From positions 79,144 through 143,143 of the forward strand of contig CAMPDV010001077.1 in NCBI GenBank assembly GCA_946699065.1: a stretch of DNA of 64,000 nucleotides, given 5' to 3'. This stretch comes from Loxodes magnus (lineage: Eukaryota > Ciliophora > Karyorelictea > Loxodida > Loxodidae). The notes under the pieces are model-generated. The model was not told the DNA's origin and searched no databases. It was given only the letters and a program-made list of their open reading frames with translations. Both the position numbers and the translations under genes were made by a program. Below, in pieces: positions 1-64,000 of this stretch (positions are counted from its first letter, which is position 1; each line of letters begins with the position of its first letter).

Positions 1-1
1 A

Positions 2-1594
2 TAAAATGTAGAATTTGAAATGCTTAATGATATCTTTAAAAATCATGATGGATAAACTGAAGCTGATGAGTAATTGATGCTAGTTTTTTAATTACCAGAA
101 ACAGACGTAACATTACAAATGAGAACTGTACCTGTTTGTATTTTAGAACAAATAATTGAGTCTGAATGAAGCGTGTAAATTAGCGAGGTGTTTTAGGATT
201 ATTACCTTGCAGTATAATTAATAATGCATTTTGGAGAGAGAAACTTACAGAGAACTAAAACTGATTAATATCATCTTTCGTACATCTAGAGCCTGATGCA
301 TAGAATAAGTTTTTAAGATTAGAGGGGGAAATAAAAAATATATGCTCTTGAAATGGTTTAGTCTTATCTAGCATGTATTCATGGTACTTTAATGGCTTAT
401 TATAGATTAGGAGAAGACAAATTTTTAACCTATATATTGGCTATGATAAACACTGTATAAATAATTCTAAGAGAATAATCCGTGAAAGTTACAAACTTGG
501 TAAGCTTTTAGTAGAAATTGTAAAGAATATAGCTATTGGAAGAACTGATGATGAAGAGAAATAGCTCTTTTGAAGCAGCTTTAAAGTATAGAGATTATAT
601 AAATTTTCTTGATCCTAGTGACTATGATTTCATACTTTATAATATGAGAGATTTTGAAATAGTAAAGCATTTTAAATAACCGATTTATGGTGTTTTTTCT
701 ATGGTTTATATTTTACTCATCAATAAAATATAACAGTTGATGGATTATCTGACTAAATCCAAAGAATGATTTGGAAAAGATTTGCTAGAAATATTCCAAG
801 TCTTTAAATGAAAAGAATATTTGAAAGAGACTAACTGATTGTATATTTACAAAAAAAAGCCTGAAGTTCAGTGCAAAATACGACAATAAGCTGAAATTTT
901 GTATTGGGTTGCTTCAGAACAGTATTTTAGAGACCGTTAAGAATGCCTAGCTTATATGCTACTTAGAAGAATTTATCTTTAGTAAGGTAAAATTGTAAAA
1001 ATTTGAATGGAATTTCTACTCTATGTTTAGCAATCTGTTCAAGTGTGAAAAGCTCCTTAAGTGATGCAGGAGTTGCCGAATTTATTCTAGGAGCTAGTAA
1101 GTTTAATAGATGTGCTGTTTGAACAGGAGAGTAGATGCTTAGATTAGTATAATAAAATGCTCCCACTAAAAAATACACTAAAATACTTAAAATGTTCTTA
1201 GTACTTAATAAACTGAATAAGAAAAAGTAAATAAAACTAAATAAATGTGAAATATTTATCAAATCTTAAGATATCCCTTTTCAAATCAAATTTATACATC
1301 TTAAAATAGCAAATAATAAAAAACTAATATTTTCGGTATAGCTAAAGATTGAACTGAAGAAAATGCCCAAGCTATCTAAGAGAAAATTAGATGGTTATAA
1401 AGAAGAAAAACCTGCGCCACCTTTAGGAGTCAAATTTATTTTATTTATAATTGCAAGAACAGTTTCTTAAAATAGCGCAGTATATGAGGTTTTCAAGAAA
1501 AAATCAGGATATATAGCAAAAATATGCAGAAGAAAGTGAAGAAAAGCAGGAAGAAATATAAGAGTAAATGTAAGAGGAAATTGAGTATTAATGA
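2..1594 (+). CDS. C-terminal part of a large, mostly helical protein of unknown function
   Basis: One frame stays sensible for about 530 codons from the window edge when TAA/TAG are read as Gln and TGA as Trp. The 5' end lies outside the window, so no start is given. The product is rich in Leu, Ile, Lys and Glu and looks like a helical repeat or scaffold protein. About ten in-frame TGAs fall where Trp is plausible, for example N-W-L-Y and K-E-W-F near 750-840. The C-terminus is a Glu/Gln-rich tail followed by TAA and then TGA at 1592-1594, which I take as the stop. I recognise no family or catalytic motif. Reading is by eye; one missed indel would change the protein locally. A degenerate RING-like stretch lies just downstream and could be a further exon. 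Confidence 0.5.
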
Positions 1595-1698
1595 AATTTT
1601 TAGTTTATAATCTTAGATATTATTTACCACTCTATTTCTCCTCCTTTCGATTGAATTAAGTATTCCTTCATAAAAAGCTATTCAAACATTAGTATCTT

Positions 1699-1938
1699 CG
1701 ACAAGAAAAAGAAAGAATATAACAGCAAATAGAAGACGAGGCAGGATATCCTATATGTTTTTCATCTTTCTCATAAATTTAGAAAGCTACTTTGCATGGT
1801 GATCCAAGTCATTTGTAATGTGAAATATATCTATAGAGTTTGAGTTTTTTGTCCTCTATATAGATAGAAACTTTAAAAACACTTTTAATTAAACTATCGT
1901 TTAAATATTTATATTCTAATATTACAAGCTCTTATTGA
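1699..1938 (+). other. Degenerate RING-finger-like reading frame
   Basis: The frame starting at 1699 gives a Gln/Glu-rich helix, then a stretch resembling the core of a RING finger: Y-P-I-C-F, about 15 residues, then G-D-P-S-H, then C-E-I-Y. RING proteins normally have Cys where Tyr occurs in both the first and last positions here. It is therefore either a decayed E3-ligase domain or the last exon of the gene ending at 1594. The frame closes at TGA 1936-1938. The similarity is short and only suggestive. Confidence 0.3.
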
Positions 1939-2225
1939 AGCAATATTAAAAGCTAAAACTAATTAAGATTATTTAGCTTAATATATTTAATTTAATTTTC
2001 AAAGCTTAAAATAAAAAATGTTTAAGATGCTTTCTTAAAAGCAATTATATTTAGAAAGATATTTGAAAACTAAATTTTATTTAAAAAGGTTAAATCTAAT
2101 AATTAAATTATTTTAAATTATTAACTTCTTAAATTATAAGTTTTTTCTAGCTTAGATAATTATAAATTACATTAATTTATATGAAATTAAAAAAATTATA
2201 AATATCCATTAGGGCTTCTTTACTA

Positions 2226-3062
2226 CCTCTTCCAAAGATAAAAAGGAAGAGAGCAAGCGAGATGCCATTCTTCTAACCTCACGTCTTTTCTTTAATTAGA
2301 CCAACCTTTTTATCAGCAAAAAAACTAATAATAGACCTAATAATTTTCAAAGCCGGGTAAACAACAGAAACAAACTTGGTAAACTCTGAACACGGAAGAG
2401 AGGCCTCGAAGGCAGTAGGAGATGGTATTGCGTGACAAGGAACGATCCTTTGGCTTTAACTCTGAGCAATTTGATGTAGCATAGTTTGCATTAAGGGTGA
2501 TGAACTTCAATGAAGAGGTTTAAAAATTAAAATGCTAGAACAAAAAACTAATTTTCAAGCCACAAAGAAAAGAATTAAATGGACGGGGATCGTATAGATG
2601 AATATGAACGCAAATGGATGCGTTCTTCGGCATCCAAACCATTAGGATAAAAATACAACTTAGCTGAGGGATTAAGTAGTGAAATAAGAATAGGAAATTC
2701 AACTCCTAAAAGAATCAAGGATGGAATAGCTAAATACTGGATCGATCTCAATGATCGTCAAACCCTAAGCTTAATCTCAAATGAGACTAATTCCGATCAA
2801 GAAGAGATGCTTTCGCTTCTAAAACCAATAAAAGCTATATCGGAACTGTAAGAAGTTTCAATAGAAACAAAGGAATTTCTGATAAGCAAAGCGAACAGAA
2901 GCAATTGGGCTGATCAAGATTTTTTGCACGAGAATGGAAGTATGAACAAGAGGAAGAATATGGAGTTATAACCAAGCCCGACAGGAATGTAGAAAGGTAA
3001 AACTATTAAAAAAAATCGTGGATGGGAACGTGTAATCTTTCTGTTGCCTCAAGTATTTTAAC
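2226..3062 (+). pseudogene. Decayed Gag/ORF1-like coiled-coil zinc-knuckle gene (copy 1)
   Basis: This is a less AT-rich island homologous to the genes at 12924 and 46164. A segment near 2330-2375 aligns with the N-terminal part of the 13-kb copy. A coiled coil follows (about 2458-2570, with N-F-N-E-E-V-Q-K-L aligning to N-L-Q-E-E-I-K-G-L). The frame at multiples of 3 later matches the zinc-knuckle region, with Cys codons at 2808 and 2847. Here the knuckle is broken: the second Cys reads Phe and the His reads Lys, while the following L-Y-R-N-C-K-K-F-Q is kept. Domains occupy three frames, so indels or unrecognised mini-introns separate them. The copy ends at a hairpin (3065-3088) like the other two. 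No RT is adjacent. Confidence 0.5.
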
Positions 3063-3064
3063 GA

Positions 3065-3088
3065 ACAGCGAAAAGCTTGAAGCGCTGT
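3065..3088 (+). other. Hairpin at the 3' end of Gag/ORF1-like copy 1
   Basis: ACAGCG at 3065-3070 pairs perfectly with CGCTGT at 3083-3088 across a 12-nt loop. Its position relative to the gene matches hairpins at 13755-13778 and 46810-46830, although the stem sequences differ, so the structure rather than the sequence is conserved. Confidence 0.5.
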
Positions 3089-3129
3089 ACTTTTGAGAGG
3101 GTAAAACTCCTTAATAATGGAGAAACAAT

Positions 3130-4744
3130 TTTATATAATAATAATTATAAAACCTAATATTTGTTGTTTTATCTAAAACTTTATAGTATCAAATAATCTA
3201 ATTTTAAGTATGCTTTTTCTCCTCATTAATTCTAAAGATATTTATTTTACTCCAAAAGTTAGAAGCTTTTATATAAAAAAGGATATCGATAATGCAAATG
3301 AAAAATTAAAATAATACTATTAAATAAACTATGAATTTCGTTAAAACTTAATCATTTGATTCTAGTTGAGATAAAAAGCTTGATCTGATACTGTGATAAA
3401 TAAGATTTTAGTCAAATTTTTCTTGATATAAAAAAATTTAAGTGAAAAAATGATAAAAAAATAACTTTTCAAACTTTATTAAGCATCAGAGTAATTTTTT
3501 AATAGAATATGACAATTTGAAATAACATAATTAAAAGTATAGAAAAAATAGATTAATTTATTAGTGAAGAAACTTAATTTATTGGAAGATATTCGCTAGA
3601 ATTAAATTAATTGGAGCTTAAATTTTAAGTGATATAATTACGATATTAATAAGTTAAATGATAAGAATTTAACAAATATAAGATAATATTTAATCTAAAA
3701 GAATATGATAAATATTATAAATGACACAATTTAATAATAAAATTATAACATAGAAAAATGTATTGAAACAAATAAAAACTAAATATAAAATTTCACTATT
3801 AAAAATATTTAGAATCTAATAATAAAAATTATAAATAAATATGCATAAACAATAAAAATAATAAGAAATGAAAATGAAAATGCTATTAAATAAAGTTTGA
3901 AAGAATTATATAGATTAAACTATTTGATTTATAATTATTATTAAAATAATAATATTTATTTCTATATATAACTTAAAATTATTTAAAACTATGCTTAAAA
4001 TGTTTAAAAATAAAGAAAATTATTTTTTAAGCTATTTAAATACATTAAATAAGCTTAATTATATTTTTTAAATACGATACATAAATTTTATACTTTCTTT
4101 TATTTCTAATTATATCTTAAAATAACATGATATTTTAATTACATTTTTAATCATTTTACAAATTAAATATTTTAAATTTGATATCTAAATATTTCTTATT
4201 TACTAAGATTTTGCTAAACTAAATTTAATGAAAATTAATTAAAACTATTTTATAAAACATAAAAAATATATTATTTTAATATATAACAAGAAATTAAATA
4301 TTTTTATAATAGATAAAAAGAATCCATTCATGATGTAAAATTATTTATTATATTCTTTATTTGCTTTATAATTTCTTTGTTTAAATTTATTATCTATAAA
4401 TACATTTTTTTATAATGCAAAGGCTTTAATCTAGTCTCACATTTTTTAATTTTTATATATATTTGAAAGTATGATAACCACTTGCTATAATATAATTAGA
4501 AAGAAATTCTCTTAGATAAAAGTATAAATATTACTTATCAACTTGATAGAGTTTTTAATTGATTGCAAAATAGATTTTTATAATTAGTTTCGTCGAAAAT
4601 GTTTAAAAAAATGATTTTTAATAGAAAGGGATATTTGAAACTAAAAATAAGAAGGGATATATACTCTATTGATATTATTTATTTTATAAATAAATAATTT
4701 ATCTTATTTTAATTTCCTATTTTAATTAAAAACAATTAGCATTT
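3130..4744. other. AT-rich spacer without a recognisable gene
   Basis: Extremely AT-rich DNA with homopolymer runs. I see no conserved motif, second copy or RNA-like GC island. Confidence 0.5.
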
Positions 4745-7700
4745 ACATCTCTTAAACCTAGAATTTAAAAAATTTTATTTTAATTATAAATTAGATACAA
4801 TTGCATAATTATTATTAATTATTTTTCTATGAAATTAAATTTATAAAAATAATAAATATAAGATACGTAAATAAATTATAAATAGTATTATTTTTCGTTT
4901 ATAATTTGTAATCATAAATTGAGTAAGTTTTATAAAATTTAATAACCAAAAATTTAATTTTAGATTAAAAATATTTAAATAATATTAAATTTAAATAAGC
5001 AAGAATGATATTCAAATTTACTATAATTTATATTTTATTTTCTTAATACAAATTTATCAAAAAGTTTAATTTTATTTATTTATTGTTCTTAAATAACCTT
5101 TAAATCTTCTTTTAATAGAAAATGGTCCTAATTTCACATTTTTTTTATTTATAGGAATATTTTAATAAATAAAATTAAAAATAAATATGTTTTTAATTCA
5201 AAATTTTAATTTATTTTGCTACTTTGCTTAATATTTAAAGTTAGAATCTTAATATTGATATGTATCAAATTATTTTTAAAAAAAATTTAGTGGGATTTCA
5301 CATTAAGTTTAGAAAAATAATAAGAAAATAAAACATTAAATAATTTTTTTATTTATTTATTCAAATATTGAATAGTTTCTGTTTAAGCAGAAGTTTAAGA
5401 TTTGCGATTAGTAAAAAATTAGTACTTTTACCATAATAAACATCCATAATCCATGAAAAATAGTAAAAATAACCTATCTTCGAATAGTCTGATTATAAGA
5501 AAACTGAGACTTAGAGAATTTTGAACATTTTTAACATTTTTAACATTATTAAATTTTTATATTTTGAAATTAAAAATTTCTAAGAATAATTATTTTTTGT
5601 TGAATTTCTTCATTTAAAAAGTCAATCGATGCTAGATTTGTAAATTTTTTAATATTTATCTTTATCACAAATATTGTTAAATATAAAATTTTAAATTATA
5701 ATTTTTTTTATTTTTCAATTAATTAATTTATACTTTATTTTTTTATTTTAGTAATAATTTTAAATAATTTAATAGAAGTTGATAGTGTCAATTAAATTAT
5801 TAGTAAATTTTATATTCATTTTTTATAGAAAAATTTAATTTCTTAAGTTTTCCTTATAATTTTTAATTTAACTTTTAAAAATATTTTACTACATTTCTAA
5901 GGTTAAAATATAGATTACATAATTTATTATATGTTTTATCTAAGCATTAATAAAATATTTATATATTTATTTATAATATCATTTAGAATTATAAATTTTC
6001 TTAATATTTTTTAAATTATATTTAATTAATGTTTTTGCATTTACTTTGGTTTTTTATAAAATATTAAGAGATTTTATATAAATTATTTTAAATTTTTATT
6101 AAACAAAAAGAAAAATATTAACTTCCCTTATTTTAATTTAAAATATTATTCTTAATTAATAAGAAATGCAATCACAGCTTTATTGAATATTTTATCTAGA
6201 GGATAAGAAAATTTCTCATTAATATCTATCTTTAACTAGTTAAAGTATTTAGAATATTTGCAAGTATAGTTAAAGTAAAAAGGAATTTTCTTTTAAGTTT
6301 TTATGAATTAATATTACTAAATGAGTTAGTAAAGGAGGCTATATATTAAGCACTTGATTTAAAGATAAATAGAGGATTTTAGATATATGAATAAATTACT
6401 CTATAGAAGATTTAAGCTAGCCTTTCTTTATTTAGTTATATAAAAGAATAATGTTTTCTCTTTACTATTTATTTTAGTACATATAATTACCTAAATGCTT
6501 TATAGAACTAGTATCATTAATACTTTAAATTTAATATATTCTTATACTCACTAAAATAAATTTAGATAAATTAAGACTAAATATTTTACAAAATATACCT
6601 TTTTATCAGTTTTCCAAACAAAAGTTAATTACAAAAGATAGTAAAAAAAAGGAATATATAAATATAATTTAAATTTAGGAAAATTATAAATAATCTAAAA
6701 ATCAAACTTATTTTAATGTCTAGCTTCAAATAATTCTATAACTATATATATCATCTTTTTAGGTTTAAATCTTTTGTAATAAGATTAATAAATGGTGATA
6801 TGCTATAAAGTAAAACATGAAGAATTGCTTATTAGGAACAGAAAGATATAGAATAATAGTAGACTAATAAAATGTATTAAGAGTAAATAATAATCTGTTA
6901 GATTAGTTTTAAATAGTTTATATTAGCTAATCTAAAACTTATATTATCTCATAATTATTACAAAGAAACATATTATGTTAAGTTTACTCTTTCTATTAAT
7001 TCAGAAAATAGTAATAGAAGATATTAAAAATATGCTTTCTTAAAAGCTTATAATTTTCTTAAGAGTAAACAACTTATTTTAATAAAGAGAGTATTAATAG
7101 TGTTAGCAATATAATATAGATTTGAATATAATATCAGATTTAAGTTTTTATCTTTAAATAATCTAGAATAATTTAGGTATTATTAATTTGAAATGATAAT
7201 TACAAAAATAACATAAATAATAAATATTAGTTTGCTATAAAAAGAGAAAGTTATCTAAATGTATTAATTATAACTAATCTAATATATAAATTAAAGAGAA
7301 ATTTAAATTAATAACTAATAAGCTAAAAGGATAAAATTTTAGGTATTTAATAGACATAATTAAACATATTAAAGCTTATTTTAATAATAAAATTAAATAT
7401 TACTATTTAATAATTGTAAGATAAAATTAGTGATACACCATTTATAGTTAGTTTAAATATTTACTTTCTACTACTTATATTTGTTACATTTATATATTTT
7501 GCTTAGAATCAACATTAAAATAATTTATATTAGTTTATTATTTTAAGAGAGAACTTTATAAATAAAAAGTTTTAATGAAATAGTAGTAAGAAAGTGGAAG
7601 ATTAAAAGAGTTTATCTTATGAATACTAAAAATACTTTGTTTTAAATAAATTGATATTTTTTTAATTTCTATTTAAGCTAATTAATAAGAAACTCAATTT

Positions 7701-8204
7701 TATTTCATTATTTTAATTAGTAAATAGCTTAAATAAATAATTTTTTTGATTAAATGTAAGTGAAAAACAATAATTAATAACAGTAGCTTTTAAAAGAATT
7801 GTAATATTTTAATTATCATTTAAATTAGTCTACAAAGAAGTAAGGTTTTATTATTAAGAGTCTTTGATTTATAGCAAAAATAAGTTTTAATTAATAAATA
7901 AATATTAAAGTTATTATAATAAGGATATAATTCTTCGTTATAAAACTTTTGATATAATAACTTATCCTTTTATTTAAAAGTAAAAAGATATAAAATAATT
8001 AAAATTGTAAAAGTTTCTACACTATTAGTTTAATATCTTGTCTTGTTTTAAGACAAAAATAGAAAAATCAATGTTTAAGAAATAAGATACTTATAATTAT
8101 GCTTAATAAATAATTTAATTGTTTAATTGTATTGAAATTAAGTCAGTAAAATTTATTGAGTTATTTTGATTAAATATTTATTGAAGTAAGTTATAAAAAT
8201 TATA
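4745..8204 (+). repeat. Long repeat upstream of WD40 gene A (about 3.4 kb)
   Basis: This block is repeated at 60722-64000 with many small indels. Its last 1.3-1.5 kb (about 6780-8204) also recurs before gene B (about 30500-32104), gene C (about 40450-41807) and, inverted, gene D (55452-56650). Shared landmarks include a segment near 7430 reading through 'gatacaccat' and a 'cttgtttt...aagacaaaa' inverted repeat near 8040. Indels are not multiples of three and I find no conserved coding frame. It is probably the promoter and flank of the WD40 family carried along by segmental duplication. Confidence 0.75.
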
Positions 8205-9290
8205 ATGGAGAAAAAATATACGGAGAAAAAAGAAAAGCAATTTACTAAAAGTATTTTTTTAAGAAAACTCTTAAGAGCGAGAAACCACATTCTAGGGAAA
8301 ATATCTCTACTTCATTTTAAGTATGAAATTCTGCCTAACTTATGCTACTAAAAGTTAATAAATAAAATCAGTTATGACTAAAGTAAAGGTATTTCTTTAA
8401 TATTTTTAGACTAAGTTCTTACTGGTCACATTTCAGCTGTTTTATCGGTAGCCATATCAAGTGACTTGAATTGAATTGTATCAGGTTCTTACAATCCTGA
8501 AAATTCGATAAAGATCTGGAATTTCCAGACAGGTACTCTTCAAAGAACTATAACGGGACATATTTCATATGTTGAATCGGTAGTAATCTCCTCAGACTCT
8601 AAATATATTATATCAGGATCTTACGATAACACAATCAAGATCTGGAATTTATAGACTGGTGCTCTCCAAAGAACTTTGTCGGGACATACTTCTCCTATTA
8701 CCTCGGTAGTAATCTCTCCGGACTCTAGCTATATTGTATCGGGATCTTATGACAAAACTATAAAGATCTGAAATTTCCACAATGGAACTCTCCAAAGAAC
8801 GTTAACGGGACATATTTCTTACATTTACTCGGTAGTAATCTCCTATGACTCTAGATATATTATATCGGGATCTGATGATAAAACTATAAAGATCTGGGAT
8901 TTCTAGACAGGTCAGCTTGTGCGAACTCTTACTGGGCATTCATTATCAGTTAGATCGGTGATAGTGCCTAAGGATAATAGGTATATCATATCAGGTTCTT
9001 ATGACAGTACTATTAAGATATGGGACTTCTCTTCTGGTTAGTGTATTCGTACTCTTCAAGGTTATACAAGGGGCGTATCAAGTATTCAGTTAAGTGCTGA
9101 TTCAAGTGTAATATTTTCTGGTTCTTTCGATAAAACAATCAAGATTTGGAACTTTGATAAGGGTGAGTGTATCTAGATTTTGTAAGGGCATACAGATCCA
9201 ATATATTCTATAGCATTGAGTGTTGACAATTGATGGTTGGTATCGGGAGGATTTGACAAGACGATAAGAAAGTGGAGAGTTTCGAGTTGA
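8205..9290 (+). CDS. Seven-bladed WD40 repeat protein, family copy A
   Basis: ATG 8205, intron 8389-8409 (21 nt, phase 1), stop TGA 9288-9290: 354 residues. The N-terminal 65 residues are basic and helical (L-R-K-L-L-R-A-R-N-H). Seven repeats of about 42 residues then follow, each with GH, V-V-I-S, S-G-S-x-D-x-T and I-K-I-W, enough for one closed propeller. Internal TAG and TAA fall at the Gln of N-L-Q-T-G and L-Q-G-H; TGA falls at the Trp of K-I-W-N-F-H (8769). Copies B, C and D keep start, intron, blade number and end. WD40 propellers bind proteins or peptides and have no enzymatic activity; the ligand is unknown. Residues after GH and before the blade Asp vary strongly between copies, as on a diversifying binding face. 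The 3' flank diverges with frame-breaking indels, supporting this TGA as the true stop. Confidence 0.9.
8389..8409 (+). other. 21-nt mini-intron in WD40 gene A
   Basis: Starts GTATTTC and ends TTTTTAG. The equivalent introns in B (32289-32310), C (41992-42013) and D (55246-55267, minus) are 22 nt because of one extra T. All four downstream exons remain in frame only if the segment is removed. Confidence 0.9.
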
Positions 9291-9864
9291 GTAACTTGCT
9301 ATTTGACTTAATTAAATTTTACGATTAAATATATAAGATATTGGTTATTTATTTAAATGAATGTTTAATGATAACTATTTTTTTTAGTTTTATGAAGTGT
9401 TTGCTTTATATATTTATTTAAAATTTGTTATATTGTTAAATATTCTTGGTTTAAAATAAAGGTTGAGTAATATAGGTTAAGAAATTAGTGAGGTATGTTG
9501 ATTTAAAGTGGTAATGTTTAAAAATATTTAAAATATAATTTTGGTAATAAAAGACGTATAATAAGTTTAAGTTTAAATTTATTCTATAAAATTTTATAGA
9601 TTTATTTTTAGATTTTGTAAAAATTTAAAGTTAAGTAAAAATTTTCAATTATTTTTGTGAAGTAGTTAAAATATTATTTAAAAGGCAAAGTTGGTTTATA
9701 ATCTTGATTACAATTTAAAAAATTTAATTAAATGTTTCATTTTATTTATATTATTATTAATTATTTACTTTTTATGATTGATATTTATTATTAATTATTA
9801 TTAATTATTATTAATTATTTATTTATTATAATTTTAAATTTTAATATTTAAGTTTAATATTTTA
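9291..9864. other. AT-rich 3' flank of WD40 gene A with simple repeats
   Basis: The sequence is related to the flanks downstream of genes B, C and D. It contains a short tandem array of TTATTAA-type units at about 9780-9833; comparable arrays lie near 33660-33720, 43270-43315 and, inverted, 53806-53880. No gene seen. Confidence 0.55.
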
Positions 9865-9865
9865 T

Positions 9866-10600
9866 GTTTCCGATTGGAAAATTAAATTTTCAGATGGTAA
9901 ATTTTTTATTTATCTTTCAGGTTTAGAGCATGGATTTCATTAAAATAAAAAATTTGCTTTTTTGCTCAGCGTTTTACACTATCAAAGATTTTTGGAATGG
10001 AATAAATTTAATTATTTCGTGATAAAAATTTCTAAGCAGGAATCATTTTTTTAATTTCGTAATAAAAAATTTTAAAATTGGAATAAAAATTTTGAAAGTA
10101 ATTTTTAAAAAATGTTTTTAACATTTCTTAGAAAAGCGTTTCTAAAATTATTTTGAAAATAGTTATCTAAAATCGCTTTTGAAATAAAATTTGGAAATTA
10201 ATTTAAAAAATCTTAGAATTTTTTTAAGGAATTTTTTTGAAAATTTTTTTTGATAAACATTTCTGGGACGGTATATTTTTTTTAATATATTAAAAAAGGA
10301 AAAATTTTGAATTTTGAATTTTGAAATGCTAATTTAATTTTTTAAGTTATATGTTAATAAATATATTTAAATATGTTTATTCTTGTGTTTAAGTTCAATA
10401 ATAAATTTTAATTTTTATGTTAAATATGTTTCGTTTCCGATTGGAAAAATAATTTTTCTGATAATAAGTTTTATTTATTCTTAGTCTTAAGAGCTTAAAT
10501 TTCATGAAAATAAAAAATTTGTTTTTGCTCAGCGTTTTACACTACAAAAAATTTCTAGGACTGAATAAATTTTTTGATTTTGGGATAAAAAATCCTAAAT
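9866..10600 (+). repeat. Tandem copies of a hairpin-containing dispersed repeat
   Basis: Two adjacent copies (from about 9868 and 10434) each begin with the perfect inverted repeat TTTCC-GATT-GGAAA. About 100 bp later each has the block GCTCAGCGTTTTACAC (9964 and 10527), followed by a conserved segment ending near GGAATAAATTT. Inverted copies lie at 53395-53765, with weaker relatives near 11020 and 52800-52850. No coding frame is evident. Confidence 0.6.
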
Positions 10601-11143
10601 AGGAATAAAATTTCAAGAAAAAATTCCAAATTTAAAAGATTTCTGAGAAAAAAAAGGAATAAAATAAATTTATATTAAAATAGAATTTGGAAATCTTTTT
10701 TGTTGAAATGGTATTTTGTAAAATAAAAAACATTTTGTTAGGAGATTTTTTGATTTTAAAAATTTTTAACTAAATTTATTTGTTTTTTTTAAAAAAAAAA
10801 AAACTTTGATAAAGTAAATTATTTTTGAAATCATAAAAAAATTATTGTTTATGCTTTGGAAAAAATATAATTTTTAATTTTGAAATTATTTTCGAGTAGA
10901 TGAAAAAATTCGCTTTAAAAATTTTTAATGTTATAAGAATTTACTTAAATGATAAGGATCTCAATAAAATGGAGATATGATAAAATAAACCATGAAATCG
11001 TGAAAATATTATCCTTTTTTTCACTCTGAGTTATTAACTACAAAAGATTTTCAGGATGGATAAATCCTTTTCTTAAAGAGATAGAATTTAAAAGATTTGA
11101 AAAGTTTTTTAAATGAATTTTAAAAAGTAAATATAAAAAAATA

Positions 11144-12202
11144 AATGATAATTTTAGGAAGAAATAAATTAGTAAAAAAACCTCTATAAGAGTCCTTACC
11201 GTTTATAATAGATATTATTAATTGTTAAAAAACCAATCTAAAATAGCTAAAAAATCTCTTTATAAAAATATGATCAATCAAATAGAAAAAATGAGGTATA
11301 ATGCATCTGTAATAATAAATTTTAGGCCAATCTACGAAGAATCCAAACAATTAATTAAACGAGGATCTAAATAATATATCTAACCTAACTATATCAAATA
11401 TAAAAATAAAAACTTATTAATCAAGTTTAAAAAACTGTTTTATTATAATAATAAGAAAAACATTAAAAATTTAAAAAAATTAGCAAAAATGCCTTGAAAA
11501 GAGCTTACTACGAGCAATTTATCTATTTTTTAGTTTGCGAAAGAAGTTAATTTAGAAGAGAAAACGATTTTTTAAGAAAAAATTGCAATATTAAGTATTT
11601 TTTCTCTTTAAAATTTTTCTCATTCTGTAATATTAAAAGGAATAGCTTTAAAGATAAACTTTCTGATTATTAGCAACTTGAATATATCTACTGTGCATGT
11701 AGAAAATCGATTTTATTTATTAATCTAAAATTTTGAATTCATAATGAAGCTATTTTATTAAAGTTGAAAACTTAAAAAAAATTGATTGATTATTTATCAT
11801 ATAAAAACATTTGCTAGTAAACTATATAAATAATTTGAATATATGCAAAATTATAAAAATCTTCACTTTCTTGTAAATTATCTTATATTTCCATCTAAAA
11901 TAAGAATAAAATTATATTCTAATATTAAATAATACGAATTACCAAAATGAAAGTGTAAATAATTAAGAAATAAATATAGTTTTCATTATATCAAAAAAAG
12001 GTTAAAAGAAAAGCTTTAATCTTTTGTATAATTAAAACAATATACAAAGTGTAAGTTAATAACTATTATAATTATATCTATAAAAAATGGCAAATATTTT
12101 GTACAATATAAAAAGAAGCATATATAGTATAATAAAAAGCAAAGTTTCTACTAAGCCGATAATGCTAATAGTATACAATTTCATAAATAACCTTAATAAT
12201 GA
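11144..12202 (+). CDS. Possible protein-coding gene, unknown function
   Basis: One frame reads plausibly for about 350 codons to TAA TAA TGA (TGA 12200-12202). The N-terminal region contains R-V-L-T-V-Y-N-R-Y-Y-Q-L-L-K, faintly like the LYR motif of mitochondrial assembly factors, then a basic helical stretch and a C-terminus ending H-K-Q-P-Q-Q. The start is uncertain: an in-frame ATG lies at 11270, but similar-quality sequence continues upstream to about 11144. A handful of internal TGAs would be Trp. In this code open frames are cheap, so the evidence is composition and continuity only. The LYR resemblance is a hint, not an assignment. Confidence 0.35.
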
Positions 12203-12636
12203 GTATTTTTTGTTTTATTCTAAATTATTAGAAAACTAAATAATAATTTTTAATTTAAGCATTTCTTTAATAAATGTTTGCTTTAATATATAATATAGTA
12301 TTTTTTAATTTAAGATACTAAATATTTATAAACATAATAATATTTAAAGTGCTTTATTTAGTAGAAGAGTTAAAAAACAACTAATTTAAATTTAAAAGAT
12401 CTTATCAAGAAATTAAATTAAAATGTTTTAATATTCATTTTCTAATTAAAAATAGTTATTATTTATTGTTCATTGATCTATTTTATTTATATTTTAAAGA
12501 TTGTAATTATATGTTTTCATAATGTCTGAAAAAAACTGAAAAATTGCTAGATTATTTAAAGATAAAAAATTAACTCTTAAAATAAATCATTTTATAAGAT
12601 AAACAGAAATAAGAGGAATTATAATTAAAAAAAATT

Positions 12637-12903
12637 CTAACAAACAAATATATAAGACAAAATATTAATTTTATAAGAGATCAATTAAAGTTGAGCAAGA
12701 ATTTGAGAGAAAAAATATTACAGTTAATATCAAAATATTGTAATCCAAAAGCCATAGATGCAAAAATTGATGCTCAAATTAAACTACAAATAGATTTATT
12801 ATTTGGTAAATTAATCTAGAAATAAGAAATATGGTATTGCTTTAACAGATTTATTGAGAAGTTTAATTTATCTTCAAACTTAATATCTTTTTTATTTATT
12901 ATT
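12637..12903 (+). other. Short candidate coding fragment
   Basis: A frame free of TGA for about 89 codons gives a helical, Lys/Gln/Ile-rich peptide including L-R-E-K-I-L-Q-L-I-S-K-Y-C-N-P-K. No second copy or known domain is visible. It may be an exon or a remnant. Confidence 0.25.
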
Positions 12904-12923
12904 AAATAATAGTAATAAAAAAA

Positions 12924-13780
12924 ATGGAGTCTTAAAATCTTGTTCCCGGCTTTTTCTTGAGCAAAGAAGAGAAAAAAGCTCTAGAGAAAAAGCAGGCATA
13001 AAAAAGTATCAAGAGTCTTCTTCTCCCCACTTACAAAACTAATAAAGAACCTAATAACTATAATAAACACCTCCTAAAGTAATAAAAAGAAAGGAATCTA
13101 ATATAATAACAGGAAAGGAACTTCCATCAAAGATAATTAAAAAGGAAATCAATATTTAACAGTTAGTATTTGAAATATCCAATCTCTAGGAAGAGATTAA
13201 AGGGCTTAAGTAGGAAAATTAAGAACTAAGAAATTTATTATCGCTTGGATAAGATAACTCAGAGATTAGAATTATTAATTAAGAAAGGGAACTCCAAGCA
13301 TATTGGAACATTTAAACTGAACATAGATAAGAAACAGCAAGGCTTGGAAATATCGTATAAAAACAAGAGTTGGAGCTTATTAAGCAAAAGAATATTAGCA
13401 CAAACATAATTAGTTAGACAAATTAAATGGAATTAGAATAAAAAGAGGTTATAAATCGAAAACCAATCAGGTAAGTAAGGAAGAAATGCTACTACTGTAA
13501 GAGTAAGTGACATTTGTACAAGAATTGCTAAAAATTTTAGAATTTCAAGAAAAAATTTTGGCGTAAAGAATAATAAAAATACTAGAGGTTCTATTGCAAC
13601 TAGCATAGAGATATTTACAGAAGAAAATGATGTGAAGTACCTTTTGAAATAATAAGAACAAGAAATCAAAGAAATTGAGAAGACCTTAGTGAAGATAATT
13701 TCATTAGAAAGTCAAGAATGATGAGAAGTGTTGCTGATAAAACAACTTATTTTAAACAGTGTCCAGATTGGCACTGTTGA
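12924..13780 (+). CDS. Gag/ORF1-like coiled-coil protein with CCHC zinc knuckle (copy 2)
   Basis: ATG 12924 opens a basic N-terminus. A predicted 34-nt intron (13079-13112, GTAATA...AACAG) restores the frame of the next exon. A coiled coil follows (about 13141-13400, N-L-Q-E-E-I-K), then a CCHC knuckle C-Y-Y-C-x4-H-x4-C at 13487-13528, then a basic F-K-K-K-F-W tail. Such proteins bind nucleic acid as Gag or LINE ORF1 products. The Trp before the knuckle His is TGA here and TGG in the 46-kb copy, direct support for the code. A run of four A at 13197-13201 adds one base relative to the homologue, so the frame shifts by +1: decay, sequencing error or programmed shifting. The last in-frame TGA is at 13778-13780, at the foot of a hairpin. 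No RT is adjacent, so it may be non-autonomous or domesticated. Confidence 0.6.
13755..13778 (+). other. Hairpin overlapping the stop of Gag/ORF1-like copy 2
   Basis: AACAGTG (13755-13761) pairs perfectly with CACTGTT (13772-13778); the loop ends GATTGG. The TGA taken as stop begins at the last stem base. The 46-kb homologue has a different stem but a loop ending AATTGG. Confidence 0.55.
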
Positions 13781-13913
13781 ACATTTTAATTTCATTATCA
13801 TTATTAAATAATAGTAAAATTAAAAGTTTACTATGTAATTTTAAAAATTTTTATTATATGTATAGTTATATTAAAATTATGTACGAATTATTTAAAAATT
13901 AGATAATTAAAAA

Positions 13914-14184
13914 GATTATGGGAGCTGAAGTTGATTCTCATAAAACCTTTTAGCTTTTTGGATAAGGTCAAGTTCCTATCCACTGAGAAGGTCCATGGCT
14001 AGAGTCATTCTCAGCAGAAAAACAAAATCTTTCCATTTATTCACTCTTGCTAGCAACTTGAAGGCTCCTTGTTATGGAATTCCCTGGTTGAAGCTATTGA
14101 ATTAAGCAGCAGAAAATCCTCTCTATATGCATTGAGAGAGTGTCCTAAGTCGTCTAGCTGGAAAGGAGTTTCCAGTCCCTCGAA
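13914..14184 (+). ncRNA. Structured RNA locus, family member 1 (about 270 nt)
   Basis: A GC-rich island whose order of blocks matches 31018-31304. (1) GGGAGCTGA. (2) A hairpin around a central CAAG. (3) The box CTGAGAA-r-GTCC-x-TGG followed by AGAGTCATT. (4) A helix near 14060-14095. (5) The terminal hairpin TGGAAAGGAGTTTCCA, which in the other copy is CGGAAAGGAGTTTCCG: both bases of the closing pair change together. Box 3 resembles the CR-I region of eukaryotic RNase P/MRP RNAs, but I cannot find the partner strand of helix P4, so the class is open. A T-rich, poor polymerase-III-like end follows. It lies just 3' of the zinc-knuckle gene. Confidence 0.5.
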
Positions 14185-14189
14185 AGAGA

Positions 14190-14786
14190 AATTTTAAAGT
14201 TTATAATTAATTAATTGTAAACTGCTTATTACTCCTAAGGATAATATTTAAAGATTTAAAATACTTAATTGAAAAGATTTGCTTGCTTGTTTGTAGAATT
14301 TAAATAAGTGAGTATTAATAAATATTCGAAAATAGTTCCCATTTCAGTTAAATATCTAAATCAAAATAGGCGAAAAGAAAACAAGTAAAATTATCATTAT
14401 ATAGTACAAAACTGAGGAAGACTGGCGAAGTATTTAGTAAAGGAAATGATTTTCAATTAGTTTAAGTATTTACCAAGGTGGTATCACTATATCTCGATAT
14501 TGCTATTATTATATAGAAATATAAATAAAATATAGGCATTAAAAAATATAAAATTTGTATTAATTTTTAAGATAAGACTAAAATTAAAATATATAAATGT
14601 AAAAAATAAATAAATTAAATATAAATAAGAGCTTAATAAACTGCTTAGCTATAAGCATTAAATAATATCTATTTTAGCAAATTTATTATTTTATTAATTT
14701 TACTTTGTTTTCATTTAAACAAATTCTCTTTATTTTAATTTATAATATAATTAATAAAAATCTATAAGCTTGTTTTAGTTTAATAA
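14190..14786. other. AT-rich spacer
   Basis: No recognisable gene, repeat copy or RNA-like island seen between the structured RNA and the next gene. Confidence 0.4.
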
Positions 14787-16700
14787 ATGGATTAGTCAAA
14801 TTATAAAAGTCATAAAAAATAATTTTGTTCTTAGAAAAAAATTCCTAAGATAATTCAATGTAATTGCTTAATGTGTTCAAAGTGTATTAAAATTGGCCTT
14901 ATGTCGCTCAATAAATGTTTTGTAAAACACATTAGTAAATATTTAAAGGCTAAATATCTGAGTTAAAAGACTAGATTTCAACTGAAAATTTGAGAAGAGC
15001 ATAATGAGTTTCAATAAAAAGCAAAGCTAAATGAAAATTTAAAGAATTATTTGCAAATATTTAAATAATAAAAGATATAGCAAATTAGCTTCATTAAAGT
15101 TTAGTGATGTTCTAAAAACTCTCTTCTAATATCATCAATTAAGTATGTTCTTCAAACCACAAATAATATTAGAGGGCAATCATAAAATAATATAAGAAAA
15201 ATCGAAGAAATAATTTAAAATTTAGAAAAAACATTACATTTACCATCATAAACCAGATAGTAATAAGAAAAAATAGTAGCATTATTACAAATAATTAAAT
15301 ATCAATATGAGCAGATAAAGTTAATTATTTAGAAATATAACTAAGTTAAAAATGAAGAAGTAAATGTTAATTAAATTTCAGATCAGTTAATTAAAATTAT
15401 TTTATCATTATGAATTTATTGCGGAAAAGTGCAGAATTAAAATCCATAAAATTATAATATTGCAGATATATTAAATAAATATTTTAAATAATAAAGTAAA
15501 TATGATTTTACACTATTAACAGTAGAGAATGTTGCTAAGTTCTTAGAAAAATTTTAAAATAAAGCTTTAGAAAATACTAATTTGCAAGAAAAACCTTTAA
15601 ATTTTTCTAACATATGTAATAATTAAGATATTTTGATTAAATTCAAACAGTTATCAAGTTAAGGTTTGATAAAAAATTGAATGATATCATAGAATTATCT
15701 AAGGCTGATATCAAAGTAGAATAAGCTTCTGCAAATGCGATAACAATCTTAAAATGCATGAACTATATCTTTATACAAAAAAATTTAGAGGGAATAAGAA
15801 TCTAAGGGGCTAATTTGAGTGAATCAAATTTTCAAGATTGTAATCTAAGAAATTCAAATTTATAAGTGGTCAATCTAAGAAATATGAAGAATGCGAAGCT
15901 AATCAACTGCAATTTAAATGGAGTAAATTAAACTAAGAAGTAATACGAATTGCCTTAATTTCTTGATACTTTGTTGAAACATATGGATTGAATTTATTCG
16001 ACAGAGGTCATGAGTGACTAGAAATAATCATATCAGAAATTAACGATTCGACTATAAAGATTTTGGATTTTCTGAGTGATTTCTATAAGAGTACTTTGAC
16101 CGAACGAGCGAATGAAGCTGTAAAGAGGGAAAAGAAATAAAAAGTTTCGGGAAGTTATGCCAGTACAATATAAGTATGGGAATTTTTGAATGTGACCTTA
16201 AAATCTACTTTTATGGGACACATGAATTATGCTAGATCGGTAGTGGAAAAAATTATCAGAAATTGATCGTCTCGGAAAGTTCTGATTAAACTATAAAATA
16301 TGAACATTTTTAATTAGTTAATCTATTCGAACTCTCTAAGGATATCAAGATTCGATAAGAACAATAGAATCAACTTATGAAAAAAACTCATAATATCTGA
16401 ATTTCATTACAAAAAAATCAAAATAGGAAATTTTTCAATAAAAAAATACGAACTTTAAGGTCATACAAATTTAGTGATAATGTTAGTAATAACAACTGAT
16501 AATAAGTTTATAATATCTGGATCATATGACACATTATAAAAATATGGAATTTCTAAACAGATGAGAGGTTAATATTATTACTCTGACATTAGGGAGAAAT
16601 TTATGAATTAATGCTAACTGGAGATATAAAAGGAGTAATATCAGGTGGATAAGAGAAATAGATAAGGAAGTGAAATATTCAAAATTATTACAAGATCTTA
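14787..16700 (+). pseudogene. Decaying Cys-rich/coiled-coil/pentapeptide/WD40 protein gene
   Basis: ATG 14787 starts a Cys/His-rich stretch (C-N-C-L-M-C-S-K-C followed by further Cys and His, loosely B-box/RING-like), then a long coiled coil to about 15650. Removing a predicted 29-nt intron (15664-15692, phase 1, like the WD40 family intron) leads into a pentapeptide-repeat region at 15780-15930 with A-N-L-S-E, S-N-F-Q-D, C-N-L-R-N, S-N-L-Q and C-N-L-N-G. WD40 motifs follow but only in shifting frames: I-I-S-E-I-N-D-S-T-I-K-I near 16030 and L-Q-G-H-T-N-L-V plus I-I-S-G-S-Y-D near 16450-16540. The WD part is clearly broken; the N-terminal half may still be intact. Pentapeptide repeats fold as a right-handed beta-helix. 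It is the only WD40 locus here with long extra N-terminal domains. Confidence 0.5.
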
Positions 16701-17219
16701 AAGATGATTAAATATAAAAGAAGGTAAGTATATAATTTAAATATAAATAGGAGTGAATTTAGAGTGAATTACAATAAAAATCTTCTATTCAAATAGTAAC
16801 TTGTAGTTTTGAGAAAATAGGAACGAGTGAAAACATCAAGCAAATGTTGATAATGAAGTAAGTTTGAGAATATGAATTTAAAAATGAAATTCATTGAAAT
16901 TTAAATTAATACCTTAAAAGATACGAAGCAACCTAAAGTAATTTTAGCTTAACAACAGTCAAAGTTTTCATAATAAATAAAAAGCATAAACTTAAATTAT
17001 TTTTACTTTGATTTTTTAACTATTAATTATTTAGGTATGGATATAAAATTTTGGTACTTTAAAATTATATAAAAAATAAAAAAACAATAAACTAACTTTT
17101 ATTATAAATTATACTTTTTAAAAAATTAAAAAAATATTTCTGTTTTAATTTTTGTAAATTTGTAATAAGACAATAAAAATAACGTTTAATTAAAAAAATT
17201 ATATGTTTATGAAAATATA

Positions 17220-17700
17220 ATTTGCTAAAAAGCTCTGGATTTTGGACTTCCGGAGATCAGTTAGTACAAACAGCAATATCCTCAAGAGAAGTTATTTTAC
17301 TATTAAAAATTTGAATAAAGAGTTATTAAATTAAAAAAAAATACATTAAATCTGTGATTCTTTTACAATTAAAGATTAAAGGAAGTAAACTAAATTATTT
17401 GGAAGATTTTTAAAAGATTAATTCTTTTGTTAAAAACAGTATATGATAGAAAATTAGAGAAGCTTGACAAAATATCTAAAGAATTAAGGATTTAAAAATT
17501 CATTGAATAAAAACAGAAAAAATCTGAAAAATTACAGAATTTTATTAAATATAATAATTTTATTGCCAAAAATCTTAATGTCTAGATAAAAAATAAGCAA
17601 TTCTTTATATTGAAATAATTTTATTTTAATAAATTTAAAAATGTAAGATATTTAATAAATATAAAAGAACAATATTTTATTTTTATCTTTACAATAATTT
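17220..17700 (+). other. Candidate coding segment, unknown
   Basis: A frame of about 160 codons gives a basic, helical product (K-L-E-K-L-D-K-I-S-K-E-L) with only one TGA. A weakly similar AT-rich segment near 19140-19230 shares the 'gccaaaaat' block and its surroundings. No family recognised. Confidence 0.25.
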
Positions 17701-19718
17701 AGCTCTTAGTCATATATAGTTAAAAATTGTTCTTAATTTTATATTTTCAATTCTGATTACAGAAATATTTTTTATTTTTCGAATCGTAAATTATAAAAGT
17801 ACAATCTTTTTTCGTTTTATTTCTTTAAATGAAAAAAAAATTTAAGATGCTTTATTTAAGAAAAATTAAAGAAATATGTTCTTATATAATGATTTTCTTT
17901 TTGATTACGCAATTTTTAATTATATATCTTTAATTTAATAATAAAAATAATATTTTATTTTACATTATTAATTAGATTTTTAAGTTTATTTTTACATTAT
18001 GCTTTGTTTTAATTTGAAAATAATTTACAATTAATTTATAATTTTCAGACTTATGAATATAAACTATCTTGATATTATTTTTCAATATGTTATAAATAAG
18101 AAAAATATAGAGACTAAAAATTAAATTCTTATAATATGTGATAAAATGTATAGAAATATCAATTTCTTTGGAATATTATTTTTATTTTGAATATAACTTA
18201 TCCTTTATAGAGATTAACATATTAAAACATAGACCAGTTACTTTTCTTCTATCCTCCTTACAGTATGCAAAATTTCTTAAAATATATTTAAAGCATTTAA
18301 ATTTCAATGAATAAAATTACGATGAAAAATAGTAAAAATATTTATTTGAAAGTTATAATTTTCGTAATTTAAATTTTTTCTTATTTGGGAAATAAATAAT
18401 TTTATTGTTTAAACTAAAGAAAATAATTTAATTTTCCTTTGTAAACTAATTTTTATGTATGAATAATATAAAATTTGAATTTTAAGTTGTTTTTAAGATT
18501 TGAACTTTAAAATATTGAAGTCATAAAATTATTTTGTTTAATTTGAAGTAAGTTTCAAAGTTTTTTGTTCAATTTCTTTAAATTATAGCATCTATTTAAA
18601 TTAAAAACATTTTTAATTGTTTTTTTAATTTGCATTTAGTTTTTTTAAATAATTAACAAATCTGTATTAAACCTACAAAATTTAAGCATCAATAACCTAA
18701 TAATTCTAAATCACTATTACTTCTAAATATTTTTTCAATCATTCGATAAATTTTTTCCAATTATCCGTAGCTTACTAAAATGCATTACAATCAACATCTA
18801 GTTATAAAAATGCAAAATAAGTCTTTAGTTATAATCCTAATATATTAAATAATTTGCAATTTTAGTAAGATAGTAAGTATAAAGATGATTAAAAAATAAA
18901 CTATTAAATTAATTTTTAAATTTTATGTTTAAAGATCTGATATACGAGTTATTATCCTTATATTATAAAAATACTTAAGCAAATTTAGGATATCTATACA
19001 TAATAATAGTTAAAGAAAGTAAAATCAGTTATTTTCGAAAATTTTAAAAAGTTTAATTATTTCTTAATCGGTTGCGTATAAATAAGAAAAATAGTAAAAA
19101 TTTAATTAAAAATTAATAAATTTATAGAATAAAAAGATCTTTAAAATTAAAGAATTTCATAAACATAATATTCTTAACGCCAAAAATTAATATCTTTGTT
19201 AAAAAAGTAAGCATTTCTTTATATAAAAGTGATTCTACTTAAATAATTAAATTATTAAAAAAAAACTTCATTTTATAATGATAATAATTTATCTAATTTA
19301 CAGTAATAAAAATAATTAAAGCTAAAATTTAGTAGAATTAGTCAAAATAAAAATAAAATTTAAACATTTAAAATTCTTAAGAAACTTCAATTTATTAATA
19401 ATTTTTATATTAATTCAGATGGAAAAATAAATATATATAATTTAAAAAAGATATAATTTTTAGATTATGAAATTTTAAAAGCATAACTATTAATAGTTAT
19501 ATTTTTAACATGTCTCTTAATAATTTAACAAGGATATATTACAAGGCATTTTACAAAAATACAAATTTCTATGTAAAATTCATATTATAAAATTTAAATT
19601 CTAACTGCAATCTTTTGAATACGTTCTCTTCAAGACATTAATTTTAATTAGGAATCACTTTAAATTTATGAATTAATAAGAAAATATTTAATATTTTTGC
19701 TTATATGATAAAAAACTA
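17700..19718. other. AT-rich region without a supportable gene
   Basis: Apart from the short segment near 19140-19230 resembling 17560-17625, I see no conserved motif, RNA-like island or long TGA-free frame. Confidence 0.35.
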
Positions 19719-21468
19719 ATGGAAAACTTAAGAAACTTTTCCCAAAAACCTTGAAGTGAATTTGTATCATTTGCAGATAATTTCTAGACTTAAGGAAAAT
19801 TAATTTCTAAACTTAAGCTTTAAACACAATAAGTTTGTCTTTTGTTTGGAGAAAAATTTTAATGTAAAATAAGCAAAGGATCAAATTTAAATTATCGAGA
19901 AATAAACTATCTAAAGAAAAATTCACAAATGAGACTTCCTTAAAGAAAATATTATTTTCTTTAAGATTAAAACTTAATCCTCTCAGGAATTGTCATTTTA
20001 CAATTAAGGTTGAATTATTTTATTTTTATAGTTCTTTTTATTAGTTTAATAAATTTATATTTAAATAGAAACTAAAATTAATTCTCTTTTTAATATTCTT
20101 TGAATAGTGCTTATATCTCTTTCTATTGCTTATAAGAATTTATTTACTTTTTTAGATTATTTAAATTCCAATCTTTTATTTTATTTAATATAGTACAATT
20201 TGTTAATCATAGTTAATTAATTTTACAAGTTATTTGCTTTATTATTATTTTGACATTTTTATAAATATTATAATCTATTTATTAATCTTGCTCCTTCATA
20301 AAAGTTTTTGTTTCTGTATAATGTTTCAATTTTAAATAATGTCAGTAAATATATCAAACTTATTAGTTGAAATTTTTTACTTATGCTATATGCTTTAAAT
20401 CTTAATCCTCAAAAGATCTATTATTTAATTCTAACAATGTGCAGAATAAACTTAATGAAAAGTTAACTTTTATTATTTAATTCTTATAAGCAACAAAGCT
20501 ATCTATATTTATACTAATAAATATTTAACTAATGAAACTATACATTCTCTCCATTTAGTAAAATATCTGTTTAAATAATAATTTAAAATAACTATAATTT
20601 ATAGTAAACATACTATTTTAAACTATAAAATGTAATAAAAATTATAAATTTAGAGTAAGTAATTTAAACATAGCAAAGATATTCTAGATAATAGAATATT
20701 AATAGATAATATATTAAACTTTTACTAATAAAATCATTATTTAATATAGGAAAATAGGTATTATGAGCAAAAGAATAAACATTTGGTAAACTAAATATGA
20801 TAAATAAATTAATTAATAAAGTGGTAGCATACTTTTATTTAAGATTAAAGTAAATCAAAATTAAAGATATTTTTACATCAAAATAAACACTTAATTTGAA
20901 AAATTAACAATTACTGATAAATCATAGTAAATAAACAGTCTTGCTAAGTTTTAGATATGAAACTTAATAATAGTATCGAAGTTAGAAAATTTTTTCAAAT
21001 GCTCATAAATTAATAATATCTCATGCCATTTAGATAATTCTCTTATCATAGTAAAGTATCATATATTGATTCTCACTTATATATAAATAATAAGAATATA
21101 AAAACTCATAAAGAAGGAGATTACTTATAAATTACTTGAAAAACAAGTAAAATTTAGAATGCTTTGAAAGGACTATCTAGATAATTGAAAAACGAAAAAC
21201 TTAAACCAATTAGGCTTTATTTAAAATCTTTGAAATATCCAAAAAAGACAATTGAAAATTAAAGGCAATAATTAAGTTTAAATATGATATCAAGTTAGAA
21301 AGAAGAAATTGTTTCTAGAATTTAAAAATAAAGAGAAAAATGAATTACCACTGAAGTTTCTTATTTAGAGATCATAAGGATGAAAAAGCCTTAAAAAATT
21401 TAAGAAGGGTTATTATAACTAAGATAATTTGCTAAGTAGCTGAAAGATTTATCAAATATTATTTTTTA
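19719..21468 (+). CDS. Probable multi-pass membrane protein, interrupted at its 3' end by a SINE-like element
   Basis: ATG 19719 opens a frame that runs to about 20960 with only two internal TGAs, far fewer than chance predicts. The N-terminal 85 residues are hydrophilic. Hydrophobic stretches follow, at about 19985-20060 (L-N-Y-F-I-F-I-V-L-F-I-S-L-I), 20120-20200 and 20225-20270, and then a Gln/Lys-rich soluble region. From about 20978 coding-like sequence continues in another frame to 21465; a 17-nt GT..AG segment at about 20937-20953 could be the intron joining them. The sequence stops at the left end of the SINE-like element at 21471, so the 3' end is probably displaced. Family not recognised. 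No duplicate in the window, unlike most of its surroundings. Confidence 0.4.
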
Positions 21469-21470
21469 AA

Positions 21471-21985
21471 GCCGCCATAGTTGTTCGAAGGTGAACAACA
21501 AGGTCATTTTCATCAGAGGTTGGGGAAGTTAAGTACCCATAATCGACTTTATGTCTTCCTCTGCTTTGTTTTGGCCTTGAGACATAAGATTCTTAGACCT
21601 TCGACACTGGCTTGGCTTGGCTTGGCTTATTTTTAATTCTGGAACGAAAAAGAAATAATATTGCGAGCTTCATCAGAGGTGGGGAAGTTAAGTACCCATA
21701 ATCGACTTTATGTCGTCCTCTGCTATTGTGATGCAATGAGACACAATCCTGCCATGTCCTTGGACCTCCAGCAAGTATTAAAGATTACGAGTATTCTAAA
21801 ATTATATCAGTATTGAACATTTTTATCAGTACTGAATAATTATACCAGTATTGAACAAGGTCTACCAGTATCTGATAATTTTATCAGTAAGAAACATTCT
21901 TGTCAGTATGAAACATTTTTTTTTAAAGAGCTACGCACCAACGAGAGTGCTACACGCTCTATAATCAAATTTATTTATTTATTTA
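21471..21985 (+). mobile_element. SINE-like dimeric retroposon, copy 1 (full length)
   Basis: A GC-richer element of about 515 bp. It begins CCATAG, then a hairpin with stems GTTGTTC and GAACAAC. Two related units follow (about 21519-21625 and 21665-21770). Each starts CAGAGG, contains GGGGAAGTTAAGTACCC, closes with CCTCTG and ends in a CCT-xx-GAC segment. A stretch of repeated 'atcagta' words follows, and the element ends in (TTTA)n. Internal dimerism plus a simple-repeat tail is typical of SINEs. The 9-mer GAAGTTAAG also occurs in ciliate 5S rRNA, so a 5S-type origin is possible but unproven. Copies: 37797-38252 (minus) and 43320-43475. Confidence 0.65.
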
Positions 21986-21989
21986 AGTG

Positions 21990-22383
21990 AATAAATTATT
22001 TTAATTAAAGGACTGATTGTTGATATAACTATGCTTGACTTTCTTAAAGTTAAATTATAATTATTTATTATTTGATAAATCTTAATCCACTTAAGGTATC
22101 TATTTTAACTATATGGTTTTTAAGTAAAATATTATATTACATGGTTTATTATTGAATAATTAAGTGAATATATGAGAATACTATTATTTCTCTTTGTTAT
22201 TATTATTTTACCTAAGATATATTAAACTCTAATGTTAATAGCTTACTTTATAAAGTGTTAAAGTAATTTTATAGACTTTATATTGTTTTGATAATTTTCT
22301 ATTTAGAACTAATTATCTAGGCCCAAAAAGTTATTCTTGATGCCTTAATTTAAGCCTGGCTTATTATTATATTGGTTCAACTT
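21990..22383. other. AT-rich spacer before the duplicated region
   Basis: No gene, RNA-like island or additional copy recognised. Confidence 0.4.
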
Positions 22384-25300
22384 ATGTAAGATGAATGGTA
22401 ATAGAAAATAAATAAAAAGTATGATAGATTGAGTATAATTATATGGTTTACTAATAATAACTGCAAGTATTATTATTATATCATACAATTACTTATTATA
22501 ATCTATTTAACATTAATTTTAATTATTATATCCTTTTATAAACTAAATACTATTTATATTTTTAATTCCTATATCATTTAACATTTGTAACACCATAATA
22601 AATTTTTTTATTTAAAAGTATTAGGGATTTCAATAACTTTAAGTTTCATTATAACTTAGATTATTAAAAAGAATATTCAATTACAAAGAAAAAAGTGCTT
22701 AAGTATAAAATAAAAAAATCTGTAGGAGTATCATTAATTGCTTCTCTCAATCTTAGTATACTAAATAATCTCCTAAAATCATTAAAAAAATTAAATTCAT
22801 ACCTAGGAGGAAATAAATTTATGCTCTAAGAGAGATTCTTAATATGATTGTCTTGAGGTCTGTAGCTATGTTTACTTTATGCTTTAATGAAACTTACTCA
22901 AAGTTAATATAGTAACGTAAGGCAAGACTTATAATGGAATATTTCTTGTACTGTGGATACTAATGAGATTGGCAATTATCTTTCCGAATTAAATTTATTT
23001 AGCAATAAATTAAAAATTAATCCTTATATCTAATCTATTATATCCTTAATAGGTTATTTTCTTTCTTATCTAGCAAAGTTTAAGGTTTTATAGTATTGTA
23101 ATTTAATAATAGCTTGAAAGTAATAAATTATAGAAGCTATTCTATTAATTTTAGCTTTAATAAATGAGATTTATTTTATTTTAAGTTATTTAGTTTAAAA
23201 ATAACTAAAAATAGATGAAAATATCTAGATTATGTAAAAAGGGATATGTAATAATTAAGTAGCAGTTAGTAAAATAGCAAAACTAGTTACTTTAATAGAG
23301 AATTATAGGGAACTTTCTCTTCACTAAATTATAATAAAGATTAATTTAGATTTGAATTATAAGTATGAAGCATATATTACATAATACATTTTATATCATT
23401 AATCATATTAATTATATATAAGTATAAACAGAAACATTAGAGAATACTACTTTAATTTTAGACTAAATAAAACATCATTATTGATGTTAAAAAATTAAAT
23501 TAATCAAACAAATTACAATTATAATTAATTTAATTTTACATTAATGCAGCTAAGATTAAATAAAAACTAAATAAACCAACAAATTAAAAAGGAAAGTAGA
23601 TAAAAATAGCAAAAAAACTCAACCGCAAATTAAAATTATATGTTAAGATATAAGAAATTGGCTTTTTTATTAAAAGGAAATTATAAAATCCTGACGGAAT
23701 GATAAATTTATATTGCCATTCATGAAATCTTAACTTCAATTATGAATAACCAATTAGGATGCTTAGCTTGTATTAGATATTAATAATGTACTAAAGTATA
23801 AATCAAAAACATGACAAAAAGTAAAATAAAAATAATGGATTGTAAGGGATTTTGGAAATAGATATTTATTAAAACTCTTATAACGTAGAATAGTAAATTA
23901 AAATATATTTGAATTAATCCTTTTTTGAGAAATATAAAATTTTAGAAATACTGAGAAGTTTGGAAAGTAGAATAATTTGCAAATGTTCTCATTAGATGTA
24001 AGACTAAGTCGAGATAAATAACGAAAGCTTAAATTTAATAAAAATTAATATAATCTAATATCTAATAATATTTATTAATTTGAAAAATATAAGAAATAAG
24101 CATTACTTTTCGAAGATGAATTATGAGATTTTTTACATATGACTAAAGCAAACTTTACTCCGAATCGTTTATTTGAGAGTAGTAGCAAAGAATTTAAAAA
24201 AATATAACTTGTTATGAATTGATTCTATTATTTAGTATAGGAAAAAAAGTAATTACTATAAGAACTAAAATTAAAAAAATAATAATCTAATAAATTACTT
24301 TTTTAGATTCTAAAAGTATAAACAAAAATCTTTTACTTAAAATTGCTAAAATTAACTCATTTTTATATAAATCTGTGACATTAAGAAGATACTGACTGTA
24401 TATTTAAAAGAAATAATTCTACGGAAAGTTACAATGAAGATGCGTTTTAAATATTTGATACAGAATTAATAAACAATAAACATTATCCAACAAAATTAAC
24501 TTATAAATTCAGGAAAAAGACTAGAAAATGAAAAATAAAAAAATAAAGTTAAACTTAAAATATTAGAAATTATAGATATTCAACTATAAATAAATTAAAA
24601 GCTACAAATTCAATTTTGCAAAGCAAAATATCTAATAAATACTTCTTCCATTAGGATCAACTGGAATAGGAAAATTTAAACTATTAAAAATATTTAATAA
24701 TATGATACTACTAATTAAGTAAAATCCTGGAAATTATAAGAAATTGGCATAATTCCTAAACATACTAACACCTTATTCATTTCATAATTTACCAGCTTTT
24801 AGTAATTGATTAACTGTTTCAAAATAAAAATAAAGAAAGAGTGAAAATAATTAAAATGAGGTAGATTATTAATAGTAGACTAAATAAATATGTTAGCATC
24901 ATATATTTGAAAATTTATAAATAATATTAAAAGAAATTGCTAATAAATAGGTACCAATTGGAAATTACAATATAATATATGTTGGTGCCTTAGGATGAAT
25001 ACTACCAATAAATGAAATTTATTATATTGATTTAAAAAAGTTAAAGATTGTTCAGATTTAATAGTTGGATTGTTATGTTCCAATTTAATAAATATAATAA
25101 TTTACTTACGATAAGAAATAAGGTAATAAATTAAGAATTTTATTCGTTCATAGGATTGCCGAAAAACTAGAAATTAATAGAGATTCATTCGCTAATAAAC
25201 GCATTGATAGAAAACCTTAGATCTATTGTCAGCAATACATTAAGTAAAATAAATTTGAATGGAGTTTGATTAAATAACTTTTGATGCGAAAGATGATTGT

Positions 25301-25440
25301 ATATGCTTCCAAAATATCAACAAAGAAAAATGAAATCATAAAGTAAGTTAGATTATGCATAACGTACTTTTAGACATTCATATCTTTCTTGTATTTTTAA
25401 ATATTTAATCTTATAAATGAATCGATATAAAAATTAATAT
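22384..25440 (+). repeat. Segmental duplication block 1, unit 1
   Basis: About 3 kb nearly identical to 33725-36735, with scattered substitutions and small indels (for example 23 nt missing from unit 2 near 34318). It begins near 'atgatagattgagtataatt' in both units. With block 2 it forms tandem units of roughly 10-11 kb. Confidence 0.85.
22855..25290 (+). pseudogene. Decayed transporter-like gene, unit 1
   Basis: At about 22905-22990 one frame reads V-R-Q-D-L-Q-W, later D-T-N-E-I-G-N-Y-L-S-E-L. This resembles the coupling segment of ABCB-type ABC exporters (R-Q-D-I-G-W-F-D..E-I-G-E-L). Hydrophobic stretches follow. At about 24645 a glycine-rich G-S-T-G-I-G-K looks like a weak P-loop but lacks the usual Ser/Thr after Lys and is too far downstream for a compact half-transporter. 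Unit 2 has frame-breaking differences (23-nt deletion, +2 nt near 36230), so neither copy looks functional. The ABC link rests on one motif. Confidence 0.3.
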
Positions 25441-25742
25441 TCTAGTCTACCACTCTAGCAATTAAAAAACAGGCTTCTCATTTTAGTCTATAAAGCTAAA
25501 TTTCTACTTTTTATTATTATTGCAGTTTAATGTATTTATTTAAAGATATTCCTTCAAGAAAGATTACTTTTTGAGCTACTTAAATCTATTTTTTAAATAA
25601 AATTTGGTTTTTTTCTTACTTTTATATATTAAAAAATAAAGACATTGAAGATTGTAGCTTATTGGCTTAATTTACTTATGATTTCATCTGTAAGAAAAAT
25701 AAATAAAAATAGAAATTAAATTTTTGATTTGATCTTTGAACT

Positions 25743-26640
25743 ATGCTTATAGCAGATGTTGAGGCTTTTCTAAAAATTGGATGAGAGAATAAAAAGCTTC
25801 AAATGTAAATTTACTAACAGATATAAGAGTCTTTCGTGGAACTGTAAACGGGTCTGAATTTTATGCCAAAACGAGAAGAAAAACCAAAGGTTTCTTGGTA
25901 TAATGAAGAGATAGGATAAACATGTTAGCAAGATTAAACTAAAAAAGAAGTAGCAATCGATGAAAAAATTTGTGCTCCATAGAGAATAAAACTGTAAGAG
26001 TAAACCAAAGAAAACCATTAAGTTTTGCAGTAAAAAAGCTTTTAAAGCAAAATATTATAATCCACATTAATTCAGAAAAGATTGACAATAAATAGAGTGA
26101 AGCTAAATAAGTTAGCAACAGCTAATAGAATGAATAGCGATATTATAAATATAGATAGAAAGATATAGAAGAAATGAACATCCTTTTGAGTAAAAGCAGA
26201 GAAAGTAAGCGGGCATTTTTTACATAACCTCTAGAAGTAATTGAAACTAACTCTGACTATTTAGAAGAGTATAAAAAATTACGGAATAACACAGAGCTTA
26301 AACAATTGTGCATATACAAGATATGAAGGAATAGGCAGAGATAGGTAAAATTTACTATTTTAAGGTGCAGATTTATAAAAAAACCTTTTCATTAGTAAAC
26401 GAGAGCTAAAATAAAGAAGAACAAAATAAATTTCTGAAAGGTTTACATATTTGTCGAGGTGATAAACACTTAGATGTTACGATTCAGGGAAAAAACAATT
26501 GCCAAATACCAGAAAAATAAAATTATCCTTATTTTAAGAAGGAAACATCAGAAGAGTAAGAGAAAAAGAGCTTAATGCAATTCTATTATTTATTAATTTT
26601 TAGTAAGCAAAAACATGCTAAAACTACATTCTTTTAGTGA
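25743..26640 (+). CDS. Coiled-coil protein with a possible filamin/TRIM-type C-terminal domain
   Basis: ATG 25743; exons 25743-25993, 26023-26268 and 26295-26640, with two predicted introns of 29 nt (GTAAGAG...TTAAG) and 26 nt (GTATAA...CACAG). Both restore one continuous frame, checked codon by codon. It ends TTT TAG TGA, with stop TGA 26638-26640, giving about 280 residues. Residues 1-165 are helical and Gln/Lys/Glu-rich, with one TGA-encoded Trp (K-I-G-W-E-N-K-K). Residues 166-250 look like a beta domain: V-H-I-Q-D, then I-G-K-I-Y-Y-F-K-V, then H-L-D-V-T-I. That order recalls filamin/ABP280 repeats of TRIM-like proteins, but this is inference. Base composition is less AT-rich than its flanks, and the gene is absent from unit 2, so it was gained by unit 1 or lost by unit 2. 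Confidence 0.55.
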
Positions 26641-27339
26641 TAGTAATTTTTTTCCTATTACCTGGTCTAATATATGCCTTATATTAATTAATTAAGTTTA
26701 TAACTAATATAAGAAGCTTAATAGCAAATCATCAATCTTTGTTTTCTATTATTATTTTTACTTATTTAAGTTTAGCTAATTATTACTTTTAACAAAATGT
26801 TTTAATATCTTCTCTATATTATATTAAACAAACACTATCAAGTTTATAATTATCAAATAAATGCTATTCGATACTTATTAGTAAATAAGTATTAGAAAAT
26901 CTCAAAATGTAATTGATATTTTAGCTTTATTCCTAGTTATATTATTTCTTAAGAATCTTACTAATCTTCACTTTTAATCTAACATATTATAATTATAAAG
27001 TCGTACAATATTATTCAAGTCTATTTGCTAATAGCCTATGGATAAAAGAAATAATCATTTAAGGCTCTTTAGAATTTTCCACCTATTGGGTAAATCTTTT
27101 GCGAAAATTCCAATATTCATAGAATTTCTATTCCAGGAATTTGTTTGAAGGATCAAATTTTGTATTCGTTTTTTTCAAAAAGTCTTTAGCCTTTTTAGCA
27201 TTATATTGTTTAATAGCCAAAAATATAATAAATTAAGCATATTAACTATTTCCACTATAAAATTAAAAGTTCTACAATAGTATATAGATGTGCTATTACT
27301 AAGATACATGGTTAATAATTATTTAAATGTTATAAGTAT
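26641..27339. other. AT-rich stretch unique to unit 1
   Basis: No gene or RNA-like island recognised between the two-intron gene and duplication block 2. The corresponding part of unit 2 (about 36735-36840) is only about 100 bp. Confidence 0.4.
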
Positions 27340-27764
27340 ATCTCTTATAGTCTTTACATTAAAGCACTAAATATATAATACTAATAAGCTGCTTTGTTAA
27401 AATAAAGGGTTGCTAATAGTCTTAGTAACTGTAATATAATAATGCTAGGCTATTAAAATTAGGATATAGTGATTAGTTAATTAAGCTAGGTTGTTAATCT
27501 TATATCCTTGCTACTTTAATATCTAATTATTTGTCTATTTAGGTTAAAATAAGTTGCTATTAAAATAACAAGCTTTTACTTCTTTTAAATATATTAAGGT
27601 TTACCATTATTTGTAGTTATAGTGAGTGAGGTGTAATTAGCTTACTACGTTTGAATACCAATCAGTTTAATAGATTCAAGATAGTGAGATCTAATAAAAA
27701 CCTTAGTCTAGTCTAGTAATATGTGAAGCTTAAAAACTTACTTGAAGTTGTTTATTGGCAATTC

Positions 27765-30200
27765 CTTTAGATCTTGATATGGTGAATAAAGGAACATTAA
27801 AGAAAAGTCAGCAAGATGAAAATTTAATTCTATTCTAATAAGAAACAGTGATCTAAAAGACAGAGTCAGATATCAATTTCTATAGTCCAAATTTTAGTAA
27901 AAAGTAGAGAATGTTGAATGAAGCAAATAATAGACACTAAGAATGAGCTTAAAATTAAGATAAAGCGAGGTATTTGATTTGTCATTAATTGCTTGACTGG
28001 TTTTGTCTATGAATTCATCTAAGAAATATTTAAAAGCATCAAATACTTCCAAACGAGAGATTCTTATTAGTGATGTTAATTTCTCTAAGGATTGCTAAAA
28101 ATTTTGAACTCTTTGATGAAGGCTGCGGAGAACATTAAATTGCTGTCTGATTTCTACTTAACTTCATTGCTAGAATTGCGATATTTTTGTAGTTAGAAAT
28201 GCTTGATAAACAGAAAAATAAAATATATAGAAGACTAATCAAGCTTTGGAAGCTTTTTCGCTATATTTTGATATATATAATATTAAGCCTGATACCCGAA
28301 TAAAATCAAAGAAACAGAAAAAGACGAAATACCAAAAATAAAACATTCCCAGTATGAAACTTAATCTTTAAAATAAAGTCACATCTTCAAAGATAGAAAC
28401 GAAATAGACGGTTAGCTTTTAATCCAGGCCTCGTTGGATATAAACGGGTAGATTTGAAAGAAACTAAATATAGTTTAAAGATTATCTGATAAAACCATCA
28501 GAGGTTTAGAAGAATTATTACTATGAAAGAATAGTTTGAGCTAAAGGAATTAAAAAAAGAAAAAAGTATAGGAATATCCCATCAACGATAGATATTTAAA
28601 ATTAAAGAATCTCAATGAGTCTCCTATTGTTTTTAACATGCTGAATATAACTGCCAAGTAAAGTTGACTAGTCAAAAATTTTTAAACTCCCTGCTTTCAA
28701 ATTTTTAAATTGCAAGTTTAGTCTCAGAGCTACGCTACAATGAGGAGTTTAATCTAGCAGTAAAAAGATAATAAGCAACTTTCTTTAAAAGGGAAGAAAA
28801 AAGCAAAAAAATAATCAATTTAAGCTATAAGATTTAAGGATTAAGGAACATATATATCATTTACTTACCTAATAAGTGGAATCTGGAGCTTAAAACAAAA
28901 AACATTTGATAGATTTATTTTAAAGCTTTTCGTAAAAGAAAATAGACAACTTCATATGATTCTTTTTTAGAAGATTTACATTATTGAAGCTAAGAAGTAG
29001 ATTTAACTTCAAAGTAGCTGTTTGCTTATATGAATCAATTAAGATAGTTTAGTTGCTGGCTTAGTTTCTTTCAGTTTATCTTCTTAAAATTTATGTTAAA
29101 GAAAGACAAACTAAGTGTAAGAGCAAGGAACTACATATCAATGAGCAGTAAATTGAAATGATTAGAGAAGAAAGCAAGTTCAAACTGACCAAAAAACAAC
29201 TTCAAAGTACTAGCCTCAGAGTTAATAAATCCATTAAAGTATTTAATTGATTATTTATTGGAGCATTACTAGTTAAATTAATATATTATTAAGATTACTA
29301 GACTTAGTATCTTTAATTAAAGATAGCCTAATTCTGTATAATACTTCTTATTTATGTATCTTAATAAACTAACAAGATACATTAAACCTTTAAATATACG
29401 ATATATTTCATTCTAAGCTTTTATTTACAAGAAATTTGCTAATAAGTATATTAAACTAATTTAAAAATAAAATCTAGCTTTAATGCTTTTTTATGGTAGT
29501 TAATATTTTAGGTTTATTTTAGCTTAAAGATATAAGGAAAATCAATTAGGGTAATATGATCTAAATGAAGAAAAGGGAAGTTAAGCATATAGAGCTTTAA
29601 AGGATTAGACTGATAATGTTTTCAAGAGATTAAAGTATGAATGCTTTTGTAATTTTGGGGTTTAAATTTATGCCTATTGAATAGTGTAGTGAATGAAGCA
29701 GCAAATTCAATCTAAGATATTGCAAAGTTGGAGAAAAAAACAGTAATTTTTATATTCCTAAGAGAATAAAAAATAAACGTAACTGAAAATTTTTGATTTA
29801 AGATAATCAAGAAATTGAAAAACTTAAAGAGTGTGTAAAATTATGCTACTTCGAAAATTTAGATCTCGAGCTATTGCATGAATATTTCAATCTAAATTTT
29901 ATAAAAGCCATTGAATATTCTAGTTCTAGAAGGATTTACATTTTTTTGCTTTTTTCAAAAGGACAATTCTTAGATTTATAAGTTCAAAGTAGACATTTTG
30001 GCAATCACTTTGGACATGTACATTTCTCATTTAATCACAGTTTTTTTATTTATGACTTTGATTAATTAAATTTTAGTGACTTCTTTTTTTTCTATTTAAA
30101 AGCACTGGAATTCTATAATATTTATTCTTCTATAAAGCTTTTGTTATTCTATTTTTCTTAAGAAGCACTTGTTAAACCATGGTCAATATCCAATTTGTAA
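27765..30200 (+). pseudogene. Unknown gene X, unit 1 copy, frameshifted
   Basis: The alignment with unit 2 (37270-40200) shows coding-like conservation in a consistent frame over most of its length: a Leu-rich helical N-terminal half; near 29640-29800 a stretch ending N-F-Y-I-P; near 29850 H-E-Y-F-N-L-N-F-I-K-A-I-E-Y; near 29970 Q-F-L-D-L-Q-V. This copy has single-base losses relative to unit 2 at about 28530 and 29920 and an extra T at about 29945, so it is not translatable as one protein. I do not recognise the family; the end has a leucine-rich-repeat flavour. Confidence 0.45.
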
Positions 30201-31017
30201 CTACTTGCAAACTTAAATATTTTTTTAATATCAAGCATGCCTTTTGGTTGCAATTGATTATTTTAATTTATTCAGAAAAAATTAAAGTTTAGCAGCTATT
30301 TCATTCTAGATAGCAAATGATATTCTTAAATCTTTTAATTAATAAACTTCACTTTAAGCTTTAAAACTCTTATCTTGTAGGTTTAATTTTTTTCTCACTT
30401 TCTTTATGTTTATCTAAATCCTTTCTTATTACTACTAAAGACTGTATTCTTTTTAAATTTTATGACTAAAGTCAACTAGACTAGGATTTATTGTGGCTTT
30501 AATTTTAGTTTTAAATAACTTATACTAGCTAATCTAATACTTATATTATCTCATACTACAAAGAAACATATTATGTTAAGTTTACCCTTTCTATTAATTC
30601 AGAAAATAATAATAGAAAATATTATAAATATGCTTTCTTTCTTAAAAGCTTATAATTTTCTTAATAGCAAACAACTAATTTTAATAAAGAGAGTATTAAT
30701 AGTGTTAGCAATATAATTTTTATTTGTATAGAATAATAGAATTAAGTTTTTATCTTTAAATAATCTAGAATAATTTAGGTATTATTAATTTGAAGTGATA
30801 ATTACAAAAATAACATAAATAATAAATATAATATTAGTTTGCTATAAAAAGAGAAAGTTATCTAAATGTATTAATTATAACTAATCTAATATCTAAATTA
30901 AAGAGAAATTAAATTAATAACTAATAAAGCTAAAAGGATAAAATTTTAAGTATTTTAATAGACATAGTTAAACATATTAAAGCTTATTTTAATAATAAAA
31001 TTAAGTAATAGTTGAAA

Positions 31018-31304
31018 AGATGGTGGGAGCTGAGAATGACCTTTGTGACTAAACTTTTTGGTTTTATGGTTAGGAACAAGTTCCTTTCCTGTCGCTGAGA
31101 AAGTCCCTGGTCAGAGTCATTTTCTGAAGGGAACACTGTCTTTGAGATTATCCGCTCTTGTTAGGAGCTTGAAGCCTGGTTGCTCATAGCGATGAAGCTC
31201 CCTAGCAGCTGTGCCTGGAGCACAACAGGATATCCCCGTTATCCCATAAAAAGAGAGCGTCGGGTCGTGCAATCGGAAAGGAGTTTCCGGTCCAAAAACT
31301 TTTT
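31018..31304 (+). ncRNA. Structured RNA, family member 2, inserted with target-site duplication
   Basis: About 287 nt, the most GC-rich stretch nearby, absent from the equivalent position of unit 2 and of the repeats at 7420 and 63420. It is bracketed by direct repeats AGTTGAAA (31010-31017 and 31305-31312), a typical retroposition footprint. It shares the ordered blocks of 13914-14184: GGGAGCTGA; hairpin AGGAAC-AA-GUUCCU inside a second GG/CC pairing; box CTGAGAAAGTCCCTGG plus AGAGTCATT; helix TAGGAGCTT/AAGCTCC; terminal hairpin CGGAAAGGAGTTTCCG with a compensated pair. A short T-run ends it. The box is close to CR-I of RNase MRP/P RNA, but homology is not established. It could be a SINE derived from a housekeeping RNA. 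Confidence 0.6.
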
Positions 31305-32104
31305 AGTTGAAATTAATTAATAATTAAGATAAAATTAGTAATACACCGTTTCTAGTTAGTTTAAATATTTACTTTCTACTACTTATATTTATTACATTTA
31401 TATAACTTGCTTAGAATCAAAATTATAAGTAATAAATGATTCTAGTTTATTATTTTAAAAGAGACTTTTATAAATAAAAAGTTTTAATGAAATAGTAGTA
31501 AGAAAGTGGACAATTAAAAGAGTTTATCTTATAGATTCTAAAAATGCTTTTTTTAAATAATTTGATGTTTTTTAATATTTATTCAAACTAATTAATAAGA
31601 AACTTATTTTATTTCATTTTTTTTAATAAGTAAAAAGATTAAAGAAATATTTTTTGATTAAATGTAAGTGAAAAGCAATAATTAATAACAGTAGCTTTTA
31701 AAAAAATTGTAATATTTTATTTATCATTTAAAAGGGTCTACAACGAAATAAGGTTTTCTTATTAAAATTCTTTGATTTAAAACACAAATATGTTGTAATT
31801 AAATGCATATTAAAGTTATTATAATAAGGATATAATTCTTCGTTATAAACTTTTGATATAATAAATTATCCTTTCATTTAAAAGTAAAAGGATATAAAAT
31901 AATTAAAATCTTAAAAGTTTATACACTATTAGTTTAATATCTTGTCTCGTCTTAAGACAAAAATAGAAAAATAAATGTTTTAGAATATATTCATAAGTAT
32001 GCTTAATAAATAATTTAATTGTTTAATTGTATTTAAATTGAGTCAGTAAAATTAATTGAGTTATTTTAATTAAATAGTTATTGAAATAAGTTATAAAAAT
32101 TAAA

Positions 32105-33191
32105 ATGGAGAAAAAATAAACGGAGAAAAAAGAAAAGCAATTTACTAAAATTATTTTTTTAAGAAAACTCTTAAGAGCGAGAAACCACATTCTAGGGAAA
32201 GTATCTCTACTTCATTTTAAGTATGAAATTTTGCCCAATTTATGCTACTAAAAGTTAATAAATAAGATCAGTTATGACTAAAGTAAAGGTATTTCTTTAA
32301 TATTTTTTAGACTAAGTCCTCACTGGTCGCACTTTACCTATTTACTCGGTAGCCATATCAAGTGATCTGAATTGAATTGCATCAGGTTCAGGAACTCCTG
32401 AAAATTCGATAAAGATCTGGAATTTCCAGACAGGTGTTCTCCTAAGAACTTTAACAGGACATACTTATGATGTTAACTCGGTAGTAATCTCCTATGATTC
32501 TAAATATATTATATCAGGATCTTACGATAACACAATCAAGATCTGAAACTTGTAGACTGGTTCTCTCATAAGAACTTTAACGGGGCATACTTTTCCTATT
32601 ACCTCGGTAGTAATCTCCCCTGACTCTAGCTATATCGTATCAGGATCTCATGATGAAACTATAAAGATCTGAAATTTCCACAATGGAGCTCTCCAAAGAA
32701 CTTTGTCTGGGCATACTTCATATGTTATATCGGTAGTAATCTCCTATGACTTTAGATATATTATATCGGGATTTAAAGATACAACTATAAAGATTTGGAA
32801 TTTCTAGTCTTGTCAGCTTGTGTAAACTCTTACTGGGCATTCAGGTGGAGTTTGATTAGTGATAGTGTCTAAGGATAATAGGTATATAATATCAGGTTCG
32901 GATGACAGGGCAATTAAGATATGGGACTTCTCTTCTGGTTAGTGTATTCGTACTCTTTAAGGTCATGCAAGAGGTCTATCAAGTATTCAATTAAGTGTTG
33001 ATTCAAGTGTTATCTTTTCTGGTTCTTATGAAGGAATAATCAATATATGAAATTTCGACAAGGGTGAGTGTATATAGACTTTGTAAGGGCATACATCGTA
33101 TATATATTCTATAGCATTGAGTGTTGATAATAGATGGTTGGTATCGGGAGCTGAGGACAAGACGATAAGAAAATGGAGGATTTCGAGTTGA
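32105..33191 (+). CDS. Seven-bladed WD40 repeat protein, family copy B
   Basis: ATG 32105, intron 32289-32310 (22 nt), stop TGA 33189-33191; 354 residues, collinear with copy A. In-frame TGAs supply Trp at several blade ends and within the variable region (G-G-V-W, TGA 32853); TAG/TAA supply Gln. Blade variable residues differ from A: blade 1 begins G-R-T-L-P-I-Y where A has G-H-I-S-A-V-L, and blade 6 has S-Y-E-G-I where A has S-F-D-K-T. The framework between variable sites is almost unchanged, often to the synonymous base. The 1.6 kb upstream is the shared family repeat. Confidence 0.88.
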
Positions 33192-33724
33192 GTAACTTGC
33201 TATTTGATTTAATTTAATTTTACGATTAAATATATAAGACATTGGTTATGTATTTAAATGAATGTTTAATATTATTTTATTTTTTAGTTTTATGAAGTGT
33301 TTTTTAAATTTATTTATTAAAATTTGTTATATTCTTAAATATTCTTGGTTTAAAAAAGTTTTAGTAATGTAGGTTATAGAAATTATGAGGATGTTGATTT
33401 ATAGTGGGTAATATTTAAAAATATTTTAAATATAATTTTGTTAAATGAAGACATGAAATAAGCTTAAGTTTTATTTTATTCTATAATATTTTATAGATTT
33501 ATTTTTAGATTTTGTAAACATTTCAAGTTAATTAAACATTTTTATTTTTTTTTGTGAAATAGTTATTATTTATAAGGGCAAATTTGGTTTATAATCTTGA
33601 TTATTAATTAAAACTTTTAATTAATTATTTAATTTTAATTTAAATTTTATTTTTGATTATTTGTAATTTTATTTATTATTAATATTTATTATTATTTAAT
33701 ATTATTTATTATTTTTATTGGTAT

Positions 33725-36700
33725 TAATAATGAAAAGTATGATAGATTGAGTATAATTATATGGTTTACTAATAATAACTACAAATATTATTATTATATC
33801 ATACAATTACTTATTATAATCTCTTTAGCATTAATTTTAATTATTATATCCTTTTATAAACTGGATACTATTTCTATTTTTAATTCCTATTTCATTTAAC
33901 ATTTGTAACAGCATTCTAAAGTTTTTTATTTAAATGTATTAGGGATTACAATAGCTCTAAGTTTCATTATAACTTAGATTATTAAAAAGAATATTCAATT
34001 ACAAAGAAAATTTAAAAAAGTGCTTAAGTATAAAATAAAAAAGTCTGTAGGAGTATCATTATGTGCTTCTCTCAATCTTAGTATACTAAATAACACCTAA
34101 AATCCTTAAAAAGATTAAATTCATACCTTGGAGGAAATAAATTTATGCTCTAAGAGAGATTCTTAATATGATTGTCTTTAGGTCTGTAGCTATGTTTACT
34201 TTATGCTTTAATGAAACTTACTCAAAGTTAATATAGTAACGTAAAGCAAGACTTATAATGGAATATTTCTTGTACTGTGGATACTAATGAGATTGGCAAT
34301 TATCTTTCCGAATTAAATTAATCCTTATATCTAATCTATTATATTCTTAATAGGCTATTTTCCTTTCTTATCTAGCAAAGTTTAAGGTAAAGTATTGTAA
34401 TTTAATAATAGTTTAAAAGTAATAAATTATAGAATTTATTCTATTAATTTTAGCTTTAATAAATGAGATTTATTTTATTTTAAGTTATTTAGTTTAAAAA
34501 TAACTAAAAATAGATGAAAATATCTAGATTATGTAAAAAGGGATATGTAATAAATTAAGTAGCAGTTAGTAAAATAGCAAAACTAGTTACTTTAATAGAG
34601 AATTATAGGGAACTTTCTCTTCACTAAATTATAATAAAGATTAATTTAGATTTGAATTATAAGTATGAAGCATATATTACATAATACATTTTATATCATT
34701 AATCATATTAATTATATATAAGTATAAACAGAAACATTAGAGAATACTACTTTAATTTTAGCTAAAATAAAACATCATTATTGGTGTTATAAAATTAAAT
34801 TAATTAAACAAATTAGAATTATAATTAATATCATTTTACACTAATGCAGTTAAGATTAAATAAAAACTAAATAAGCCAACAAATTAAAAAGGAAAGTCGA
34901 TAAAAATAACAAAAATACTGAACCGCAAATTAAGATTATATGTTAAGCTATAAGAAGTTGGCTTTTTTATTAAAAGGCAATTATAAAATCCTGACGAAAT
35001 GATAAATTTATATTGCCATTCATGAAACCTTTACTTCAATTATGAATAACCAATTAGGATGCTTAGCTTGTATTAGATATTAATAATAAAGTTTAAAACC
35101 AAAAATATAGCAAAAAGTAAAGCTAAAAATAATGGATTGTAAGGGATTTTGGAAATAGATATTTATTAAAACTCTTATAACGTAGAATAGTAAATTAAAA
35201 TATATTTGAATTAATCCTTTTTTGAGAAATATAAAATTTTAGAAATACTGAGAAGTTTGGAAAGTAGAATAATTTTAAAATGTTCTCATTAGATGTAAAA
35301 CTAAGTCAAGATAAATAAAGAAAGCCTAAATTTAATAAAAATTAATCTAATCTAATAATATTTATTAATTTGAAAAATATAAATAATAAGCATTACTTTT
35401 TGAAGATAAATTATGAGATTTTTTAAATATGACTCAAGCAAACTTTACTCCGAATCGTTTATTTGAGAGTAATAGCAAAGAATTTAAAAAATATAACTTG
35501 TTATGAATTGATTCTATTATTTAGTATAGGAAAAAAAGTAATTACTATAAGAACTAAAAGTTTAGGAATCGGTAATCTTATAAGTTACTTTTTTAGATAC
35601 AAAAAGTATAAACAAAAATATTTTACCTAAAATTGCTAAAATTAACTCATTTTTATATAAACATGTGACATTAAGAAGATACTGACTGTATATTTAAAAG
35701 AAATAATACTACGGAAAGTGACAATGAATATGCGTTTTAAATATTTGATACAGAATTAATAAACAATAAGCATTATCCAACAAAATTAACTTATAAATTC
35801 AGAAAAAAGACTAGAAAATGAAAAATAAAAGAATAAAGTTAAACTTAAAATATTAGAAATTATAGATATTCAACTATAAATAAATTAAAAGTTACCAATT
35901 TAATTTATTTAATTTATTTAATTTTGAAAAGCAAAATATCTAATACATACTTCTTCCATTAGGATCAATTGGAATAGGAAAATTTAAACTATTAAAAATA
36001 TTTAACAATATGATACTACTAATTAAGTAAAGTCCCGGAAATTACAAGAAATTAACTAAACTTTTAAACATACTAACACTTTATTCATTACATAATTTAC
36101 CAGCTTTTAGTAATTGATTAACTGTTTCAAAATAAAAATAAAGAAAGAGTGAAAATAATTAAAATGAGGTAGATTATTAATAGTAGACTAAATAAATAAG
36201 CTAACATCATATATTTGAAAATTTATAGATATAAGATTAAAAGAAATTGCTAATAAATAGGTACCAATCGGAAATTACAATATAATATATGTTGGTGCCT
36301 TAGGATGAATACTATCTATAAATGAAATTTATTATATTGATTTAAAACAGTTAAAGATTGTTCAGATTTAATAGTTGGATTGTTATGTTCCAATTTAATA
36401 AATATAATAATTTACTTACGATAAGAAATAGGGTAATAAATTAAGAATTTTATGAGTTCATATGATTGCTGAAAAATAGAAATTAACAGAGAGTTAATCT
36501 TAGATCTATTGTCAGCAATACATTAAGTAAAGTAAATTTGAATGGAGTTTGATTAAATAACTTTTGATGCGAAAGATGATTGTATATGCTTCCAAAATAT
36601 CAGATAAGATAAATGAAATCATAAAGTAAGTTAGATTATGCATAGCGTACTTTTAGACATTCATATCTTTCTTGTACTTTTAAATATTTAATCTTATAAA

Positions 36701-36735
36701 TGAATCTATATAAAAATTAATATTCTAGTCTACCT
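33725..36735 (+). repeat. Segmental duplication block 1, unit 2
   Basis: Second copy of 22384-25440, starting about 500 bp after the end of WD40 gene B, so the units are head to tail. Confidence 0.85.
34195..36600 (+). pseudogene. Decayed transporter-like gene, unit 2
   Basis: Same remnant as 22855-25290, with the V-R-Q-D-L-Q-W and N-E-I-G-N-Y-L-S-E-L segments retained. A 23-nt deletion near 34318 and a 2-nt gain near 36230 break the frame, and the weak P-loop reads G-S-I-G-I-G-K near 35965. Not functional as a single protein. Confidence 0.3.
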
Positions 36736-37269
36736 CTTTAATATCTTCTATAAAAGCTATTATTTATATCTAAATATATAAAAGTCTTACTCTATATATA
36801 TTATAGCCATTCTATTACTTTTATCTATATCCTAGACTATATCTCTTATAGTCTTTAAATTAAAGCTACTATATATATAATACTAATAAGCTGCTTTGTT
36901 AAAATAAAGGGTTGCTAGTAGTCTTATTAACTGTAATATATTAATGCTAGGGTATTAAAATTAGGATATAGTGATTAGTTAATTAAAGCTAGATTGTTAA
37001 TCTTATATCCTTGCTACTATAATATCTAATTATTAGTCTATTTAGGTTATAATAAGTTGCTATTAAAATAAGAAGCTTTTGCTTCTTTTAAGTATGTTAA
37101 GGTTTAGCATTATTTGTAGTTATAGTGAGTGAGGTTTAATTAGATTACTACGTTTGAATAGCAACCAGTTGATTAGACTCAAGACAATGAAATCTAATGA
37201 AGCTTAGTCTAGATTAGTAATATGGGAAGCTTAAAAACTTACTTGAAGTCGTTGATTGAAATTCCTCAG

Positions 37270-40200
37270 ATCTTAGTATAGTGATAAAGGAACTGTAATT
37301 GAAAAGTCTGCAAGATAAAAAGTTAATTCTATCTTAATAAAAAACAGTGCTCTAAAAGACAGAGTCATATATCATTTTCTATAGTCCAAATTTTAGTAAA
37401 AAGTAGAGAATGTTGAATGAAGCAAATAATGAACACTAAGAACGTGCTTAGAATTAATATAAAGCGAGGTTTCGAATAATCTCATATTTGTCATTAGTTG
37501 CTTGCCTAGTTGTGTCTATGAATTCATCTAAGAAATATTTGAAAGCATCAAATACTTCCAAACGAGAGATTCTTATTAGTGATGCTAATTTCTCTAAGGA
37601 TTGCTAAAAATTTTGAACTCTTTGATGAAGGTTGTGGAGAACATTAAATTGCTGTCTGATTTCTACTTAACTTCATTGCTAGAATTGCGATATTTTTATA
37701 GTAGGAATTATTTGTTAAACAGAAAAAGAAAAATATATGGTGGATTAATCAAGCTTTGTAAGTTTTTTTACTATATTTTGATGTATATAAATAAATAAAT
37801 AAATTTGATTATAGAGCGCATAGCACTCTTGCTGGTGCACAGCTCTTCAAAAAATGTTTCATTCTGACAAGAATGTTTGTTAATGATAAAATTATTCAGT
37901 ACTGATAAAAATGTTCAATACTGATATAATTTTAGAATAATCGTAATCTTTAATACTTGCTGGAGGTCCAAGGACATGGCAGGATTGTGTCTCATTGCAT
38001 CACTAAAGCAGAGGACGACATGTGTCAATTATGGGTACTTAAATTCCCCACCTCTAATAAAGCTTGCAATATTATTTCTTTTTCGTTCCAGAATTAAAAA
38101 TAAATTAAGCCAAGCCAGAGTCGAAGGTCTAAGAATCCTATGTCTCGAGGTCAAGCCAAAGCAGAGGAAGACATAAAATCGATTATGGGTACTTAGCTTC
38201 CCCAACCTCTGATGAAGCCGTCCCTTGCTGTTCACCTTCGAACAACTATGGCGATTTAATAATATATAATAATAAGCCTGATATCCAGATAAAAATCAAA
38301 GAAACAGAAAAAAATTAAATAGCAAAAATAAAGCATTCCCAGTATGAAGCTTTATCTTTAAAATAAAGTCACATCTTCAAAGATAAAAAGCAAATAAACG
38401 GTTAACTTTTAATCCAGACCTCGTTGGATATAAACTGGAATATTTGAAAAGAAGCTAAATATAATTAAAAGATTATCTGATAAAACTATCATAGATTTAC
38501 AAGAATTCTTACTTTTGAAAGAATTATTTGAGCTAAAGGAATTAAAAAAAGAAAAAATTATAGGAATATCCCAGCAACGCAAGATATTTAAAATTAAAAA
38601 ATCTCAATGAGTCTCCTATTGTTTTTAACATGTGTAATATAATTGCCAAGTAAAACTGACTAATAAAAAATGTTTAACCTGCCTGCCTTTAATTTTTTGA
38701 ATTGCAAGTTTAATCTCGGAGCTACGCTACATTGAGAACTTTAATCTAGCAGTAAAAAGATACTAAACAACTTTTTTTAAAAGGAAAGAAAAATGCAAAA
38801 AAAGTAATAAATCTAAGCTATAAGATTTAAGGATTAAGGAACATGTATCATTTACTTACCTAATAAGTAGAATCTGGAGCTTAAAACAAAAAACATTAGA
38901 TAGATTTATTTTTAAGATTTTCGTAAAAGAAAATAGACAACTTCATATTATTCTTTTTAAAAATTTACAATATTGAGGTTAGGAAGTAGATTTACCTTCA
39001 AAGTAGCTGCTTGCTTATATGAATCAATTAAGATAGTTTAGTTGCTGGCTTAATTTCTTTCAGTTTATCTTCTTAAAATTTCTGTTAAAGAAAGACAAAC
39101 TAAGTGTATGAGCGAGGAACTACATACCAATGAACAGTAAATTGAAATGATTAGAGAAGAAAGCAAGTTCAAACTGACCAAAAAACAACTTTAAAGTACT
39201 AGCCTCAGAGTTAATAAATCCATTAAAGTATTGAATTGATTATTTATTATATTGCAGCTTTATTAGTAGAACTAATAAATTATTAAGATTACTAGACTCA
39301 GTATCTTTAATTAAAGATACCCTAATTCTGTATAATACTTCTTATTTATGTATCTTAATAAACTAACAAGATACATTAAACCTTTAAATATACGATATAT
39401 TTCATTCTAAGCTTTTATTTACAAGAGATTTGCTAATAAGTATCAATAAACTAATTTAAAAATAAAATCTAGCTTTAATACTTTTTATGGTAGTTAATAT
39501 TTTAGGTTTATTTTAGCTTAGAGATATAAGGAAATCAATTAGGGTAATATGATCTAAATGAAGAAAAGGGAAGTTAAGCAGATAGAGCTTTAAAGGATTA
39601 GACTAATAATGTTTTCAAGAGACTAAAGTATGAATGCTTTTGTAATTTTGGGATTTAAATTTATTCTTATTGAATAGTGTAGTGAATGAAGCAGCAAATT
39701 CAAGTCTAAGATATTGCAAAGTTGGAGAAAAAGACAGCAATTTTTATATTCCTTAGAATATAAAAAATAAACGCAACTGAAAATTTTTGATTTATGATAA
39801 TCAAGAAATTGAAAAACTTAAAGAGTATGTAAATTATGCTACTTCGAAAATTTAGATCACAAGCTATTGCATGAATATTTCAATCTAAATTTTATAAAGG
39901 CCATTGAATACTTGTCGTTCTAGAAGGATTTATATTTCTTCGTTTTTTCAAAAGGACAATTCTTAGATTTATAAGTTAAAAGTAGACATTTTGGCAACCC
40001 CTTTGGACATGTGCATTTCTCATTTATTCGCAGCATTTTTATTTAAGACTTTGATTAATTAAATTTTAGTGACTTTTTTTTTATTCATTTAGAAACACTG
40101 GAATTCTATAATTATTTAATTTTTCTGTAAAACTTTTGTTACTCTATTTTATCTATAGAAATACTTGTTAAACCATGCTCAATATCCAATCTGTTACTAC
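37270..40200 (+). pseudogene. Unknown gene X, unit 2 copy, split by a SINE-like element
   Basis: The first part (37270-37790) reads as a helical protein with E-F-I-Q-E-I-F-E-S-I-K and L-K-I-L-N-S-L-M-K. A SINE-like element on the opposite strand then interrupts it. From about 38470 one frame runs through I-I-D-L-Q-E-F-L-L-L-K-E-L-F-E-L-K and on to about 39825 without a break; one A is missing relative to unit 1 (near 39830), after which H-E-Y-F-N-L-N-F and F-L-D-L-Q-V continue in the next frame. This copy is otherwise better preserved than unit 1. Product unknown; several hydrophobic helices suggest a large membrane-associated or repeat protein. Confidence 0.45.
37797..38252 (-). mobile_element. 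SINE-like dimeric retroposon, copy 2, inserted in gene X
   Basis: Reverse-strand copy of the 21471 element: CCATAG plus hairpin at the 38252 end, two CAGAGG...CCTCTG units, the 'atcagta'-type words, and a (TTTA)n tail at the low-coordinate end. Unit 1 keeps the empty site (about 28265-28290, 'gatatatataatatt'). The filled site has similar 'tatataa' words on both sides, consistent with a short target-site duplication. Insertion therefore post-dates the segmental duplication. Confidence 0.7.
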
Positions 40201-41807
40201 TTGAAAGCTTAAATATTTTTAAATATCAAGCATGCCTTTTTGCTGATATTGATTATTTTAATTTATTCAGAAAAAAATGAAATTTAGAAGCTATTTCATT
40301 CTAGATTGCAAATGATATTCTTGAATATTTTAATTAATAAACTTCAATTTAAGATTTAAAACTATTAATTTGTAGGTTTAATTTTTTTCTCACTTTCTTT
40401 ATGTTTATCTAAATCCTTTCTTATTACTACTAAAAACTGTATTCTTTTTAAATCTTATGACTAAAGTTAGCTAGACTAGGATTTATTGTGACATTAATTT
40501 TAGTTTTAAATAACTTATACTAGATAATATAATACTTATATTATCTCATACTTATTACAAATAAGCATATTATATTAAGTTTACTCTTTCTATTAATTCA
40601 GAAAATAATAATAGAAGATATTTAAAAAGCTTTCTTTTTTAAAAAAGCTTATAATTTTCTTAGTATCAAACAAATCGTTTTAATAAAGAGAGTACTAATA
40701 GTGGTAACTATATTTTTTGGATAAGTATAGAATAATAGATTTAAGTTTTTATCTTTAAATAATCTAGAATAATTTAGGTATTATTAATTAGAAATTATAA
40801 TTACAAAAATAACATAAATATAATATTAGTTTGCTATAAAAAGAGAAAGTTATCTAAATGTATTAATTATAACTAATCTAATATCTAAATTAAAGAGAAA
40901 TTAATTAATAACTAATAAAGCTAAAAGGATAAAATATTAAGTATTTTAATAGACATAATTAAACATATTAAAGAATATTTTAATAATAAAATTAAATATT
41001 ACTATTTAATAATTGTAAGATATAATTAGTGATACACCATTTATAGTTAGTTTAAATATTTACTTTCTACTAATTATATTTATTACATTTATATAACATA
41101 TTTTGCTTAGAATCAACATTAAAAGTAATAAATTATATTAGTTTATTATTTTAAGAGAGACCTTTATAAAAAAAAGTTTTAATGAAATAGTAGTAAGAAA
41201 GCGGATAAATAAAAGATTTTATCTTATAAATACTAAAAATGCTTTGTTTTAAACAAATTGACGTTTTTTAATATTTATTTAAGCTAATTAATAAGAAACT
41301 TATTTTATTTCATTTTTTTTAATTAGTAAAAGCTTAAAGAAATCATTTTTTTGATTAAATGTAAGTGAAAAGTAATAATTAATAGCAATAGTTTTTAAAA
41401 AATGGTAATATTTTATTTATCATTTAAAAGGATCTACAACGAAATAAAGTTTTCTTATTAAGAGTCTTTGATTTAAAGTACAAATAAATTTTAATTAATA
41501 AATGTATATTAAAGTTATTATAATAAGGATATAAATTCTTCAATATAAAACTTTTGAAATAATAAATTGTCCTTTCATTTAAAAGTAAAGGATATAAAAT
41601 AATTAAATTGAAAAAGTTTGTACACTATTAGTTTAATATCTCGTCTTGTTTTAAGACAAAAATAGAATTAATAAATCAATTTTTTAGAAGATATTTATAA
41701 GTATGCTTAATAAATAATTTAATTGTTTAATTGTATTGAAATTAAATCAGTAAAATTTATTGAGTTATTTTAATTAATAGTTATTGAAGTAAGTTATAAA
41801 AATTAAA

Positions 41808-42891
41808 ATGGAGAAAAAATAAACGGAGAAAAAAGAAAAGCAATTTACTAAATGTATTTTTTTAAGAAAACTCTTAAGAGTGAGAAGCCACATACTAGGG
41901 AAAATATCTCTACTTCATTTTAAGTATGAAATTCTGCCTAACTTATACTACTAAAAGTTAATAAATAAGATCAGTTATGATCAAAGTAAAGGTATTTCTT
42001 TAATATTTTTTAGACTAAGTCCTCACTGGTCGCACTTTACCTGTTTACTCGGTAGCCATATCAAGTGACTTGAATTGAATTGTATCAGGTTCTGGATATC
42101 CTGAATATTCGATAAAGATCTAAAACTTATAGACTGGTGCTCTCCAAAGAACTATAACGGGACATACTTCATATGTTAACTCAGTAGTAATCTCCTCAGA
42201 CTCTAACTACATTGTATCAGCATCTCATGACAAAACCATAAAGATCTGAAACTTGTAGACTGGTTCTCTCCAAAGAACTTTAACGGGACATACTCACTAT
42301 GTTTACTCGGTAGTAATCTCCACTGACTCTAGCTATATAATATCAGGATCTTCTGACTAAACCATAAGGATCTGAAATTTCCTCAATGGTGATCTCCAAA
42401 GAACTATAATGGGACATACTGATATAGTTTTATCGGTAGTAATCTCCTTTGACTCTAGCTATATTATATCGGGATCTTACTAACCTATAAAGATTTGGGA
42501 TTTCTAGACTTGTCAGCTTGTGCGAACTCTTACTGGGCATTCAGGTTGTGCTTTATCGGTAAAAGTATCTAAGGATAATAGGTATATCATATCAGGTTCT
42601 TATGACAGTACTATTAAGATATGGGACTTCTCTTCTGGTTAGTGTATTCGTACTCTTCAAGGTCATACAGGTGTTGTAACAAATATTCAGTTAAGTGTTG
42701 ATTCAAGTGTTATCTTTTCTGGTTCTGATGACAGAACAATCAAGATATGGAATTTTGATAAGGGTGAGTGTATATAGACTTTGTAAGGGCATGCAGAATC
42801 AATAAATTCTATAGCATTGAGCCTTGATAATAAATGGTTGGTATCGGGAGCTGAGGACAGTACAATTAGAAAATGGAGGGTTTCGAGTTGA
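41808..42891 (+). CDS. Seven-bladed WD40 repeat protein, family copy C
   Basis: ATG 41808, intron 41992-42013 (22 nt), stop TGA 42889-42891; 353 residues. Collinear with A and B, except that blade 4 has lost one codon and its Asp (S-G-S-Y-Q-P-I-K-I-W). In blade 1 the terminal Trp is replaced by TAA, read as Gln (K-I-Q-N-L-Q). Variable sites are again distinct: blade 2 G-H-T-S-Y-V-N, blade 5 G-H-S-G-C-A-L, blade 7 G-H-A-E-S-I-N. The reading frame is preserved throughout despite many substitutions, which argues that the protein is under selection. Confidence 0.87.
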
Positions 42892-43319
42892 GTAACTTAT
42901 GATTTGACTTAATTAAATTTTACGATTAAAGATATAAGATATTGGTTATGCATTTAAATGAATGTTGAAGGGTAATAATGTTTGTAATTTTATGAAGTGT
43001 TTGTTATTTATTTATTAAAAGGTTGTATATTCTTAAATATTCTTGGCTTAAAAAAAAGGTTGAGTAATATAGGTTATTGAAATTAGTGAGGCATACGATT
43101 TAAAGTGGTAATGTTTAAAAATATTTAAAATATAATTTTGTTAAATGAAGACGTATAATAAATAAAGTTTAATTTTATAGATTTATTTTTAAGTTTTGTA
43201 AAAATTTCAGTTGAGTATAAATTTTAATTTTGTTGTGGAGTTGTTAAAATATGATTTATAAGGTTAAAGTTAGTTTATAATTTTGATTATTATTGATTAT
43301 TATTATATATTATTATATC

Positions 43320-43475
43320 GCCATAGTTGTTCGAAGTTGAACAACAAGGGACGGCTTCATCAGAGGTTGGGGAAGCTAAGTACCCATAATCGATTTTATG
43401 TCTTCCTCTGCTTTGGCTTGATCTTGAGACATCTGGTAGTTTGACCTTCAGCACTGGCTTTTATTCTGGAACAAA
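43320..43475 (+). mobile_element. SINE-like retroposon, copy 3, truncated by a LINE
   Basis: Starts CCATAG, hairpin GTTGTTC/GAACAAC, then one CAGAGG...CCTCTG unit and the following TCTGGAAC segment. It stops where the 3' end of the minus-strand LINE begins (about 43476). The LINE inserted into this SINE-like copy, or the two were joined by a deletion. Confidence 0.6.
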
Positions 43476-46150
43476 AGGAAATTATTTAAATTTAAATTTA
43501 ACAAAAAAATTTGTGGTACTTTCAATTTTCAGAATATGTTCTTCCAATTGAAGGTATTATATTGTTTTTAAATGTTATTGTATATCAAGTTTATTGCTCT
43601 TCAGAACTAATTTTCTAGTTTAGGTTTTTTTTTTCTTCTAAGTATTTCCTTTCTTGTTCATTTTCAAGCTAACTTTCATTTTTTTCTATTTTCTGTTGTC
43701 AATCTTCTTCTTCTTCATCTTCGCTATCGTTTTCCTCTTCGTTCCAATCTTCTTCTTCCTCATCATTTTACATCTAATTTTGTTGGACATCTTATTCTTT
43801 GTTTTCTTGTTTTTATTATTCTTCATTCTCTTCATTAAAATTTTCTATTCTTAGATTTGCTTCTTTTTATTATTTCTCGTATTGCTCTTCTTCTTTCTCT
43901 TGTTATAGAATTTCTCGCCTCCTTTTAATAAACATTTGAATGAATATTTTTATTTATTCATCCACCATTTCTATTTTTTTCTTAGGAAAAGAGTTTATAT
44001 ATAGTTAATCGTAACTTATTAGTTTCAAAATATCACATTAACCAATTTTGGAGACCAATCATTCTCTTATATCAATGTAATATATACATTCCATTACATG
44101 TTGGAGAGTGTCATATTCTCCGCATATACAAAAAGGGTTTTCAATAATATAATTTCGATCTTTCAGAGTCTTTCGAAATGCGTAAGACTGGCTTCTAATC
44201 TTATAGATACAAATTATTTCTTTCAAATATTTTTTGTTTAATTTCGTGTATGTTATTTTGGGGAATTATCTTAGGTTTTAAAATTGTTCTGTATATATTT
44301 ATGCAGTAGGCATTCTGCTGAATCTTGAAAGAGCTAATTCAAAATATGTCTTTTATATTTATGTCTACACATATTTACTGAATTAAATTAAGTTGTTATT
44401 GTGCTCTTTATTATCAATTTCTATTTTATAAAATGAGGCCAGTTTCTAAACTTCATCATAATATTGATATCCCTCTTTATAATTATTCTCAAACAATATT
44501 CCAATAGATGATTAAGGTTGATTTTAGCTTTCATTTCTAATCTTAAAGAAAAACCTGAAATACTTAAGAGCCATCATGTGTTTGAATGGCATCCAATTGA
44601 GGTCTACAAAGCATGATTCATTAAACGTATTTCCTGCTGATTAGAAGGCTTTTCTGGCTATTAATCTCATGCTCTTTTCAATTCTGTTCAAGATTCCATT
44701 TATTCCTTACTGCACAGTCCAAGGTATTAAGTCCCCACCGTATTCTGCTTTAGGAAGCGTGAACAGTCTACAAAGCATTTTGAAATTTCAAGGTGTTACG
44801 TTTCTATATCTTGATAATGCAAATACTGCCTTTTTAATTGCTGAAAGATAGTTTGCAGCAACGTATTTGCAATGGTTAATTAGATTCTTCTTTTGGTGAA
44901 GGATCACCCCTAAATATGTGACTTGCTGTTTCTAAATTATTGCTTGGTCTCCTATTTTTAAGTCTAGTTTTGTTTCTTTGCTTTTCTTTTTTAAAAACTA
45001 TAACGTTTCGCATTTGGAGACATTTATTTTAAGAAATGTCTAATTGAAAATGGAGTTTGCTTCATTAATAAGTGACTACATATTTTTTTATGAGTTCGAT
45101 AATAGTATTAAATCGTCAGCTCAACCTCTACAAGTGAACCTATTCTTAAAATTAGCACATCTGAATCCTAATATTTCTCCTTTGTTTTCTATATGTCTAA
45201 TGACAATGTCATAGTATAATAATGCAAGCACAGGTCCATGCGAACTTCCTTACATCACTCCATTGCTAAATTTCAATTTCTTAGAATTTGTTCCGTCTAT
45301 AATAAAGGAAGTAGTTAAGTTATTATAAAATGATTCTAAAGCCAAGATGAGACCTAGTGGTAATTTGACTCTTCTTAGTTATTTAAAAAGAATTCTTCTT
45401 TCAATAGAATCAAACATTTTCTCTACGTCAATTAAAGTTACAATCAGTTTAGTTTTTCCTTTCGCTTGTTTTCGATAAAGATCTATGATTTATTGGATCA
45501 CTCATATTTATTAGGTGGTTTATTTGTTCTTCATAAACCCCATTTAGCTTGAGTGGATTAACTGTCTTTCATAAATTATTGAGTAGAGTCTCTTCGTAAG
45601 GGCCTTATCATATAATTTCAAAATAGTATTGATAAGGGAAATAGGGCGTCAGTTTTTTCAATCGTCTTTACTTCCTTTTTTGAAAATGGGGATTATGATA
45701 GAAGTATTAAGCTCTTCAGGAATCCTTCCAATTCTAAGCATGTTATTTATAAAAGAATGAAGCATCAACGCTAGATAATATCCTGCATATTTTAGCAGTT
45801 CTCCTTTTATTCCATCTGGCCCTGCTGCTTTACCATTAGGAATTAGACTTATAAGTTAGATAATCTCTTCTATTGTAAAAGGATCGAAATTTTATAAGTA
45901 AGAAAAGGGTTAATTTTGAATTTCTATGTTATTTTCATAAATTGCATCTATTTTCTAGTTACTTAGTTCAATCTATTGGTTAGTTAAATTCGAATGCTTG
46001 CTAAATACCTAATTTTCCCATGCTTCTACAAATTAGTCCTTCAATTCCTTATTAAAGTTCATCAAATTTCTTTGTCTAGGGTTAAGTATTTTCTTTGCTT
46101 AAGAAAACATATCTTTTGTGGTTTCATTGAGGAGTAGGAATCAAGGAAAT
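43476..46150 (-). mobile_element. Non-LTR retrotransposon, 5'-truncated, RT-bearing (LINE 1)
   Basis: Minus-strand element whose 3' end is the palindrome-rich tail reading TTAAATTTAAATTTAA on the minus strand at about 43476-43500; the second LINE ends in the same way near 48165-48180. The 5' end breaks within the region preceding the RT domain at about 46150, 14 bp from the start codon of a plus-strand Gag/ORF1-like gene. Endonuclease and any ORF1 are missing. Confidence 0.8.
43522..46150 (-). CDS. LINE reverse transcriptase with C-terminal zinc knuckle, uninterrupted frame
   Basis: One minus-strand frame runs without a shift from about 46150 to TGA 43524-43522 (about 870 codons). RT motifs in order: N-G-K-A-A-G-P-D-G-I (45840-45810), I-I-P-I-F-K-K-G-S, N-W-R-P-I-S-L-I-N (Trp = TGA), T-L-I-D-V-E-K-M-F-D-S-I (motif A), N-G-V-M-Q-G-S-S (motif B), G-W-A-D-D-L (motif C, about 45127) and V-T-Y-L-G-V-I-L. 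A knuckle C-x-C-G-E-Y-D-T-L-Q-H-x3-E-C lies near 44100. A Lys/Arg-rich then strongly acidic Glu/Asp/Gln tail follows. The enzyme would copy element RNA at nicked DNA. Motif C has Trp where LINEs usually carry Tyr or Phe. The frame looks recently active, but the copy is 5'-truncated. Confidence 0.88.
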
Positions 46151-46163
46151 TATTTTTGTGAGC

Positions 46164-46816
46164 ATGGAATAGCTCATTAAATTAGTACTAAACCTCCAGG
46201 AAGAGGTTAAAAAGCTTCACAAGGAGAATACGAAGTTGACAGAGCTGATCTCTCATGGAATTTAAGATGCACTTGATCTTAGAATGGCCAATTAGGAGAG
46301 GGATTGGAATTACTAACGAGAGTAATTTAGTTAGACGAACTCCTAAGTGCAAAAGATTCAAGATTAGAGCTAGCAGATCGAAAATATCTTACAAAGTCAG
46401 AAAAGATCCAAAGCTAGCAAATTCCATTGGAGTATATTCTATCTGATAAGATGGAGATCGAGAAGAATCCTTAAGTTAAGATGAAAACTAATCAAAAACC
46501 TCGGATTGTGAAACTGTGCTACTATTGTAAAAGTAAATGGCACAAATGGAAGAACTGCAGTGAGTTTCGTAAAGTAAAAGAAACTACATGGAAAAAACAA
46601 GTCTAGCAAAGAATAAGAAAGAGCAAGAACCAGATCTGATGTAGAACAAATGGAGAAGTCTACAGATTGAAAAGTAACCTTGAACTGGAAGAATTTGGAG
46701 ATAGAGCTAAAATAAAATATAGTGGGAGATGAAAGATCAGAGGAGCAAGACTCAAGAATCCTAGAACTAGAAACAACCAAGATAAAGATAACTTTAAAAC
46801 TTCTTTTTAGTGGTGA
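46164..46816 (+). CDS. Gag/ORF1-like coiled-coil protein with CCHC zinc knuckle (copy 3)
   Basis: ATG 46164 lies at the start of the coiled coil (N-L-Q-E-E-V-K-K-L); compared with the 13-kb homologue the N-terminal exon is missing, so the gene is 5'-truncated next to the RT fragment. A predicted 26-nt intron (46330-46355, GTTAGAC...CAAAAG, phase 1) is needed to align W-N-Y-Q-R-E-Q-F to S-R-L, matching the homologue; without it the frame is wrong. The knuckle C-Y-Y-C-x4-H-x4-C is at 46517-46558 with Trp = TGG. A basic then mixed tail ends at TGA 46814-46816, inside a hairpin. It presumably binds nucleic acid. It runs opposite to the flanking LINEs and carries no RT of its own. Confidence 0.6.
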
Positions 46817-46830
46817 CTAATTGGCGCCAC
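46810..46830 (+). other. Hairpin overlapping the stop of Gag/ORF1-like copy 3
   Basis: GTGGTG (46810-46815) pairs with CGCCAC (46825-46830) with one G-U pair; the 9-nt loop includes AATTGG. Same place as the hairpins ending copies 1 and 2, with a different stem. Confidence 0.55.
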
Positions 46831-48165
46831 AAAACAATTTAAATAAAATTAAGATTAAAATAATAAGAAATTATACTTACATACAATATTTAACTATAAT
46901 TAAATTACTTTATTTCTTTTATTTAAAACATATTTTAACTAAAACTATCCTTTAATATTATAAATGCTAAAAGATTTAATTTTATTTATCCTATCATTTT
47001 TATTATTTATATATATCAACAATTATATTAGAAAATTCCCATATTTTAGCTTAAAATAATAAAATAAATGATAATTATTAAAATAATTTATTTTAATTTT
47101 TAAAATTAATAATAAAAAATCTTATTTACTATTTAAAAGTTTAAATAATAAGTCATAATAATAAACTATAAGAGTTTAAATATTGAGACATAATTGTATA
47201 ATTATTGGCATTTAACCAGGCAAATTGCACTAAATTTAAAAGTTTACATATTTCATTCATGGTTCTCTTTCACTCTCATCTTGATAAAGAATTTTTAGCT
47301 CATTAAATCTGTTTATGGGTTTTTAATATAATCTATTTTCTCTACCTCTAGTTCTTAAAAATCTGTAATGGTCTTCTAAATATTATTGATGAAATATTTT
47401 TATGTACTTATCTAATTTAATTATCTTATCTTTTGTAAACTATTGATTAATATAGTTTAGTCATATAAAACAATTTTTTTACACTATTTTTCATTAATTA
47501 TTTTAAGTTTATTTAAAAAATTTGTAAATATTTGTAAAAAGATTACGCTTGAAAATGTACTCAAATGTATCAAATTCCTATCTACTTAAGCAAAGTTTAT
47601 TAAATTGAATCTGATATATCGATGATTCAGTTCATATTAAAAATTATAAGTATAAGTAATTAGTTTTTAGATTGAAATAGTTTCTTAAATTAGATGCCTA
47701 TTGTATTTAGCGTATATTATTAAAGAGAAAATGTTTTATATATATTTTATTAATTTAGCAAATCATTTTACTGTTTACATGACTGCATTCTTTAAAGGCA
47801 TTCTTAGAATAAATTTTTTTAATTTAAATATTGCTATGCTTATTAAACTCTTTGAAATAATCAATTATAATATCTATTTGCAAATAATCATAAGTAAGCA
47901 AGGTTTTGATTATCTTGACAATTCTTAATTTTAAAAAAATATTTATCTTACATCAGATTTATTTCTTTGCTCTGATTTTGAGAATAAAGATTAAATGGTG
48001 TAATTTTTATCTTTTTACTAATTAGAATTATTTTTGTTGGATTGGAGCTAGCATTGCTGATATTATAATGAAAGGTAAAAATCAACTAGTATTCCCAACA
48101 CTAGTGCAATATTTAATTATAGATAGCTAATCTAAATCTTTCTCTTACATATGTTGTTCTTAAAT
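46831..48165. other. AT-rich region between two LINE remnants
   Basis: No motif seen that I can assign. A conventional plus-strand open frame at 47701-47928 has no supporting homology and the composition of its surroundings. Confidence 0.4.
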
Positions 48166-50045
48166 TTAAATTTAACCAAAAGAGTATTGAGACATCTTTT
48201 CATTGTTGGAATTACTTCCTTCAATTAAAGATTTTATAATGTCTTTTAAAAGTTTTTCAACTCAAACACTTTCTAATTCATCTTCTTCTTCAGCTATATT
48301 ATCTTCGTCATCAGTTTATTCATTCTAATCTTCCACTTGCTCATTTTTTTCTTCTTGCTCTTCTTTTCCTTCCTCATTTTCATTATTCTCTTCATCTTTA
48401 TCTTGCTATTTCGCTTTTTTAGCCTTAGTCTCAGAGCTTTTTTATTATAAGTTTTTTTCTAATTCGAATAATTCTAATCTCCTTTTAAATAACATCCTAA
48501 TGAAAATTTTAATTTGCAGATCAATATATTCTAATTTGTTTTTTGGAAATTAATTGATATAATTTGGTCATAAGTTATTAATTTTCTAAGGTCGCATTTT
48601 CCAATTTTTGCTATTAACCATTCTCACATATCTATATAGCAATCGCATTCCAGAATATATTCAAATTATTCTATAAATAACTTTGCAGTGGGCATCCTTT
48701 AAGTCTTTTAATAGTTACTTCATAAAATTTATGTTGAATCTTACTTTTAATATATTATGTAAAAGTATTAAAGCTACTATTATATTCCTAATTATTAATA
48801 TTTATTTCGTAACATTCAGATAGTCTTGTTACTTAATCTCTATATTAATATCCTTCTTACCAATTGTTCTTAAAAAGGGAATTACTTATTAATTAATTCT
48901 TCCAAACTACGTGTGAGTTTCTTTATATACTTGATTAGCTCTTTTAACTTCAATATACTTCTTTATGAGGTCTTTTGTAAGTTTATTATATTTAGGGTCT
49001 GGAATAAATGAACCTAATATTACATCTGCATTATATATATTGCCTTTAATACATGAGTATTAATCCTCTAAATTATTCCTATCAGATTAAAAAAATTCAT
49101 TATAAGTTTTAAAAAAAGATTCTTAGTATATTTATCTGTCAATAGGGCCTTGTAGCCTGCTAATTTTATATTTTCTTTAGGTAATTATGTCCTAATAGAG
49201 AATTGTGTTGAAGAGAAAATTTACCGTAATTGGTATGTGATCAGTAAATAGTTAGTTATAATGAGCCTAGAAGTTTTCAAATTGATTAATATTCAGGTGA
49301 TTGTTTATTACAATATAGTTATTGCAATACATAAAATCTGTTCCTTTATGTATGCAAATGTTGCTGTTCGTATTATTTACTATTTCAAGATACTTCTGAA
49401 TAAGAAATTCCTAGAATCTGTTTGTATTATCATAGTCATTATTAGGATTATCTCCGTAATCTTATAGGGTAGCATTGAAATCTCCCATTAGAATATGTGG
49501 GTTATTTGGGAGATTATTAAGTAGCAAATTAATATACTCATATGCTTGGTCTTTTATGTTCTCATTTTTGCTATTATCTGGCATGTAGCAGGACGTAATA
49601 AATATATTATCTAGTTTGGTTATGATAAATCGATTCTAGGATACATCAATTATATTAGTTTCTTCAGTACTACTGAGTTCTTCTTTAATAACTAGACATA
49701 CATCTCCTCCTTTTCCTGAATTTTTGTAATAAGTCCTATAATCTTATATTAATATTGGATGGAAATCTTGTTTTTACCAAGTTTCATTAATTGAAAAATG
49801 TCGATACTATTTTATCTTATGAATTTTCCTATTTTATATAGTTTACTTGCTAATCCATTTATGTTGAAATATCCAATCTTAATTTGATTGACGCTACTTC
49901 TTTTTTAGTGATTATCTTGATCTAAAATAATTTGTTTTCCTTGTTGATCTAGTTAAGAGCCTCCTTGCCACCCAGGTTCATAAATTAAAATTTCTTTTTT
50001 TGTCCCCTCATTTCAAGATGAACGTATTTTTTTAATGTTATTTAT
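48165..50045 (-). pseudogene. LINE 2: endonuclease domain joined to the RT C-terminal tail by internal deletion
   Basis: On the minus strand, 50030-48960 encodes an endonuclease/exonuclease/phosphatase domain. It has I-G-Y-F-N-I-N-G-L at about 49885, I-N-E-T-W near 49780, S-G-K-G-G-D-V-C near 49720, Y-M-P-D-N near 49585 and M-G-D-F-N-A-T-L at about 49485; these are the usual catalytic boxes of LINE apurinic-type endonucleases. A T-run near 49800 has lost one T and shifts the frame. From about 48870 the sequence instead matches the end of the RT protein at 43522-44500: E-G-Y-Q-Y, E-C-x5-D-M-W-E-W-L-I-A-K-I-G, then the acidic tail. Most of the RT domain is therefore deleted. The 3' end matches that of LINE 1. 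Confidence 0.8.
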
Positions 50046-50049
50046 TTTA

Positions 50050-51179
50050 GTCATAAAATTAAATTATAATATAGAGATATTTTCTGCTATATATCTTTAA
50101 TAATCTCTTATCAATATTAATTTTAACTACTTGACTGTCAATCTATCCTTTATCAAGTTCTTAGTCAAGTACAACGTATCTGTTTTAAATATAGTTTAGA
50201 AATTAGTTCTTCTTCAAAAGTTAGATAATATAAAGTCTCTTAGCTATTTTGAATTAACATTGTAATTTTTTATAAAACCTAATTTTGTTCCATTTTATTG
50301 ATATGCTGTTTAGTAGATGGAAAATATGGATCTGAATATTTTCTCTTTAATTAATTTATAGAATCTTATTCCAAAGAATTTCTTAAGTATCCTATTTTAG
50401 ATTTTATGAATGAGAGTTGTTGAAAATCTAAAAAGATTATTCACAGAATTTTATGGCTAGAAATGTTAAATTGGAAGAAATTTACTACTTTAAAATTTGG
50501 CTCTATTTCAGATTTTCCATTAAAGTATATTTTTCTGATGCAACTTTATCAAAAGCTTTAAATTGATTAGTTGCTCATTTAGTTTATCATATTATTTCTA
50601 TAATTTTATGTATTTAGAATCAATAAAGTCACACTAGGAAATTTAATCCAAATATAGTATGTCTGTTCCAGTAGCCGTATCTAAATTCAAAATAATAGTT
50701 TGAATTTTTTAATCACTGGATTAAATTTCAACATGTGTGTAATCATTCTATAGTTAAGGTATTTTTGTTTATCTGAAAATATCTTTAAATTCTTGGATAT
50801 ACTTATTTTTTTACAAATGTAATTAACTTAATATGCTTTAATAATCCAATTCTTTAAGTTATAGATTCTATTAAAGATTATTACATAAATCCTATTTCTA
50901 AGAATATTTCTTTTCTCATTCAAAGTTAAAAATTTAAAGTTAGCTTTATAATATTTATACTTTATCAGTTACTTTTTAATTTTAAGATTTTAGTTATTAA
51001 TTATAATTAAAAATATAGTTTAATTCAAGTTCAATATTAGTTTTTTATTATCAAACTTCTTAAAGTAGTTACCAAATGTGTTGCTATCCAGAAAATTACT
51101 ATTAGTAGAATGAAATTTATTATTTTAAATATTCCTATTTTGAATATAATAATGATTCTTCAGTTTATGTTTGATCCAT
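50050..51179 (-). CDS. Gln-rich coiled-coil reading frame upstream of the LINE 2 endonuclease
   Basis: From ATG at 51179 (minus) the frame begins M-D-Q-T-Q-T-E-E-S and continues as a long Gln-rich coiled coil. It then reads I-L-N-L-D-T-A-T-G-T-D-I-L-Y-L-D near 50690 and a Lys-rich helix. After about 50200 the better-looking reading is in another frame (V-V-L-D-Q-E-L-D-K-G), so there is an intron or indel. It lies directly 5' of the endonuclease on the same strand, where a LINE ORF1 would be, and lacks an obvious zinc knuckle. It could instead be a host gene into which the LINE inserted. Confidence 0.4.
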
Positions 51180-52515
51180 TTCTAATTTATCTATTGCGTT
51201 TACGCTTCTTAATTTATAAAAGCTCTATTGTTAGTTTAAGTTCTTTGTTCAATATATTTTATTATAAAATCTGTTTAAGCAGTTATCTCTTTAGAATTGA
51301 CATAAGTTGTTTATACTGATTATTCGTGAAATCTTATTTACTCTTTGGATTAAAATGAAAATTAATTCCTCTCAAATTTATATTGAAAAAGTTTCTAAAG
51401 CAGTTATTAATTATGTTTTACTTTAGAAAGACATAATTAGTAAGTAACATTCTCTAATGAATATTGCTCAGTTTAATCTTATACTTTAAAATGATTAATA
51501 GGTTATATTTATCTGTTATAATATTTAATTATTTTTTCAATAGCTTTTCCTAATAATATTATAAGGCAAATTTTAGTAACTATTTTTATTTTTTTGTATT
51601 TCTAATTAATTTTATTAATATATGCTTTATAATATGCTTTTGATGATTCTTAGTTATTTATCAAGGTTTATTTTTCTAGCTCGTATTTTGTTTCTGAACT
51701 ATCTAATTTTTCATTTAATAAAAAGTTCTTATCTATTATTCTTTATATATCATATTTAAGTACTTTTATACCTAAAAAAAATTAAATTAATTAAACGAAT
51801 TATTAATTGCTTAATTTTGAATTGCATTTATCGGGCCACCATTTTATTATAGTTTTTTATTTTAATTCTAAAAATCAGATAAATAGTGAAACTTTGAATT
51901 AACAGAAATAATATTATTGTCTTACTTTTAACTGTTTTTATTACATTCAATTTAATCGAATTTGATTACTGTTATTCAAAAATAAATCTTAAGTTTTTTT
52001 TTTTTTTCTATTATAAAAGGATATTTTTATTTAAATTTTAATTCAGATTTGAAAGAATATCTTAAGAGATCGGAGTGTCTTAGATAATATCTTAATTTTG
52101 CAAAGATTTTTTGGATGATCTTTTTGTATCTTCGGCGGAAGTATTTTTAGGCGGTTAAACTAGTTTTCTACCTATAGGTTTATTTTTCTTTCAATAAATG
52201 CCAAAATTGATGTCCACGATGAAGAGAATTTCGAAGTGATTTCAGTGGAACGCGTAAGAATTTATTTTCTAGTTTTTGACTACAGATATTTAGTAATTTT
52301 CTAAATAAATCCATTATTATGTTTACTTATTTAATTTGCATCAACTCCAATTCTTTTATTTTGAGGTTTTTATGCACCTGCCTGTGTTTGATCTATCAGT
52401 TTGTAGCTTCTTTATAATCAATTAAAGAAGAGTCGCTAGTTAAAACTAGTGAATTTTAAGTATTTTCCATTTTTTTAATTTAACCTGGTGCTTATAATGA
52501 ATAATCATTAAACCA
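51180..52515. other. AT-rich region with a short less AT-rich island
   Basis: Near 52195-52290 a short plus-strand stretch reads K-I-D-V-H-D-E-E-N-F-E-V-I-S-V-E-R with higher GC. It is too short to assign and has no second copy. The rest shows nothing I can support. Confidence 0.35.
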
Positions 52516-52519
52516 CAAT

Positions 52520-52790
52520 TATACAGTTTCTTTGTATACATGTATTTAACTTTACTATCATTCATTATTTCAAGATCATTTAGCAGGAGAAATTCTTATA
52601 ATCTATATGTATTATCAAATTATTTTCAGGATTGTATGCAAAACCTTATAAAAGAGTGTTGAAATTTCCCGTCAGTATATGTGGATTCTCATCAAACTTA
52701 TTTAGCAATGTGTTAAAAAGTTCATAAGCTTAATCTTTGATATCTTAATTTAAAAACCATTATTAAAAATTTTTATATCTATCAAAAATC
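52520..52790 (-). pseudogene. LINE 3: endonuclease-domain fragment with altered catalytic box
   Basis: The minus strand reads I-K-D-Q-A-Y-E-L-F-N-T-L-L, then N-P-H-I-L-T-G-N-F-N-T-L-L-Q, aligning with the LINE 2 segment ending N-P-H-I-L-M-G-D-F-N-A-T-L-Q. The catalytic Asp of G-D-F-N is Asn here and the flanks are lost, so this is a dead fragment. It abuts the GCTCAGCG repeat. Confidence 0.7.
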
Positions 52791-52794
52791 TAAT

Positions 52795-53770
52795 CTTTTT
52801 TTATTTATCCATCCCGAAAATCTTTTGAAGTGTAAGACTCAGAGCTAAAAAATAAAAAATAATTGTTCCCAATTTCATTATTTACCTTTCTTTTCTCTCT
52901 TTTTAATTGAGATCCTTTTCAATTAAGTAAATTCTTATAAAATTTAAAAATTTTATCACTAGTTTTTCATTTACTTGAAAAGAAATTAAAATTTTTTAAA
53001 TTTTAGTTCCAAGTAAAAAAAAATTAATTTTTATCAAAAACATAAAAAATAACTTTTTTTTTATCATTTCAAAAAAATTAAACTTATCAAATTTTTTTTC
53101 TTGTAATAAAAAAGCAACAAAAATTTGCTAAAATAAAAAAAATTCAAATATTTTTCCTTAAAACAAAAATAAGTGTTTTCATTTTTACAAAATACCATTT
53201 TAAAAAAAAAATTTACAAATTATAATTATTCTAAAAAATTTTTTAAATTCCTATTTTTTTCGAAAATCTTTTATATTTGGAATTTTTTTTTAATTTTATT
53301 CCCTTTTTAGTTTTTTTATTCCGAAATAAAAAAATTTATTACTATTCAGAATTTTTATCCCGAAATAATTAAATTTATTCCATCCCAAAAATCTATGGTA
53401 GTGTAAAACGCTGAGCAAATAAAAAATTTGAAATTTTTCGAAAATAATTTTTTAATCAAAGGAAGCTATAAAAATTAATTTTCCTAAAAAAAAATCAATT
53501 TTTTTTTAAATTTTCCAACAAATATTTTCAAAAATCGCTTTCAAAACTATTTTATAAAATAATCTTTATACCACTTTAGAAAACTATTTTCAAAATTTTT
53601 TATTCCATTTTATTTTTTTTATCCCGAGATAATCGAATTTATTCCTTCCCAAAAATCTATGGTAGTGTAAAACGCTGAGCAAATAAAAAATTTGAAATTT
53701 TCATGAAATTCAGGCTCATAACCTGAAAGATAAATAAAACTTACTATCAAAAAATTTATTTTCCAATCGG
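52795..53770 (-). repeat. Inverted array of the GCTCAGCG/TTTCCGATTGGAAA repeat
   Basis: Reverse-strand copies of the repeat at 9866-10600: GTGTAAAACGCTGAGC at 53401-53416 and 53665-53680, a weaker copy at about 52826-52850, and TTTTCCAATCGGAAA near 53760. It sits downstream of WD40 gene D as the other array sits downstream of gene A, so it belongs to the duplicated WD40 flank. Confidence 0.6.
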
Positions 53771-54367
53771 AAACATAAAATATTAAACATAAAATTTAAA
53801 ATTTTATAATAATAATCAATAATAATTAATAATAATAGTTAATAATAATTAATAATAAATAATAAATAATAAAAAACAAAATTTAAAAAACAAAATTTTA
53901 AAAAAAATTTAATTTAAAATAAAATAAATAAAATATTTAATTTAATTTTTTAAATAATAATCAAGATTATAAACTAACTTTGCCCTTATCAATAATATTT
54001 TAACTACTTCACAAAAAATGAAAATTTATACTCAACTTGAAATTTTTATAAAATCTAAAAATAAATCTATAAAATTAAATTAAATTAAACTTAAATTTAT
54101 TATACGTCTTCTTTTATCAAAATTATATTTAAAATATTTTTTAACATTACCCACTTTAAATCAACATACCTCATTAATTTCGATAACCTATATTATTCAA
54201 CCTTTTTTAAACCAATAATATTTAAGAATATAGCAAATTTTAAATAAATATATAAAGCAAACACTTCATATAACGAAAAACATAATTATCATTAAACATT
54301 CATTTAAATGAATAACCAATATCTTATATTTAATCGTAAATTTAAATTAAGTCAAATAGCAAGTTAC

Positions 54368-55451
54368 TCAACTCGAAATCCTCCACTTTCTTATCGTATT
54401 GTCCCATGCTCCCGATACCAACCATCTATTATCAACACTCAATGCTATAGAATATATTCATCCTGTATGCCCTTACAAAGTCTATATACACTCACCCTTA
54501 TCAAAATTCCATATCTTGATTGTTTCATCCCATGAACATGAAAAGATAACACTTGAATCAACACTTAACTGAATACTTGATACAGAACTTGAGTGACCTT
54601 GAAGAGAACGAATACACTAACCAGAAGAGAAGTCCCATATCTTAATAGTATTGTCCCCCGAACCAGATATTATATACCTATTATCCTTAGACACTATTAC
54701 CGATAAAACTAAGTCTGAATGCCCAGTAAGAGTTCGCACAAGCTGACCAGTCTAGAAATCCCAAATCTTTATAGTTGTATCAGAAGATCCCGATATAATA
54801 TATCTAGATTCATAGGAAATTACTACCGATATAACTATATCAGTATGTCCCGTTATATTTCTTTGGAGATCACCATTGTGGAAATTTCAGATCTTTATGG
54901 TGTTGTCAGAAGATCCTGATACTATATAGCTAGAGTCAAGGGAGATTACTACCGAGTAAATTGTAGAAGTATGTCCCGTTATAGTTCTTATGAGAGAACC
55001 AGTCTATAAGTTTCAGATCTTTATGGTTTAGTCATGAGATCCTGATACTATATAGCTAGATTCAGGGGAGATTACTACTAATTTAACATGTGAAGTATGT
55101 CCTGTTAAAGTTCTTTGGAGAGAACCTGTCTGGAAATTCCAGATCTTTATCGATTTTTCAGGATATCCTGAACCAGATACAATTCAATTAAGATCACTTG
55201 ATATGGCTACTGAACAAACAGGTGAAGTGTCAGTGAGGACTTAGTCTAAAAAATATTAAAGAAATACCTTTACTTTGGTCATAACTGATCTTATTTATTA
55301 ACTTTTAGTAGCATAAGTTAGGAAGAATTTCATACTTAAAATGAAGTAGAGATACTTTCCCTAAAATGTGGTTTCTCGCTCTTAAGAGTTTTCTTAAAAA
55401 AATAATTTTAGTAAATTACTTTTCTTTTTTCTCCATTTAATTTTTCTCCAT
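54368..55451 (-). CDS. Seven-bladed WD40 repeat protein, family copy D (inverted)
   Basis: Minus strand: ATG at 55451, intron 55267-55246 (22 nt), stop TGA 54370-54368; 353 residues. A second in-frame ATG lies five codons downstream. It is collinear with A-C; the first G-H/R pair is shortened by one codon (L-T-D-T-S-P-V-C). Blade 6 reads S-C-S-W-D-E-T and blade 7 G-H-T-G-W-I-Y with Trp = TGA. Blade 1 shares S-G-S-G-Y-P-E with copy C, while blade 7 shares V-D-N-R-W-L-V with copy B, suggesting gene conversion or shuffling among copies. Frame intact. Confidence 0.87.
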
Positions 55452-56650
55452 TTTAATTTTTATAACTTACTTTAATAACTATTTAATTAAAATAACTCAA
55501 TAAATTTTGCTTTCTTAATTTAAATACAATTAAACAATTAAATTATTTATTAAGCATACTTATAAATATATTATTTCTTAAACGTTGATTTTTCTATTTT
55601 TGTCTTAAGACGAGACAAGATATTAAACTAATAGTGTATAAACTTTTAAAATTTTAATTATTTTATATCTTTTTACTTTTAAATAAAAGGATAAATAATT
55701 ATATCAAAAGTTTTATAACGAAGAATTATATCTTTATTATAATAACTTTAATATACATCCATTAATTAAAACTTATTTGATCTTTAAATCAAAGACTCTT
55801 AATAAAAAAAACTTATTTCTTTATAGACCCTTTCAAATGATAAATATAATATTACAATTCTTTTAAAAACTATTGTTATTAATTATTACTTTTCTCTTAA
55901 ATCTAATCAAAAAAATGATTTATTTAAGCTTTTTACTAATTAAAAAAATTAAATAAAATAAGTTTCTTATTAATTAGTTTAAATAAATATTAAAAAACAT
56001 CAAATTATTAAAAACAAAGGATTTTTAGTATTTATAAGATAAACTCTTTTAATTGTCCACTTTCTTACTACTATTTCATTAAAGCCTTTTATTTATAAAG
56101 GTCTCTCTTATAATAATAAATAATATAATTTATTAATTATAATGTTGATTCTAAGCAAAATATCTAAATGTAATAAATACATTTAGATAACTTTCTCTTT
56201 TTATAGCAAACTAATATTATATTTATTATTTATGTCATTTTTATAATTATAATTTCAAATTAATAATACCTAAATTATTCTAGATTATTTAAAGCTAAAA
56301 ACTTAAATATATTATTCTATACAAATCTATATTATTTTGCTAAAACTATTAATACTCTCTTTATTAAAATAAGTTGTTTGCTATTAAGAAAATTTATAAG
56401 CTTTCAAGAAAGAAAAATATTTTTAATATCTTCTATTATTATTTTCTGAATTAATAGAAAGAGTAAAGTTAACATAATATGTTTCTTTGTAGTATGAGAT
56501 AATATAAGTATTAGATTAGCTAATATAAACTATTTAAAACTAATCTAACAGAATATTATTTACTCTTAATACATTTTATTAGTCTACTATTATTCTATAT
56601 CTTCGGTTCCTAATCAGCAATACTTCATGTTTAGCTTTATAGCACATCAT
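55452..56650 (-). repeat. WD40 upstream repeat belonging to gene D (inverted)
   Basis: Reverse complement of the 1.2-1.5 kb upstream of genes A, B and C and of 62790-64000. It has a simplification near 56160 that removes the 'gatacacc' segment. No coding frame is conserved. Confidence 0.8.
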
Positions 56651-56809
56651 CATTTGTAAATTCTGCAATACTGGAGTATAAGACGAAACTCCCATCATAA
56701 GTACATGAGAATAATATATGGAAGAAAGAGAAAGATGTAAATTTTAATTGTACAACATTTACCTCAATAACAGGTTAGAACTATTTGATCTACCAAACTT
56801 TGAACTAAT

Positions 56810-57073
56810 ACACATATATGAGGCAGTTACAAATTAGATTACTGAATACGTAATCAATAAGAAAAACTGAAGTAATAAATAGACTTTATAGTAAAAGATT
56901 ACATTAAAGAAATATTAAAAAAAGGAAGAAAAGATACATTGAAAGAATTTTGTCATAATAAAAAGTAATTGGCCAATATTTTTTTGGGATTTAATGAACA
57001 TACATTATTATATAATGAATTAACTAAACAAAGAAAATAGAAACTAAGCAAGGGAGAGCAAGGGGAAAGTTGA
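56810..57073 (+). CDS. Short candidate gene end, unknown function
   Basis: The frame ending at TGA 57071-57073 reads K-D-Y-I-K-E-I-L-K-K-G-R-K-D-T-L-K-E-F-C, then L-A-N-I-F-L-G-F-N-E-H-T-L-L-Y-N-E-L, then a Lys/Gln tail ending G-E-Q-G-E-S. It is a charged helical protein with no family I recognise. The start is not clear because the frame stays open upstream to the WD40 repeat boundary; an earlier exon may exist near 56750. Confidence 0.35.
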
Positions 57074-57639
57074 ATTTAATCTAAGATAAGTGTAAAAAAG
57101 ATTAACGGATAGTGAAAATGAATTAAGAACTCAAATTTAGCTCTAAAGAATGTTTAAATTAATTAATTATATTATACTTAATTAAAAGCCAAGCATAAGC
57201 TAAAATTATATCTTATTTTTACCACTTATCTTTATTTAAATTGTATTAGGTTGCATTATCTCATTTCTATTACTCAGATACTCACATCAATTACCATTAT
57301 AAAATCAATCAACCAAACTAAAGTTAAGTTTCTAATTATTTTAATCAATCTATTTCAAACTAAAATTAAGTCTCTAACAACTGAAAACAGGCTTCCTTAT
57401 ATAATAACTATAAACTAAACCTTTAAAAATTTCTTATTTTTACTAAATTTACTATCTCTCTTATATTAAGCCTTTAGCTTTAACTCACTTTACATTTATT
57501 TAACTAAGACTAGCAATTTATTCTATTTATAAGCTATTTTACTATATAATTAAGGATCTCATTTTTAATCAATGCTAGGTGTTGCTGTTAAACAATAAAA
57601 TTAAAGCTAGTTAAACATTATTCAAGAAAAGGATTACAG

Positions 57640-58050
57640 GGATAATATGATAAAAGCTAATGAAAATCTATAATCTAATAAAATAAGAACTTCATTAAAT
57701 CAACCAAAATAAATTACATCTAGAAAATTTATAATTAAGTAAATTATATTTAAGTTAAAGCTGAAATTTTAGATTGTAATTTTGATGAAAATTACCTTCA
57801 AAAGCTGAAAAATTGTATGAAATAGCTATTGCATAAAACAATTTTAGGAAAAATAAATAGAATAAAACAAAAGATAAAATGAGAGAAACAACAATAATAA
57901 AAAGAAAAATTTAAGAAAAATTTAAGATACTATAAAATTAAAAGAAGGCCTAAATCTATTGATAAAGTTATTTTTTGTAATTTTTCTGCTAGATATCAAC
58001 GCTAAAAGAAAAAGAAATATAATGTATGCTGAATATAAACATAACTTTGA
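57640..58050 (+). CDS. Basic coiled-coil protein, unknown function
   Basis: A frame of about 135 codons ends at TGA 58048-58050. It reads A-E-I-L-D-C-N-F-D-E-N-Y-L-Q-K-L, then a Lys/Gln-rich coiled coil and a strongly basic C-terminus. No start codon in this frame is convincing; an upstream exon is likely. It lies 54 bp before the next gene on the same strand, the tight spacing seen in compact ciliate genomes. No family recognised. Confidence 0.35.
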
Positions 58051-58104
58051 AAAGAAAGCTAGAAAAAAAGTTGAATAACCATAAATTCAAGCAATACTTG
58101 TTTA

Positions 58105-58929
58105 ATGAGTAGAACTAACATTCGATATAACACTGTAGAAATTCGAACAAAACTTAAGAATTAGATCTCTAATTACGATTTATAAAGATGTTATGATAAT
58201 TTTGAGTGCGTGCTTTGGCTTATTTAAGCCTTTAGAGTTTTTCAAACCTAAATTTTAATTTATTTTTTTGCCTTTATTCTAACAAAATTAATTGCATATT
58301 TTTTTATTTCTTAAGTGTTTCTCAATTAAATTTGTACATTTTCATAGCTCTTCTATTTCTTAACTTTATAATTTTTGCATTAAAAACTTCAAACAGGTGA
58401 GAAATATAATATCTAAGAATAAATCTTAGGATATTAATTTGAAGATCAATGGAGACTAATTTATATAAACAGGCTATTATCTTTTAGTGCCTATAGGAAT
58501 TAGCTTATTTTCTTAAATTTCCTTAATAATTAATCTTCCTCTGATTTATTATAAATTTTGCTTTCTTTATTAAAACTTTCTTCAATTGATGAACTAATTA
58601 GTCTTATTATCTTACTAATTAAGATTCCAATTAGCTTTATGCTTCTAATTTTTTCTAAATTTACAAATACTTACTCTTTTATTATTTATGCATTTTGCAA
58701 TATAGATTGTCTTTCATATTATTACATTTTTTATACAGTTCTGTCTTTTATAAATTTTACTTCTCATCTAATCTCCAATGAGATATTTCTATAGGAATGT
58801 TTAGCTGTATAGGTAAATATTCAGGCTAATTTTTTTATAATTGTAGTCTTGGACTATCTATGTTCTGTTTACTTAAAAAGCTTAAATTACTTTATTAATT
58901 TTTAATAATTTAAGACTTAACTGTAATGA
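58105..58929 (+). CDS. Polytopic membrane protein, 274 residues, unknown family
   Basis: ATG 58105 to CTG TAA TGA (stop 58927-58929), checked codon by codon. No TGA occurs in 274 codons although several would be expected by chance at this composition, which supports a real gene and TGA as the stop. TAA/TAG encode many Gln. The first 60 residues are soluble (Y-D-L-Q-R-C-Y-D-N-F). Hydrophobic segments follow: I-L-I-Y-F-F-A-F-I-L (about 58250), L-F-Y-F-L-T-L-Q-F-L, then a charged loop with G-Y-Q-F-E-D-Q-W-R-L-I-Y, then several more segments from 58500 to 58870. The overall look is a multi-pass transporter or receptor-like protein, or the N-terminal membrane half of a larger protein continued by the gene starting 10 bp downstream. 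Confidence 0.55.
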
Positions 58930-58939
58930 AGAGTTATTA

Positions 58940-60720
58940 ATGAACTCTTTTCTTGACTCTATTTTAATAAATAGACACTTACATTTTATTAATTTTTTAA
59001 TTAAATTAATTAAAAAAAAGAAAAGCTAATCCTTGATTTATTGAAGCAAGTAAATCATTATCAACTTAATAAATCTTACTAAGCGATTGTATTAGCTGTA
59101 GAGACTAAATGTTATTATAGTTGGGTAATAGAATAAGCTAAACCTTCTATTTTAGTGATACTATTCATAAACAAGTTGTGAACAGTTAACTTGCAAGATT
59201 GACGAAGAGATTTAGTTCTTGATAGAATAATATAAGCATTAGAAGTAACAAATGAAGACTAATATAAGAACACTTTAATATCATTAATATGTATAATTAT
59301 AACCTAATTTAAATACAACTTAAAGGCGTAAATTTCAAGCTCCACTGAAAATCCTTAAATGGTATCATGCTGAAATATAAATTCTTAAAAATACTAAGAC
59401 TTAACTTAAAGAGACAATTTTTAAGCAGAAAAGAAGATTTCAAATAAGATGTTTAAAAGGATTGAAGTTAATTAAAGAGATTATCTGAAAGTTGTAATTT
59501 AAATTCAAGGATTTTATAGAAGTAAATTCTCCATGAACTGGAACCAGGAACTCCAAAAAGCAAAAATAACTAAAGGGAATAGAAGCGGTAAAAGGAAGAG
59601 TTTAGGAGCAAGTTATAGATATGAAATAATGATTTAAGCCTTCAAGTGAACTTGATTTATCTAATACCTTTAACATTCATTGAATTATTTAGAATAAGAA
59701 CATTAGTTTGCTTGGTTATCTTTTAATAATATTTAAATTTTAATCTTATAGCTATAAAGCATTAGAGCAAAATCATAGTATCATCTTATTTAAAAATAAG
59801 GAGTGGATTAAAATAATAATAATAAGACCCAAGTTTTGATAAAGGAAATTAATATAATTTTAAGAAAAGGAGAATAATAATATTAGAAGACTTCTTAGCT
59901 AAAAGTATTTCTATTAATAAATATATTAATTGAATATCTTTAATTTAATATAAATCTTTATTAAATAAAAGAAAACTTCCTATTTCATTTAAATTAAAGA
60001 AATTAAGAAATTAACTGGGAACAATAAAAATTTGAATATCTTCTAAATCTTCATTAAAATTTTACCTCCATCTAAACTAATTGAGAAACTATTTCAAAAT
60101 TAGAACTTTAGATTTAGCAAATAAATAAGAATAATTATGATTATTAGTAAATAAGAAAGTATAAGTCATAAATCAAAAAGATATTAATAAATATCCAAAA
60201 TAAAATCTTAAGACTTTATGATTTACTGAAGCTATTATAAATTATTTTTATTTAAAAGAGAAAAAGGACTAACTGAGCAGAATAAGTCTAAAACACTATA
60301 AAATACCTGCTAAAAGTAAAATCTAAGAAGTATAAAATAAAAAAATAGGAAATATTATAATCAGTTTTAATTCTGAATTTGAGGATTCAGAAAAATCTTC
60401 ACAAAATAAAGAAATGCCTCATTAATTCATTACAAAAGTGGCAAAAAATAGTCAAAATAAGATGATTAAAGACCATTGAATGAGCTACAACCTTCAGTTC
60501 AATAAATAGGAAGTGAAAAATATAATTTAAAGAAAGATCTTTAATGTAGAGAATAAGAATAGTTTAGGAAATAAGACTCAAATAAAAAGTATCTATAAAT
60601 CAAAATCAATCTAGAAAGCCAATTTTTATTTTGTCTAGTAAATTTTTTGTTAGCATGTACTGATAGAAAGGGACTTAGGGTTTTTTAACAATGATTTCAC
60701 AAAATTATTTAAGATGTCTT
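58940..60720 (+). CDS. Large soluble protein with one mini-intron, unknown family
   Basis: ATG 58940 begins 10 bp after the preceding stop. The frame reads L-T-C-K-I-D-E-E-I-Q-F-L, then I-L-K-W-Y-H-A-E-I-Q-I-L-K, to AAA TAA TGA at 59627-59632. That TGA is either the stop or Trp, because equally good sequence continues in frame (S-S-E-L-D-L-S-N-T-F-N-I-H, then N-H-S-I-I-L-F-K-N-K-E-W) to about 60329. A 19-nt intron (60330-60348, GTATAAAA...AAATAG) then restores a frame reading I-I-S-F-N-S-E-F-E-D-S-E-K up to the WD40 repeat boundary at 60720, where the gene is probably truncated. The middle vaguely recalls PAS-like sensor domains. It could be the cytoplasmic part of the membrane protein upstream. 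Confidence 0.45.
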
Positions 60721-60721
60721 A

Positions 60722-63700
60722 AACCTAGAATTAGAAATCTATGATTTTAATTATAAATTAGATACAATTGCATTAATTATTAAATACTAATTATTATTAA
60801 TTATTTTTCTATTAAATTAAATTTATAAAAATAATAAATATAAGATACGTAAATAAATTATAAATACTATTATTATAATAATATTATTTTAGCTTATAAT
60901 TTGTAATTATAAATGAGTAATTTTTATAAAACTAATTACCAGAAATTTTTATTTTAGATTAAAATATTTAAATAATATTAAATTTTTAATTAAGTAAGAA
61001 TAATATTCAAATTTACTATAATTTATATTTTATTTTCTTAATAAAAATTTTTCAAAAAGTTTAATCTTATTTTATTTGTATATCTATTGTTCTTAGACAA
61101 TCAGTAACTCTCCTTTTAAAAAAAATACTTCTAGTTTCATATTTTTTTATTTATAGGCTAATTTTAATCAATAAAATTAAAAAATAAATATGCTTTTAAT
61201 TCAAAATTTTAACTAATTTTGCTACTTTACTTAATATATAAAGTAAGAATTCTAATATTTAAATAAAATAAAATTATTTTTAAAAAATGAAGCTGAATTT
61301 CATATTAAGTTTAGAAAATAAAAAATTAAATAATTTTTACTTATTTATTCAAATATTGAAGAGTTTCCACTTAAATAGAAGTTTAAAATTTGAAACTAAT
61401 AAAAAAATTAGTACTTGTATCATATATACATCCATAATCAGTGAAAAATATTAAAAATAAACTATCTTTGAATAGGCTGATTATAAAAAAACTGAAAGTT
61501 AGAGGATTTTTAGCATTTTTAACGTTTTTAATTTTTTATATTTTGAAACTGTAAATTTCTAAGAATAATTATTTTTATGTTGAATTTCTATATTTAAAAG
61601 TCATTCGAGCCAGATTTGTAAGATTTTTAATATTCTTTAATATTTATCTTTATCAAAAATATTGTTAAATATAAAATTTTTAATTATCATTTTTTTTTCA
61701 TTTTTAAGATAATTAATTTATACTTTATTTTTTTCTTTTAGTAATTCCTTTAAATAATTTAATAAAACTGATAGTATCAATTAAATAATTAGTAAATTTT
61801 ATATTCATTTTTTATAGAAAAATTTAATTTCTTAAGTTTTCCTTATAATTTTAATTTAACTTTTAAAAATAATTTACTACATTTCTAAGGTTAAAATCTA
61901 GATTACATAATTGATTATATGTTTTATCTAAACATTAATAAAATATTTAAAATATTTATTTATAATATCATTTAGAATTATAAATTTCTTAATATTTTTT
62001 AAATTATATTTAATTAATGTTTTTGCATTTACTTTGGTTTTTTATAAAATATTTAGAGATTATATATAAATTGTTTTAAATTTTTATTAAACAAAAAGAA
62101 AAATATTAATTTTCTTTAATTTAATTTTAATTTAAAATATTATTCTTAATTAATAAGAAATGTAATCACAGTTTTATTTAATATTTTATCTAGAGGATAA
62201 GAAAATTTCTTATTAGTCTCTAATTAAACCTATCTTTAACTAGTTAAAGTACTTAGAATATTTGCAATTAAAGTAAAAAGGAATTTTCTTTTAAGCTTTT
62301 ATGAGTTAATATTACTAAATGAGTTAGTAAAGGAGGCTATAATATATTAAACACTTGATTTTAAGATAAATAGAGGATTTTAGATATATGAATTATTGAC
62401 TCTATTGAAGATTTAAGCTAGCTTTTCTTTATTTAATTATAGCAAAGAATAATGTTTTCTCTTTACTATTTATTTTAGTACATATAAATACCTAAATTTT
62501 TTATTTTTAGAACTAGTATTATTAATACTTTAATTTAATATATTCTTATACTCACTAACATTTTTAAACTTAGATAAATTAAAACTAAATATTTACAAAA
62601 TTTACCTTTTTGTCAGTTTTCCAAACAAAAGTTAATTACAAAGATAGTTAATAAAAAGGAATATATAAATATAATTTAAATTTAGGAAAATTATAAATTA
62701 TCTAAAATTCAAACTTATTTTAATGCCTAAGTTTCAAATAATTCTATAACTATCTATATTTCTTTTTATATTTTAATCTTTTGTAATGTATAAGATTAAT
62801 AAATGATTATGTGCTATAAAGCAAAACATGTAGAATTGTTGATTAGGAACAGAAAGATATAGAATAATAGTAGATTAATAAAATGTATTAAGAGTAAATA
62901 ATAATCTGTTAGATTAGTTTTAAATAACTTATATTGCTAATCTAATACTTATATTATCTCATACTACAAACAAACATATTATATTAAGTTTACTCTTTCT
63001 ATTAATTCAGAAAATAATAATAGAATATATTAAAAATATGCTTTCTTTCTTAAAAAAGCTTATAATTTTCTTAATATCAAACAAGTTATTTTAAGAAAGA
63101 GAGTATTAATAGTGGTAACTATATTTTTTGGATAAGTATAGAATAATAGATTTAAGTTTTTATCTTTAAATAATCTAGAATAATTTAGGTATTATTAATT
63201 TGAAATGATAATTACAAAAATAACATAAATAATAAATATTAGTTTGCTATAAAAGATAAAGTTATCTAAATGTATTAATTATAACTAATCTAATATCTAA
63301 ATTAAAGAGAAATTAATTAATAACTAATAAAGCTAAAAGGATAAAATTTTAAGTATTTAATAGACATAATTAAACATATTAAAGCTTATTTTAATAATAA
63401 AATTAAATATTACTATTTAATAATTGTAAGATAAAATTAGTGATACACCATTTATAGTTAGTTTAAATATTTACTTTCTACTACTTATATTTATTACATT
63501 TATATAACCTATTTTGCTTAGAATCAACATTAAAAGTAATAAATTATATTAGTTTATTATTTTAAGAGAGACCTTTATAAAAAAAAGTTTTAATGAAATA
63601 GTAGTAAGAAAGCGGATAAATAAAAGATTTTATCTTATAAATACTAAAAATGCTTTTTTTTAAACAAATTGACGTTTTTTAATATTTATTCAAACTAATT

Positions 63701-64000
63701 AATAAGAAACTTATTTTATTTAATTTTTTAATTAGTAAAAAGCTTAAAGAAATTCTTTTTTTGATTAAATGTAAGTGAAAAGTAATAATTAATAGCAATC
63801 GTTTTTAAAAAAATTGTAATATTTTATTTATCATTTGAAAGGGTCTATAAAGAAATAAGTTTTTTTTATTAAGAGTTTTTGATTTAAAGCACAAATAAGT
63901 TTTAATTAATGGATGTATATTAAAGTTATTATAATAAGGATATAAATTCTTCAGTATAAAACTTTTGAAATAATAAATTGTCCTTTCATTTAAAAGTAAA
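60722..64000 (+). repeat. Fifth copy of the WD40 upstream repeat, running off the window
   Basis: Matches 4750-8000 in the same orientation, starting at the shared 'cttaaacctagaatt'. At the window end it corresponds to position 41590 of unit 2, where the WD40 start codon lies about 215 bp further on. A fifth WD40 gene is therefore expected at about 64210. Confidence 0.8.

Follow-up and report, generated by a model that had tools for sequence, protein, structure and literature searches.

The 64 kb stretch of the Loxodes magnus genome analyzed here (the window) contains four intact two-exon WD40 genes, named A to D, which are members of a family of about 1,500 copies. Exon 1 and the propeller framework are under purifying selection, and five top-face positions in each blade are under strong positive selection. 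The family probably represents a large germline-encoded set of soluble, and probably intracellular, seven-bladed WD40 putative recognition proteins, whose presumed ligand-specific faces would have evolved by duplication, selection and blade exchange.

The earlier note had proposed four genes with a common architecture, and all of them were present. Every copy started with an ATG, ended with a TGA and comprised a 61-residue exon 1, a phase-1 GT..AG intron and seven WD40 blades (Table 1). The intron of copy A was 1 nt shorter than those of copies B, C and D, and this difference sat in a T-run and did not affect the flanking frame. All copies were read with UAR as glutamine and with UGA as tryptophan internally and as stop at the gene end. 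This code and the short introns are those of Loxodes (karyorelict) nuclear genes, in which introns are mostly ≤25 nt (PMC11441545, in part). The protein was about 354 aa in length, 40 kDa and basic. The WD40 profile (PF00400) matched seven stretches in copies A and B, and the predicted structure of exon 2 was a closed propeller (pLDDT 96.7, pTM 0.92). The claim that most framework codons are identical held broadly and was slightly generous, since the GH pair of blade 1 read GR in copies B and C and was lost in copy D, and copy C was one codon short in its blade 4. The residues quoted for the flanking positions of blades 1, 2 and 7 and for D-1 of blades 5 and 6 agreed with the alignment.

Table 1. 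Features of the window (positions count from its first nucleotide).
Feature	Position	Strand	Description
Copy A exon 1	8205..8388	+	Conserved N-terminal region, 61 aa
Copy A phase-1 intron	8389..8409	+	21 nt
Copy A exon 2	8410..9290	+	Seven WD40 blades, terminal TGA; Pfam WD40 6.7e-70, 7 stretches
Copy B exon 1	32105..32288	+	
Copy B intron	32289..32310	+	22 nt
Copy B exon 2	32311..33191	+	Seven WD40 blades, terminal TGA; Pfam WD40 9.5e-74, 7 stretches
Copy C exon 1	41808..41991	+	
Copy C intron	41992..42013	+	22 nt
Copy C exon 2	42014..42891	+	Seven WD40 blades, blade 4 short by one codon; terminal TGA
Copy D exon 1	55268..55451	-	
Copy D intron	55246..55267	-	22 nt
Copy D exon 2	54368..55245	-	Seven WD40 blades, blade 1 short by one codon at GH; terminal TGA
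Repeated unit around copy A	3692..12712	+	About 9 kb; largely colinear pieces again on contig C13 (loci L071-L073)
Unit with copy B	22411..33744	+	Tandem with copy C unit, 86-92% identical in pieces
Unit with copy C	33729..43294	+	
Inverted unit with copy D	53616..56661	-	
Further unit, upstream part	60714..64000	+	Equivalent of 4747-7984; truncated at the contig end

The window ends where its contig ends (C1077:143143), and the part of that contig preceding the window also contained DNA matching the whole gene. Pfam searches of the copy A unit (both strands in six frames, E≤0.01) returned only the families of the WD40 gene, and those of 22400-32100 upstream of copy B (both strands) returned zero domains. 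The Pfam searches further covered some of the DNA at 2.35-3.25 kb, 15.5-17 kb and 43.3-46.9 kb. Exon 1 of copy A had no Pfam match over the cut-off, the sole match being a sub-threshold zinc-knuckle (0.013). Period-3 scans detected no companion genes in the duplicated flanks, and these scans were weak, flagging the gene itself, as positive control, in one scan window only.

The family was then counted across the genome (705,730,643 bases). There were 1,544 exon-1 and 1,489 blade-5 marker sites in this diploid-aware assembly, in which allelic copies may be counted, compared to 0 for the reversed-pattern controls. Among the matches listed (the first 100 per marker), the copies sat in clusters, often 10-20 kb apart. 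A degenerate 29-nt exon-1 pattern was matched in neither viral_contigs nor genome_contigs (0 in each), where relatives of the source genome may be absent. Sixty-three copies, all from one genome, were read, and they fell into 50 groups (≥98% identity over >1.5 kb). Loci L010-L038 were the best matches to exon 1 of copy A, for which 40 of 1,743 candidates were scored. Loci L039-L068 were a non-random sample, taken in contig order as the first 30 that matched the pattern exactly. Sixty-one copies were in frame and two were frameshifted; blade loss was occasional, being seen in two copies, and 59 were in-frame seven-blade propellers. The two frameshifted copies, the two with fewer blades and five with an identical CDS were left out before the maximum-likelihood (ML) analysis. 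The independent 19-gene set additionally excluded the four window copies, L010 and L011.

According to the earlier note, the differences cluster at positions R1-2, R1 and D-1 of every blade. This was not a matter of chance, as the triplet ranked 3rd in nonsynonymous divergence among 7,140 triplets of blade offsets 0-35. Codon ML of the window copies gave an omega of 4.14 at these 21 a priori sites compared to 0.348 elsewhere, with an LRT of 47.3 against omega=1. The dN/dS at the sites was likewise far above that of the framework in the other sets, reaching 5.82 at the 21 sites in 19 distinct genes independent of the window (LRT 301) and 4.07 in 29 further distinct genes (LRT 292). Five positions per blade, R1-3, R1-2, R1, D-1 and D+1 (offsets 5, 6, 8, 24, and 26), had omega>1 and LRT>9, and the identical five offsets qualified in both of these sets. 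The list of variable sites was thus right in the three positions it named and incomplete, because R1-3 and D+1 behave as these three do. The five positions amount to 35 face sites per protein over the seven blades, at which omega in the window copies was 3.8, compared to 0.30 in the framework (about 0.3 generally) and 0.15 in exon 1 (dN/dS 0.15-0.2 in the window copies and 0.1-0.2 overall). Local trees for each blade (54 genes), in which the effect of recombination is reduced, gave an omega of 2.65-6.19 and an LRT of 47-217 in each of the seven blades. In the median gene pair, 27 of the 35 face residues differed, compared to 12.5% of the residues elsewhere. Over-represented among the face residues were G, Y, S, D, N, and W.

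The variable sites mapped to the d-a loop, the b-c loop and the strand-a bulge, all of which belong to the top face. The pN was 0.42 in the d-a loop, 0.50 in the bulge and 0.36 in the b-c loop, compared to 0.037 in the core and, for the two loops of the bottom face, 0.088 and 0.095. The variable codons therefore lie at the predicted ligand-binding face, as had been suggested. At the bottom-loop offset 37, omega was 1.3-1.6 (LRT 4.0 and 4.7, 19-gene set), so values above 1 are not entirely confined to the top face, with a weak hint at this one position. The high dN/dS together with the top-face location, the reverse of two outcomes that the earlier note had named as refuting, supports the reading of a recognition family under diversifying selection. 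Further support came from WD40 arrays elsewhere in the genome, separate from these genes, which vary at the same five positions: the 35 units of locus L074 vary only at offsets 5, 6, 8, 24, and 26, and additionally at 34 in two units. Among the 12 youngest pairs (pS<0.02), there was one face change, counted in three pairs, so the diversification does not show over the shortest divergence times.

Neighboring copies swap blade-sized tracts. On contig C13, 11 of the 180 diverged pairs exceeded the permutation threshold, with exchange tracts of up to 242 nt; a first test, which drew its genes from many contigs, gave a weak result, with 2 of 278 diverged pairs, both on contig C349. As to gene conversion among blades, a check proposed in the earlier note, blades 2-4 looked partly homogenized (framework distances 0.17-0.20), and blades 5-7 had frameworks far from those of all other blades (0.32-0.53), without copying from them. 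Ectopic conversion between blades as the sole source of the variability was rejected, because blades 5-7 have diverged in framework and yet their faces are equally variable. The pS was 0.21 in exon 2 compared to 0.15 in exon 1, and 0.24-0.35 in the hot codons compared to 0.13-0.22 in the framework (pS bins above 0.1). These increases may be due in part to path counting in multiply changed codons and in part to imported tracts.

Other explanations of this pattern were weighed against the same data. Relaxed constraint, under which the exposed loops of a redundant and partly decayed multicopy family would simply drift, fits the many redundant copies, the two frameshifts among 63 copies and the loss of the blade 1 GH pair in some of them. 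It is already contradicted, and we give it next to no credence: drift gives an omega of up to 1, whereas the sites show 3.35-5.8 with an LRT of 47-377 against 1; the bottom loops are exposed as well, yet their pN is about 0.09; 61 of the 63 copies are in frame; and the pN of the face is no less than fourfold that of the noncoding DNA beside the genes (hot-site pN 0.53 vs. 0.06-0.13). A local mutation mechanism, either targeted hypermutation or template-directed replacement, could also produce the strictly local changes, often of two or three bases per codon, with no selection acting on the protein. The pS is raised in the hot codons themselves, and the long WD40-unit arrays elsewhere in the genome, variable at the same positions, are possible donors. 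However, the synonymous divergence was 0.214 in the codons adjoining hot sites compared to 0.208 in other framework codons, the youngest copies hardly differ at the face, and the frameworks of blades 5-7 were not copied from other blades, which makes such a mechanism very improbable.

It is quite unlikely that the WD40 gene is the cargo or a part of a high-copy mobile element, with a face shaped by transposition conflict rather than by host recognition. The about 1,500 copies lie in repeated units of an extremely repeat-rich genome (PMC11441545, in part), and there is a reverse-transcriptase match nearby. On the other hand, the 9 kb copy A unit contained no transposase, reverse transcriptase or endonuclease domain (Pfam, both strands), and the listed copies are clustered, with two window units in direct tandem, as in recombination-driven gene families. 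The proteins might instead act as ubiquitin-ligase substrate receptors or as adaptors of a similar kind, with a face that selects cellular or foreign substrates for degradation. Judging from known families, WD40 top faces are classic substrate-binding surfaces and the N-terminal region, being constant, could serve for docking to a ligase. However, the WDxR/DWD box of DCAF (DDB1-CUL4) substrate receptors, sought with regular expressions, occurred in 0 of 54 distinct proteins, and F-box, SOCS and BTB had no match in copy A exon 1 (Pfam, E≤1). We regard this explanation as unlikely.

Under the favored reading of a germline-encoded recognition family, each copy would bind a ligand of its own through the top face, probably an intracellular protein that is polymorphic or foreign. 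The near-constant N-terminal region of 61 residues would couple all copies to one common partner, a step that is conjectural because a signaling domain was not found. New specificities would arise as the roughly 9 kb unit duplicates, selection fixes point changes at the face and gene conversion reshuffles the blades. The role could be self/non-self recognition, mating type, or the sensing of prey or pathogens. More tentatively, and with somewhat less than even confidence, we propose an antibody-like germline repertoire of >1,000 putative intracellular single-domain binders with a constant propeller scaffold and about 35 selected "paratope" residues. Duplication and blade exchange would renew this repertoire, which would recognize foreign or genetically variable proteins, for example those of viruses, endosymbionts, mobile elements, mates or the contents of prey. 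In the open literature searched, no paper pairing "Loxodes" with "WD40" in exactly this spelling was found, and the genome paper of L. magnus (PMC11441545) does not use the word WD40 in its main text. If the favored reading is true, a recognition repertoire of about 1,500 stand-alone WD40 propellers with HET-E-like site-specific diversifying selection would have originated independently in a karyorelict ciliate. The 35 positions would then predict the residues that decide ligand specificity, and the family would offer hundreds or more natural variants on one binder scaffold.

Repeat-domain recognition repertoires of such size are known from plant and animal receptors and from the LRR genes of Tetrahymena. 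Well-studied propellers such as WDR5, LIS1, RACK1 and the designed WRAP proteins are conserved single proteins or designs, unlike diversified families. The LRR family with 90-bp exons is also a ciliate family with a recognition repeat domain, comprises about 1,500 genes in Tetrahymena thermophila, and has expanded recently with retroelements nearby (PMC6564038, in part). Unlike the Loxodes genes, it has a different fold and its genes are reported to be mostly under purifying selection, and the term "positive selection" is absent from the main text of that paper (PMC6564038). The WD40, ANK, and TPR repeat domains of fungal NLRs show positive selection at the binding surface and concerted evolution of repeats (PMC4986451, in part). 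Fungal NLRs contain a NOD, whereas the Loxodes protein consists of the propeller and a short N-terminal region before it.

The HNWD/NWD genes of Podospora anserina (HET-E, HET-D, and HET-R) share with the Loxodes genes the diversification of the binding face and the exchange of WD40 repeats between paralogues (PMC4986451, in part), the latter seen here in the C13 pairs and in the two pairs of the first set. Their number is ten (PMC4986451, in part) compared to about 1,500 in Loxodes, where blades 1 and 5-7 are not mutually homogenized and 59 of the 63 copies read are in-frame seven-blade propellers. The likeness to fungal NWD/HET-E genes drawn in the earlier note did not extend to the architecture beside gene A: NACHT was absent by Pfam from 3692-12712 (six-frame) and 22400-32100, and no N-terminal death or effector domain (HET, HeLo, etc.) was found in copy A exon 1 and the scanned flanks. 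The NACHT profile had 31 weak matches across the genome (best 6.7e-7), which say little because the same model matches in 11 of 14 control genomes. The likeness did hold for the WD40 positions. The Podospora positions of high dN/dS are 10, 11, 12, 14, 30, 32, and 39 (PMC12222747, in part), which become 4, 5, 6, 8, 24, 26, and 33 after subtraction of 6, a register shift chosen in this analysis. Positions 4 and 33 were not significantly above 1 in Loxodes, in contrast to Podospora, and all five Loxodes positions, with no other position qualifying, are among these seven.

The window corresponds to C1077:79144-143143. The genome carrying it comprises 7,843 contigs and 705,730,643 bases, and the GC content across the window was 15-27% (per 4 kb), i.e., AT-rich. 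With the standard code, no stop-to-stop frame of 150 aa was found anywhere in the window. At aligned positions the WD40 copies carried in-frame TAG or TAA in place of Gln codons and TGA in place of Trp, and TGA was also the terminal codon of every window WD40 copy. According to passages of PMC11441545, the macronuclear assembly of L. magnus totals 706 Mbp, and its genes use translation table 27, in which UGA encodes Trp and also serves as a stop; the introns average 19.3 bp, and 93% are no longer than 25 bp.

To number the blades, the L of L-T-G-H was taken as offset 0. By the Wu et al. fingerprint, as given in parts of PMC3419727, the published WD40 contact positions R1-2, R1, and D-1 then correspond to offsets 6, 8, and 24. 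Among the four window copies, pN was 0.58, 0.44, and 0.58 at these offsets, which ranked third as a triplet among 7,140 triplets from offsets 0-35, and reached 0.54 and 0.46 at offsets 5 and 26. According to the predicted blade strands, the loop leading into strand a holds offsets 5 and 6, offset 8 sits close to where that strand begins, and offsets 24 and 26 fall in the b-c loop. By the usual WD40 convention, these two loops belong to the top face. The face assignment is a prediction from the strands of a structure model and the published positions.

A codon likelihood model using code 27 was written to estimate dN/dS (omega). The earlier note had proposed diversifying selection at R1-2, R1, and D-1, and dN/dS was indeed above the framework there: in the window copies the 21 codons defined a priori (offsets 6, 8, and 24 in seven blades) had an omega of 4.14, versus 0.348 elsewhere (LRT against 1 = 47.3, p 6e-12). 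In a three-class fit, omega was 0.15 in exon 1, 0.30 in the framework, and 3.8 in the 35 face codons (offsets 5, 6, 8, 24, and 26), and the mean divergence of noncoding flanks was 0.06-0.13. Since the positions were perhaps picked after seeing the window copies, the test was repeated outside the window. With the window copies and two A-like loci excluded, 19 distinct genes yielded an omega of 5.82 (LRT 301) at the a priori codons, and omega exceeded 1 with LRT >9 only at offsets 5, 6, 8, 24, and 26. The same five offsets emerged from another 29 distinct genes (omega 4.07, LRT 292). The next closest was offset 37, in a bottom loop, with omega 1.47 and 1.60 (LRT 4.0 and 4.7) and 1.31 in the 29-gene set. 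When each blade was given its own local tree (54 genes), to lessen the effect of recombination, omega ranged from 2.65 to 6.19 across the seven blades (LRT 47-217).

Over the 1,431 pairs of the 54 genes, pN was 0.42 in the top d-a loop, 0.50 in the bulge, and 0.36 in the b-c loop, versus 0.088 and 0.095 in the bottom a-b and c-d loops and 0.037 in the core, which agrees with the earlier placement of the variable sites on the top face. Synonymous divergence of codons adjoining the hot sites equaled that of the remaining framework codons (0.214 versus 0.208), which argues against a local mutation hotspot. The hot codons themselves showed raised pS in the three most diverged bins (0.24-0.35 versus 0.13-0.22), and this may reflect path counting in codons changed several times. 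The 12 youngest pairs (pS <0.02) held one face change in total, counted in three pairs, and this near-absence counts against diversifying selection. The excess of face changes was first visible at pS 0.02-0.1 and was almost saturated by 0.1-0.15.

The family is large. A 29-nt exon-1 pattern (at most 2 mismatches) matched 756 + 788 = 1,544 sites in the genome and a 38-nt blade-5 pattern (at most 3 mismatches) 736 + 753 = 1,489, while either pattern reversed matched none in the same search. The sites were clustered among the matches listed; for example, contig C13 carried 21 exact exon-1 matches at 4.7-405 kb. We read 63 copies (4 in the window, 29 and 30 loci from two genome searches), which fell into 50 groups (at least 98% identity over >1.5 kb); the totals are therefore somewhat inflated by allelic or very recent copies. 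The frame was intact in 61 of the 63, the exceptions being the frameshifted L015 and L016. Seven blades were present in 59 copies, five in L021, and six in L063, and the intron measured 22 nt in 57 copies, 21 nt in four, and 23 nt in two. The 54 distinct seven-blade coding sequences encoded 46 distinct 35-residue faces, and in the median pair 27 of 35 face residues differed, as did 12.5% of the residues elsewhere. Gly, Tyr, Ser, Asp, Asn, and Trp exceeded the base-composition expectation on the face, a make-up typical of binding surfaces.

Exchange between copies was tested by permutation of polymorphic sites. On C13, 11 of 180 diverged pairs exceeded the permutation threshold, and the longest shared tract spanned 114 sites (242 nt) versus a maximum of 42 over 300 permutations. 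An earlier test on copies from many contigs detected 2 of 278 pairs, both within C349, so that exchange seems mostly local. The coding sequence of copy A was near-identical to those of loci L010 and L011, with no face changes, yet copy A did not cluster with these loci at 98% identity or more over >1.5 kb including flanks; this may be due to gene-body conversion, or merely to flank indels.

Elsewhere in the genome, 126-bp units that each encode one WD40 blade are repeated in long tandem arrays. The 5-kb locus L074 contained 35 units, 11 of them distinct, varying only at offsets 5, 6, 8, 24, and 26, and at 34 in two units. The overlapping C1503 loci contained 41 distinct units, with 185 occurrences that include some repeat counts; the units differed mainly at offsets 0-1, 4, 6, 8, 24, and 26, and a codon frequently had two or three of its bases changed. 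The five positions of the gene family thus recur in a separate sequence set, and the arrays form a second diversified WD40 class, possibly related to the ~1,500 genes. Among the other features, the reverse transcriptase match is probably of LINE type, and the ~160-bp element is a possible breakpoint or short interspersed element.

Features in the window and related loci elsewhere in the genome (units A-C, duplicated stretches around copies A-C)
Feature	Location	Strand	Remarks
Decayed gene	window 15500-17000	+	pentapeptide-repeat match (8.7e-8), followed in other reading frames by WD40-like stretches
Reverse transcriptase match (RVT_1, 2.1e-32)	window ~44899-45672	-	one frame, code 27
~300-bp stretch in unit B	window 31011-31313		absent from the corresponding place in units A and C
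Relative of this stretch	L071:3114-3451 (C13)		78.6% identity
~160-bp repeated element	window 21449-21613, 38112-38275, 43297-43460	both	edges of duplicated units
126-bp WD40 arrays	L074 on C119; L001-L008 on C1503; C9, C1832, C620, C272, others		

The N-terminal region begins with charged residues and has a pI of 9.9, and that of copy A gave no Pfam match over the cut-off. We infer that the proteins are soluble and intracellular. Judging from sequence, they are best read as a set of putative binders whose specificity would lie in the face, with exon 1 and the framework having a shared role; candidate ligands are pathogens, prey, mobile elements, mates, and the cell's own proteins.

In the Podospora HET-E/D repeats, high dN/dS is listed in parts of PMC12222747 at positions 10, 11, 12, 14, 30, 32, and 39. 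Shifted by 6, these become 4, 5, 6, 8, 24, 26, and 33, and include all five Loxodes positions; by our own arithmetic, the chance of such overlap for five random positions and the best of 42 shifts is ~0.001. Unlike HET-E/D, the Loxodes genes showed no NACHT or effector domain in Pfam searches of copy A exon 1 and the unit around copy A, and membership of the NLRs was rejected on this ground. The whole genome gave 31 weak NACHT-model matches (best 6.7e-7), to which no link with the WD40 family was made. By analogy, the Loxodes family would work like a diversified WD40 sensor, and among ciliates its closest counterpart in scale is the LRR family of Tetrahymena with 90-bp exons, put at ~1,500 genes in passages of PMC6564038.
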